64,000 nucleotides of DNA. Origin: Halichondria panicea. Lineage: Eukaryota; Porifera; Demospongiae; Suberitida; Halichondriidae. The stretch is from NCBI RefSeq assembly GCF_963675165.1, contig NC_087377.1, positions 10,526,632-10,590,631 of the forward strand, read 5' to 3'. The notes beneath the pieces are model-generated. The model saw only the letters and a program-made list of their open reading frames with translations, was not told where the DNA came from and searched no databases. The position numbers were made by a program, and so were the translations under genes. Positions 1-64,000 of this stretch are shown here, in pieces (positions within the stretch are counted from its first letter, which is position 1; every line of letters starts with the position of its first letter).

Positions 1-1629
1 TCAACAGAGTGTTAATCAGCTCTAGTTACCATGGTGCACTTCTATGAATGACAGTTCAATATAAACAAGGAATCACACAGGATGAAAGACATTACAAAGA
101 AACTTTAGGACTGACCCTCTCACCTCTTCCATACATGTGCTATTAAATTAAAAAACACGCTTCCTGTGACAAAGCCAGGAACACATTTTAAGCAGGGGGA
201 AAAAACCATTACACATGTGCAATACACCAAATAAGTGTATTTTAATCAGCCCACTGAAGCCATACACACCCGACTACACACAATAATGTGAAATCCTTTT
301 AACACCAGCCAATACAGTAAACAACACGGGTTTAGTGATATTCCCCGGCCATCAATTATAACACCATATGAAGGAAAGCATGCGTACCCTTTTATTAAGT
401 TGTGCTGCAAATATAGACAGTACAGGGGGAATTCCATAACAAGGGGAAAGCTCTACATTCTAACATTAAAAATCTATTAAAAGCACTACAAATCTTGTAC
501 GCTAACACTAATTGTGTGATGCCATTGTTGCAATTTGATAGGCTTTGTACCGACTGTGTGTACAGTTTTACACATTAAGGCACTGTATTCACAACTAGTT
601 AACAAACCTTTGTAATCAATGCCTACCACAGCACCCAAAGCCTTCACTGCCGTGAAGCATTATAGTACATGTAAGAAGACTAACTACAAAGTACACAGAA
701 GCAGAAAAGTTCAGAGTGGGTAGCTTCTCAAGTGTTTTAAGTGTTTCAGGTTACAATCAAGAGTTCAAAAATGCAATCGGGGGACTCACATTCAAAAATT
801 CAAAAAACATTTTTTTAACAGTGTAAACTAGACTGCATTGACATATCTCACCTGGTGATCTCTTGAGGGGTGACCTGGTGTATGGTGACTCACTCTCGAA
901 GACGGGCAAGGTGTCATTGGATTGGTCGTTGTCAGAGTCGGCCGGGTTGGCGGCAGTCGAGGCGAAGGACTGCTCACCAGGGGGTTCAAATTCTGCGGGG
1001 AGACCTGCAACTGTGGGTGTGGGGGTACAGAGGTGAAAGGTGACACACAAGAGAAATGTTCTGGCCAGACGTTAATGCATTCCATCGTGCAATGAATATA
1101 AGGAGGGAAATGGAATGCACAGGTGCACAATATGAATAATGCTATAAGGAATGTTTGTCAAGTGAGAGACCTATTGCTAGTAATGATTGACCGAATGCTG
1201 TCAACAAAATTACATGGCCACTGATGGTCTAGTAGACAGTTACATGTCAAAGCGTCAGTGGCGGGGGGGGGGGTAGTAGTACAAATGATTGTCCTGATAG
1301 ACAATAGTAGAGAGGATGATGCTTTTACATGTATTAAGGGGGTTTTAGTGATAGTTCACACAGGAAACAGTAGATTTTAGAGTATACACTGTTTGAACAC
1401 AAGACACTACTAGTGGTGATTCAGTACCAGCACAGTATTATTGAGTACATGTGCTACGTACTATGAGGCTATACTATGACATCCATATATGAAATCATGC
1501 ATAGAGTTTCCTTGAAGCCGGGCCACACCCGAATCAGGCGATCAAACATAACTAAAGTACATATCCCTGTATTGATTCCTTCATGCAAGTGGTTCGTGCT
1601 ACTATAGTTACAATAATTGCAAGTAAAAT

Positions 1630-1800
1630 GAAAGCACCGCGAGTGCTGATGCCTCGGTGGAGGTGCCAAAGCTACATAACATAAAGCTGCTAATAGCTTT
1701 TATATACACATTAATCATTAACTTTGCTGCATGCAGGCAGAATCCAGCAAAGAGTGGGTAATGATCGACCACGATTGTTGTTAAAAACGATCGATGCCAA
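1630..1800 (+). repeat. interspersed repeat with GTGCTGATGCCTCGGTGG motif
   Basis: About 170 bp, also present at 26330-26510 (+) in copy B and inverted at 49385-49565 (-) far outside the duplicated segment, so it is an independent dispersed repeat. It includes a stretch around GAGTGGGTAATGATCGACC shared by all three. No open frame is conserved. Confidence 0.6.
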
Positions 1801-1944
1801 AGTTAAAGTTTAAAATGAATGGCTGCATCAGCAGAGCTTTGCAGCTCTCTTCTCACTCTTGCAGCTACCAATTGCTAGCGTTCTAGTACAGAGCTAACTA
1901 CTAAGTAGAGTAGGAACATTCGGTGAACAAGTTCTGAAAAGGCT

Positions 1945-2093
1945 GCAATGGCATTCCAAGAAAGCAAAACTAGGCATAACTCGAGAACAAAGCATTATTT
2001 TGCAAATCCACGAATTGAAATCCAAGAAAACATGACTAGAAGCCTACAGAAACTCTTACTTGCACTTCATTGATCCTTGCGCAGCTGTAGCCG

Positions 2094-2137
<44 letters not shown>

Positions 2138-2182
2138 CACAATACCGTATACATCACTTGCGCATGCGCACTGAGGCATAAC
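1945..2182 (+). repeat. microsatellite-bearing interspersed repeat (copy 1)
   Basis: A repeat of about 240 bp running from GCAATGGCATTCCAAG to GAGGCATAA, with a (CA)n run at 2096-2132 near its 3' end. Related copies at 9290-9525 (+, with GACA units), 21212-21425 (-, with GT units) and 26640-26849 (+) carry a simple repeat at the same place. This looks like a non-autonomous element with a built-in microsatellite. No coding capacity is seen. Confidence 0.7.
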
Positions 2183-4155
2183 GACATCCATAATTTATAT
2201 GAAATCATGCATAGAGTTTCCTTGAAGCCAGGCCACACCCGAATCAGGCGATCAAGCATAACTAAAGTACATATCTCTCTATTGATTCCTTCATGCAAGT
2301 GGTTCGTGCTATTATAGTTACAATAATTGGAACTAAGGAGATCAATGCCTGCATGCATTGACTGGGAGGTCATACAATAAAGACAATTAACAATTGTAGC
2401 GAGTGAATGGAAGAAACAAGGGGTTCAAACCTCAAACATTGACATTTTCTATGAGTTATGAAAATCACATGCACATCCCCACCACACCCCATACGCCCAC
2501 TCACTGTATTGCGATATCCGGTCGCTGGTGTACGGGGAACGGGGATGACCAATCGGAGGGGCCAAACCTGAAGATGGGTAAAGATCATCATAGCAACATT
2601 TTAAAAACAAGAACTAAAAATAAAATTTACTAGTGTAATGATCATTTACCAGACTCAAGTAAATGTAATATGTACAACACAACACCTACATGACTGTACA
2701 TTGCTATCCTGAAGTAGGATTCTACGTATGGTTGTCTAATATGGATTCTTATGATGATTTGAACGCTCCAGACAAAAGCATAGTCTGGACACTACGGTCT
2801 GTATATACACAGTACATATCGGGTTACAACAGTCGATTAAAATATTGCTACATGCAACTATAATTATTGCTAACTAGGTAGCGTCAACTGTTCACATACA
2901 TGTAAGTACATGTATAATACCTGGTATTGGTTCGAAGAGATATGGGCTGGCGGTTGATCCCCCTCCCCTCGCTATTGGAGTTGGTGCGTACACTTGCTGC
3001 TCCGCTCTCCTCTTGCTGAAACCACACCCATCAACGGTCACACTGGAGGTACACCCATCAGTAGCGTCAGTGGGGACGTCCCTGCTCGTTAACCCAGGGG
3101 GCTGGACATCAGCAGGTATCTGTTACGGTTACAAAAAGGGTGTGTGTTTTTGAAATGTTGCTATGATGATCTTTACCCATCTCCTGGTTTTCCCCCTCCG
3201 ACAATTATTATTGTTAGTAACAGGGCAGCAATGTATGTTATAATTAATTATAAGCAAAAAGCTGTTAAATCATTAACACATGTATATACATCAAAGGTTT
3301 TGATTGTTGAAAACTGTGTCAATAGGTTGATTGCACGTACCTCTTTCTCTTTGCTGCCTCCATGGGCACTGATAGGCCAGCTGTGTCTATTGGGAGGGGG
3401 TAGTCCCCCCTGCATGTCCGGCTGGATCCCATGCATAGCAACCAAGCCGCTAGAGCTCTTCTGATTTAACGGAGACTTGATTCCCATGCCCAGTCGTGCC
3501 ATAATGAGGTCAGTGTTCTGATGGAGCTCTGTCAGTAAGAGGGTGTGGTCTCGATAAGAGCCACTCCCACATAATTATAGAGAATTATTCCAGCAACTTG
3601 ATGATGTAGCGACATTACCACAGGTAGCTGTGGAGAGTTTCCTGTAGAGAGAGGGAGAGGGGGCTTCATGACAAAGTAAAGAGGCAATGCGTAAGGGAAA
3701 GTACACAGTCACACAGAACTACTGACTTAAAATTAATATGGATGCAGACACTTCAATGACAAGGGCAATGGGTACACAGTCACGCAGAACTACTGTATTT
3801 ATGGATTCAGACACTTCAACTTGTGGCCCAATCTCATAACATGATTGGGAAACAGACAGGTACTGTGAGAGACCACACTGAATGTCAAAGCTATCCGAAA
3901 GTACTGAAGACGCTGTGACTAAATGCCTGTAGTTCAATGTCAATTTGAAGACAGTAATCCTCTGCACAAGAATTAATTTCTTATTTACTGTACATAAACA
4001 ATGCACTCAGAAAGGAAATCGTGATGATGCAAGAGTTTGCCACAAACCACGAGGTGCATAATAATAATGCCTTTTATGTACATTCAATGTTGTAAGAGCT
4101 TAGCAATCCTCTGTACAGACATAGTACACTAAACATGACTGTATTGGGTGTAGAT

Positions 4156-5230
4156 ACAAATTCAGAGTCAAACTACGTACTTGGCCTGGGCTAGGCTGGC
4201 AAAGGTCGGAGCAAAAGGTTGTCAAACAAGTTATTTTGGTGTTTGGTAAAATTCGTTACATTAACTTTTGAAAAACTGATGAAAGCTCTCTCTGATTACA
4301 ACATACTGCAGTGTTCTGAACTTGGTGTTTTGCACTGAGCTTCGCTTGTTAGTTTCTTTTTACTGTTATATATACTTGCATGCCGATGCTATTAGATTGT
4401 TGTGTATACTGATAATTAATGTGCTGTATAAACATTGGGAATTTGATTCAATAAAGCATCAGTTTACCCACAGTCACTTATAATTTCTGAGAATTACCTA
4501 TAATTATGCTATAGAAGCTAATTTTCAGAATATAATATACTGAGAACTGCATGGACCTTTCAACAATTGTGCATGATACTGCATATACACACATCATAGC
4601 TATAGGATGGACTGAGATAGCTGGGCTATACTATAAATGTCTGCATGTACACCTTTGCATTGGGGGACCATCAGGGGTGCATGCATGGGGAAGGAAAATT
4701 AAGAGTAAACGCTGGATGAAAATGTGACATGCATGATGAGACTATTGTTTACAATCAACGGCACTGTTGAGCCCAATTACTAGCTATGTGAGGTCCTATA
4801 TGCTATGAATAATCAGTCTAGAATAATGAATATCAATCAGCGAGCATGGTGGTCTAATAGGCCACACTAATTGATATTTATGTCCCGAAAAACAGACCAG
4901 GTGTGTGGTTTTATATAATATTCATCTTGCCTGCCTGTGCCAAATATTCCGGAATAATTTTTTGATAATGCCCACCTGCATGCTAGCCTCGAATCCAGGC
5001 CGATTAAAATACGTATTTTAATCGGCCTAGTCTTGAGGCTACCTGCATCATGCTATATACATTTTATATATGCACGACTCCATTCACTATTCCACTTACA
5101 CACTGACATTAAGTTACATTATAATTGTCACAAATAGTTTAGAAAAGAGTACTTGAATAGTTTTCTCAGAGGTATATATACTGGATCAATAAAATTATTG
5201 TGCACTTCTCCCAATCATAAACAGTGAATT
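4156..5230. other. intergenic region left of the first receptor gene
   Basis: No coding sequence recognised. The similarity to the brambleberry-like copies stops near 4155. The only structured element is the 58-bp fold-back at 4984-5041. The rest is AT-rich with many TGCATGCA and ATAATTAT words. Confidence 0.5.
4984..5041. mobile_element. TAGNCTCG fold-back MITE, 58 bp
   Basis: An almost perfect palindrome that starts TAGCCTCGAATCCAGGCC, has ATACGTAT at its centre and ends with the reverse complement of TAGCCTC. The 9-bp flanks CCTGCATGC and CCTGCATCA agree at 7 of 9 positions, as expected for an old target-site duplication. Confidence 0.85.
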
Positions 5231-5232
5231 GA

Positions 5233-5240
5233 TATAAAAG
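5233..5240 (+). promoter_or_regulatory. TATA box of the 5282-6589 receptor gene
   Basis: TATAAAAG sits 49 bases before the first ATG at 5282. A start of transcription near 5260-5268 would give a very short leader. Inferred from motif and spacing only. Confidence 0.6.
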
Positions 5241-5281
5241 CAACTGTACAATCACACCTCAGTAAACTTTATGATATTGAC

Positions 5282-6589
5282 ATGCAGAGAAACGCAATTG
5301 TGAGCATGAATATTCTTGTGTTCACCCTTTTTAAGTGGTTTCTTTGTTGGGAGATTGCATCTACATCTGAAGCATACGCCAAAACAGTTGGTAAGTGAAA
5401 TGTCGATGTATATATCTGTGATCATGTACGCATGTGCATGTTCATGCATATATATGTTGGTCATTCCATGTTTACATAGTTTTCCTCCATATGCACCAGA
5501 AAACCTTTTCACTGATTCTCAAGACAGGACTATAATCTCGTTTTTAAGGGATGAGGTTGAATTTATTTGCAATAGTGATTGTCTTTTATCATTTTGGATC
5601 ATCAATGACCTGTACTACTATCGAAATAACCCATTACCAGAAGGATATGTTTTTCATTATCCTTCTACATTGATTGTGGATACTATTGCTGCATCAGTGA
5701 ATAGAACAACGTATCAGTGCGTTGCCTGTAATACTTTAAGTTCTACACTTACTCTACATTTACAAGGTAATGATCACGTCTCATCACAGTGCATGCATAT
5801 AATGTTAAATTTAAATGCATGCCTGTTGTATAATCATATCATCATTGTGCAACTCACATGCAGAAAGAAATGGCATCAGTACAACATTTCGAAGCTACTA
5901 CCAAACAACTTCACATTTATCCGAGTCAACAATAATACCTAGAGTACCAATTAGTTCTGGATTTGGTTCGACCAGCAATATTGAGCTAGCTAGATCTATA
6001 TCATTGAGGCCAAGCTGTAAGTTTGTACGTTTTTTGATTGTGATGACCGTGAATTTAAATAAATTCACATGCATAATTATAGTTACAGTAATTCGGCAGA
6101 GTACTAGATCTACTGCACCTATAAGATCTAGTAATCATCAGAATGCAAGTCAAAGAGTAAGCACAACACTAACGTGCTCAGGGAGGTGGGATTGCCAATT
6201 TCATAACGAAACTTTTTCCGGTAAGACATAATTACATGTACACAGTGCATGTTAATCATTATTAATCATAGGGATTGGATTGATTGCTGGCACAATAAGC
6301 TCTGCAATACTCATATTTTGCACGTTGTCATGTCTAGTAACAATAAAAATTTACCGCAAAAAGAAAGAAATCCCAAATGGTAAGATAATTATGTTGTTTC
6401 GATATAATTACGATTCAGTACAATACAGACTTAACAGAGAAACATGTATATGAAGAGCTGCAATTGCCGGAAGTGTCAGAGCCTGTCTACTGTGAAGTCC
6501 AAAATATTACAAAAATGACTGAGAACGAGTGTTATGGTGGATCGAAGCGTAATGAACTTCACATTGAATCATGTCCAGCATATCAGTGA
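5282..6589 (+). CDS. Ig-domain transmembrane receptor with paired tyrosine motifs in its tail
   Basis: Six exons: 5282-5390, 5500-5766, 5864-6016, 6089-6220, 6272-6379, 6438-6589. Every intron is phase 1 with GT/AG borders, and the sum is 921 nt, 306 residues plus stop. Residues 1-30 form a signal peptide (hydrophobic NILVFTLFKWFLCW). Residues 37-125 are one Ig-like domain (EFICNSDC, SFWIIND, then TYQCVAC). Residues 126-220 are a Ser/Thr-rich stalk with a small cysteine motif. A membrane helix lies at about 222-245 (GIGLIAGTISSAILIFCTL), followed by YRKKK. The tail has Y261-EEL and Y274-CEV separated by nine residues, close to an ITAM (YxxL/I x6-12 YxxL/I), plus Y289. The gene converges on the 6848-8515 gene. 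Likely a cell-surface receptor signalling through SH2 proteins; the ligand is unknown. A second in-frame ATG (5306) could also serve as start. Confidence 0.85.
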
Positions 6590-6847
6590 TATAATTATAA
6601 TAATTATATGTATCACACTTCACTTGAATCATGTATAATGATTTTAACCCATGCATGCATGCACACTGTGTGCAACAGCATGGGTTGTCTGGTGCATGTA
6701 GGTGTGCATTTTATAGATGTAACAGTATAATTATGATTTTGCTTAGCACATTCCTTTCGTTCCTTTCATGTCCTTCCCTCAATGAATTTCTTTCACACTA
6801 TAACACAAATTTTTATCAATTTGAAGTCACAATAACTTAACTAAAAT

Positions 6848-8515
6848 CTAAAACGAGATTAGAAGACTCACAATGAGAATTTGTATGCCAAATGAATGTA
6901 GAGAATTTCTTCCATTCTTTATTTCTGTTCCAACGTGAAACTTTTGTGAAGCACTACTTTTGTTTGGAGAGCATAGATTGTTTACCTCACTGAATAGAAA
7001 TACTTTAAGTGACTCTACTAGGTAGAGATTTTCAAAACAAATTAGTTTTTTTGGTCCGTAATATTTAACAGTAAACTCTGCTGAGCGATGCCCCACACAA
7101 GGACATTTAGGCATTGCCATATTCGAATTTTGTGGTATGTAACAACTACAATCTTCATTTGATCCTGGTGTCATTGCCCAGAGAGACATTAATGATTCAT
7201 TTGCAGGAATTGACAAATTGGTCGATAAACAGTATTTTCCTCCTTTGTTCACCTGGACAATAACCTGCTTCCCTATATGAAACAGAGTAGAAAGATGGTG
7301 AACATGCACTGTATATATATATGCACTACTAACCTTCAAATCGAAACTCTAGCTTTGTAGGAAAAACCGTTTTATCAACGTCATCGATACGAATAAACTT
7401 GCTCCTATCATCTATTATTGAATTAAACACATGTGGTCCAAACTGACATTTGGTTTCATTGGTTTGATTGGGTCTATATACGCTCCAAAATGAACCAGCA
7501 TTGCACTCTATAATTTCACATTTATAGGTACTCGTTCCATTAACTCCGGGGGGGGGTTGCCAAGAAAATTCCACTCCATCTTGTGTATAACGAAATAATC
7601 TTGATACTAGCTTAATCGGAGCAAGTGAGAAGGTGCGGAGCATCAATCCTGCAAGGGAATTATTTTTCTATAAGTCTGACAGGGTCTACATGGATTATTG
7701 GCACTCAAAACGCTCTATTTAGCATGCATGCAGGAGCAGCTATATGAATTAGCTACAGTGGAACCTCCATTAACGACCCCCATGCATAATGGCCAAGAGC
7801 TCAGGTCCGGATTGAAACTACAATGACTTCAATGTAAAGCAACCTCTCAGGAACGGCTACCTCTCTATACTATAATGAGCAGCTTAATTTCTAGTCCCCC
7901 AATCAGCTTTAGCAATGGAAAATAACCTCCCAGAACGGACAGCCACACCCATAAATTATTTTTCGGAGATAGCATTGTTTTGCATAACCGTGAAAACCTT
8001 GTCCATAGATATCTATGGCTTGTCCCTACAGCCTTTTTCAAAGCTTAAATGAGCTAAAGCGGCAGTTAGCAAAGCTCGTTCAAGATTTATTTGCAGCAAT
8101 AAATGACTCCTTAGAGCATATAATTTATACATACAGCTGGCAATCGAAAACTCCCAAGGAAGACCACCTCTCTATAACGACCAAAAGGTTGTTCCCCAAT
8201 GGTGTCCGTTTTATGGAGATTCCACTGTATAGTATAAGTATAGCATGCATGCATAAAACAATCATGACAGCACTGATTCATGCATGCAGAGACCAGAGTC
8301 CAATTGAACAGCTAGGTTATACACATTCTTATGTGAATTATATGATATCTACAGCTCTATATAATTATACAGATATACAAATGAATTCATAGCTACATGC
8401 AGCTCTATCCTAAATCATGATAATATATAGCCTAGATTCTATATAATTATAATTATAGTCCATAACACTTACCTAAAAGAATGGCGATGAGTAAAAACTT
8501 GCTGCAACTAGACAT
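6848..8515 (-). CDS. secreted or GPI-anchored protein with an FN3-like plus cysteine-rich module
   Basis: Three exons: 8473-8515, 7334-7648, 6848-7272; introns phase 1, total 783 nt, 260 residues. The start ATG at 8515 opens a signal peptide (SSCSKFLLIAILL). Exon 2 (residues 15-119) is FN3-like, starting with IKLVSRL and carrying a PPPG turn encoded by a run of nine C that could slip. Exon 3 is cysteine-rich (SLWAMTPGSNEDCSC, CPC, LICFENL). The last ~20 residues are hydrophobic (GIQILIVSLLISF) with no tail, which suits a GPI signal. The same two-domain module occurs in exons 4-5 of the 38162-41293 gene (VKLISRL; VMWPTHPKSDDDCIC; RICWKNL), so the two genes are related. The long first intron (7649-8472) holds a TA-flanked MITE. 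Function is unknown; presumably a surface-bound partner or decoy form of the receptor family. Confidence 0.8.
7756..8227. mobile_element. pogo/Tigger-like MITE in the first intron
   Basis: Terminal inverted repeats CAGTGGAACCTCCATTAA... and ...ATGGAGATTCCACTG, flanked by TA on both sides, about 470 bp. No transposase. TA target duplication and CAGTRGAACCTC-type ends are characteristic of Tc1/mariner-pogo relatives. It lies wholly inside the intron at 7649-8472. Confidence 0.75.
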
Positions 8516-8604
8516 AGCTGTATAATATTATAGCAAGAAGAAAAGGAAATTACTTTTTTTCAAGGCCTTTTAAGTATACGTAGGGCGTACTGGTATGTTC
8601 GGCG

Positions 8605-8650
8605 TAGCCTCGAATCCACGCCGATTAAAACACGCGTGGATTCGAGGCTA
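8605..8650. mobile_element. TAGNCTCG fold-back MITE, 46 bp
   Basis: A hairpin starting TAGCCTCGAATCCACGCC and ending with its complement GGATTCGAGGCTA. It lies just upstream of the start of the 6848-8515 gene. The flanks TGTTCGGCG and TGTTATTTG match only in part, so the duplication is eroded or the left side has changed. Confidence 0.7.
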
Positions 8651-9289
8651 TGTTATTTGGATATCGCAACTAGGTCAACTAGTGTTCAAGCTGGCGCTGT
8701 GCTAATGCCTCTCGCCATGTTTTTGCTTTCGCTCAAAAGTATTAGAGTGTTATCTATAATGAATTTTATATTAAAGTTAGCTTATCTATATAAAGTCACT
8801 GAGAAGTAAAGACTTATTTACATGTTCTATTGTTGTTATTTATTGTATTATGTGGCTTACCAGGACCTCAAGAAAGAAGAAAATTGATTCTTCCAGGATC
8901 TGTAGTTCAGTGTATATAATATCTAAGAAGAAAAGACCTGTGTACATGCATATTGTTATCTATATTGTTATATGGTAGTGTTTTGTGGCTTACCAGGCCC
9001 GCAAGACAAAGATGATTCTGCCAAAGAATCTGGATCTGGATCTTGGATATCACACATGGGGAATGAGCGCGCATGCGCATTACATCCACAGGAATAATTA
9101 AAGGGTGTGTCCAAAGAGATCAATTTCACAAAATGGCTACTGCTAGCTAGCTAGCTGTTTTAACAGATATTTTCTGAGTATTGTAGCTAACAAAAAGCTA
9201 GCGTTTTAGTGCAAGGCTAACTCATATGTTGAATAGAAAGTTTGTGCGGACAGATGATGCTATGAAAGATTCTGAAGAGACTGCAACAG

Positions 9290-9525
9290 CCTTCAATGTG
9301 AGTCAAACTAGCCATAACTCGAGAAAGAAGCTTTAGTTTGCTAATCCACGAATCAAAATCCAAGAAAATGTGGCTAGAAGCCTATAGAAGCTGTTAGTTT
9401 TCGTCGCATTGCAACCGTTGAGCAGTTATAGCTGGAATACACAGACAGACAGACAGACAGACAGACACGTACACACAGTCAGCTTTACCGTATCCCTCGT
9501 GCGGCTACGCCTCGAGGCATAATAA
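9290..9525 (+). repeat. microsatellite-bearing interspersed repeat (copy 2)
   Basis: A diverged copy of the repeat at 1945-2182: it shares CATAACTCGAGAA, AATCCAAGAAAA and the closing GAGGCATAA, but its simple repeat is (GACA)n instead of (CA)n. Confidence 0.6.
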
Positions 9526-9667
9526 TTACAGTACACTCTCGGTCACCCATAGATAGATAGAAGGGAGGGATTGGAAACATCACAGGTGACCAATGTATTG
9601 CCCTAGAGAATTCTGACACCATGCGTGTTGCATTCCGCAAGTGATTGATTGCTAGCCAGATGCAAAG

Positions 9668-9739
9668 TAGCCTCGAGACCAGGCCGATTAAAATACGCCG
9701 ATTAAAATACGTATTTTAATCGGCCTGGTCTAGAGGCTA
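9668..9739. mobile_element. TAGNCTCG fold-back MITE, 72 bp
   Basis: Palindrome starting TAGCCTCGAGACCAGGCC with an internally repeated GATTAAAATACG unit. Flanking 9-mers GATGCAAAG and GATACAAAG match at 8 of 9 positions. Confidence 0.85.
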
Positions 9740-10679
9740 GATACAAAGACAAAGGAGAAGAAAGTGAAGAAAACTGCAGTAAGCACTGGCAAAGCTAGTC
9801 TGTATGTACATTATCCATAGTAAATGTATGGTTTACATCATTTACCTAATTTATTTGATCATCAGAGCTCCATGTTACACTATTTTACATGTGTTTAGCT
9901 AAGGTAAAAAACTTTGTGGGGGATATCTTGAGCTAGGAAGTAGTCATGGTTGCTTGAGAGTGACCAGAGTGTAGAGGGAGCATTGAAATGTGCAGTAGGC
10001 ATAGCCAAGTTGAGCAATATGCTGTTTAATATTTGCTTTTAAGTGTGAAAACAAGGATTCAAAAGTAACTTATTTTGCGGGGGAGCTACTAGTTAACTTC
10101 CAACAACCTTCTTTCAACTCTTCAATTTGGCTTCAGGCGGGGCAGTTCTACCAATAAAATTAATTGTATATAGACCCCGATGTGCAGTAAGAAAAGATTT
10201 TCCTTGCTAACCTTTATCGTTTTGGAAATATACTAATTCAAACTTACCCATACATTTTCCCAAGGGTACTCAGAAAATCTAAAACCTTTTGTATGCCAAC
10301 GGCAGAGCTAGGGGAGGGACACATGATAACCCCACTGTTATGCATTATGATTAGTAAATTCTTTTGCAAGAGCTAAACAGTGACTGATGACGAGAATACA
10401 CCATTGCCTAAAAGGGCGTCAAACTCGTAAAAATTATGTTTTGTGTTTGTAAACATTTTTATGTAAACATCAAAATTGTGTGGATTGTGTGAAAGTCAAT
10501 GCAGCTCGAGGTGGCTGTATTTCAGTAAATAACCGCGGCTTAAAAACGACCTTACCTCGAATCTAATGACTAATTTGCGGTTCTTGTCTCGAGGATAATG
10601 ACTGTTCTCTATTTAAACGCATGTTGGCTTTAATTACCGGATTAGCCACTTCCTGATCCTGGAGCAAGTCAGTTTTGAG

Positions 10680-10752
10680 TATAAAAAGAGCTGCCCGTTG
10701 AAAACTACTTGTTTGGGACAAACCAGCACTGGCCGCCGTATTATACTTCAGG
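10680..10752 (+). promoter_or_regulatory. TATA box and untranslated first exon of the 11193-11747 gene
   Basis: TATAAAAAG at 10680-10688, then a likely transcription start near 10710 and a strong donor (CAGG/GTGAGT) at 10752. A matching acceptor (ACATGCAG) ends at 11140, just before the leader that precedes the ATG at 11193. The exon is non-coding in this model. Support is motif and spacing only. Confidence 0.5.
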
Positions 10753-11192
10753 GTGAGTTGTGTGGAGTAAACATAATTATACTCAGCTCAGGTAGGTGCA
10801 GGATTAAATTGAAGGTGAAGTGTACTGTATACAATTCAGATAATATCTTGACAATAGTACCTTAATTATTTCACCCAAAATGTATTGTGGACATAAATAC
10901 CATTAATTTAATAACACTATTACCATGGTTACTATAATTGATGATTTTATGCATACATTTCACAATGACAAGGTAATTATACTATTTATGGCACTGATCT
11001 TAATAATTATGCCTTAACCTACCTGAGTAGCTAGCATTCCGTGCCAAGCCAAATGGCCGGTATATCGAGGTGGCCGTACTTCAGAGAGCCGGAATAGCGA
11101 GAGTCTACTGTATACTCAAATTTTTCTTTTATACATGCAGCTCAGATCGTGTGCCACCATCCCAAACCTCACTGTGTAGCAGAGCAACTACA

Positions 11193-11747
11193 ATGACCGT
11201 CTATGATTCATATTTAGGATTGGGCACTGTTCTGCTTTTCATCACGTACACTACAGCTAAAACAATGCACTTGAATATGAGCTTTGAAGGTGACACAAAA
11301 GTGGAGATGGTAAAGGAATCAGTTAACGTCGGAGATACTGTAGTGCTCATGTGCATCACTGATGCAATTCCGATTTGGAAAATCAACAGTAACTACTACT
11401 ATTGGAGGGATGTTCCTGACAACCATTTGTTTGACTTCAAAAACAATACTTTAACAATTTCGATAGAACAAAGTCTAGCTGCAGCATTGTCAGGCTGCGA
11501 CAATATAATATTATATCAGTGTATTTATGGCATATTCCAAAGCAAAAAAGTGCCACTAAGGATGCCAGGTAAGTAGTAATTGTTTTTAAAATATGCTCAA
11601 CTTTTATTTCTATAATAATTATTATATACAGATCCTGTGCCACCATCGCAAACCTCGCTGTGCAGCATAGCAACTAAAATGACCGTCTTTGATTCCCAAT
11701 ACCTGATTTTACTGACAATAATAGAAATTATATTTCATATAGTATAA
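11193..11747 (+). CDS. single-Ig-domain surface protein with C-terminal hydrophobic anchor
   Basis: Two coding exons, 11193-11568 and 11632-11747 (phase 1, 492 nt, 163 residues). Residues 1-22 are a signal peptide (YLGLGTVLLFITYTTA). Residues ~30-125 are one Ig-like domain: VGDTVVLMC, IPIWKIN, a TLTISIE strand, then LYQCIYG. Exon 2 encodes a short spacer and ends with a hydrophobic stretch (YLILLTIIEIIFHIV) and no tail, so the product is probably GPI- or tail-anchored. Exon 2 is itself a tandem copy of the leader plus signal-peptide region: 11143-11215 and 11631-11703 are close in DNA, and both read through PSQTSLC then TMTVYDS or KMTVFDS. The signal peptide has in effect been reused as an anchor. 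Single-domain size and neighbours suggest a member of the local Ig family. Confidence 0.72.
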
Positions 11748-11839
11748 CAAGCAAAAAAAAATGTAGCCATAATTATTAGAGTTTATAGTCATGTATCTGT
11801 TTATTATAATAAAAATTTATTCATATTAAATGTACTGCA

Positions 11840-12707
11840 ATGAATCCAGGTAAAAAAAATGTATAGAGTATGGGTGGCAATCCAACCGCGTGCGCTTGTG
11901 GCACCAACTCACAGTGGATCCGGAACATGCATGCATGCGCTATCATGCATGTGCAAAGGCGGCTATCCTTCCATAAGGCACAACGAGATCAGAGACTTCA
12001 CGGCCAACCTCATGTCGGAAATTTACCACAATGTCGGCTAGAACCACACCTACAACCCATTACTGGCGAAATTCTTTGAGGTGCATCTGCCAACATACAA
12101 TTATACAAGACGGTGCCTGACTATAGACGTGGCAGCAGATGGTTTTTGGGGAAACAGATTTGAGAGAGCATTTTTGGGTATTCAACCCATACGCCCCCTC
12201 AAACAGGCAACGCCAACCTACCACAAGCACGAAAACATAGCTTACTGCATGATGACCAAAGAATCGGAGATATAGAAAACTCTATAATTATACCTTCACT
12301 CTCCTCATCCTGTCAAGTACTGCATGGGGGCCTTGGACGTGCTGTTACCTCCACCTACAGGAGATTGGCGTCTCTCCTATCAACAAAATAGGATCAGCAC
12401 TACAGCACCACCATGGGATGGATCAGATGCAGGCTGTCCTTCTCTCTTCTAAGATCAGCCATCATGTGCATTAGGGGGGCCCAATCAAGCCAAGGCCATG
12501 CCACCAGACAGCCCCCATCGACCTAGTGATAAGCGAGTCCCTGCATGGTCCCACCACACCCATAAACTAAACAATATTACACATAACTTTTATTTGCAGC
12601 AAAGATCAAGAACCCACGTCAAGAATGTCATTAAAAGTGACTCTGGCATTCTTCCTCTGCTCAGACGTACGGTCTCTCCCCTAGGAAGGGCAGCTGATTC
12701 ATGAGAC
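11840..12707 (+). mobile_element. retroelement coding-region relic (C-terminal part)
   Basis: Frame-shifted pieces read HALSC, GGYPSIRHNEIRDF, EPHLQPITGE, AADGFWGNRFERAF, YKRLASLLS, TMGWIRCRLSFSLLRSAI and CIRGAQSSQGHA. This arrangement is familiar from the region after the reverse transcriptase in retroelement-like genes of sponges and cnidarians; a Cys/His cluster precedes the RHNEIRD block. Stops and shifts break it. A second relic of the same segment lies at 34835-35165. The right edge (12694-12707) reads GATTCATGAGACTA, a TAGNCTC-type terminus, but I see no matching left terminus. Family placement is from recall of the motif string and is uncertain. Confidence 0.6.
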
Positions 12708-12719
12708 TACTATATCTAT

Positions 12720-13234
12720 GTTTATTCATTATTCATTGAGCTAGGCACTTAATTTTCGTGGAAGTGTCTTTTCGTGGAATAAGTTTTGTGCTATACGAAT
12801 GTAAATGCACGTTGCGTCTGTTGTTAGCTATGTTCGTGGAACAATTTTCGTGGAAGATTAATTGCTTTAAACCCTCAAAAACAAGCTCTGCACTGTACTA
12901 TACGTTACTGTATTGTTAAAGCATCAAACTTTACTTTAGACGAAAAAACTGCGCCTGCGTGAGGTGAGATCGAGACTACAAAAGAGAATCAATAATTGTT
13001 ACCTGGCATACAAAAAAGTTACCTTTACACTTCTGAGTAATTTGTCATACATGGGCTGGATTTCCCCTTACATCACAATGAACTACACACAAGGCTTCAG
13101 TAAAGGTAATGAGCTTTTATTAGACTCTAAGTTTGCTCTCCTGGAGAGACCTTCTTCCTATCATATCCAAAGTTACACCCAATCAAACAGTTATGGATCT
13201 TTACTCCTAGTCTATATCTGAATGATATTAAAGT
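12720..13234. other. intergenic, repetitive
   Basis: Contains short CGTGGAA-rich repeats (12755-12860, TTTTCGTGGAAG and relatives), similar to the CACGAA-rich insertions at 40582-40730 and 49690-49800. The open frame at 12964-13221 has no recognisable features. No gene supported. Confidence 0.4.
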
Positions 13235-13530
13235 TAGCCTCGAGACCAGCCGTTCGTTATCTGAAAGAACGCCTGGTCAAGTTCCAATGTAGAATTTGTC
13301 TAATTGGTCCAGGAATTTCTTGGACCGATAATTGCCCGCAACAACCATAATTGCCCGTGAATATCATTATGATGCTTACAGTAACGTGCAGCTAGCTATA
13401 GTATTGTTGTGTTTGCAGTTACCGCAATCATGTTCACAACTACTCAAGCCTAACCACTCGCTGACTCAGCTAAATGAGTTCTACGTTAGAACTTGACCAG
13501 TCAGATAACGAACGGCTGATCTCGAGGCTA
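13235..13530. mobile_element. TAGNCTCG MITE with long inverted repeats, 296 bp
   Basis: Ends TAGCCTCGAGACCAGCCG...CGGCTGATCTCGAGGCTA. The inner arms include GTTCGTTATCTGA and GGTCAAGTTC with their complements. TATTAAAGT is found on both sides (with two extra bases on the right), giving a 9-bp duplication. The arms resemble the ends of the larger 45498-47347 element. Confidence 0.85.
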
Positions 13531-14073
13531 TATATTAAAGTAAGCACTGCCAATGGAGAGTTTTCTGAAACAAAGTTCTGGGTTAGGAAACGAGGCCAAT
13601 ATACTCCTATAATAGTAAATTGAGCGGCCGATCTGCGATACTGTGAGACCCCTAATTATTATAAGGTGACTCTCTAAATGTGTGACACCCTCGAGCTTAG
13701 AAAATGTTATGACCTCTAAAAGTAGCGACAGCTGCGTTGATAATTACTTTTATTGCTGCGTCCTAAGATGAAGGTAAATGTAGGCACACTCTAGCCTTGA
13801 TTCTAGCCCGCTAGAAACACGTTTTTAAGCGGCTAGAAATCGAGGTAAGTAGACTGAGTAGAGTTACCTCCAATTAGATGCAACCCTCTAAATAAGTGAC
13901 ACCAGGTCTCCAACATAATTTTTCAACCTCCAAAAGAAGTGACTTCTGGCTTTGTAATAATTAAATAGAGGTATAATTATGGGCTAACCCTCAAATTAGA
14001 AGATAAAGAAGGCTTTGAGAATTTCTCATTCAGACTCGTCCCGAGATAAACCAGGCTGGGTAGAGACATGTAT
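13531..14073. other. intergenic, no gene seen
   Basis: Nothing codes convincingly. There is a small hairpin around 13794-13842 (CTTGATTCTAGCCGCT-like arms with a central ACGTTT), reminiscent of the short fold-backs elsewhere but without a clear TAGNCTCG end. Confidence 0.35.
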
Positions 14074-14996
14074 CAGGGGCGTACACAGGGTGGTGCTTAG
14101 GGTGCTCCAGCACCCCCATCCAGGCTCTGGTGCTCCAGCACCCTATCCAGACTCAGAGAAGCTCAAGTAGATAGTTCAACCATCACTGGCTGGCTAGAAG
14201 GAAGCTACACTTACTGCAACTATCTACAGCTTAATAGTGATAGTTACAATAACTTTATACCAGTTAGATCTAGCTAGCTAGCCTAAAAAACTTACTTTTC
14301 TTCGATCGTTACTGGGATATCCATGGGAACTAATAAAGAGTGGGGAGGGGCTCAATAATAAGGCTAGGCAGCAGGAAGTGGTTTGCTGTATCAAACACTT
14401 GAGCTTGCCTCACAACATGCAGCACAACAAGGTTCTTGGATCCAGGTACATGAGGTACATGAATGTATAGTATAATTATATAATTAAGCCTACATTATAA
14501 TAATAATCAATGTTTGCAATGTAAACTACAAAGTCTCTTTTCCTCAACATCAAGGTACGTACTGGTGGTCATACTTTGTACGCTGCCTGTCACCTCCTGG
14601 TAAGCTGATCAATCTTTTAGTGGCCTGAAAAGAAAAGAATCAAGACTGTCGTCAGATCAAGCAAAGGAACAAATGTTTATCATCACGTAACTTCTACATT
14701 TACACAGAGACTAGACATGATTGCATTGACATTTGACATACCTTAAGAAGAGTTGACATTTGACATACCTTAAGAAGAGTTGGCTAGAGTTTGACATCCC
14801 AGGCGAATTGAGCTTCTGGTCGTAAACATTCTTGACTTGCTGATGGCACTGTAAAATACTGTCAGTACTGTGGCTGGCACCATCTAGAAAACAGTGGGCG
14901 TTGCCGACAAAAGGGGCGTGACCCCGGAAGTGGGCGTGGTCTAAATTTTGCGCGCAATGAGCACCCACCATTGATTGAATCCTAGGATCGCCCCTG
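14074..14996. mobile_element. hAT-like non-autonomous element
   Basis: Terminal CAGGGGCG...CGCCCCTG, typical of hAT-type ends, about 920 bp with no transposase. Flanks ACATGTAT and TGTATGTA share only part of an 8-bp duplication. A 27-bp unit (CATTTGACATACCTTAAGAA) is tandemly repeated at about 14725-14785. Confidence 0.6.
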
Positions 14997-15067
14997 TGTA
15001 TGTATCTATCATTGGCTTTTATTGCTTAATACTGTTTTAGGGGCTAGATCTGTACATGTGTAAACTA

Positions 15068-16190
15068 GGCCCTGATAAATTATGCTTTTATTCATCCATT
15101 ACTCTTTAAGTATAGGATAGACTACATCTAAGAGTAGAATATGTGTCTATGTAACCTCCGCGGTTGCGGTTAGCCCGAGGCGCAAAGCCGAGGGAATCTA
15201 ACCGTAACCAAGGTGGTTACTAAGACGCATATTCTACGAGTGGGTGTGGTCTATCTAACTTGGACTTCATTGCGCATGCGCGAGGCGTGGTTATAAAAAG
15301 CCAGGTTTGGTGCGTAGCAACAGAAATTGAATTTGTGCGAGCTGGACGAGCTGGAGAGCTGTGAGAGACACCAGTTGACAGAAAAAGATAAGAAGACGGC
15401 TTCAAAACAATGAAAAAACTTAGTAAAGCTTGTGAAACGCTTCTTGAAGATACTGGAAAGAACAGACAAGTAAAAAGAACCTAGAACTATGCTAGAACTG
15501 ACTGCAACACTACAAGAAGAAGAATGAAGCTCTGTGGTGGAGTGGAGGGGGTATAGAGCAGACTGGACCGGCATGGAACCTTAAAAAACTCAATAGAAAA
15601 TGTCAAGCGACTGCTAAAGTGTTTTTGATGCTTCCTGGCCCCCCTTGCCCATTCCCAACTGGAAAAAGCAATACAAAGCAACAGTGGACATGGAAAGAAT
15701 GGACTGTTGACTGAACAAACTATTGCATACTGTGTTTTTATAATGTTTTTGTCATCTTCTTGTCACTTTCACTAAAAATTTCATTTCAACTTTTGAGAAC
15801 TTCCTGCAAATTATTTGTCACTTCCTGTAGAATATGCGTCCATTTCCTGTAGAATATGTGTCCACTTCCTGTAGAATATGCTCCCATTTCCTGTAGAATA
15901 AGTACCTTCTTGTAGATTATGCTTCCATGTAATCTACTGTTTTTAGCCAATCAGATCAATTACAGATGATGTAATGTAGTCTAATTCTTGAAAATGTGCC
16001 TATCTCATAAAAATCTGATTATTCCCAAAAAATATAACAAAACAAAATTATAAGACGTAGTCAGTCATATATATAAATACAGCATACAACTGACTGACAT
16101 AAGACATATAATCATTAATAATATTGATGCCTATTATTCTTCAGACACCTAATTATGCAAAAATTGTTCCGAGCATAATTTATCAGGGCC
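15068..16190. mobile_element. TA-flanked DNA transposon with GGCCCTGATAAATTATGC ends
   Basis: Inverted ends GGCCCTGATAAATTATGC and GCATAATTTATCAGGGCC, each flanked by TA, 1123 bp. Inside are an imperfect hairpin (15130-15240), a TATAAAAAG box at 15292-15300 followed by short frames with no family resemblance, and a ~27-bp tandem repeat (TTCCTGTAGAATATG, five units, 15820-15935). The left end of a second copy is at 51976. No transposase domain is visible. Confidence 0.65.
15820..15935. repeat. 27-bp tandem repeat
   Basis: About five units around the core CCTGTAGAATATG, degrading to the right (CTTGTAGATTATGCTTCC). It lies inside the 15068-16190 transposon. Confidence 0.7.
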
Positions 16191-16249
16191 TATATAGTGT
16201 AAAGTTTCTGTAAACCAACTTGTAGGCACACCAAACTCGAAGAATGGCA

Positions 16250-17419
16250 GAATTATGCTTGTGGTTCAATGTCAGATTGAAGACAGTAATCCTCTGCACA
16301 AGAATCAATTTCTTATTTACTGTACATGAACAATGCACTCAGAAAGGAAATCGTGGTGATGCAAGAGGTTTGCCACAAACCACGAGGTGCATAATAACAA
16401 TGGCCCTTTACATTCAATGTTGTGAGCTTAGCAATCCTCTGTACAAACATAGTACACTAAACATGACTGTGTATTTGGTGTAGGGATAACAACATACCAT
16501 AGCCTCAGGTGGTGGTCTGCTCCCAGCCCCTCCCCCCAGTACAAAGTAACCAAACAACCTCCTCACGATCACCTCGACAACCAGCTCTCCAAACAGCAGC
16601 AGGTAGAGCTTGAACCGACTGTAACCAAACCGAGGTAGAAACAGAATCACCAGCGAAGATACAACGAAAACTGCAAAAGTTTCATAGCCCACAAATTCAA
16701 TCAGAGAGAGACATTAGATAACGGACACTCTCTATGGAGTCTTGCAGTGTGCCAAACATATCTGCCAATAGCAGCTTTTGTTTCTGTGCCATTTCGTTGA
16801 CATCATCGAAATGACGATCCATACTCCTCCTGGTGTCATCAAGTGATGAAGCTATTCGTCTGTCTTGGTCTATAATGGCTGCCTGATTGTCCAAGGCCTG
16901 GGTTTGTTTGACTTCCATTTCACGGTGAAAGTCAAGAGATTCTTCGAGTTTCTTCACAGCTTCCTCTGAAGCTTCCGAAAGCTTAGAAACAGTTCTATCA
17001 GTGCGATCCTGCCAAATCTCGTTTTGTAAAAAATAACAAATGTGACCAGTGTGTGTGAAAAATTCCGTGTATGCTTGAAACGCAACAGTGTCCATATCTC
17101 CTGTACACTCTCGGATCGTCGTGGTGTCGCTACAGTGATAGACTTGCCGTCCGGATTTCGCCAGATGACAATTAGCGAACGCCACGGCTAATCGACTTTG
17201 TTCCACATCAGTAATCTTCTTACATGTTGTGTTGAGTCTGGCCACAGCATCTTTCCAACACGAGCTGCTCACTGTCTTCTCTTGTAGTTCTTGGAACTTG
17301 TTCTCTCCCAAAGCTTTTCTCTGATCATCTGAACTAGAGTCTGGGGAGGTCGTGGCAAGGATGATTAGGGATAGCAGGATAGTTAGTGCAGAGATTGAGA
17401 GATGAGAGAGCAGCATCAT
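16250..17419 (-). pseudogene. bmb-like: brambleberry/KAR5-like gene, 5' exon, one frameshift (copy E)
   Basis: The most complete N-terminal copy. ATG at 17419, signal peptide (LTILLSLIILATT), then the family's cysteine domain: SSCWKDAVARLNTTC, EQSRLAVAFANCHL, SGRQVYHC, REC, MDTVAFQAYTEFFTH, ICYFLQNEIWQ, followed by a long coiled coil (about residues 130-230). In family members this protein sits in the nuclear/ER membrane and promotes fusion of gamete nuclei. The exon should run to the donor at 16497 and encode two membrane segments (YETFAVFVVSSLVILFL; LYLLLFGELVVEVIV). Relative to copies C and D, 2 bp are missing in a GA run near 16703, so the frame stops after MSLSD at 240 residues. With those 2 bp the exon would be 308 whole codons. 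Similarity ends near 16250 and no downstream exons follow. It could be a real truncated soluble form, or a sequencing error in a GA repeat. Confidence 0.75.
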
Positions 17420-18764
17420 GGTTTATAGGGTCAACATTGTTAAAATACGCTATAGAGATCACACATACAATAATCTATGGATCACATGCCAATTTTGTAC
17501 ATATATATACAGTTTTAAACTGGTAAAGGTTGTCAATAATGAAAATGTTTCTTAACCACAATGTTTTGGTTTGCTTCATGCTTATAACAGATCATAATTA
17601 TTGGCACTGCACTGGTAGACGACCTCAACTATATATCTACCACATTAAAACATTAGGATTGATCTGATTGCATGTAGATCTATACTAGATCTAGTGCTGC
17701 ACGCTTGCATGCAAGGCTAATGCCAAGCAGTGATCTACCAATTTGTTTACGCCATGCAATCAATACTGTTGTGTCTAATCAGTCAGTACGCTATTCGATT
17801 CACTGACAAAACACACTAGCAGTTTAGGTATATATTCTTACCTAAACTTAATTCTTACCATGCTGCAGCAGCATTGCTCTCCCATTTTAGATCAAGTTTC
17901 ACACTGACGTCTTGTTCAGAATGTAGTCAATCCCCGGATATAAATTAAATATGGTAAAGAAATATACCATAAAGCATTCCACACCCTAAAAACCTGAGCA
18001 GTAACAAGCCCATGCAATAATGATATCCAAGGGCCTGTTTCAGGCCGTGGGGGGAATCAACATCAAACTTTGATTCCAGCGTGTAAAGGTCAAAGGTCTT
18101 GAGGTCACAGTTCAAATACATTGGCTGAGAACCTCGTGCTTATCCTGTGAAAGCCAATATGAGTAAATTGGGCCTGACGCTAAAGTAACAGTAGTACCCT
18201 TGCTACACTTGAATCCTCTAACAAATGTGTTACACCGCCAAAAATAAGGGTGTTCACTGGCTGGCAAGGACAACATAATTATGGTGGGGCTCGCTATAGA
18301 GTACACCAGAAAAGCAGGGCTCCACTGCTTGGACGTGGATAAGCTTAGTACTGCATGGCTGAGTCATACGCACAAGCATGCTGTTCGTTTAATGTACCGT
18401 TTTTGAGAAAAATATATACCCATTGACAAAGTACCAATGCAACAAACATGGCACGCACTTGATAAAACTAAGGCACGTATATTCTGTTAGCACATACACA
18501 GGTTAGCCATTTGTTAGAACATTGGCAGACAAGTAAAACAAACATCCACTACTAACAGACGAGAACATGACTTTGCAACAAATGACTGCATTAAATTATA
18601 GATACACAACAGCTACTCCATGGGGCAGGTTCAATCCTAACGTCAGTCATACGTATACATGTAGCTTGTAGGCATTGCAAACTGTCACACGATAATCTGT
18701 TAATCTGCAGCAAAACCACAAGAATGAATTTCTTATTAACAAAGAAGAGAGTTTTGTAAACTCA
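17420..18764. other. intergenic, no gene seen
   Basis: Upstream of copy E. I find no convincing exon, inverted-repeat element or promoter. Palindromic TGCATGCA and TATATA words are common. Short frames (for example 18112-18306) have no family features. Confidence 0.4.
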
Positions 18765-19465
18765 CCATTGATTTACTTTGATAGGTGTTACGTATCATTC
18801 GAGTTGTTTGGTAAGAGAAGAGTTATGGTAGAAAGGTAAGAAGATGCCCTCCCTCAACATGTACGAACAAGCCAGCTCTACGACCATTTGGGAGGCCCCT
18901 GAGTATGTGAGAATAACAAACCATATTCAAACTGGATGTAAAATGACTTACTTAATCAAATTAATGGGTGGAAGTTAATTGTCTTAAATCAATTGGACAT
19001 GGTCAATAAGCATTGATAGGCATCTAGCTGTATTGTGTGTGTGTGATAAAATTAATAAAGCTAGAATTTAAAAAGTGTCTGTGCACCCAGCATACATCTT
19101 ATTTCTCATGCTACTCATTGACAAATAGATCTTGTACCTACGTGTATAGTAGGCCTAAGTGTGAAATCCATGTAAAGTAGAAAACGGTGTAATAACATTA
19201 ATAGCCTAATGAAAAACCATCTTGTAACACAACCTCTAAGGCAAAACCATGCAACTAGATGTCTTAATTATACCCTGTATACCAATCGAACTCTATATGT
19301 TGGTAAGCAAAACTATACACATGCACACAACTACTCATCAATTTTATTCCCCTTCATGTTGTGCACCTTTTCCTCCAAACTGTTATGAGCAGTGCGATCA
19401 TTATCACCATGACAACAAAGAGTATTCCTCTGACCGCAGTTATGATGACATTGGACATGCTCTGT
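18765..19465 (-). pseudogene. relic of an FN3-type receptor: membrane exon and tail
   Basis: On the minus strand, an exon from an acceptor at 19461 encodes a membrane helix (ILFVVMVIMIALLITV) with a WRKR stop-transfer, then hits TGA (CTT stop). A downstream piece (18765-18905) ends in a GTGAGTTT donor. It includes sequence shared with 53398-53800: CGAACAAGCC(A/G)GCTCTACGA and the ACTCACCATTG border. This is therefore a decayed paralogue of the 53395-55547 locus. No extracellular exons were found. Confidence 0.45.
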
Positions 19466-19548
19466 AGAAAAACATAATTATTATGCATATACAATCACAA
19501 TTTTTAAATTAATGTGCGCATATAGGGAAGTTTCCAACATACAGTAGC

Positions 19549-19847
19549 TAGTCTCAGGTCCAGACTGCACCTTAGAAAAGAACGTCTAGTCATGCAAGTT
19601 CCTATGTGAAACTCGTGTAGAAGTCCAGGAATTTCTTGGACGGGTAACTAACCACACAGGACGTACACGCCCACGATCGGCCAAACTACAGAAATATAGG
19701 ATCTGCCTAATCAATAATTATATTCATGGCTGATTGTGGGCATGTACGTCCTGTGTGGTTAGTTACCCGTCCAAGAAATTCCTGGACTTCTACACGAGTT
19801 TCACGTAGGAACTTGACCAAACGTTCTTTTCTAAAGCACGGCCTGGA
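19549..19847. mobile_element. long inverted-repeat MITE, TAGTCTC-type left end
   Basis: Arms of ~95 bp: the left arm runs from TAGTCTCAGGTCCAGAC through AAAAGAACGTCTAG to GGACGGGTAACTAACCACAC; the right arm is its complement, ending ACGGCCTGGAG. The right terminus lacks the expected GAGACTA, so the end is eroded. Confidence 0.65.
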
Positions 19848-20229
19848 GAAACCTTAAAAGCAGCCATATACTGTGGACTATACGTATCTACTATTAGTGC
19901 TATAAACATGAGCACGAAAGCTAGATTACTGGAGCAGCACATTCAAATTACTGACTTGATGAGAGAGTCTCTTGTATGGTTGATCTTCCAGGAGCAGTGC
20001 ACTGATGACTGTATTTATAAATCAAGATTTAATAGTTAGTTCCCCTTCTCAGGCTGCATGGCACATCCACTGCATTACTCGACTCAGAGTCTCAATTTTG
20101 CAGATTCTGGACGGAGGGTGGAAAACGGATTGGCTAGAAAGCATTTTCTTTAGGAGTTACAGAGAATTACCAAACACGCTTTCCCCTTCAGGTAATTAAA
20201 AATGGCTATGCTATTGGTTGGAGGTAATT

Positions 20230-21190
20230 GATTAGTGGGGAAAAACCAATACACATGCATGTACGAATACTGTACGTACTAAACAATGTGTGAAATCAAA
20301 ACAAAACAGTAAACAATTGAGAACACAAGAGGTCAAAGTTCGCCATCAATGATTGACTGCAAACTTTGACCTATGTTAAAATAAAATAAGCGTACCTATA
20401 CTTGCTTTTTCGACTGCCCATAATAATAATTATTGCAGTTGAAGCTTCTTTGATCCATGCAAGTGCAGCAATCTTGATTTTGTCTAAATTAATAATTATT
20501 GTTTAATTGCCCTTCTTTACCAGACGCCTTCAATTATATATACACCTTAATTATCAAGAAAGCACTTCTAGTTGTGCTGCAAGTATTGACTGTACAAGAG
20601 AACCCCCCCTTAGCCAATTACACAGAGGACCTAGTAAAATGGAAGATCTTTGCGATGTTAGACGGTATATATCTAATAATTATTATCGATATCGATATAC
20701 CGTCTAACATCACACTTCAAAAGCACTACAAATCTTGTAACTAAAGCTTGTGGTTTAGTGCCGATGTTGCAATTCTCTGTGATGACTCTGTTTACAGTTT
20801 TACATACTGAGGCACCAGAGGAGGTTGGTCACGACTTAAACCGCGGTAAAACATGCTATGCTAACAGTGTTTGGCCTCGAATTCGCCTTCAACCTTCTTC
20901 AACCCGCTGAGTCAGCACTTTTATCATTTATCTCATGTTATCTCTCTTATATTATATATGTTAGCATCGATCATCTGCTACTAATAATTATAGAGTGCTA
21001 AAATCGTTTGCAGTCTTTTGGCTTTAGCTAGGATAGCTACTTTTCATGCTTTTCTCTGTAGGTCTGCGTATATCTTTTCTTTTTTCTCCGTGCACGCACA
21101 TTCCTCTATTGAAATGTGACCAACCTCCTCTGCTGAGGCACTGTATTCAGTATTCATTTAACACTGTATACCTATACCCAAAGCCTTACT
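20230..21190 (-). pseudogene. old diverged copy of the brambleberry-like 3' region, split by a MITE
   Basis: Blocks match positions ~400-650 of copy A: AAAAGCACTACAAATCTTGTA, GTTTACAGTTTTACA, GGCACTGTATTCA and CCAAAGCCTT. It is more diverged than copies A and B and is cut by a 316-bp element at 20817-21132. No coding exon survives. It also includes a hairpin at 20662-20706 (GACGGTATAT/ATATACCGTC). Confidence 0.6.
20817..21132. mobile_element. CAGAGGAGG-ended MITE, 316 bp
   Basis: Ends CAGAGGAGGTTGGTCAC...GTGACCAACCTCCTCTG. The flanking 9-bp sequence CTGAGGCAC is identical on both sides. The corresponding uninterrupted site exists in copy A (TTAAGGCACTGTATTCA, ~578-594), so the insertion is directly visible. 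Confidence 0.9.
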
Positions 21191-21211
21191 GCGAATAACC
21201 ACATTGCCATA

Positions 21212-21425
21212 ATTATGCCTCGGTGCGCATGCGCAAGCGAGGTATACGGTAGTGTGTCTGTGTGTGTGTGTGTAGAGTGCTACAGCTGCTCAAGGATCAA
21301 TGAAGTGCAAATATAGGCTTCTAGTAATGTTTTCTTGGATTTTAATTCGTGGATTTGAAAAATAATGCTTCGTTCTCGAGTTATGCCTAGTTTTGCTTAC
21401 TTGGAATGCCATTGCAGCCTGCAAT
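21212..21425 (-). repeat. microsatellite-bearing interspersed repeat (copy 3, inverted)
   Basis: Reverse-complement match to 1945-2182, with a GT run at 21255-21274 and the shared block ending GGAATGCCATTGCAG. Confidence 0.7.
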
Positions 21426-21534
21426 GGTGGACTAGAATTACAGCAAAGGCAGCAAAGAAGCTTGGAGTCTTAGAAATAATGTATGGCTCCTGTGGAGCAT
21501 GCTCTGGGGCTAGGATAAGTAAAGAAGCAACAAT

Positions 21535-22345
21535 CACAAAATCATAATTCTAGCTTTCTACTTTAGTGACCCTGTTCCATTGTTCCTGGTACGGGATCAT
21601 TGCAGCTGTAAATACGTAGGACCTACCTCGAATAAAGGCTGGGTGTATAGCTACTACATGTATATATCTAGCCAACATGTAAGTTCAAGCTCTTAGCTTT
21701 TATTCGACAACGAAGCTTTAACATCAAAATTTGCCACTATTAAAACTAATAACTTGGTGTGTAAAGGCTATCCATGCTGTAAACACAGCGCTATGGAATC
21801 CAGGTAAGCAGACTCATGTATCACAAACAGACAAACTAGAGCACTAAAGTACAAACCCTCGGCTGGTGACATGATTATAAAGAAACCAGAGGAGTGATAT
21901 AATGCAGTGCATGTAGTATGTATGGCTTAGCTGTCTAGCACAGCAACTCAGGAGCAATAGAAACTAAACTAGACTGGACGCATGCTGAAACATTTGAGTA
22001 GTGCATGGTACACATGCACTGTGGACTCTATGATCACAGTGAATAAGCTGGATCCAGAGTCAGCAAAAAAGCCTCCCGAGACAACAAACCAGTCACAATT
22101 CTAGCGTTCTACTTTAGTGACCCTTTTCCATTGTTCCTGGTACGGGATCACTTTAGCTATAAATACGTAATAGGCCTCCCTCGAATAAAGGCCGGGTGTA
22201 TATAGCTGCCAACGTGTAAGTTTAAGCTTCTTAGCTTTTATTCTACAACGAAGCTTTAACATCAAAATCTGCCAATAATAAATTGTTGTGTGAAGGCTAT
22301 CCATGCTGTAAACGCAGCGCTATGAAATTCAGGTGAGTAGATTCA
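21535..22345. repeat. tandem duplication of a ~270-bp unit
   Basis: Two similar blocks, 21541-21810 and 22095-22345, share TTCTACTTTAGTGACCC, TTGTTCCTGGTACGGGATCA, ACAACGAAGCTTTAACATC and GGCTATCCATGCTGTAAAC. A related inverted piece occurs at 45400-45460. No frame is conserved between the copies. Confidence 0.7.
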
Positions 22346-23330
22346 TGTGTCACAAGCAAACCAACGGACTACTATACCCGTGGCCGCCCGCGCGCGCCTC
22401 GGGTAACGACTACATGTACTATACCCGTGGCTGCCCATGCCCCTCGAGTAACAATGTTTTGCAAGTGTCAAGCATAATTATGCGAATTTGCGAGTGCTGA
22501 TAATGGCTTCGTGAAAATAAGACCGCAAAAACCATACTTGTATGACATCACAATTTGCGATATCGCAGAAGTTAGGCCACAAAGCGTCAAATTTACAAAC
22601 ATAGTACAATATGCACCTGTAACTACCATATAGCTGGTTATTTTCGAGGCACTAAATGTTGGCATTTTTCGCGGATTGACTTTACAAACCTCGAAAATGT
22701 GGGCATGGTTTACTTCCGGGATTTAAACCTCTCTACTGTAGGGGGTGGTCCTTTGAACTTCTATCCTCGAAATGTTTAGTTTGACCAATCCGCGTAAATT
22801 TGGTGCCTCTGTAATAACCATGCAACTATACATAAACTGGCTTCTATGTCAGCTCCATACACACTTTCATGAGTACAACCATAAATTGAAGAGCTGGAGG
22901 GATTGGTAACAGAGTGGTGTATGTGATGCTTTTACATTAATTGAATCTGCAACTATTCGTGCACGTTACGCCCTATGAATGAGGCTATTTTGCCGGGTAA
23001 CTCCCTCAATGTGTTTCCTCATCATCTTTTTCAGCAATTTATAACAAATTTACGAGAATGGAAACTCTAGACTAATTGTACTGCACATAGTGTGGTTTTA
23101 CTACATGTATGACATCATCGCTCAATAATTTACTCGGAAGAAAAATTAATGATTATTTTGAAGAGTGCATATAAAGAACTAATATGATATTTATCATAAA
23201 GCTTTCAGAAAAGCTTTCAGAAAATCCTAACATTATTAAAAATACATGTATACACGTTGAAGTTATGGCAATTAATTCGAATTACTAGCATAATGGTATA
23301 CAGGGCGAAATACACATACACATGTACTGT
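22346..23330. other. intergenic, short repeats only
   Basis: Contains a direct repeat of CTATACCCGTGGC (22371 and 22419) and an inverted-repeat element at about 22625-22810 (TTATTTTCGAGGCACTAAAT... with its degraded complement). No coding sequence recognised. Confidence 0.45.
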
Positions 23331-23339
23331 AAGTTAACA

Positions 23340-24335
23340 ATTTCAAAGACAAACAAAATGTCGTACATTCGTTTCAATCGGGGATTTTTGGATACCCCAT
23401 AAGAGAAAGCTAGTTAAGTTAGCTAGTGGACATTCTGTGACTATCCTAAATTGCAAATGACCTTTGTAGTTTGTTTGCACACAACCTTAAGATAGGTACA
23501 AACTTGCAAAACAGGGAAAGTTTGAGAAATGCAAGTAATAGCTTTTGAGATGTACGTATGTCCGGGTACCATGCTCCGTACGTAAGAATTTCAACAGAGT
23601 GTTAATCAGCTCTAGTTACCATGGTGCACTTCTATGAATGACAGTTGTGGTAAACAAGAAGATGTTAGGATGGAATCACACAGGATGAAAGACATTACAA
23701 GGAAACTTTAGGACTGACCCTCTCCCCTCTTCCATACATGTGCTAATAAAACACGCTTCCTGTGACAAAGACAGGAATACATTCTTTGACCAATGGGGAA
23801 AAACCATTACACATGTGCAATAAAATCTGCGAAATGTTCAGTTTCGGAGAAACAAAATGTCCTACATTTATTTCAATTGGGGAGTTTGGATACCCCACAA
23901 GAGAAAGAAAGTTAGTCAAGTTAGCAGTGGATCCTGAATTAGGAAATCACAAATGACCTTTGGATGTTTGTTTGCACATAATGTCTAAGATAGCTACAAA
24001 ACAGGGAAAGTTTGGGAAATGTAAATAACAGCTTTTGAGATGGAGTCATCGATGTATGCGTGTCCGGGTAGCAAGCTACGTACGTAAGAATTTCAACAGA
24101 GTGTTAATTAGCTCTAGTTACCATGGTGCACTTCTATGAATGACAGTTCAATAAACAAGGAATCACACAGGATGAAAGACATTACAAAGAAACTTTAGGA
24201 CTGACCCTCTCCCCTCTTCCATACATGTGCTATTAAATTAGAAAACACGCTTCCTGTGACAAAGCCAGGAACACATTTTAAGCAGTGGGAAAAAACCATT
24301 ACACATGTGCAAGACAAATAAGTGTATTTTAATCA
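23340..24335. repeat. two ~500-bp tandem units at the 3' end of copy B
   Basis: Unit 1 (about 23345-23835) and unit 2 (about 23836-24335) share GGATACCCCA.AAGAGAAAG, AAACAGGGAAAGTTTG and GTAAGAATTTCAACAGAGTG. The window's first base falls at the matching point of this repeat in copy A, so the left duplicate continues beyond the window. Confidence 0.8.
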
Positions 24336-25387
24336 GCCCACTGAAGCCATACACACTCGACCACACAATAATGTGAAATCCTTTTAACACCAGCCAATAC
24401 AGTAAACAACACGGGTTTAGTGATATCCCCGGCCATCAATTATAACACCATATGAAGGACAGCACGTGTACCCTTTTATTAAGTTGTGCTGCAAATACAG
24501 ACTGTATAAGGGAAACTCCATTAACAAGGGGAAAGCTCTACCTTCTAACATTAAAAATCTATTAAAAGCACTACAAATCTTGTATGCTAACACTAATTGT
24601 TGCAATTTGATAGGCTTTGTACCGACTGTGTGTACAGTTTTACACATTAAGGCACTGTATTCAGTGTTCAGTATTCAGGTAGTTAACAAACCTTTGTAAT
24701 CAATGCCTACCATGGGCCCCCCTCCAAAGCCTTCACTGCCATGAAGCATTACAGTACATGTAAGAAGACTAACTACAAAGTACACAGAAGCAGAAAAGTT
24801 CAGAGTGGGTAGCTTCTCAAGTGTTTTAAGTGTTTCAGGTTACAATCAAGAGTTCAAAAATGCAATCGGGGGACTCACATTCAAAAATTCAAAAAACATT
24901 TTTTTAACAGTGTAAACTAGACTGCATTGACATATCTCACCTGGTGATCTCTTGAGGGGTGACCTGGTGTATGGTGACTCACTCTCGAAGACGGGCAAGG
25001 TGTGGTCGTTGTCAGAGTCGGCCGGGTTGGCGGCAGTCGAGGCAAAGGACTGCTCACCAGGGGGTTCAAATTCTGCGGGGAGACCTGCAACTGTGGGTGT
25101 GGGGGTACAGAGGTGAAAGGTGACACGCAAGAGAAATTTCTGGCCAGACATCAATGCATTCCATCGTGCAATGAATATAAGGAGGAAAAAATGGAATGCA
25201 CAGGTGCACAATATGAATAATGCTACAAGGAATGTTTGTCAAGTGAGAGACCTACTGCTAGTAATGATTGACCGAATGCTGTCAACAAAATTACATGGCC
25301 ACTGATGGTCTAGTAGACAGTTACATGTCAAAGCCTCAGTGGCTGGGGGGGGGTAGTAGTACAAATGATTGTCCTGATTGACAATAC

Positions 25388-25996
25388 CAAGGGCGTATAC
25401 AGAGAAGAGGGCATGCAACTTGCCCTATTCTCAGAATCATCCGACTTCGTATTGAGCTATTTTTAGAACTGCCCACAAAAACGCCCACGCGTAACCTTTG
25501 ACCGCACAAGGTAAATCAAAGTCTTTTTTATATCTGTATATCTATATAAGCTAGCTCGATTGCAGCATAGTAAAACTAGTTCTCAGCAGTATGGCTCGTA
25601 CTAGCAGTGTCAAAGGCAAAGGCAAACCATCCAACAGTTGCAACTCCAAGAAGATGAAACTAGGTACAATAAACCTGTCTTCCTGAGTCTCTGGTACTTC
25701 TTAACAATGCGCCCAGCACTTAACTTCCCGCTCGAAGGGGTTGTCTTGGACCTGGCTGGACTAGGACTGGTCATGACATTTCTCTAAAATAATACTGCAC
25801 TGTTAGCTAGCTAGCTAGCTAGCAAAGGCAGCTCTGATGTACACGCCCATAATTATAACTCCGTAAACAACACCGCCCACTTGTTCACGTCCGTATACTG
25901 GATTCTATTTTTAGCATATCCGGTCTCTGATACGAAGTCGGATGAGTACGTAGGGTACATAGTGAGTTGCATGCCCTCTTCTCTGTATACGCCCTT
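25388..25996. mobile_element. hAT-like MITE inserted in copy B
   Basis: Inverted ends CAAGGGCGTATACAGAGAAG and CTTCTCTGTATACGCCCTT, with inner arms GACTTCGTAT/ATACGAAGTC. The 8-bp flank GACAATAC is repeated on both sides. Copy A has the empty site (GACAATAGTAGAGAGG, ~1300). 609 bp, no transposase. Confidence 0.85.
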
Positions 25997-26639
25997 GACA
26001 ATACGTAGAGAGGATGATGCTTGTACATGTATTAAGGGGGCTTTAGTGATAGTGACAGATCACACAGGAAACAGTAGATTTTAGAGTATACATGTTTGAA
26101 CACAAGACACTACTAGTGGTGATTCAGTACCAGCACAGTATTATTGAGTACATGTGCACTAAGCACTATGAAGCTGTACTATGACATCCATATATGAAAT
26201 CATGCATAGAGTTTCCTTGAAGCCGGGCCACACCCGAATCAGGCGATCAAGCATAATTAAAGTACATATCCCTATATTGATTCCTTCATGCAAGTGGTTC
26301 GTGCTATTATAGTTACAATAATTGCAAGTAAAATGAAAGCACCGAGGGTGCTGATGCCTCGGTGGAGATGCCAAAGCTACATAACATAAAACTACTGCTA
26401 GCTTTTATACACACATTGATTAATGCATATTTTGCTGCATGCAGGCAGAATCCAGCAAAGAGTGGGTAATGATCGACCATGATTGTTGTTAAAAACGATC
26501 GATGCCAAAGTTAAAATCTAAAATTAATGGCTGCATCAGCAGAGCTTTGCAGCTCTCTTCTCACTCTTGCAGCTACCAATAGCTAGCGTTCTAGTGCATA
26601 ACTACTAAGTAGAGTAGCAACACTCGGTGAACAAGTTCT

Positions 26640-26849
26640 GCAATGGCATTCCAAGTAAGCAAAACTAGGTAACTCGAGAACAAAGCATTATTTTGCAAAT
26701 CAACGAATTAAAATCCAAGAAAACATGACTAGAAGCCTATAGAAACTCTTACTTGCACTTCATTGATCCTTGCGCAGCTGTAGCAGTCCACACACACACA
26801 CACACAGAAATACAATACATCACTTGCGCATGTGCGCTGAGGCATAATG
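26640..26849 (+). repeat. microsatellite-bearing interspersed repeat (copy 4)
   Basis: The copy-B counterpart of 1945-2182. The CA run has shrunk to about 8 units (26790-26807). Confidence 0.7.
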
Positions 26850-27507
26850 AGATCCATAATTTATATGAAATCATGCATAGAGTTTCCTTGAAGCCAGGCC
26901 ACACCCGAATCAGGCGATTATGCACAATTAAAGTACATATCCCTATATTGATTCCTTCATGCAAGTGGTTCGTGCTATTATAGTTACAATAATTGGAACT
27001 AAGGAGATCAATGCCTGCATGCATGCAACTTGACTGGGAGGTCTTATAATAAAGATAATTGACAATTGTAGCGAGTGAATGGAAGAAACAAGGGGCTCAA
27101 ACCATCAAGCATTTACATGTTCTATGAGTCATGAAAATCACATGCACATCCCACCACACCCCCATACGCCCACTCACTGTATTGCGATATCCGGTCGCTG
27201 GTGTACGGGGAACAGGGATGACCAATCGGAGGGGGCAAACCTGGGGATGGGTAAAGATCATCATAGCAACATTTCAAAAACAAGAACTAAAAAGAAATTT
27301 ATTAGAGCAATGATCCTTTACCAGACTGTAGTAAATGCACCACACGCTGTGTACTAAACACACAACGTCAGGTGATGATGCAGCATCCCCTGGAAACGAC
27401 CACATACGCGTATGGCTGTCTAATAAGGCTACACTGGATTCTTATGATGATTTGAATGCTCCAGACAAAAGCATGGCCTGGACATTTAGGATCTGTATAT
27501 ATACAGT

Positions 27508-27720
27508 CAGGGTTTCATCTAGGATTAAAAGTTTGGGGGGAAAGGTTTACGCACGCCACAAAATGTTTGGTTAGTCCCACATTTGTTGACCACACCCCCT
27601 ATTACATGCTAGTGCATCACAGTAGATCTAGTTACATATAATTATGATAATGTCATTGTTATACAAAAATTGGGGGGGGGGAAGGTTCACCTCAGCCCCC
27701 CCCCACTAGATGAAACCCTG
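27508..27720. mobile_element. CAGGGTTTCATCTAG-ended MITE inserted in copy B
   Basis: Ends CAGGGTTTCATCTAG...CTAGATGAAACCCTG, 213 bp, with G and C homopolymers inside. ACAGT is duplicated on both sides; copy A carries the empty site (CACAGTACATATCGGG, ~2811). The superfamily is uncertain. Confidence 0.85.
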
Positions 27721-29323
27721 ACAGTACATATCGGGTTACGACAGCCGATTAAAATATTACTACATGCAACTATAAATATTGCTAACTAGGTAGTGTCAAC
27801 TGTTCACATACATGTAAGTACATGTATTACCATAATACCTGGTATTGGTTCAAAGAGATATGGGCTGGCGGTTGATCCCCCTCCCCTTGCTATTGGAGTT
27901 GGTGCGTATACTTGCTGATCCGCTCTCCTCTTGCTGAAACCACACCCATCAACGGTCACGCTGGGTGTATATACACCCATCAGTAGCATCAGTGGGGACG
28001 TCCCTGCTCGTTAACCCAAAGGGCTGGACATCAGCAGGTATCTGATATGGTTACAAAGAAGGTGTCAAATACAGTCCATACAGTAATTGCAAATTGCAGA
28101 GTATCAATGATTGGAGCTTAACATTTTAGGAATAATTATGTTAGATAGTGACGTGGTGGCAACAGTTACATGTAAGAATAAGCCGACAACATCTATGACA
28201 TTTTCAATAATGATAGTAGACACAGCAATGTATGATACATGTACATAATTATTATGTTTACAAGCAAAGCTGTTAAATCATTAACACATACATTTGAGAG
28301 CTATTGTACGTGTCAATAGGTTATAAATTGATTGCACGTACCTCTTTCTTTTTGCTGCCTCCACGGGCACTGATAGGCCAGCTGTGTCTATTGGGAGGGG
28401 GTGGTCCCCCCTGCATGTCCGGCTGGATCCCATGCATAGCAACCGAACCGCTAGCTCTCTTCTGATTTAACGGAGATTTGATTCCGAGTCGTGCCATAAT
28501 GAGGTCAGTGTTCTGATGGAGCTCCGTCAGTAGGAGGGTGTGGTCTCTATAAGATAGCCACTCCCACATATAGAGAATGATCCCAGCAATAAATGCAATG
28601 TAGCGACAATACCACAGGTAGCTGTGGAGGGTCTCCTGTAGAGAGAGGGAGAGGGGCCAGACTCCATGACAAAGTAAAGAGGCAATGCGTAAGGGAAAGT
28701 ACACAGTCACACAGAACTACTGTACTTAAAGATGCAGACACTTCAACTTGTGGCCCATTCTTATGACAGGGTTGGGAAACAGACAGGTACTGTGAGACCA
28801 CACTGAATGTCAAAGCTATCCGAAAGTACTGAAGACGCTATAATACAGAGTGCAATGTATGTGACTATAATTATGCCTGTGGTTCAATGTCAGTTTCAAA
28901 ACAGTAATCCTCTGCACAACAATCAGAAAGGAAACTGATGATGCATGTCTGAAACGCAACAGTGTCCATATCTCCTGTACACTCTTGGATCGTTATGGTG
29001 TCGCTACAGTGATAGACTTGTCGTCCAGATTTCGCCAGATGACAGTTAGCGAACGCCACGGCTAATCGACTTTGTTCCACATCAGTAATCCTCTTACATG
29101 TTGTGTTGAGTCTGGCCACAGCATCTTTCCAACACGAGCTGCTCACTGTCTTCTCTTGCAGTTCTTGAAACTTGTTCTCTCCCAAAGCTTTTCTCTGATC
29201 ATCTGAACTAGAGTCAGGGGAGGTGGTGGTAAGGATGATTAGGGATAGCAGGAGAGTAGATCTAGTTAAAGTAGATAGCGATAGGTGAGAGCTAGAGCTA
29301 GAGCTAGAGAGCGGCATCATGGT

Positions 29324-29394
29324 TAGTCTCATGAATCAGCCGCCGTTCTTTTGGAACCACCAAAAGAACGGCGGCTGATTCATGATACTACGTA
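29324..29394. mobile_element. TAGNCTC fold-back MITE at the start codon of copy B
   Basis: Perfect hairpin, arms TAGTCTCATGAATCAGCCGC / GCGGCTGATTCATGA.ACTA, ending ..CTACGTA. The 9-bp flank CATCATGGT occurs on both sides (29315-29323 and 29395-29403). That 9-mer is the reverse complement of the start-codon context ACCATGATG, so the insertion duplicated the ATG region. Confidence 0.88.
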
Positions 29395-29656
29395 CATCAT
29401 GGTTTGGCTCGGACTTTGGACTCAGTTGTTTCATAGATACCGTATATGCTTGATCAGGAGCCGCGGCTACTAAATGTTTCATTTTGCTGGAAGAGGAGGC
29501 TGCAATTCAAGAGGGGCCACTGTTCAAGAGCGGCGTTTATTAGCTCCAAGTTTGTCATCAAAAGTTGTTTTCACCTGCATAAACTTGAACTCTGCCATGA
29601 GAAAGTCTTTGTGAAAGCACTAACAAGCTGCTACTCATAGCTACGTACATGTAGCT

Positions 29657-29724
29657 TAGACTCGCCAGCCAGCCCTTCCTCCTAACGGAGGAAGGGCTGG
29701 AGGAAGGGCTGGCTGGCGAGTCTA
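29657..29724. mobile_element. TAGNCTCG fold-back MITE, 68 bp
   Basis: Hairpin TAGACTCGCCAGCCAGCCC...GGGCTGGCTGGCGAGTCTA with an internal repeat of GGAAGGGCTGGA. Identical 9-bp flanks CATGTAGCT on both sides. Confidence 0.92.
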
Positions 29725-29913
29725 CATGTAGCTAGCTGCTACATGTAGTAATAATTTTTTTGGCTGCCACGTGCAGAAATGCTAGAGTCAAAGTTCACTG
29801 AGGCTACTATTTGAGAGCGGCTACTAAATGTTTCATTTTGCTAGCAAGGGAGGCTACTATTTGAGTGCGGCCTTTATACAAGAGCGGCCTCTGATCGAGC
29901 ATATACGGTAGTA

Positions 29914-30221
29914 CAGTAGAACCTCGATTATCCGGCCCTCGATTATCCGGAACCTCGATTATCCGGCTTGGCAGTTTTCTTTTTAATCAGATTACATAAT
30001 TCAGAAAATGGGCGTGTCCCTCAAATGCGCATGCGCGTTGCAGCTGTTACCATGGAGACATGCCTGCTTTTCTTTTGCGCATGCGCAGACAACATGTGGC
30101 ACTGCTGTTCATCAATAAAGTGGGTGGATCAAGGCGTGGTTTATCTATTTGATTATCCGGCATATTCACTTATCCGGCCTGCTTCTGGAACCAAGGTGTC
30201 CGGATAATCGAGGTTCTACTG
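29914..30221. mobile_element. pogo/Tigger-like MITE
   Basis: Ends CAGTAGAACCTCGATTATCC...CGATAATCGAGGTTCTACTG-like, flanked by TA, 308 bp. The motif TCGATTATCCGG is repeated three times at the left end. No transposase. Confidence 0.85.
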
Positions 30222-30370
30222 TACATGTAGAAAGAGAAAACTCCATGTAAATCATTGTCACAATCCGTGTTCGCGTAGGTGGAAAAACATTCTTTTTTTC
30301 TTTCTTTATCTACTCCAGAGTCTTCTAGTTGTCATTTGCTACCTCGTAGTCATGGCATAACTCATTGATA

Positions 30371-30905
30371 ACAAGTGCAAAAAACATTTTGTGAAAAAAT
30401 GGGAAAGAGTAGGGTTGGAAGAGCATGTGCACTGAAATAACAAAAAGTTCGAAAACAAGATTGTGGGTTGGTATAGTCTTGCATGCTCCAACTAGTTGAG
30501 GGTGGGGCACGATCTTTAACAGTTGGGTCCAGCACTACTTCTCGTTACACCTCTTTCTTTATTTGAGACGCTCGATCACTTATTTTACCATCAACTTGTA
30601 TGTGTTTCTACATAATGACGCTTTGAATGAGGCTTTTTCAAACTAACGTTTCTTTCTGTTACAGCACCGAAACACTAGGTGTAAAATTAATATTAAATTT
30701 GAGACTCTACAGATGAGCCCTGCCCACCCAAAACTAGAAGTAGTGCTGGACCTAACTGTTAAAGATCGTGCCCCACCCTCAACTAGTTGGAGCATGCAAG
30801 ACTATACCAACCCACAATCTTGTTTTCGAACTTTTTGTTATTTCAGTGCACATGCTCTTCCAACCCTACTCTTTCCCATTTTTTCACAAAATGTTTTTTG
30901 CACTT
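30371..30905. repeat. long inverted repeat, ~170-bp arms
   Basis: 30371-30542 is almost perfectly complementary to 30736-30905 (for example GGGTGGGGCACGATCTTTAA / TTAAAGATCGTGCCCCACCC), with a 193-bp spacer. A third, degraded half-copy lies at 31070-31130 (ACCCTACTTCTCACC...TTTTTTACACTTGTTTG). Likely a fold-back transposon; its termini were not resolved. Confidence 0.85.
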
Positions 30906-31372
30906 GTTTGTAAAATTTTTTCACTGCATGCATGCGTTATTTTATAAATAGTCCTGGGAAACCACGTACAATATTTTAAGTAATTACGTTTTGTTGTGTC
31001 TATTCTAATGGGCGTTCCTTTTAGGGTTACCCATCTTGTTCACATCCTTTTGAGCGGCTCATCCAACATGCAACCCTACTTCTCACCATTATTTTTTTTC
31101 ACAAATGTTTTTTTACACTTGTTTGTATCTACACTTTTTTCTTCACAGGTACCATTTATCTATGGTGCTAGCTAGATCAAATATCTTCAGAAGGTGGCAA
31201 TCCACCTTTACTATGATAAAAAGAGCTAGATCTAGCTAACTGTACTGAATTTTTATTTGCACTGTTGCAGTTTGTGTCTGTTATGATAATTTTCATGAAG
31301 TTTTTTGGTCTTCAATAATTTATTATCACAAGCTAGCTCAGAGCAGGCGCGCTCAGAATGCAATGAAGAGCT

Positions 31373-32456
31373 TAGCCTCGATCCCAGGCCAAGTTTTCGC
31401 TTTTATAACGGTTAGGCAAACAACTGGGCCTGGTACTAGTTGTCTGCGCATGGTCAAATTTTCATTGTATATTTGTGGTCGGCAAAAATATTTAATAAAT
31501 CAATAATCGAAATTTGTACACAGAAAATGCACAGAGTGAGTACACAAAAGATGCACATAGGGAGCTGCTTCACAAAGGCCTGGGGAGTTGCCAGTTGTGC
31601 TGCAGCACAATTACAGTGACCCAGGGCAACTTCAGGATGATTGAATGCCTTCAAATTACGTTTCAAAAAGATTTAGCAGGCTGCTGGACTTCTCTGATTC
31701 TAGGCCCCAACTCGTAACTCATTGCTTGAGAAAACGTAGATTCTCTTGATGTCTCTGAGCTACCCAGCAACGCTCGAATGAGCAGATCATACTCCAGTCC
31801 TGTGTCTGTGAGTATAGGACAATATTAAAAGAAACCAAAGACGGTTAAACCCTTACCTCAAACTGTCCAGTCTCGTCCGTTAGTATAGCCAAGAGGAGCA
31901 CTGTTGGGACAGCTGGATATTAGCCATTGCTCCTGTACAGAGAAGTAGACATTTTAAATACGTGTAGAAATTTCTTGGTTATAGTGTCATTGTCGACGAG
32001 CTGATGATGGCAGCACCAAGTTCTCTAGCTCACACTCTTCACTTGATCCACCATATTAATGATGAAACTATAGTCTACCTACATTCTTGCCAAACATGAA
32101 CAAAACTTGATAGCATAGCCGGCCATAGGGCCCACACAAAAATATCTGACCTTAACAAGCTTGACAAAGCTTTATACCTCTTCCCTTGTTGTTCAGTCTT
32201 CAGAATAAGCTTCAGAGAAGAGAGAAGCTTCAGCTAAGAGCCATTCCAATCGATTCCAATCGATTCCAATAATGATAAAACGGGAACTGACTTCTAGTAC
32301 ACGATAGTACACGAATATAAATGTCACGAAAGTGAACGAGAATATCCATTCGTCAGAATCTGACGAACGACTGACGCATGCGCAGACAACTAGTACCAGG
32401 CCCAGTTGTTCGCCTAACCGTTATAAAAGCGAAAACTCGGCCTGGGATCGAGGCTA
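31373..32456. mobile_element. TAGNCTCG transposon, 1084 bp
   Basis: Terminal inverted repeats of ~80 bp (TAGCCTCGATCCCAGGCC..., with TTCGCTTTTATAACGGTTAG and AACTAGTACCAGGCCCAG), flanked by identical 9-mers TGAAGAGCT. The interior is almost the same as 42797-43680 in the 41507-43759 element. Small open frames inside are identical in both copies but show no transposase motif, so it is probably non-autonomous. Confidence 0.93.
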
Positions 32457-33590
32457 TGAAGAGCTTTACTTGCGAGCATTAAACTGGAGCGGTAAGAATG
32501 GACAGTGCAAAACACTACTGTTGCTATAGACCTCAAGGGTTGCTAAGATAAGAGGGTGTGGCCATGCTGTCTGCTATGTCTGAGCATGCTCAGTAGGAAA
32601 ACAATGGCGAACTGACCTCTGTACCTAATAAAGAAGCCATATCATACACCCTAGCAAATTTAACTTTGAAGGAAAGCGATTAGTTCGGGACGTACCCAAG
32701 GCGACAGAGGACACTAATATGTGTCTAGTTTGTGCTGTGGAGCTACAGTTCTCTAGATTATCTCGCGGAAGAACGTGAGGAGAAGAATGACAAAAAGTTG
32801 TTGTTTTTTTACTTTTGCTGTTTTTATAACTTTTTCATACAATGTTCAATTCAGTTCATATTTCACACAAATGTCACAAATGATATTGGCAACAGATATA
32901 TAAACTCAAAATAACTTTATCTTGCTTCTTGGGTGACATCCAGAGGGGGCCTTTTTGCTGTTTTCGACCCAACCCTACTATTAGCACTACCGTGCTAATG
33001 ATTATATGCAATGGCAGAACTCAATGCAGAACCTGAAGAGACGGAACTAGACAGTGACTCAGACCATAAAGAGGAGCATATTGTTGAGCTTAGCAAGCTT
33101 GACCAGTCTCAAGCTACCCTGTTACGAAGTATCATCCAATGCAAGGAGGACGACATTGTGAAAACTATTATTTGTGTTTTGCTAAATCTTGCCCAAGGAC
33201 CCCTGCTTGGCTTGCTTATGCTTCGCAGCAGCTTCTATGTACGAAGTGTTTACCATGCGTAATGCATGCGTAATGATTATCCAAATGCGTTGAGCAAAGT
33301 GCAGTTCTTTGCTGCCTCCAAGTTTATCACCTGACTGGACCTCTGCAATCTGATTGGTCAAGACGGAATTCTGTCTTGGCACATAAAACGATGACAAGAG
33401 TGCTCAGACGGTGTTCTAAAGGAACGGCGGCTGATTCATGAGACTAAGTCTAGCCTGCCATACTATGCCACACCAAATTCGGACTTTTAATCCTAAAAAA
33501 CAGACCAGGGTGGCAGGCAAAAAGAGAAAAAAATTGATGAATATCATTATAAAACCACAAACGGAGTCGCAACACACCACAAAAAGTCAC
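32457..33590. other. intergenic with one possible short coding piece
   Basis: A TAGNCTC-type right end (CGGCGGCTGATTCATGAGACTA) closes at 33443, but I found no matching left end. The 33011-33259 frame is listed separately. Otherwise nothing recognised. Confidence 0.4.
33011..33259 (+). CDS. short acidic hypothetical frame
   Basis: An 82-residue frame from ATG: an acidic start (EPEETELDSDSDHKEEH) then an amphipathic-looking LSKLDQSQATLLRSIIQC. It has no domain I know, no clear splice partners and no second copy in the window. It could be the first exon of a gene carried by the mobile element that ends at 33443, or chance. Low confidence. Confidence 0.2.
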
Positions 33591-33592
33591 TT

Positions 33593-34188
33593 TACAGGGT
33601 TTTCAGAGTTCTTGCATTTGCAATGTCTAGAGCGGAAGTACTTGTCACGTGAACCATTACGTAACAAGATTGAATTTCTACCTCATTCCAAACCGATTTT
33701 TTTCCAATACATGATTTAGGAGAAAATCAACCTTTGGAAATAGCCTTTGCAAGCCTTTTGCATCACCGCTGAAGCTATCCTTGAGATTGTAAGCAGTTCA
33801 AATAGTTTTGTGAGCTACTATTAGTAACACAAGACTGGATGTCTAGAGCTAAGAGAGATTCTACTGTCTGTATGACTCATCAGCTTGCAGCAACACAAAA
33901 TGAGTAGGCAGGCCGGGGCAAGCCACTTCAACCAGTTCCTTATAATACTGGGAAGCTACACTCCTATATATTTCAGACTTCTCTGAATAACTAGTACATT
34001 TAGTAACGAGGAGTAATTTTGTCTATTAAAAACCTAGCCTCGATTCCAGGCCGCTGAGAAAGGGGCTGGACTCGAGGCTAATAAAAACTCAATGTAAAAA
34101 ACTTGTCGACTCAGCAAAATTTGTGGGAATATCACGTGACAAGTGACTTCCGCTCTATTGGAGATGCAAGAACTCTGAAAACCGCTGT
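33593..34188. mobile_element. inverted-repeat MITE, ~60-bp arms
   Basis: Left arm GGTTTTCAGAGTTCTTGCAT...GAGCGGAAGTACTTGTCACGTG, right arm its near complement at 34125-34190. No coding sequence. Target duplication not resolved. The small TAGNCTCG hairpin at 34035-34080 lies inside. Confidence 0.7.
34035..34080. mobile_element. TAGNCTCG fold-back MITE, 46 bp
   Basis: TAGCCTCGATTCCAGGCCG...GGCTGGACTCGAGGCTA; flanks TTAAAAACC and ATAAAAACT agree at 7 of 9. Nested in the 33593-34188 element. Confidence 0.8.
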
Positions 34189-34239
34189 AGCATTTAATTA
34201 AACATTACAACGTTTTGCAGATCACGCGGCTATTCTGAC

Positions 34240-34716
34240 CTCTGACCTAGACCACTAATTGGTTTATTTTTTGGGGGCATTCTGCAAAAATATGACCCGG
34301 AAAATCCGTGAACATATGGTGTGGCCCAACTATACAAGACATTTCTACCTAAACAGAATTGCCAAATTATGGAACTCACTCCCGGCTGATATATTGGACT
34401 TTTCAGCATCTGTCTACAGTATAAAACAAAAAGTACGGCAATATTTAATATCTAATTTTGAAAGAAATTTTGAACAATCGGATGTGTGCTCGTACCACCT
34501 GATATGCCCATGCCAGAACTGCCACACAATTTAATGATTTTTTGTTTTGTTTGTTTTGTTTTTTTCTTGTTTTGTTTTGTTCCAGCTGCCCCTGAAAAGG
34601 GGTAAGTCTGTCAGCATTAGGATGTATGCCTGCTAGACCTTACTACCTTACTCTATTTTCTGTAATGTCATATGCTGTAAAGCTCTCATAATAATAATAA
34701 TAAAAATAATAATCTA
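34240..34716 (+). mobile_element. 3' end of a LINE retrotransposon
   Basis: The 34259-34534 frame contains YLNRIAKLWNSLPADIL and a C-terminal CPCQNCH, the usual ending of CR1/L2-type LINE ORF2 proteins. It is followed by a T-rich stretch and an (ATA)n tail (34690-34715). Everything upstream of the tail domain is missing, as in a 5'-truncated insertion. Confidence 0.75.
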
Positions 34717-34834
34717 TGGTCTAGATCTAGCCCTTTTTTTTTTTTAATAATAACAAGGGTTAGTGTTACTAAAAACCAAAGAGAGAACAATGCAGGCACT
34801 GGCAAATAAGTCATGTGTAGTAATTACTTAGTTC

Positions 34835-35165
34835 ATGCATGGGCAGGGTGTGGTGGGAGACCAGGGACTCGCTTGTCACTAGGTCGATAGGGGGCTGTTT
34901 CGTGCCCTTGGCTTGATCGGGCCCCCCTAATACACATGATGGCTGATCTAAGGAGAGAGAAGGACAGCCTGCATCTGATCCATCCCATGGTGGTGCTGTA
35001 GGGCTGATCCCATTTCGTTGATAGGAGAGACGCCAATCTTTTATAGGTGGAGGTAGCGAAACGTCCAAGGCCCCCAGTGCTTGACAGGATGAGGGGAGTG
35101 AAGGTTGAGTTTTCTACATCTCTGATTCTTTGGTCATAAGCTCTCTTCTTTATGTTTTCATACAG
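34835..35165 (-). mobile_element. retroelement coding-region relic (second copy)
   Basis: Minus-strand frame reading AYDQRIRDVENSTFTPL, YKRLASLLSTKWDQ, TMGWIRCRLSFSLLRSAI and CIRGARSSQGH: the same C-terminal segment as in the 11840-12707 relic, better preserved but only ~100 residues. A TAGCCTCGAATCCAGGCC terminus abuts it at 35167. Confidence 0.65.
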
Positions 35166-35328
35166 TCTAGCCTCGAATCCAGGCCTTGAACAATTATGCA
35201 TGAATTTGTACAACCATGCAAATGCACACTATATAGCTGTCGGATAATTAGTTTGGAGTATGTCCCTATTTTTAACCGTACCTCACCACCATGCACTCAC
35301 CCCATGCACCGTCAGGCCAGATCATCAG

Positions 35329-35375
35329 TAGTCTCGCGGACCCAGACCCTGAATATCGGCTGGTCCACGAGACTA
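35329..35375. mobile_element. TAGNCTCG fold-back MITE, 47 bp
   Basis: TAGTCTCGCGGACCCAGACC...GGCTGGTCCACGAGACTA; flanks GATCATCAG and GATCATTAG match at 8 of 9. Confidence 0.85.
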
Positions 35376-35857
35376 GATCATTAGTAATAGTTCATTGAAC
35401 TAGTCTGTGTAGACTGAGTTCTTGGAAGGGGGGGGGGGTGTTTACAGCTCTTATTTGAAACTTCTAAGTATAATCATGGCTATAATGTTGCATGACTATG
35501 CAGGTGGTCTTTGCAGCAAACTGTTTCCAAGGCAATCATAATAAACATTGAATTGCATGACTGCATGCATGTGCATACATGTGTAGTAATTCTAATGAAA
35601 GTATCAGATCCCTGGATGGATTTATTAAACTTCGCATGCTCACAAAACGCATTCACAAAAACGCTCTCAACTGATGTGAACGCACATGCTATATGCATGC
35701 TTGTGAAGAGCATTTGAGTGCATAGAGCACTTTTATTAGTCGAAAGTACTAAATGCATTCTAGGAATGTTTACCTCTAATAAAAGTAACACAGGCTGATT
35801 GGTTGATCAGTGCAAACTTCGAATAAAGCCGCAGCTCCGTAAGTCTAACAACGGTCA
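35376..35857. other. intergenic, no gene seen
   Basis: A G10 run at 35431-35440 and TGCATGCATG-type words. Open frames on both strands at 35480-35791 overlap and show no domain. Nothing supported. Confidence 0.4.
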
Positions 35858-37394
35858 AAGGTTGTGTGGCAATCTTCCTCTGCCAGCCACACGTTTGCTT
35901 AATCTAGTACGACCGCAAATGAGGAAAAGTGTCGTCACTTTAGTTTGAATTTGAAATTGAGTACCTCTTTCTCTTTGCTGCCTCCACGGGCACTGATAGG
36001 CCAGCTGTGTGTATTGGGAGGGGGTGGTCCCCCTGCATGTCAAGCTGGACCCCATGCATAGCAACAGAGCCGCTAGCTCTCTTCTGATTTAACGGAGACT
36101 TGATTCCCAGTCGTGCCCTAATGAGGTCAGTGTTCTGATGGAGCTCCGTCAGTAGGAGGGTGTGGTCTCGATAAGATAGCCACTCCCACATATAGAGAAT
36201 GATCCCAGCAATAAATGCAATGTAGCGACAATACCACAGGTAGCTGCATGTGGAGGTTTCCTGTAGAGAGAGGGAGACTCCATGACAAAGTAAAGGGGCA
36301 ATGGGTAAAGGAAAGTACACAGTCACGCAGAACTACTGTATTTATGGATGCAGACACTTCAACTTGTGGCCCATTCTTATGACAGGATTGGGAAACAGAC
36401 AGGTACTGTGAGACCACACTAAATGTCAAAGCTATCCGAAAGTACTGAAGACGCTATAATACAGAGTGCAATGTATGTGACTATAATTATGTCTGTGGTT
36501 CAATGTCAGTTTGAAGTTTGAAGACAGTAATCCTCTGCACAAGAATCAATTTCTTATTTACTGTACATAAACAATGCACTCTGAAAGGAAATCGTGATGA
36601 TGATGCAAGAGGTTTGCCACAAACCACAAGGTGCATATTAACAATCCCTTTACATTCAATGTTGTAAGAGCTTAGCAATCCTCTGTACAAACATAGTACA
36701 CTAAACATGACTGTATTGGGTGTAGGGATAACAACATACCATAGCCTCAGGTGGTGGTCTGCTCCCAGCCCCTCCCCCCAGAACAAGGTAACCAAACAAC
36801 CTTCTCACGATCACCTCGACAACCAGCTCTCCAAACAGCAGCAGGTAGAGCTTGAACCGACTGTAACCAAACCGAGGTAGAAACAGAATCACCAGCAAAG
36901 ATGCAACGAAAACTGCAAAAGTTTCATAGCCCACAAATTCAATCAGGAAGAGAGACATTAGATAACGGACACTCTCTTGTAGTGTGCCAAACATTTCTGC
37001 CAATAGCAGCTTTTGTTTCTTTGCCATTTCATTAACATCATCGAAATGACGATCCATACTCCTCCTGGTGTCATCAAGTGAGGAAGCTATTCGTCTGTCT
37101 TGGTCTATAATGGCTGCCTGGTTGTCCAAGGCCTGGTTTTGTTTGACTTCCATTTCACAGTGGAAGTCAAGAGATTCTTCCACGGCTAATCGACTTTGTT
37201 CCACATCAGTAATCTTCTTACATGTTGTGTTGAGTCTGGCCACAGCATCTTTCCAACACAAGCTGCTCACTGTCTTCTCCCAAAGCTTTTCTCTGATCAT
37301 CGGAACTAGAGTCTGAGGAGGTCGTGGTAAGGATGATTAGGGATAGCAGAAGAGTAGTTAGAGTAGATTGCGAGAGGTGAGAGAGCAGCATCAT
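35858..37394 (-). pseudogene. bmb-like: brambleberry/KAR5-like gene, deleted and frameshifted (copy C)
   Basis: Exon 1 (37394 to the donor at 36739) keeps the signal peptide, first cysteines (WKDAVARLNTTCKKITD), coiled coil and two membrane segments. It lacks exactly 79 codons (237 bp) between EQSRLAV and EESLDFH: all of the NCHL, SGR, CTG, YTEFFTH and WQ block. It also has a private 26-bp deletion near 37280 (frameshift after KALGE) and a 9-bp in-frame loss (TLQESV). Exon 2 (35959-36261, with LWYCRYIAFIAGIILYMWEW) is open. Downstream exons are absent; similarity ends at 35858. The length adds up: 655 nt versus 690 in copy D without its insertion. The gene lies directly downstream of the receptor 38162-41293, in the segment duplicated at 59103-64000. 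Confidence 0.78.
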
Positions 37395-37494
37395 GGTTTT
37401 ACAGGACTCGGTTTTTTGGACGACAGGTTCTGAGTGGTCTTGACTGGCAAAGGATGTCAAAAATGTAAATGTCAAAAATGTAAATGTTAACACA

Positions 37495-37905
37495 ACCATC
37501 CACGTGGGTGTTAAAAGTGCTGATTCAGCACTTACTGTTCGAAAGTTTATTGTTTGTTTTGAGTAGCAGTGAAGTAATTTTAGTGTTGCTTATGTTCACT
37601 ACATACTAAATAGGACGTACTAAAGCTGATAGGAAGCTCAATATTAGCTAATTAAAGCGGCAAGTACCTCGGTTCGGGGATACATTACAATTCCAACCGT
37701 GCTATCGCACACTTTTGTTTTCTGGATTATTATGTCATCATTGCAAGAGCTACGACGTTGCTATTCAACCCAGCTTGTTCCTAAGGTATGTAAGTCGGCT
37801 TGTGTAGGGTCAGATTCTGCATATCGCAGTTTATTTTTGCTTACCGTAGTGCTAAATCGTTCGAAAATACGTGTCGTGCGAAGTTCCATTGTTTACTCTA
37901 ATCAT
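37495..37905. other. segment present only in the left duplicate
   Basis: About 400 bp between copy C and the receptor that is missing from the right duplicate (junction near 60815). It includes GTGCTGATTCAGCAC, a perfect 15-bp palindrome. The open frame at 37699-37911 shows no domain. Probably an insertion here or a deletion in the other copy. Confidence 0.5.
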
Positions 37906-38161
37906 AATCATTAGATTGAAATACTTCACTTATAATTGCCAGGTCTTACTCCCTTTAAGATTCATTGCCCTTTTTATACTGTTCTAGTGTGTGTATTAAC
38001 GTTGGTTATAGTTATGAATAATTAAATTGGCTCGTAAAAATAATTATAAAATTATGTTTCATTATAGATACTGGTATAGCCAACATTTTAGTGTACATAA
38101 TAGGTTCTAGGTGCATGTAAAGTGCATAAGCAGTGTAAAACAACTATATTTATAATTATAG

Positions 38162-41100
38162 CTACTGAAAATTAATGAAGCGGTTTGGGTTCAAATTTCT
38201 ACGACAATTGCGTACGGCAAATGAAAACAGTACAATGAAAACAATAAAGACAATTAGTAAGATGGTCCCGATAGGTACACTCAAAGAGAGGATGAGCGTC
38301 AACTTCGAAGAGTCTTCTGCAGATTAAGATAAATTATGTCAATTTATTATAACCCCCGTACACCCATACATGCATGCATGCAACTGGAACAAATTCATTA
38401 ATTAATTAACTTCTCAAGGGACGTTATAAAGCTATCAAGTAAAATTACTAAGCGGGTAATTTTGCATTCTGTTGTTCTATTATATGCGTACCTAGCTATT
38501 CATATAAACGTCAAAGTTATAACAAATGGACAGATTGGACACTCACCTGTGAGTGTAATAGATTGCTGACTTTCTGCAATCAAACAATGCTGTCCAGTAG
38601 TAGAAGACATCCATTCAATTGATACCCCATAATTAGTCCCTGGCATTAGATCCATAATGGAAATATTGAACGGTTGATTAACCGCACAACGCAGATCAAA
38701 GGATGTGCTTGCATTCTTACAGGTGCTGCCACAGTTTGAGAGTTGAGTTGATTTTAGAAAAACATTTGATATCTCGTAGTCCTTTAAACTTAAACAGCTG
38801 AAATGTATGGTTACTATGATTTCATCATATGTAGTATAGCTGATGTTGAATGTTAGGTTCACTGTATTGGTATTGGTCAATACATTAATCATATATATAC
38901 TTGCTATAGGACACTTACCTTTATCTTGTAGGCACTGACATATGGTGCCATTTTTTTGACCTGTATATATACCAGCATTATTATTAATCTATACGTGCAT
39001 GTTACAAAGTTAATAACGCACCCTGGAAAGTGCTTGGTTCGGATTGAACACACTGACTAAACGCTGTCATGTTTACTTGAAACGGTGCACAACTCTGCGG
39101 TAGGTCATCAAGTTCCAGGCAGAAGTTTGATTTCAGTATAGCACGATCAAGAATGGTATCACCTGTGGCATCATTTACCACCACTACTGTTCCTATCACA
39201 GGACTCCATTCTTCACTTTCGGATGTAGCGCATACAGAGTTATTGCTGCTGTTATATGTAAGATTTGGTGGATACTGGGGACCTGCATGGACATTTTATA
39301 TTTCATGTCATAACAATTATAGTCACACTAAGCTCTTTATTTTACCAACCTTGCACTATAATTCTGTTTTGACTTTCGATCACTCTCACATCAGAGTTAC
39401 CAATTAGTTCTTCTTTAACTAGCAGTATTTTTGTGTCATTGCTATCACGATCAAGATTCTTCCAACATATCCTGTCATTGTCTTGTAGCTCGATGTTATA
39501 AGTTGTAAGATTAAATACAAAGCAATAACAGCTTTTAAATGTGGGTCCAAGCTCCCTCTCCGCAAATACAGGACAAATACAGTCATCATCAGATTTCGGA
39601 TGTGTCGGCCACATGACACGTAGATCATTTTTATTTTCTGGTAGGTAGACACAAGATGTCTGACCTTCAGGTATGCAGGTGTTGTTGGTAGTCTCTGTAT
39701 ATGAAAATCAAGGACAGGTCAAAATTTATCTTTCTTACCATTTACATCTGTTCTGTAGAGATACCCAAGCGTTGCAAAGGGTTCATTGTCTCCATTGGTA
39801 AAATTCTTTGCATATGTTGTACCATATGCGTCAATGTCTTGAAAATGCTTGCTTGGTATCGAAAAAATAGGCTCCATGACATTTGAAAGATCATCCCATA
39901 GTATAGTGCCATATTTAATCACGTCGGTGATGAAAAATATATCAGGTTCTGCACCTAAACTGGTACTGTCCACCTCTGATTGGATTTTGAATCCAAATTC
40001 CTTATAGGCTAAAGTCAGGTTCACCAATCGGCTGATAAGTTTAACCCTGGCTGTGTTTGACTGACTGTATACAGCTGCATGCACTATAATGAATATAATG
40101 TAATTATACGGACTATCCATGCACGACTCTGATATTTGCTGTCGTGCATAAAAATGTACTGTATATACGTATTGACTTACAGGTTTCGTTATCTTTTGGG
40201 ATACTCGGTCGTAAAGAAAGGGACACTGTGTACAGCAGCCCAATGCTGTTGTCAACTGTGGTGTAGCATTCATATACAGTGCCTGTTGTGCTGCTCATTG
40301 CAGGATTCACAATGATCCCACCATAGTGCTTTGAATGCCAACGAGGAAGCTCCGTTACAGGATAGATAACTCCATCAATCCTCCATAGTGTCACAGCGTG
40401 CGTTCCTATGGCTGGTACGCAAGGTAAAAATATCACATCGTTCTCTGTAGCTTGGAAGTTAAGTCCCCTATCAATGTTTAAGTCCGTCTTCAGCTGACCT
40501 ATAGTCCCTATGTGCATGTATATACATTATTATAGATTGCTTTTTATGTTCGCATGCATGCAATTGCTATTTTTGCGTATATAGCTGTAATTTCCGGGGG
40601 ACAGAATATTCGTTGTTTTTGTGGTTGGAGCTCTGACCACGAACATTTTACCCACGAATGAAGCGATCTTGCCTAAATATGTTGCTCAACCACAAATGTT
40701 TTGCCCCCCCCCCCTCGAAATTACCGGCTATAATTATGATACGGTATTACGTACTTATAAGTTATGAGCCAGATATAATTATTTATAAACGCATTATTTG
40801 TGCATATAATTATTATGATAGTACCTGATGAGTGATCACTTTCAGAAGGAATCACTACCAAGTGATTGGAGTACAGTTGCTCAAGGTTTGACATACTGTA
40901 AGTATAACAATTGTAATCACCAACATCTTGAAGTGAGACATCTCTTATAAATAAGCCACTTGACACTCTTTGTAGCTGATTAGGCAAGCTTTCCACAGTA
41001 AAAATGACATCATTCACTTCCCAAACAATTGATAGACTGCTTGCAAGTGGGTAACTACAAGGCAGAAAAACACTATCTCCTTCATGGCTGACCAAAGTCA

Positions 41101-41293
41101 GTTCAAAAGAGTTGCTCCCAAAGCATGGAATTGCCAACCATAGAATGCCTGCAAAAATGTTGCATGCATGCATGGAACAGTAGTAAAGTCAGTTTCTACA
41201 TTCAGTTGGCTGCATGCCTGTATTCTGCTGTTACAGAAAAAACTTACAGATCAGCACTCCAATGATAGTCTGTGGTTTCCTGTGTTTAGGCAT
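38162..41293 (-). CDS. Ig/FN3-domain type I transmembrane receptor, 735 residues
   Basis: Eight exons: 41248-41293, 40825-41148, 40181-40507, 39739-40074, 39350-39694, 39022-39282, 38547-38960, 38162-38316. All introns are phase 1 and the sum is 2208 nt. Order: signal peptide (exon 1 into 2); V-like Ig domain (FLPCSYP, IVWEVND, DVGDYNCYT); second Ig-like domain (FLPCVPA, TLWRIDG, VYECYTT); FN3-like domain (VKLISRL); cysteine-rich domain (VMWPTHPKSDDDCIC, RICWKNL); FN3-like domain; FN3 domain (DLMPGTNYGVSIEW); membrane helix (TILLIVFIVFIVLFSFAV); and a short basic tail (RNCRRNLNPNRFINFQ) without tyrosine motifs. A possible 15-nt 'intron' at 38904-38918 is too short and the frame reads through it. 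Likely an adhesion or recognition receptor. Its near-identical duplicate is at 61336-64000. Confidence 0.87.
40582..40730. mobile_element. MITE in the second intron of the receptor
   Basis: Imperfect hairpin with ends TAGCTGTAATTTCCGGGGG and ...CCCTCGAAATTACCGGCTA, with CACGAA/TTCGTGG inner arms and a long C run. The same insertion is in the duplicate (63768-63916), so it predates the duplication. Confidence 0.65.
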
Positions 41294-41614
41294 TTCTTTT
41301 GCATACATATTAAACTTATAAGCATCACTTTAGATTATAGATCTATATTATAGGTCACTATAATTAATACAAACAGTCAGTGTATATTATACATGCATGA
41401 TGCCATGCAGATCTAGCACAATTTGCAATTGCATGACCTGCATTGAATATAATTATTTCCCACATGCACATTGCACATGCAATATGTGAATGTCATTATA
41501 GGCTGCTAGCCTCGATCCCAGGCCGAGTTTTCGCTTTTATAACGGTTAGGCAAACAACTGGGCCTGGTACTAGTTGTCTGCGCATGCGTCAAATTTTCAT
41601 TGTATATTTGTGGT

Positions 41615-42794
41615 TAGCCTCGATTCCAGGCCGCTGAGAAAGGCGGCCTGGTATACATTTTTTTTTTTTTTTTTTAGCCTTTATGGCACTGTTTACGCAT
41701 GCGCCAGAATTACCAAGAATCTTGGTAATCGTAAATTGTAGTATATTTATCAGTATTCTTATTCCGCATTTAGTTGTAAAACATTGATATCCGTTTCATT
41801 TATAATGATGTCATTGAAAAAAGAAATCTAGTCCAAGTTGTGTAATGGCTGCTACCTTCTGACAGGACCAGTGCACCTCTCTCTGAAAGAAGTGTTGTGA
41901 TGGTGATTTCTCCTCTTGTTTCTCTGAGTGAAGCCATCTTCAAAGTGTTAGTGTGTCTGTTTGACGTTCAGTGCCATTCTCTCTGGAAGGAAGTATTGTT
42001 GTGACATTTGCCGAAAATTGGTCACAGAGTAAGTACGTGGTATCTGATCCGAGAACTGTGTGGCCTGAATGTGTTTACAATCCGAGGGACTTGTTGCTTG
42101 AGTGTGTATCTGGACTTGTTGCTTGAGTGTGTATTAATGGATAGTGCTTTCAATGGTAAATCTATTGTGTAAATCAATAAGTAGTCCTCACATTATGTTA
42201 CGTCACAGCCACTGTACTTATCCACATTTATTTTTTACCCACAGGTTTAACTAATTTCTTATGAGATTAACTTGTCGCCTGAGTGTGTATCCGATCCGAG
42301 CCTCAAGTTAATGAATAAATCTACAGAGCTAATGTTTTACTTAGCTGTCTCTGTCTACAGTTATACAGAGAGGTAGCCTCTCCTTTTTCTTTTTTCTGTT
42401 CTTTAGGCCACTCCAAGTGATACTCTGGTTTCTGGTCCACCGCCCGCATCAGATTTTATTCTTGGATTTCTATCTCATTATTGGATTTCTATCTCATTAT
42501 TTCTACTACGCATGCGCAGAATGGTCCATGTGGTACAAAATAGTGTGATAATGATATTCATTTGCAAAATAATGAGGTGAAATTGATAATGACATAATGA
42601 GAAAAGCCGCCCGCCCGCATGCAATTAGAAAAACTTCAGGACCAGAAACCAGAGTGTCACTTGGAGTGGCCTTATCACAATAACTGTTTTAACGTTCAAT
42701 GAGATAAAATACGGTAAATAATAAATTAATTGTCCACCCACGCGCCAACAGTAAATACCAGGCCCACTATTCAAGGGGCTGGGGAGTCAGTCTA
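41615..42794. mobile_element. nested TAG-ended element, 1180 bp
   Basis: Begins TAGCCTCGATTCCAGGCCG and ends ..GAGTCAGTCTA (an imperfect complement). The 9-mer ATTTGTGGT is repeated exactly on both sides, and removing the insert plus one 9-mer restores the sequence of the other copy (TTTGTGGTCGGCAAAAA). It carries a T16 run and a further hairpin MITE. Confidence 0.88.
42400..42672. mobile_element. hairpin MITE nested inside the nested element
   Basis: Arms GGCCACTCCAAGTGATACTC / GTGTCACTTGGAGTGGCC plus TGGTTTCTGGTCC and its complement, flanked by TTA on both sides. Third level of nesting. Confidence 0.75.
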
Positions 42795-43768
42795 ATTTGT
42801 GGTCGGCAAAAATATTTAATAAATCAATAATCGAAATTTGTACACAGAAAATGCACAGAGTGAGTACACAAAAGATGCACATAGGGAGCTGCTTCACAAA
42901 GGCCTGGGGAGTTGCCAGTTGTGCTGCAGCACAATTACAGTGACCCAGGGCAACTTCAGGATGATTGAATGCCTTCAAATTACGTTTCAAAAAGATTTAG
43001 CAGGCTGCTGGACTTCTCTGATTCTAGGCCCCAACTCGTAACTCATTGCTTGAGAAAACGTAGATTCTCTTGATGTCTCTGAGCTACCCAGCAACGCTCG
43101 AATGAGCAGATCATACTCCAGTCCTGTGTCTGTGAGTATAGGACAATATTAAAAGAAACCAAAGACGGTTAAACCCTTACCTCAAACTGTCCAGTCTCGT
43201 CCGTTAGTATAGCCAAGAGGAGCACTGTTGGGACAGCTGGATATTAGCCATTGCTCCTGTACAGAGAAGTAGACATTTTAAATACGTGTAGAAATTTCTC
43301 GGTTATAGTGTCATTGTCGACGAGCTGATGATGGCAGCACCAAGTTCTCTAGCTCACACTCTTCACTTGATCCACCATATTAATGATGAAACTATAGTCT
43401 ACCTACATTCTTGCCAAACATGAACAAGACTTGATAGCATAGCCGGCCATAGGGCCCACACAAAAATATCTGACCTTAACAAGCTTGACAAAGCTTTATA
43501 CCTCTTCCCTTGTTGTTCAGTCTTCAGAATAAGCTTCAGAGAAGAGAGAAGCTTCAGCTAAGAGCCATTCCAATTGATTTCCAATAATGATAAAACGGGA
43601 ACTGACTTCTAGTACACGATAGTACACGAATATAAATGTCACGAAAGTGAACGAGAATATCCATTCGTCAGAATCTGACGAACGATTGACGCATGCGCAG
43701 ACAACTAGTACCTCGCCTAACCGTTATAAAAGCGAAAACTCGGCCTGGGATCGAGGCTAATAGGCTGC

Positions 43769-45110
43769 ATGAATGTGCAGGCCGGTGCATTTAGATCCTT
43801 ACCATGATGATCACACATGCATACAGCTATATATATAGGGTGGTAGATTTAATATGCTCGAGATATTATCTATACAAAAAAATGATTATGCTATTCTTTT
43901 ATGCTCAAGTTAACAGCCTATATTTGCCTATTATATTCCCACATTATTCCTCAAAAGTACAACATAGACCCCATGTCATCGTACAAGTAACATTGAGCTA
44001 TAAATAATGGCCACAGGACTCGTTATTAACACTAGAATGCTATAAGGAGATAATCAACTACAGTGGAACCCCTCTATAACGGACACCTTTGAGGAACAAT
44101 GTTTTGGCCTTTAATATACAGAGGTGGCCTTTGTTGAGAGGTTGTTTTTTGTACACAAACTGTTCATTTGGGACCTGTCACCTGGGTTCCTGGCATTTAT
44201 ATATAAGTTTCACTGTACCATGCATGCAGTACATACTTTCATCAGGATTTGTTTTTACTATTATTTATTTGTACTGACCTGCATGTATTAAGTCTTCCAA
44301 AACCTGCCTATCATTCTCATAAAGGCCAACATTAAGCCAGCACAATTCTCACCAAAAATAATGTGCCTAATCAACTAACCCCTATACATGCAGCTATACA
44401 TGCATCATAAGTTTAAGGTTAATCACAACTTACAACTGCTGTCACTGACACACAGTGGATAAATTTTTTTGCACGGGTATATATCCATTTAGCCGGCATT
44501 ATATACTTATGCTGGCTTAAATAGATCATTATATAGTTTGTGTACTCAGTTGTTCAGCTCTTTGACTGTAGTATAAGCTTCATTTACTTCCATATGAATT
44601 GGATCTTTGCTTGCTTCCATTCCGATGAACACCACCTTATTCAATATTTGGTCGTACACTGGTTCAGGTAAGTTAGGTTCCTCGTAGATATGCAGAGAAT
44701 TGCCTATATCATACAAAGTAAGGTGGTTATTATTATATATATATATACAGGCCCAGTTTTTAAACTATAGCATGCAGTATATGTATAATAGTTACAATGA
44801 AACTAGTCTCGCAAGCTAGCCGCTACAAAAATGATAGCCCAATACTAATGAAATATACACCAAAATGTGGTCGTGTCTGATAAATCGATTAATCAGACAA
44901 AATAAACAGACACAGGAACCTACAGATCACTGAAGAGGCAGAGCCACAAGATTTAAGGTGCTTTTGGTCGCTAAAAGTCTCCCCTACAACACATTTTTGG
45001 AGGTTATATAATAATGTTGTTAATATAGGTAGACCTATTGTCGGGTGAAAATCAGCTTGTTTCGCCTATCCGTTCTCCTCCGGCAGCTGTCTGATTATAC
45101 GTTCTGTCTG
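43769..45110. other. intergenic, MITE only
   Basis: No convincing gene. Includes the pogo-like MITE at 44061-44215. A minus-strand block at 44530-44700 (ACTTACC-like border at 44665, FDCSI-type frames) could be a stray exon, but I cannot join it to anything. Confidence 0.35.
44061..44215. mobile_element. pogo/Tigger-like MITE, 155 bp
   Basis: Starts CAGTGGAACCCCTCTATAAC and ends ATAAGTTTCACTG, with TA on both sides. No coding sequence. Confidence 0.65.
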
Positions 45111-45124
45111 ATAATTGATACTTT

Positions 45125-45350
45125 ACTCTACCAACTGCCAACTAGATCTACCAACTCCCAACTGCCAACTCCCAACTATACCAACCAACTACCAACTACC
45201 AACTATATACCAACTCCCAACTGCCAACTATACGCGTTTGAACTATCAAGTAGCAAGTGCGAACTACCAACTACGTGGTTGAACTATATCAAGTAGCAAC
45301 TACGAACTACCAACTCTACGCATTTGAACTATCTGAACTATCAACTACGA
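45125..45350. repeat. (CCAACTA)n-like minisatellite
   Basis: Irregular tandem CCAACTA/CCAACTGCC units for about 110 bp, then looser TACGAACTACCAACT units to 45350. The open frame over it (PTPNYTNQLPTTNYIPT-like) simply translates the repeat. Confidence 0.85.
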
Positions 45351-45497
45351 GTAGCACTCAGGGCCACCGTAAAGCTACACTACACTGCACTTGCAGCTGA
45401 AGTGGTCCCGTACTAGGAAAAGGGTCACTAAAGTAGAAAGCTAGAATCGTGACTGGTCTGGATCCTAACACCAAGCGGAAGGAGCCATACTTCTCTA

Positions 45498-47347
45498 TAG
45501 CCTCGAGACCAGTCTTTCATTATCTGAAAAGAACGCCTATTATTCTAGGTCAGCACAATAGCATTAACAGTGGATATTGTTGGACTTCAATCTCATTGTG
45601 TCTGTTTAGTACGTGCAGACTATACCAGCTGGTCAAGTTCCAATGTAGAACTCGTTTAGCTGAGTCAGCGAGTGATTAGGCTTGATGATTGCGGTAACAG
45701 CAAACTGACACAACAAGACAATGAATAACTCATTGCCTTTCCTGCTAGCTGCGGTTACAACAGCTAGTATCTGTGACGTAGGTCTGGAGGAATGCCTTTT
45801 GTGTGTATTGGGTGGTGATAAAACAGGGAATAAGGAAATGAGAAATGAGAAACAAAAAATAGGAAATGAGGAAACAAGAAATAGGTTATGATCGTCAATG
45901 ATTATGACATTTTTATAATATTATAGATACGCAAAAGTAATGAACTGATATCAGCCAAGAAGCTAGTATAGGTGACTAAGTGTTTAGAATTAGTTGAGTC
46001 AAGTATATATAGTAGCTAGCACTGAAAAGTTTCATCGGCACCTCCACACAGTCTTTGTCGATACATTGTAGGAATTAAGTTACCATCACTTCAGATGACA
46101 CAGTGAGCTTTCTTTCATTAAAGTAGTATCAGCCTTCACTATAGGCATTGCTTGTGTATGGTAGTGGGAATTGCTTTCTTCACCCAGAAACTGAACCCTG
46201 TACGTAGCGAGATCAGATACCAGACCGTGTACTACCAAACCATGTCATTACTTCCTGCAGCTTTACGACAGGACTGGCAGACTAGAAATTGCTTGGTTTG
46301 ACAAACAGTATTGGAAGTTTCTTTGCTGCTACATGTAGATGTTGACATTGAGTCCAGTCAATTGACTATCACTTGCTCACCAGATTGTGAAAAATCGGTA
46401 AATGTATTGCCAGTATAGAGAAGTTAAGGTAGAGGGTATCACACCGTGTACCAGTTAGTATGCATGCCTGTATAATGCCATGATGGCAGAAGAGCCGACC
46501 AGTAGCTAAGTATAATTTATGCAAGCTTGTCTTCAAACTTGCTCAGAATTATTCTTGTTTCTCATTTCTGTTCTCATTTCTGTTCTCATTTCCTTATTTC
46601 CTATTTCTTATTCCTCATTTCCTCATTTCTTGTTTCTTATTTCCTCATTTCCTATTTCTTATTTCCTCATTTCTTGTTTCCTTCCCTCATTCCCTGTTTT
46701 ATCACCACCCCAGTCTATTGGAGTTGCGTACTCTTCCTAATGAACTCTTGGTCTATACCAGTGGCAGATCCAGAGGGGGTTCTTTTGGTTCAATTGAACC
46801 CCCTTTGAGAAAGAAATGAGTGGGAGGCTCAAGCAACTAGTTAGCAAGTTGTTCCTTTCTTACTAGCTTTCACATGCACTTCTCACTTACCTTTAGTCCT
46901 TGTTAGTCCTATAAAGCTTTGTCTGTGTAGTTTCAGTGACTATGAAGGCTAAAAACTCTCCAGCGTAGTGCATGCAGATTGCTTATGAAAAGTGATGACC
47001 TTTTTTAGGAAAAAATTCGGTGTGTTAATGCGCATGCTCACTGTTTCGAAGAAGTGACTACCTTTTTTTAGGTAAAATAACAGTCCTTGCACTCGCTCAG
47101 AGCCCTGGAACCCCTCTTTCAAGAATTCTAGATCCACCACTGTATACTATATAGCTAGCTGCACGTTGCAGTAAGCATCACAATGATATTCACGGGTAGT
47201 TATGGTTGTTGCGAGCAATTATCAGTCCAGGACCAATTAAAATGCAATTAGACAAGTTCTATACATTGGAACTAGCCTTGATTCAAGGCCGACATTGGAA
47301 CTTGACCAGGCGTTCTTTCAGATAACAAACGGCTGGTCTCGAGGCTA
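45498..47347. mobile_element. TAGNCTCG transposon, 1850 bp, with internal insertions
   Basis: Ends TAGCCTCGAGACCAGTC...GGCTGGTCTCGAGGCTA, with arms similar to the 296-bp MITE at 13235-13530, flanked by identical 9-mers ACTTCTCTA. Inside are an inverted pair (TTGGGTGGTGATAAAACAGG at ~45810 and its complement at ~46697, with complementary GAAATGAGAAA/TTTCTCATTTC tracts) and a hAT-like MITE at 46759-47142. No transposase seen. Confidence 0.92.
46759..47142. mobile_element. hAT-like MITE nested in the 45498-47347 element
   Basis: Ends CAGTGGCAGATCCAGAGGGG and CTAGATCCACCACTG, characteristic of hAT elements. The flanks share only TATAC of an expected 8-bp duplication. No transposase. Confidence 0.75.
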
Positions 47348-47691
47348 ACTTCTCTAAGACTGTGATCATGCATGTACCACTAAAAGTTTTAGCATGCCTC
47401 TTGAGTTTACTCTGGTTTTGCTAGGATTAGATAATTATATCACTCTTCTGGTTTCTTTATAATCATGTCACCAGCCGAGAGTTTGCACTCTAGTGCTGGT
47501 GCTCTAGAGCCTCTATAATAATAACTCAAGCCTCAAGGAAAAAGATTTAGTTTTTACTATGCCCTTGTCTCGACTCCAGACTTGCAATTGATCGTAATAA
47601 GTGAGTCTGCAATAGTTTGGGGGCCAGACCTAATAGCTCGGGGGCAAAATCAAGTAAAGCTAGGATTTAATAGGTCTGGAGCAGAGGAGGT

Positions 47692-48102
47692 TGGTCATGA
47701 TTTAAACCGCGGTGAAAAGTGCTATGCAAACCCATGTTTGGCCTCTCCTCCAACCGTCTTCAACCCGCTGAGTCAGCACTTTTGTCTCCTTGCATTCCTG
47801 AGCATTTATCCTCTCTTGTATTACATCTCTTGCTAGTTTATGAATTGTAGTAGTGTAAGCCTATCATTGAAGACAGGAGTCAAAGAATCAAGGAAAGTAC
47901 TATTAGTTTCTGGCTCATTGATTCGGGTATGACTCGTTTTTTAGTGTGACTGGGTATTGTTAGCATCATCTGCTACTAGTATAGAGTGTTACAATCGTTT
48001 AATTGCAGCCGTCTGGCTTTAGCTATAGGACAGCAACTTTTCATGCTTTCCTCTTCTCCGTGCACACACATTCCTCCGTTGAAATGTGAACAACCTCCTC
48101 TG
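47692..48102. mobile_element. CAGAGGAGG-ended MITE, 411 bp
   Basis: Same family and interior (AAACCGCGGT, AACCCGCTGAGTCAGCACTT) as 20817-21132. Flanks GGTCTGGAG and GGCCTGGAG match at 8 of 9. Confidence 0.88.
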
Positions 48103-48128
48103 GGCCTGGAGACTCTTGCAGCATTTCC

Positions 48129-48261
48129 CAGAGGAGATCCGATATGCGTGCACGAATCATTACAAGTTCAGTGCATTGTGGCAGGACGTTATCATGTGAC
48201 TGCAATGACCTCAATGCACTGAACTTGTAGTGTTTCGTGCACGCATGTCGAACCTCCTCTG
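48129..48261. mobile_element. CAGAGGAG-ended hairpin MITE, 133 bp
   Basis: Starts CAGAGGAGATCCGATATGCG and ends CGAACCTCCTCTG. Arms carry GTGCACGAA and CAAGTTCAGTGCATTG. Flanks AGCATTTCC and AGCAATTCC match at 8 of 9. Confidence 0.85.
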
Positions 48262-48501
48262 AGCAATTCCGTGTGCTCTAGCGGAATGTGCATGGCCAGA
48301 GCCAATGAAATGCATATCCTATGTCATATGATTTTTAACCCAATGAAATGCGAGTATTGCCTCTGTGGAATTTGGATTACAGCCAATGGAATTTGGATAC
48401 AGCCGGAGTATTGCTACATCTACTCCTTCTTTATAACGTCTAATATCACAAGTCTCTACATTCCAAGAGCACACGGAAGTGCTGCAAGAGTCTCCAGACC
48501 T

Positions 48502-49384
48502 CTTTCTCCTCTTCCCCCTCCCCCCTCTGAAAAAAGGTCTGGCCCGCAGACTACATCTGCAATACGTAGGCATCCTGTGGCTTTGTTGCCTGTCAGGCTC
48601 CGCCCATCTACTGACTGCCCACGTTCATTTTCACTGTGCCACCGTCAGCGAGGCAGGCTCTCTCCTTTTTCTTAACAACGGTTAGTTCTCTCTTTCTTGT
48701 TCCTCCAACTTCCCATATTTTATCTTATTGACCTGTGACAAAACGGAAAAAGGAGAGGCTGCGAAGGAGGCTACTGCTGACGTGACATTATAGATACAGG
48801 AAAAGAAACAGGAAAGAGAGGGATTGGCAACAAAAGTGCCTCGAATAGCCATCCGTGTTTCCCTGTGGTTTAATCGAGGCCGCCTAATTCAACGTTAGAA
48901 AAATGGCCAAAGACACAAAAAAGAGACAAACGATTGTTTTACTGTCAGTATAAGAATTTTACTGCTTAACTGTTTTATTACAGGGTACACTACATAGTTA
49001 AGCAGTTCTAGCTATATTATAGTAGTAGGAGGTACATAGCGTCGCATGTACCTCGCGTCGCATGTACCTCTAGCTACTTCACAACAATCGAAATTATGTT
49101 TTTGTCGTATCTAAATGATGCCTACAAGCAAGTCGAATAGAAGTGTTTGGGGGGCTTGGAAAGGTCTGTATTTACTGTAAAAGGTTAATTATTGTTCTAC
49201 CGCGTTAGGTGGGAAACACAGATGCATGGCTCATCAAGTTCTGTATTGATTTTATGTGTAGCTTATGAGTGCACGTGATTCGTTGCCAATCTCTCTCTTT
49301 CCTGTTACAGTATCTATATGCATGGTGACATGCAGCTATATATTTTAGACTTGAACTTTTGGCATACATTATTTTTAACAACAA
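48502..49384. repeat. intergenic, inverted repeats, no gene
   Basis: Contains a pair of inverted segments, 48795-48830 (CAGGAAAGAGAGGGATTGGC) and 49284-49312 (GCCAATCTCTCTCTTTCCTG), likely the ends of a ~520-bp fold-back element, and a 16-bp direct repeat of GCGTCGCATGTACCTC (49040-49070). No coding exon recognised. Confidence 0.5.
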
Positions 49385-49816
49385 TCATGGGGTCGATCAT
49401 TACCCACTCTTTTAGTTCTGGATTCTGCCTGCATGCAGCAAAATTAATTATAATGCATCATGATAATTATAATGTTTGTGCTATTAGTAGCTTTATGTTA
49501 TGTAGCTTGGCACCTCCACAGAGGCATCAGCACCCGCGGTGTTTTCATTATAATTATTGGCCCTCCTACATTATTTATAATTATGCCACAATTATACTGG
49601 CATGCACTGCTATTCCTTTGATCTCAGATGTCAAAAGGCAACAAATATGCATCGTATAGCGTGTATATTTCGAGTGTATAACTGTTTGTGGTTTTTCCCT
49701 GATTAAGCATGTATATGTATATACTGCGAACATTTTATACCCACGAATTTAATGTCGCATGCATGCTGCAGAAAGGCTCCTATTCAAACCACAAAAACCT
49801 TTCTTAACGGTCATTC

Positions 49817-50863
49817 CTAACTGCTATACGGTATGTAGGTGTATATACTGTATATATATGCATGCTTACCAGTTTTCTGTCGGGCTTTGCATTTCTTGCA
49901 TTTAAAGGCAATGAATAGAGTTACTGGAACTACTGTGCTTAGAATTCCAAGAGAAGATCCAATCCCTCCAATAACGACATCTGTATTAAAAGTATTATAG
50001 TGCGTGGCAATAATTGTATAGTTTCTTACAATTATATAGATCAATTTCTCCGTCTGGTCCTAGATTCACTGTATTGCATTGTGTGCTGTATTTATTGTGT
50101 TCTCCTTTACTCTCAAGCCTTAATCCAGTGTTTCCTACAAAACATATCAAGGTGCATGGTATTTGTCTTTAATTAGTGAAAAATATGGCGAGGGAAACAC
50201 TGCATGAAACTAATAATTCAAAGCGATCAATAAAAATTTAGAGAGTTCTAAGTAGATATCTTTACCTGTGAAGGATATCGATAATTCAGGTGAATTTTGG
50301 GCCATGAATTGACTTTCAGTTCTGACATTAAGTCTTGTTGTTGGAGTGTAATCGATTATATCATTGTCTAAAACATACACAATTCCTATAGTACTGTACA
50401 TTGACCCAATAACACACTGAATGTTAGTGAGATTCATTGACGTGGCAACTTTAGTGATTTCCAAAGAAGAAAGTTGTGAATTAAAATGATATGGTGGCGG
50501 TAAGTATGAGTGTGGATATATTACACTATCAATAATCCACGAAGGTGCATCATGCCTTTCTTCTTGGCAATCACAACCAAACCAAGCGGAGTCTCCAGAA
50601 AGCACATGTATGTTAGTAGGCTGCGATCTAAATGTACATGATCCTGCAAAATAGCAGCAACACAATCAGTGTACACATAGAGAGACACCTTTTACTTTAT
50701 CACTCCATGCATGTTATTCACATGCAGCTGTAGCTAATGTTATAATTATCTCTTAATCATACATCGTGTCGTATTCCTTACTGAAAACATTTTGCTTACC
50801 TTTTACTCCACATAGACATAATATGTGTGATAGTAACAGCAAAGCGTAAGTGACTCTCATCAT
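49817..50863 (-). CDS. single-Ig-domain transmembrane protein
   Basis: Four exons: 50800-50863, 50266-50643, 50030-50134, 49817-49980; phase 1 introns; 711 nt, 236 residues. Signal peptide (VTYALLLLSHILCLCG). Ig-like domain in exon 2 (SAWFGCDC, PSWIIDSVI, SSLEITKV, NIQCVIG). Exon 3 is a 35-residue spacer with one cysteine. Membrane helix (IGSSLGILSTVVPVTLFIAF), then KCKKCKARQK. The tail ends in a tyrosine-rich stretch (HAYIYSIYTYIPYSS) read from a TATATA simple repeat. A GT..AG pair at 49848-49869 would make a 22-nt intron, which is too short, so I read through it. Another tail exon further left cannot be excluded. A TATA box lies at 50929-50934. Probably a small surface receptor of the local family. 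Confidence 0.78.
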
Positions 50864-50888
50864 AAAGACCAACCACGCTAACGATATT

Positions 50889-51735
50889 TATATTTTAGTT
50901 ATATGGAGCTGTTGTAGGACCAAACAGTTTTATAGGCTGCAGTGTTATTTAGCTCGAGTTTCAGAGGCTATAATAATACACACTCTTGGTGGTGCATTTG
51001 TTTACCAAACTATTATAATTGCACAATAATTGCAAATTGAATGTGTCAAGATCAAATAAAATAACATGCATGAATGCTGAATCGAGGAGAAATATAGTTC
51101 AGCTTGTAATCCATAATTATTGGCTATTGCATCCAGTTGTTATAGTTAACGTATTATAGTTGCCACGAGGCAAATTATAGTACTTCAGTTCTATAGTTGT
51201 ATAATTATAAATATTCTGTACTGTGATAAGCGTACAAGTGCATGAGGTATATATATAGGATTGAGAGCAAAGGTCACCGTTAGAGTGCCCTTTGTATACT
51301 TGTTCTGCATGTGACTTCTGTCCTCATACAATCTTGACACTGCCTTGTTTACACATGATACAAAATTATACTGCAGTGCAAACTGAACTTTTGTTTATAT
51401 ATAATTATTCATTTTCTCCCAAAAGCTGTCGCTTATACTTTGCTTGTTTCCTTTAGGGACATTATAAGTTTTGTTCAATAACAATTATAATGAATTAATC
51501 ATGCACTTATAGACTAAGTTTATAAACTATTTCCGCATTAGTTACTGGGTTATTTATCTATGTTGATAACAACAGGCAGTGCAGATACAGTAACTATACT
51601 CTGACGCACGCAATGACAACAGCGAGCAATGATAAACTTCATTGGTACTGACATGAAACCATCAGGAGTGCACTCCTGATCCCATCCATAACAACTAATC
51701 ATTTTCCAGTTTCTACACGTGTCTGTTCGATACAT
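50889..51735 (+). repeat. inverted segmental repeat, left arm (promoter region)
   Basis: Matches 56030-56462 in reverse complement: the TATA segment, then AATCGAGGAGAAATATAGTTC, then CCATCAGGAGTGCACTCCTG. The left arm holds about 400 bp (51205-51595) missing from the right arm. Confidence 0.85.
50929..50934 (-). promoter_or_regulatory. TATA box of the 49817-50863 gene
   Basis: TATAAA on the minus strand, 66 bases before the ATG, which allows a start of transcription near 50900. The surrounding ~75 bp are copied, inverted, at 56390-56462. Confidence 0.6.
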
Positions 51736-53394
51736 AACTTTTCTGATAGAGCTATGTACGCCGGTATACTGCCGTGTATATGCATGTAAACTGCTGAAGA
51801 GTTACATAAAGAAAAGGTTTTCCATGAAGGTTTAAATCACTTTGTACTATCTGTGTGAGGGACTGGAGATTTAGAGTACTTAGACAGTTAAGAGAACGTT
51901 GACAATATTCACTTTTCACAGTCGATAGCACAAATCAAAATACCAAAAGGCTAAAAACATGTTAAGACCAGGCTAGGCCCTGATAAATTATGCATTTTCA
52001 CCCATTATTCTATTTTTTATCTTGAAAAATCTGCCTCATAAAAAATCCGCCGTAAAAATCTGGCCAAAAAATGCGACATAATAATTATAGACAAAATTAA
52101 GACATAAACACAGCACACAACTGACACATGACATAATTATGATTCTCAGTGTTATGTTGCTGAACTGATCCATAATATTCACCTTGAGCATTTTTTTGCT
52201 TACTGACTTGAACTAATCACCTTCAATCATTTTTTGCCATGAAAACGTTGTTACTTTACCAAAAATAGACATTGATACCTATTATTTATTAGGTAATCGT
52301 AAATTTGTTTTTGATTCCACAAGTGGCCCACTTGTGTGTACTGCAGTCCATTGAGATCAATGAAAATCATACTAAAAACGATTGATTGCAACTCCAACTT
52401 TGGGGGTTTTATTGTTTAGTTATTGTCCTTACATAATTACTATGTGACTCTCAGCATATCCCCTACAGAATAAACGGTAGGTTGTGTCTGATGAGCGATT
52501 TTTTTGTCTGTTCTTACCGTTTATCAGACACTAGCACATTTTCAGCTCTTGAAGACTTAGTAGTTGATATTTATCAATTCTTTTTTGCATACATTCATAG
52601 TAACACATGCTTGATCAGATGGTGCAAAAGAAAATTTTTTATCACTGCTTATTTCCTTAGAATGAGTATCTGAACATGCATTGTGTCTGAATATAGATGC
52701 CTTACTCTAGATGCAAACGGAAGTGTAAACCAATTAAGCACGTGAAAAATGCTGCAAATCTGATGGGCGCCACTATAGCGGTGCTAGAACAAATCCCAGA
52801 TAGGCTTGCAACCTGACCTCCCATCAGGGATGGTCAGGCTACGCCCAACTATAGCACCTCACGAATACCTTAGTTAGCTATAACCCACAGAAGGACTTTA
52901 AACAAAAATCGAGGCTCTGATTTACATGAAGTATGGTGCTGTTTGGATAGAGGGATAAAACAAACTCACGACTAGTCAGATACAAATTAAAATCTGCTGG
53001 TGTGCTGATGCCTGGGTGGATGTACATGTCATGCTTGAAAAATCTATAGAGATCTGCCCTGCTGAATCAGCTTTTAAATAAACAGTAGGTTTGGTATCTG
53101 ACACATGCAATTGTTTATGGTATAATTATTTCATTTCAGCCTTCTTATGAAAAACTCTTGCATGAATCACGATGCCTTAATTTTTGTGGCATAGAGGCAA
53201 TGAGCATAGTTCACACATGAATGCACAACAGAAAACATGCAGCATATCCACGAGTGCAATTGGTAAGAAATGGGCCTAAACGTCGGTCATGTATAGCTTA
53301 ATTGTAGGCGGTGTATCCAACACACTAATTTATTCATCTGTTATATATAGTAAGACCACACGAATAAATTCTTTTTCACAAAATGGAAACTTTA
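51736..53394. other. intergenic with one transposon fragment
   Basis: Holds the transposon end at 51976 and a short inverted pair (GTGTCTGAT at 52484, ATCAGACAC at 52532). No exon recognised; frames are short and featureless. Confidence 0.4.
51976..52290. mobile_element. fragment of the GGCCCTGATAAATTATGC transposon
   Basis: Left end GGCCCTGATAAATTATGC preceded by TA, with CTCATAAAAAATCCG and TACCTATTATT blocks as in 15068-16190. The right end is not found. Truncated copy. Confidence 0.6.
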
Positions 53395-55547
53395 GAAACT
53401 CACCATTGGCGTACTCTTTGATAGGGTGCTCTCATTTGAGTTGTTAGGTCAATAGATGCTTCTCATGCAGACACGACAGATCAGACATCGTTACGGTCAC
53501 TACTCAAGCTGGTCTGTAGACACAGGTGCTGTCTATTGTTCCCACCAGGGGGACTGTAGTTGTGGGGCATGGACTTGCTACTCGAGTGAAAGTCACTAAT
53601 CTTGATAGTTAAGTTATCATTATGCATGTCCACGACTGTGTCGAGATTAGAGCCACTGACACTGTTTTGAGTGTAATTCAGTTTTGTTATGGAGGAAGAG
53701 AGAAAGTTGGAGTAGAGGGGAGAAGAGATGCCTTCTCTCGTCATCAAGGGGGTTAGTGGGGGAGAGCGTACGAACAAGCCGGCTCTACGAAGCAGGTTAG
53801 AACTGTAGAAATGAGTCAATGCATCTACTTAATCCATGCTGCTTTCCATGGCCAAGTCAAGTGAAGATGGTCGTATTCCACGAGCAGTGATAGCTGCATG
53901 TACATGTGTGTATACATGTGTGGTAGGGGGAGATTAAAAGCTTAGCTGGAGTTTGGTAGCACTATATAGGCATGCACTCTTGTAACATTGATCCATAATT
54001 ATTTACTATATACACAATAGCATAAACCAGACTAGGAAATGCATATGGGACTATTTTCAATTTAATGGCTATAACGAAAATTTAGCTCATTTTGTAGTAA
54101 AGCATCAAGCACCAACTGCGGTGAGGTATAATATACGATTGAGCAAAAACAGAAGCCTGTCTCCGTTCAGTCTCGATTGTATAAACTGATTAAATCTCTA
54201 AAGAAAACCAATTAGAACTATAGGTATAAGCAATCACTTTTGGGAGAGAGTGGAAAGTCAAAACTGTACACACACTCACCAATTTTCCTTCCTTCTTCCT
54301 ACAAACTGCTATGATCACTGCCAACAAGCAGCATTCCTCCCACCACTGCGGCAATGATCACAGAGATGATAATTATGCTCTATGAGAAAACACAACATAA
54401 TTTCTATACACATACAAGTTTCAAAAGAACAAAAATGTTATAGAAGAAACTTATAAAAATGTTATGGTGAGAGAAAAGGTGTGCATAGTGTTGACAAATG
54501 CACTGTATTTTAATCGAACTCACGATACTCAATTACATTATTACATTATTAAAGAAGGACGATACCCTTTATGGTAGATTCTACTGCAAGAGGCAGTACG
54601 TAACTTTATGGACTAACCCATAATTACTCAGTGGGTTCTGACAACCACTAACCTGATAAAGAAGTAGCCAAAGTCGCATGTATGGTGGTTGTCCAATAAT
54701 TGATGAGCAGTGCCTGACTGTGTACTCCGTATCAGGATTAAGATTTGTTATAGTTAGCTCCCCGTCTGGCACTTCCACTGACAAGATGATGAAGGGGTCT
54801 CCATTTCGCAGAACCTGGGGAATGTGATTAGAACTAAACCGGTAAAGATCCTTAATTTCCTATTAAGTTGACTTTAGTGTGTCTGTCTTTTATCAACCGA
54901 TGTTGAGGCATTGTCTACGTGAATTCATAACGTTATCACATCTTTAGTGCCTATCGTAAAATTAAACCCCAAGAATTGCATTCCAAAATGGTAAAACTCT
55001 AAGATTTGTCATCAAATCACTCGCTCCCTCCAAAAAAAGGCCGAAAGTCTTCATACCGCCACATCTCTACTACTAAAGCTAGAAGCTGCGGAGCAATGTC
55101 TATATACTTAATAAGATACCCACATTGAGTGAACAGTATAAATTACATTGGTATAGAGATTGTAACAACAATATCAAATTTTAAGTGGTTGCATGCATTT
55201 CACCCTCTCACCTTTGTTCTCAATTATCCCCACTTCGCTAAACGGTCCATCTCCCAGCTCACTCCTCCCAACCACTCTAACCTCTGCACTCTTCTCCAGT
55301 CCAGCTAGCTTCAACACAACACTGTATTCAGTATCAACACCACTGGTATCATTCCCCTCCATGGAGATAATAAAGTTAGAGTCATTGCTAGCGATAACAA
55401 GTTGTCCAGGTGAGGTGAGGACAGCAGATTGAGTATAGTTGATGATGAAATGTGTTATGGGACTTGAGCCTTTCTTGATAGAGAAGCTGAGAGTGTGGTA
55501 GCCACTGGACTGAGTTACTGTCAGTAAAGATGGCGGACTGGGAAGGG
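53395..55547 (-). pseudogene. FN3-domain receptor, probably decayed
   Basis: Pieces in order on the minus strand: 55212-55547, an intact FN3 exon (112 codons, phase 1: LPSPPSLLTVTQSSGYHTL, SPITHFIINYTQ, SEVGIIE); 54653-54814, the second half of another FN3 domain (GELTITNLNPDTEYTVRHCS) with acceptor and donor but phase 0, which does not join the previous exon; 54280-54379, a membrane exon (SIIIISVIIAAVVGGMLLV) in which a lost base pair or two brings in TAG before the basic RKKEGK; and 53481-53800, an open 112-codon tail-like frame with no tyrosine motifs I trust. No start exon was found. A degraded second copy of the 54470-54830 block lies at 55567-55860. Related to the relic at 18765-19465. 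Confidence 0.55.
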
Positions 55548-55566
55548 CTGGAGAGAGAGGTGTGCA

Positions 55567-55900
55567 TAGTGCTGACATATGAACTGTATTTTATTCAGTC
55601 TCATTCACGGTACTCAATTACATCACCAAAGGAAATGTTAAAGGATGATATCCTTTTATGATAGATTCTGCTACAAGAGGGAGTTTAAAGTAACTTCATG
55701 GACTAACCCATAATTATAGTAAAGCACTCAGTGGGTTCTGGCGACCAAAGTCTCGATCTTGCATGCATGGTGGTTGATATCCGATACTCATAGCATTGAT
55801 GAGTAGTGCACTGACTGCGCGCGCGTACTCCGTGATAAGTAGGTTTGCACGGAAACGTGGATAGAACTAAACGGGTAAAGATCCTTAACTTCTCTATTAT
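55567..55900 (-). pseudogene. degraded tandem copy of FN3-gene sequence
   Basis: Matches 54470-54830 (GTGTGCATAGTG.TGACA, ACTCAATTACAT, GATAGATTCTGCTACAAGAGG-like, GGACTAACCCATAATTA) but lacks a readable FN3 frame. Confidence 0.6.
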
Positions 55901-56029
55901 AAAATGACCACATTCTTTTAGTCAGTCAAATCGACAAATGGTAAAGATCATTAACTCCTCTAATAGAAAATGGTTGTGTTATTGTTGATCTGTTATACAA
56001 ATCACCAAGTTTACAGACTTCAACAAGTC

Positions 56030-56462
56030 GAACAGACACGTGTAGAAACTGGAAAATGATTAGTTGTTATGGATGGGATCAGGAGTGCACTCCTGATGGT
56101 TTCATGTCAGATTCGTTAATACCAATGAAGTTTGTCATTGCTCGCTGTTGTCATTGCGTACAACTATAGAAGTACTATAATTTGCCTCGTGGCAACTATA
56201 ATACATTAACTATAACAACTGGATGCAATAGCCAATAATTATGGATTACAAGCTGAACTATATTTCTCCTCGATTCAGCATTCATGCATGTTATTTTATT
56301 TGATCTACACATTCAATTTGCAATTATTGTGCAATTATAATAGTTTAGTAAACAGATGCACCACCAAGAATGTGTATTATTATAGCCTCTGAAACTCGAG
56401 CTAAATAACACTGCAGCCTATAAAACTGTTTGGTCCTACAACAGCTCCATATAACTAAAATA
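56030..56462 (-). repeat. inverted segmental repeat, right arm (orphan promoter)
   Basis: Reverse-complement copy of 50889-51735 with the middle deleted. TATAAA now sits on the plus strand at 56419-56424 with the same leader sequence but no following signal-peptide exon. Confidence 0.85.
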
Positions 56463-56925
56463 TAACATTTGCTGTATCATTTGCGGACAAAAAATTCAGC
56501 ATGTCAATTTTGTGAACAGGAAAATGATCACAATTTTAAAAAAGTATTAGATATATCTACAATCAATCAATCTGTGCATGCATCAGTCTTTGCCAGCTGT
56601 CCTAAACTAGCCTAGACTGTCCCAGATTTAAATCTAGCACCCCTGTCCCTAAAAGAAACTGTTATTCACCTCAGATATCTCGGATTTTCAAGGTTGTTGC
56701 TCTTGAGCTGGGTTATTAAGCTCCAATAAAGGTTTAGCAAGCCTGAAAAGGCTTGGAACTACTGCTAAATAAGAGTAAATCCTCAGCTTTAAACAAGAAA
56801 ACTTCGATAAAACTAGTCTAGTGATGAGCTTAGTCAATCACAGTCTAATAAGTGGACTTAGATTTTGTTTTTTTACAATTTGGCAATGCCAGGATACAAT
56901 AAATAGCAAAAGCTAGTACCATTAT

Positions 56926-59137
56926 ATATATAATAATAATAATAGTGTAACTACGTATTCAAAGCATATACTAAGTACTGAAAGATCATTAAGTATAGAC
57001 TTAAATAATTCTAAGGAAGTACAAGCGCTAAGTTCACAATTTGCCATGTACAATCTTGTTCCATAGTTCAATGGTTTTTGGGAAGAAAGAGTGGTTCTGC
57101 ATAAAACTGGAGCAAGAGACAGATTATTAACATGTCTTGTATCGTATCTTAGGTGTGTCCTCGTAGTAACTTATTATTATAAGAATATTGAATAGGTGGT
57201 ACAGGCTGGCCAATGCCCTTCTCTGACCCAGCGTTGGTAGTTCTGTTTTTTCAAAAGATCCAAATAGCTAATCGAGTAGTCCCACTGCTTTAGGCAAACC
57301 TTTATTGCAAACTTCTGGGCCTTTTCCAAACTATCCAAGCATACTCCAGATTTGGTCTAATGAAAGATTTGTATAGTTTCAGCATAACAGTAAGGGGAGA
57401 ATAAGTTGCAAAGTTTCTGTGTAGCAGTCCAACAAGTTTTCTTGATTTCACAAAGTGCCTTAGTGTGGGAATGCCTAGCCTCGATTCCAGGCCGCTTGAA
57501 CAAGTTACAAATTGTAAAAAACCTGACAAAGTTACAAAAGGGAATAATACGTATGACAATGTGACCACAATGGCAGCTTTCAGAGACACTAATCAAAGTA
57601 GAATAACTATGCTGCAGCAGTGTTGCTTCTTCTAGCTCTGTTTATCAAAGAGACAGTTTAAGAAAGCCTCCCAGACAGCTAGAGCTGCCAGCTAGGAAGA
57701 GTGGTGGACTCTTTAATACATCAGTAGATCTTGAGTGAATAACTTCCTGAGTGTCGAGTTAAAGCTTATTAAAAGCTTTCAGGAGTAATCATTAGCTTCT
57801 TTATCTTCAGCAATGACTTTTTGTCGAACATAAAGGCAAGATTTAGTAGCAGAACACTTGCCTGGTCTATATTACCACAGCCTCATCAGGGGACCCGCAG
57901 GAACACATCATGCCTTTCCTATAACATCTGTAGCCTTACAGTGTAGGGTGTCGTTAAGTAGAGACTTGGCTTGATACAATAAAGGGCGTAAGAACTCAGT
58001 CATCTTTGCACAATACTTCTATGTAACGGACTCTAAAATCAGAATACAAAGAGTATACGGTTTATTTTATTGACAGTATCCACAAATACACGGATTACCC
58101 CCTTTTTGGGGTAATGTACACGCATGCGCATACAAGGTATACCAGGCCGCCTTGTTCAAGCGGCCTGGAATCGAGGCTAGGGAATGCCATGCAAGAAAGA
58201 TCTGATGAAAATTGGATTCCTAGATACTTTAACGTTTCCACACGCTCCAGGGAAAAGCCATTGACTGTAAATGTGAGTGGCTCGATGGACCTACTTCTCT
58301 TGTTTTAATATTAACATCACTTTAAATTTTGATGTGTTGAAATGAAGGTGTTTTCCAGACATGAAAGCAGCAACACTGTTTATGTCTTCCGGAAGTGTAT
58401 CATATAGTCTTCGATGGATTTAATGACACTCTATAAATATAGCCATCATGTCATCGGCAAACATATTAAAATGGGTGTCGCTTGAGACTACATCAGAGAC
58501 ATTATTAATGTACATGATCTTAAGACTGATCCTTGAGGCACACCTGACATAGCATGCATGGAGAGTGGTAGACGCTTGTCCATTCACAACTACAAATTGC
58601 TCTCTCTTCAATAGGTAACTTTTAAGCCACTTCAAAAGGTAGCTGTTTATTTCGAGCAAGTGAAGAAGTAAAGTATAAGTTCGACTCGAAGTAGACTAGT
58701 GGTAAACGTGCCAGTGGTACTGTATCAAATGCGTTACGTATAATAAAAAATGTCAAAAAAAACAGCAACTTCACTTTTGCTGTCAATAGCTTTGCTCCAA
58801 TCATCCACAACTTGTATTGGTGCAGAGACAGTTGAGCGTGCACGCATAAATCCCCACTGCCTTGTTGAGATTGGGCAATGTTGTATCAGATGTTCCTCAA
58901 GTATTGACTTATCATGTTTCTCTAGGAGCTTGCTCGCTGATGGAAATGGGTCTATAATTAGACAAAAACTTTGCGTATATATCACCCTTGGGGACTGGGA
59001 CCACTCTTGCTCTTTTCCACTCTGAGGGAAATTCACCTATACTGAGTGAGTGGTTGAATATATTTACAAGTGGTGAGACCGAAATTGCCATTGATTTCAA
59101 CAAGGTTGTGTGGCAATCTTCCTCTGCCAGCCACACA
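56926..59137 (-). mobile_element. decayed LINE with reverse transcriptase, split by a MITE
   Basis: Minus-strand pieces in order: FPSEWKRARVVPVPKGD, FLSNYRPISI, a WGFMRARSTVSAPIQVVDDW block, VAVFFD, NAFDTVPLARLPL, KREQFVVVNGQ, MFADDM (the catalytic YADD-type motif, here FADD), KLVGLLHRNF, LYKSFIRPNLEYAWIVW, KAQKFAIKVCLKQWD. This is the reverse-transcriptase order of CR1/L2-type LINEs. The frame is broken many times and the endonuclease part is missing. A TAA-rich tail closes it at 56926-56946. A 704-bp TAGNCTCG element interrupts it at 57476-58179. Confidence 0.85.
57476..58179. mobile_element. TAGNCTCG transposon, 704 bp, inside the LINE
   Basis: Ends TAGCCTCGATTCCAGGCCGC...GCGGCCTGGAATCGAGGCTA with TTGAACAAG/CTTGTTCAA inner arms, flanked by identical 9-mers GGGAATGCC. 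No transposase. Confidence 0.93.
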
Positions 59138-60703
59138 TTTGCTTAATCCAGTACGACCGCAAATGAGGAAAAGTGTCGTCACTTTAGTTTGAATTTGAAA
59201 TTGAGTACCTCTTTCTCTTTGCTGCCTCCACGGGCACTGATAGGCCAGCTGTGTGTATTGGGAGGGGGTGGTCCCCCCTGCATGTCAGGCTGGACCCCAT
59301 GCATAGCAACAGAGCCGCTAGCTCTCTTCTGATTTAACGGAGACTTGATTCCCAGTCGTGCCCTAATGAGGTCAGTGTTCTGATGGAGCTCCGTCAGTAG
59401 GAGGGTGTGGTCTCGATAAGATAGCCACTCCCACATATAGAGAATGATCCCAGCAATAAATGCAATGTAGCGACAATACCACAGGTAGCTGCATGTGGAG
59501 CCGAGGTTTCCTGTAGAGAGAGAGAGAGGGGGACTCCATGACAAAGTAAAGGGGCAATGGGTAAAGGAAAGTACACAGTCACGCAGAACTACTGTATTTA
59601 TGGATGCAGACACTTCAACTTGTGGCCCATTCTTATGACAGGATTGGGAAACAGACAGGTACTGTGAGACCACACTAAATGTCAAAGCTATCCGAAAGTA
59701 CTGAAGACGCTATTATAATACAGAGTGCAATGTATGTGACTATAATTATGTCTGTGGTTCAATGTCAGTTTGAAGTTTGAAGACAGTAATCCTCTGCACA
59801 AGAATCAATTTCTTATTTACTGTACATGAACAATGCACTCTGAAAGGAAATCGTGATGATGATGCAAGAGGTTTGCCACAAACCACAAGGTGCATATTAA
59901 CAATGCCCTTTACATTCAATGTTGTAAGAGCTTAGCAATCCTCTGTACAAACATAGTACACTAAACATGACTGCATGTATTGGGTGTAGGGATAACAACA
60001 TACCATAGCCTCAGGTGGTGATCTGCTCCCAGCCCCTCCCCCCAGAACAAGGTAACCAAACAACCTCCTCACGATCACCTCGACAACCAGCTCTCCAAAC
60101 AGCAGCAGGTAGAGCTTGAACCGACTGTAACCAAACCGAGGTAGAAACAGAATCACCAGCAAAGATGCAACGAAAACTGCAAAAGTTTCATAGCCCACAA
60201 ATTCAATCAGGAAGAGAGACATTAGATAACGGACACTCTCTATGGAGTCTTGTAGTGTGCCAAACATTTCTGCCAATAGCAGCTTTTGTTTCTTTGCCAT
60301 TTCATTAACATCATCAAAATGACGATCCATACTCCTCCTGGTGTCATCAAGTGAGGAAGCTATTCGTCTGTCTTATATATATATAGTCTATAATGGCTGC
60401 CTGGTTGTCCAAGGCCTGGTTTTGTTTGACTTCCATTTCACAGTGGAAGTCAAGAGATTCTTCCACGGCTAATCGACTTTGTTCCACATCAGTAATCTTC
60501 TTACATGTTGTGTTGAGTCTGGCCACAGCATCTTTCCAACACGAGCTGCTCACTGTCTTCTCTTGCAGTTCTTGGAACTTGTTCTCTCCCAAAGCTTTTC
60601 TCTGATCATCGGAACTAGAGTCTGAGGAGGTCGTGGTAAGGATGATTAGGGATAGCAGGAGAGTAGTTAGAGTAGATTGCGAGAGGTGAGAGAGCAGCAT
60701 CAT
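59103..60703 (-). pseudogene. bmb-like: brambleberry/KAR5-like gene, deleted and frameshifted (copy D)
   Basis: Duplicate of copy C. Exon 1 (60703 to the donor at 60003) shares the 79-codon deletion between EQSRLAV and EESLDFH. It has an intact KALGENKFQELQEKTVSS block but a private +10-bp change (a TATATATATA stretch replacing GG at ~60375), shifting the frame after NQAAIID. Exon 2 (59205-59515) carries 5 extra bases after its acceptor (GGAAACCTCGGCTCC), which also upsets the frame before YLWYCRYIAF. Past 59103 the sequence changes abruptly into LINE sequence, so no further exons exist. 700 nt minus 10 gives 230 codons, 78 fewer than copy E's 308 (79 lost, one gained). Confidence 0.78.
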
Positions 60704-61009
60704 GGTTTTACAGGACTCGGTTTTTTGGACAACGGGTTCGGAGTGACTGGCAAAGGATGTCAAAAATGTAAATGTCAAATGCAAGGCCAGTCTACATTCA
60801 CAGGGTAGATCTATAATCATAATCATTAGATTGAAATACTTCACTTATAATTGCCAGGTCTTACTCCCTTTAAGATTCATTGCCCTTTTTATACTGTTCT
60901 AGTGTGTGTATTAACGTTGGTTATAGTTATGAATAATTAAATTGGCTCGTAAAATTATAAAATTATGTTTCATTATAGATACTAGTATAGCCAACATTTT
61001 AGTGTACAT

Positions 61010-61275
61010 TAACTATAACAAAATTAATGTTGTTGTTGTTTTTTGCCTATAATTATAATTATGCCAAGCTATACTCACATGCGCAGCATCCTTCCATTAT
61101 GTTTTTTACTCTCGGTACAAATAAGCCAGGCCGGGCCATTTTGTTCCATCATTATATCAGTCAGTGCAAGCTACATTTCTCATTGCAATCTGTAATTCTA
61201 GTTAGCACGAATATATACGTGACAACAATTAATATTAACACATATAATTTGCACAAACTATAGACAACTGGTATA
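61010..61275. other. segment present only in the right duplicate
   Basis: About 260 bp between copy D and the second receptor that has no counterpart at 38085-38110 of the left duplicate. AT-rich; no inverted ends identified and no coding sequence. Confidence 0.5.
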
Positions 61276-61335
61276 GGTTCTAGGATGTAAAGTGTTTTAA
61301 TAAGCAGTGTAAAATAACTATATTTATAATTATAG

Positions 61336-64000
61336 TTATTCCGTTTCTGAAATATTAATCGAGCGTTTTTTTGCTTTCAAATTTTTACGACAATTGCGTA
61401 CGGCAAATGAAAACAGTACAATGAAAACAATAAAGACAATTAGTAAGATGGTCCCGATAGGTACACTCAAAGAGAGGATGAGCGTCAACTTCGAAGAGTC
61501 TTCTGCAGATTAAGATAAATTATGTCAATTTATTATAACCCCCGTACACCCATACATGCATGCATGCAACTGGAACAAATTCATTAATTAATTAACTTCT
61601 CAAGGGACGTTATAAAGCTATCAAGTAAAATTACTAAGCGGGTAATTTTGCATTCTGTTGTTCTATTATATGCGTACCTAGCTATTCATATAAACGTCAA
61701 AGTTATAACAAATGGACAGATTGGACACTCACCTGTGAGTGTAATAGATTGCTGACTTTCTGCAATCAAACAATGCTGTCCAGTAGTAGGAGACATCCAT
61801 TCAATTGATACCTCGTAATTAGTCCCTGGCATTAGATCCATAATGGAAATATTGAACGGTTGATTAACCGCACAATACAGATCAAAGGATGTGCTTGCAT
61901 TCTTACAGGTGCTGCCACAGTTTGAGAGTTGAGTTGATTTTAGAAAAACATTTGATATCTCGTAGTCCTTTAAACTTAAACAGCTGAAATGTATAGTTAC
62001 TATGATTTCATCATATGTAGTATAGCTGATGTTGAATGTTAGGTTCACTGTATTGGTATTGGTCAATACATTAATCATATATATACTTGCTATAGGACAC
62101 TTACCTTTATCTTGTAGGCACTGACATATGGTGCCATTTTTTTGACCTGTATATATACCAGCATTATTATTAATCTATACTTGCATGTTACAAAGTTAAT
62201 AACGCACCCTGGAAAGTGCTTGGTTCGGATTGAACACACTGACTAAACGCTGTCATGTTTACTTGAAACGGTGCACAACTCTGCGGTAGGTCATCAAGTT
62301 CCAGGCAGAAGTTTGATTTCAGTATAGCACGATCAAGAATGGTATCACCTGTGGCATCATTTACCACCACTACTGTTCCTATCACAGGACTCCATTCTTC
62401 ACTTTCGGATGTAGCGCATACAGAGTTATTGCTGCTGTTATATGTAAGATTTGGTGGATACTGGGGACCTGCATGGACATTTTATATTTCATGTCATAAC
62501 AATTATAGTCACACTAAGCTCTTTATTTTACCAACCTTGCACTATAATTCTGTTTTGACTTTCGATCACTCTCACATCAGAGTTACCAATTAGTTCTTCT
62601 TTAACTAGCAGTATTTTTGTGTCATTGCTATCACGATCAAGATTCTTCCAACATATCCTGTCATTGTCTTGTAGCTCGATGTTATAAGTTGTAAGATTAA
62701 ATACAAAGCAATAACAGCTTTTAAATGTGGGTCCAAGCTCCCTCTCCGCAAATACAGGACAAATACAGTCATCATCAGATTTCGGATGTGTCGGCCACAT
62801 GACACGTAGATCATTTTTATTTTCTGGTAGGTAGACACAAGATGTCTGACCTTCAGGTATGCAGGTGTTGTTGGTAGTCTCTGTATATGAAAATCAAGGA
62901 CAGGTCAAAATTTATCTTTCTTACCATTTACATCTGTTCTGTAGAGATACCCAAGCGTTGCAAAGGGTTCATTGTCTCCATTGGTAAAATTCTTTGCATA
63001 TGTTGTACCATATGCGTCAATGTCTTGAAAATGCTTGCTTGGTATCGAAAAAATAGGCTCCATGACATTTGAAAGATCATCCCATAGTATAGTGCCATAT
63101 TTAATCACGTCGGTGATGAAAAATATATCAGGTTCTGCACCTAAACTGGTACTGTCCACCTCTGATTGGATTTTGAATCCAAATTCCTTATAGGCTAAAG
63201 TCAGGTTCACCAATCGGCTGATAAGTTTAACCCTGGCTGTGTTTGACTGACTGTATACAGCTGCATGCACTATAATGAATATAATGTAATTATACGGACT
63301 ATCCATGCACGACTCTGATATTTGCTGTCGTGCATAAAAATGTACTGTATATACGTATTGACTTACAGGTTTCGTTATCTTTTGGGATACTCGGTCGTAA
63401 AGAAAGGGACACTGTGTACAGCAGCCCAATGCTGTTGTCAACTGTGGTGTAGCATTCATATACAGTGCCTGTTGTGCTGCTCATTGCAGGATTCACAATG
63501 ATCCCACCATAGTGCTTTGAATGCCAACGAGGAAGCTCCGTTACAGGATAGATAACTCCATCAATCCTCCATAGTGTCACAGCGTGCGTTCCTATGGCTG
63601 GTACGCAAGGTAAAAATATCACATCGTTCTCTGTAGCTTGGAAGTTAAGTCCCCTATCAATGTTTAAGTCCGTCTTCAGCTGACCTATAGTCCCTATGTG
63701 CATGTATATACATTATTATAGATTGCTTTTTATGTTCGCATGCATGCAATTGCTATTTTTGCGTATATAGCTGTAATTTCCGGGGGACAGAATATTCGTT
63801 GTTTTTGTGGTTGGAGCTCTGACCACGAACATTTTACCCACGAATGAAGCGATCTTGCCTAAATATGTTGCTCAACCACAAATGTTTTGCCCCCCCCCCC
63901 TCGAAATTACCGGCTATAATTATGATACGGTATTACGTACTTATAAGTTATGAGCCAGATATAATTATTTATAAACGCATTATTTGTGCATATAATTATT
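61336..64000 (-). CDS. Ig/FN3-domain receptor, duplicate copy, cut by window end
   Basis: Duplicate of 38162-41293 at a constant offset of 23186. Exons present: 63367-63693 (second Ig), 62925-63260 (FN3-like), 62536-62880 (cysteine-rich), 62208-62468, 61733-62146 and 61336-61502 (membrane and tail). The signal-peptide and first Ig exons lie beyond 64000. All splice sites and frames are intact. The first four exons listed encode the same protein as the left copy, whereas 61733-62146 has replacements (Gly to Glu in PGTNYEVSIEW, Ser to Pro, Arg to Tyr). The tail differs and is four residues longer (RNCRKNLKAKKRSINISETE). Probably a functional second receptor; the changed domain and tail could alter binding and anchoring. 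Confidence 0.85.
63768..63916. mobile_element. MITE in the receptor intron (duplicate copy)
   Basis: Same insertion as 40582-40730, at the same offset. Confidence 0.65.

Follow-up and report, generated by a model that had tools for sequence, protein, structure and literature searches.

The window analysed (64,000 nucleotides of Halichondria panicea DNA) is, by its sequence, for the most part well described as a small, still-duplicating cluster of related Ig-type surface receptor genes, two of which appear to have matching signalling tails. Five Ig-type genes were found, A and A2 on the + strand and B1, B2 and E on the - strand, with models obtained by ORF and splice-site analysis of the sequence alone. 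They quite likely belong to a multigene family that is specific to the lineage, evolves by birth and death and encodes type-I membrane receptors of the immunoglobulin superfamily, here putative Ig contact receptors. Each gene would encode one or two homologous N-terminal Ig domains in separate phase-1 exons, followed by a stalk and a membrane anchor, and the family would turn over through duplication of segments, insertion of repeats and decay. What was computed here is the homology and fold of the Ig domains, the phases of the exons, the presence of a TM-like segment in A, B1 and E, the similarity between the A and E tails and the duplication of B. The genes and related features, with positions in the window, are as follows.

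Gene A, 5282..6589, + strand: signal peptide exon 5282-5390; Ig exon 5500-5766; stalk exon (5864 or 6089)-6220, with two alternative starts; TM exon 6272-6379; tail exon 6429-6589 with tyrosine motifs YEEL and YCEV.
Fragment C, 7667..6851, - strand: two adjoining exon-like ORFs resembling B exons 3 and 4, in order.
Gene A2, 11193..11747, + strand: Ig exon 11193-11568; terminal exon 11632-11747, whose C-terminus is hydrophobic.
Companion block of the B1 duplication unit, 35858..37476: Brambleberry/KAR5-like sequence on the - strand; copy at 59102-60779 beside B2.
Gene B1, 41173..38162, - strand: signal peptide and Ig1 41173-40825; Ig2 40507-40181; exon 3 40074-39739 (or from 40083); exon 4 39694-39350 (Cys-rich); exon 5 39282-39022; exon 6 38960-38547 (FN3-like by eye only); TM exon 38316-38162 with a short basic tail.
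Gene E, 50863..44546, - strand: signal peptide 50863-50800; Ig 50643-50266; stalk 50134-50030; TM 49980-49870; tail exon 44703-44546 with YEEP, YDQI and YTTV, after a 5166-base intron.
Remnant D, 55747..54469, - strand: one FN3-like exon (55547-55212) flanked on either side by phase-1 sites, next to a decayed sequence that is partly duplicated.
Gene B2, 64000..61330, - strand: second B copy; exons 2-7 readable and open, 615 aa.

Repeats and transposon-like pairs were plentiful in the window; no RNA gene was detected in it at Rfam gathering scores, and no tRNA.

Leave-one-out HMMs recovered the held-out Ig domain in five out of five cases among the 2162 six-frame ORFs of at least 20 aa (E values of 1.4e-6 for A, 2.6e-4 for A2, 8.5e-7 for B Ig1, 2.2e-9 for B Ig2 and 1.7e-7 for E), the best ORF outside the Ig set reaching E 0.28 when the B2 copy of B Ig2 was left aside. 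The held-out domains scored 17.8-34.2 bits, and in 10 shuffled sets of ORFs the full profile reached at most 10.0 bits. Since all five were recovered and outside ORFs and shuffles were far weaker, the Ig domains are homologous beyond chance. The core cysteine, tryptophan and cysteine were invariant in the alignments of all five, at 16-26% identity to the first row of each alignment; these two cysteines and the tryptophan, together with the Ig fold, place the domains in the Ig superfamily. Against the PDB, the Ig profile matched carcinoembryonic antigen (8e-9), contactins (6e-7 and weaker) and Fc-epsilon receptor alpha (8e-5), and B Ig1-Ig2 matched contactin-2 (E 4.6e-9). B1 was the sole gene with a Pfam Ig model above cut-off (Ig_2, 1.3e-7, and ig); gene A matched Ig_2 below it (E 0.0057), no Pfam Ig model exceeded the cut-off in A2, E or B Ig2, and A2 had no Pfam match of any kind. 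Structure prediction, by which the initial annotation had proposed to check the Ig folds, gave an Ig sandwich for E's Ig exon, the one exon of this type covered by AF2 and Foldseek (pLDDT 82.7, pTM 0.75; 208 Foldseek matches at E<=1e-3). Titles among the 50 listed of these 208 matches were mostly those of antibody or TCR complexes and of proteins with Ig domains, the latter including Robo, PTPdelta/LAR, titin and Dscam.

The phase-1, exon-per-domain structure previously described for these genes was confirmed: phase 1 was the top-scoring joint at 14 of 15 introns, within search ranges chosen after the models were drawn, the exception being the B Ig1-Ig2 joint, where phase 2 scored higher. Several acceptors were weak, such as those at 6429 in A (2.2 bits with a generic matrix) and at 40507 in B (2.1 bits). 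For the A stalk, 5864-6220 gave the better joint score, and 6089-6220 was used for the protein model and the Pfam scan. In E, the TM-tail joint was also phase 1 and no further TM-like ORF with a phase-1 donor was found between TM and tail; the 5.2 kb intron stretch contains repeats, across which the tail was assigned.

The differences in anchoring reported in the initial annotation broadly hold: a hydrophobic TM-like segment is combined with a tyrosine tail in A and E, B has a TM segment and a short tail without tyrosine, and A2 has a hydrophobic end only. Its count of at least five intact Ig genes held as regards five Ig-bearing genes, 'intact' being generous. The model ran from signal to membrane only in A, B1 and E, where the reading frame was open across every modelled exon; none of the three most hydrophobic stretches of A2 was N-terminal, and the first exon of B2, which carries Ig1, lies beyond the window end. 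Membrane anchoring of A2 is doubtful; its terminal exon repeats the gene's own 5' end (11629-11695 vs. 11143-11209, 89.6%) and the model has no cytoplasmic tail.

A tyrosine tail common to A and E adds to what had been noted before, and the two appear similar. None of 2000 shuffles scored as well as the A-E comparison, which gave 2e-4 by phmmer in a set of 15 sequences and 0.003 and 0.009 by tblastn within the window; against all 2162 ORFs the match had E 0.047 in one direction and lay above the 0.05 reporting limit in the other. The spacing of the A tyrosines (YEEL, then YCEV) is ITAM-like, yet the second motif ends in V. A strict ITIM consensus includes a defined residue at position -2, and this residue was absent from all A and E motifs. 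Through their single Ig domain, A and E would recognise a ligand on an adjacent cell or on a microbe; Src-type kinases would phosphorylate the tail tyrosines, to which SH2 proteins would then dock. In B, a long stalk encoded by four unclassified exons would carry the two Ig domains, and because the B tail is short and tyrosine-free, the putative role of this protein would be that of an adhesion partner, a ligand or an adaptor-dependent receptor. We infer surface expression, phosphorylation and contact recognition of these receptors from such features.

No Pfam family scored above cut-off in any of the four B exons 3-6. A profile of exon 4 and C found no sequence match in the PDB at E up to 5, exon 6 had nothing there under E 0.12, and the AF2 model of exon 4 was unusably poor (pLDDT 50.6).

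B1 and B2 are the one recently duplicated pair that had been proposed, with 98.7% identity over 2731 columns and exact identity over 1.8 kb. Bins from 38359 to 40858 were 98-100% identical, some of them at 100%, and the bin before was 95.3%. After the TM segment, the tails (17 aa in B1, 21 aa in B2) differ in sequence and neither contains tyrosine; ahead of the TM/tail exon, coding changes were located in exon 6. No difference was found in the Ig2 exon or in such 5' sequence as can be read, which leans against Ig-focused diversification in this youngest pair, the Ig1 of B2 being outside the window. The companion blocks were 95.0% identical with gaps counted, and 99.1-99.6% of gap-free columns were identical in six bins. 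Sequences to the left of 35858 and 59102 were unrelated (<=43.5% in the first three bins). An assembly artefact could account for part of the B1/B2 pair.

Two decayed FN3 receptors had also been reported. Only D showed similarity to FN3: its Pfam fn3 matches were both sub-threshold (E 0.0015, with 19.2 bits vs. a cut-off of 25, and E 0.061), the best PDB match had E 0.15 and an internal repeat reached 75%. Fragment C, on the contrary, had no fn3 match at E up to 5 and resembled B exons instead; no Ig match was found near it. Its similarity to B exon 4 had a phmmer E of 8e-5 in the set of 15 sequences and 0.012 among the 2162 ORFs, and that to B exon 3 one of 0.02 and above 0.05, respectively; tblastn on the window gave 0.028 and 0.064 for exons 4 and 3. 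Shuffles scored as high as these pairs in 0 and 10 cases out of 2000, as compared to 798 and 474 for the crossed pairs. C is thus probably a B-type fragment.

The organisation claimed initially was borne out, as related and variously anchored Ig receptors with relics, a recent duplicate and two signalling-type tails. Any family of surface receptors with fast turnover should look like this, and the make-up therefore does not single out allorecognition; allorecognition, immunity and adhesion are narrower readings of a birth-and-death family, with overlapping odds. Where tissues touch in Hydractinia, Alr1 and Alr2 bind like alleles and so decide between fusion and rejection. By analogy, polymorphic Ig receptors acting in this way would make the window an allorecognition complex, which we regard as quite unlikely: it would account for a cluster of related Ig receptors with relics, a young duplicate, mixed anchoring and tyrosine tails, but B1 and B2, identical in the Ig2 exon and visible 5' region, are not diversified. 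The Hydractinia complex comprises 40 Alr/Alr-like genes with some potential pseudogenes according to the available part of the source (PMC11876637). Possible, if still on the unlikely side, would be immune-type microbe receptors, in which case the genes would parallel the paired Ig receptors of vertebrates, A and E being the signalling members and B and A2 the tail-poor ones. The multi-tyrosine tails of A and E, the tyrosine-free tails of B1 and B2, the tail-less A2 and the rapid turnover are consistent with this, whereas the motifs fit strict ITIM or ITAM sequences only loosely. Ig-like domains (n = 20) and FN3 domains (n = 7) were treated as immune signalling and effector domains in an Antarctic sponge transcriptome, in the portion of that study available (PMC12723187).

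The top solved-protein sequence matches were mostly adhesion proteins (contactins, CEA), as would be the case for ordinary adhesion or developmental IgSF proteins clustered by chance; this proximity, however, mirrors what has been solved, and Fc-epsilon receptor alpha, an immune receptor, was matched too. Adhesion and developmental IgSF genes usually evolve slowly, and with Ig domains at such low identity in an array that is still duplicating, this explanation is rather unlikely. We give a similarly low probability to a largely decaying, repeat-rich, segmentally duplicated region in which B2 would be an uncollapsed haplotype. C and D are indeed fragments, repeats and transposon-like pairs are abundant, and the high identity of the B1/B2 bins points the same way, but no modelled exon of A, B1 or E has its reading frame interrupted, and the unrelated left flanks and differing tails are not predicted by a simple misplaced allele. 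The boldest version, a sponge Ig-receptor allorecognition or immune complex with a dedicated shared tail, its Ig units propagated and kept alike through duplication and gene conversion, seems to us very doubtful. If true, another non-bilaterian lineage besides cnidarians would have clustered Ig recognition receptors that signal. To our knowledge, the molecular basis of sponge self/non-self recognition is open, and were the locus polymorphic and segregating with graft outcome, it would be a concrete candidate for it. The present value of the birth-and-death family lies in annotation: a related Ig receptor family, a tyrosine tail putatively common to two of its members and a stalk whose four exons are unclassified.

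Compared with vertebrate paired Ig receptors, the cluster has in common related ectodomains, varied tails and anchors, tyrosine motifs and gene turnover; it differs in its loose motifs and in the four unclassified stalk exons of B, and no activating/inhibitory pair with near-identical ectodomains was seen in the window. Likeness to contactin/CEACAM-type proteins, which gave the best PDB sequence matches, is at the domain level only, the architecture of the window's receptors being different. Calx-beta domains are typical of sponge aggregation factors, and none was found in the Pfam scans of the receptor models. As far as the consulted part of PMC11999971 goes, the aggregation factor is a proteoglycan complex located outside the cell, both aggregation factors and the Ig adhesion proteins of sponges are tied to sponge cell adhesion and recognition, and Hydractinia Alr proteins (41 genes) have V-set and I-set domains. 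As in the Hydractinia complex, clustered related Ig-type TM genes and pseudogenes were found in the 64 kb visible; unlike it, there are only five genes here, and the likeness noted is one of organisation. No match named Alr was among the 37 PDB matches of the Ig profile. Among the papers found, titles and abstract openings pointed to none that dealt with this locus or with a cluster of Ig receptors in sponges.

The B1 protein had no pattern match in viral contigs and, with eight pattern stretches, no relative in genome contigs; B had no match in the phage collection (near mode). Three repeat 20-mers, one searched against viral and genome contigs and two against viral contigs only, gave no match either. 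Misses in the viral and genome contigs say little, because these collections exclude animal genomes by design.

A further Brambleberry/KAR5-like ORF was observed at 16700-17419. It had no Pfam family above cut-off and, with 13 pattern stretches, no relative in viral contigs, a collection without animal genomes. KAR5/GEX1/Brambleberry proteins have, according to the part of PMC4291462 available, a signal peptide, a six-cysteine N-terminal domain, a coiled coil and C-terminal TM segments. The ORF (240 aa) contains exactly six cysteines, at 54-128, its hydrophobic piece carries on in another frame, and a putative signal peptide and coiled coil were seen by eye only.

The locus fits a birth-and-death receptor family, because a common Ig family, a common tail, a young duplicate and relics are found together in it. 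Function as generic contact receptors is a well-supported prediction for these genes, whereas the immune or allorecognition role proposed in the initial annotation is a possible candidate. As far as it is visible in the sequence of this one haplotype, the organisation of the locus is similar to that of the Hydractinia Alr family. The cluster is a clean candidate family of an already known kind.

Gene models were drawn by hand from stop-to-stop open reading frames (ORFs) and splice sites, using our own generic animal scoring matrices; transmembrane (TM) segments and signal peptides were called by hydropathy and inspection, without a dedicated predictor. The 64 kb contained no N, and GC content ranged from 36.5 to 42.4% in 4 kb bins. 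The five Ig-type models were:

5282-6589, plus strand: gene A; signal peptide, one Ig domain, stalk, TM segment and tail
11193-11747, plus strand: gene A2; one Ig exon, then a short terminal exon with a hydrophobic end
41173-38162, minus strand: gene B1; two Ig exons, then four more exons, TM segment and short tail
50863-44546, minus strand: gene E; signal peptide, Ig domain, stalk, TM segment, 5166-base intron and tyrosine tail
window end to 61330, minus strand: gene B2, the second B-type gene; exons 2-7, 615 residues open

We infer that the genes are of animal type because they contain introns, have domain exons in phase 1 and encode Ig/FN3-type sequence. When the best donor-acceptor pair for each phase was scored at 15 joints with ORF-fixed frames, phase 1 was best at 14, with search ranges set after the models were drawn; the sole exception was the Ig1-Ig2 joint of B (7.6 for phase 2 vs. 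6.6 for phase 1). The phase-1, exon-per-domain structure claimed earlier therefore holds. The signal peptide of A2 is uncertain, since its N-terminus was not among the top three hydrophobic segments of the protein. A 67-bp sequence is duplicated in this gene (11143-11209 at the 5' end and 11629-11695 in the terminal exon; 89.6% identity), each copy falling at, or immediately ahead of, the hydrophobic part of the corresponding terminus (N or C).

Each of the five Ig domains (A, A2, B Ig1, B Ig2, and E) was removed in turn from the profile and sought in the 2162 ORFs (20 aa or longer) of the six-frame translation. All five were recovered (E = 1.4e-6, 2.6e-4, 8.5e-7, 2.2e-9, and 1.7e-7, respectively), the best value for a non-family ORF with these profiles being 0.28; held-out domains scored 17.8 to 34.2 bits vs. 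at most 10.0 for the full profile in ten shuffled ORF sets. The relatedness of the Ig domains in A, A2, B, and E is more than chance. Support from the curated library was mixed: B1 exceeded the Pfam cut-off for Ig_2 (1.3e-7) and ig (2.7e-6), A fell below it (0.0057), the E Ig exon alone gave Ig_3 at 0.077, and A2 alone and B Ig2 alone had no Pfam match. In the PDB, the five-sequence profile matched, among others, carcinoembryonic antigen (8e-9), contactins and Fc-epsilon receptor alpha. The E Ig exon, the only one folded, gave a confident predicted structure (pLDDT 82.7, pTM 0.75). Foldseek returned 208 PDB matches at E ≤1e-3; the best 50 of these 208 had query-normalised TM-scores between 0.51 and 0.74 and, going by their titles, were for the most part complexes of antibodies or TCRs, or proteins with Ig domains.

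The exon at 44703-44546 resembles the last exon of A, with the common form YEE..LPE..PVY. The match reached 2e-4 by phmmer in a 15-sequence set, just 0.047 and in one direction against all 2162 ORFs, and 0.003 and 0.009 by tblastn on the window; none of 2000 shuffles equalled its score (z 7.0). This exon was assigned to gene E because the TM exon of E is located upstream of it and offers a phase-1 donor; the scores at the joint were 9.1 and 7.2. Between the two, 63 same-strand ORFs of at least 25 aa were found, five with another TM-like 19-mer (mean hydropathy ≥1.6), and none of these five had a phase-1 donor of at least 5 bits. YxxL/I/V motifs occurred in A (YEEL and YCEV) and E (YDQI and YTTV); the post-TM stretches of B1 (17 aa) and B2 (21 aa) contained no tyrosine.

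B1 and B2 aligned at 98.7% over 2731 columns (16 mismatches, 19 gap columns), and were 100% identical, introns included, in the seven 250-column bins that run from 39109 up to where B2 ends. The companion block, the second part of the duplication unit (35858-37476), showed 95.0% identity counting gaps and 99.1-99.6% in gap-free columns of six bins (35936-37370). Between the two blocks about 0.75 kb aligned poorly globally (45-61%), with 203 columns at 97.0% by local search; left of 35858/59102 the sequences were unrelated (39.0-43.5% in three bins), and the cytoplasmic tails of B1 and B2 differed. B2 might possibly be a misplaced haplotype. Taken as the youngest duplicate pair, B1 and B2 differ within exons 2-6 (1681 nt) at six positions, all in exon 6 (five codons, three of them amino-acid-changing), and therefore lack Ig2 diversification; Ig1 of B2 lies outside the window. 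Six of the seven substitutions in 38201-40814 fell within 206 bases of exon 6 (38604-38809 vs. 61790-61995), a clustering seen in 24 of 200000 random draws for a span picked after the data were seen. This pattern resembles gene conversion acting in patches, possibly with a third copy as the donor.

The initial annotation had also described two decayed FN3 receptors, C and D. D retained one FN3-like exon, below the Pfam cut-off (0.0015; best PDB match 0.15). C (7667-6851, minus strand) aligned in order to exons 3 and 4 of B (24 and 23% identity). Matches of C against the whole window were weak (0.012 for exon 4 by ORF search; 0.064 and 0.028 for exons 3 and 4 by tblastn). C is probably a B-type relic rather than an FN3 remnant, since the ordered match outscored nearly all shuffles (10 of 2000 scored as high for exon 3 and none for exon 4) and crossed pairs did not (798 and 474). 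B exons 3-6 matched no Pfam family above cut-off, and AF2 yielded no usable structure for B exon 4.

Several other elements were present. A repeated, intronless-looking ORF with six cysteines and a C-terminal hydrophobic part, which in its architecture resembles the KAR5/GEX1/Brambleberry family of nuclear-fusion proteins, matched no Pfam family above cut-off. Its four larger copies (16700-17419, 28871-29291, 36485-37400, and 59744-60780, minus strand) were all frame-shifted, partial or without an inner part; two adjoin B1 and B2, and a downstream piece lies at 3923-4153. ORFs at 57302-59036 (minus) and 34259-34534 (plus) resemble LINE reverse-transcriptase fragments, an assignment for which Pfam gave no support. 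A MITE-like short palindromic repeat occurred at 4984-5041 and 9668-9739, and a 20-mer of it had no exact match in viral or prokaryote genome collections. A large repeat block (1-4153 vs. 24093-28925) comprised five main pieces in the same order at 81-93% identity. Elements at 31373-32456 and 41507-43760, the latter seemingly interrupted, shared 97.5% identity over 986 columns with inverted ends, and are likely copies of a DNA transposon.
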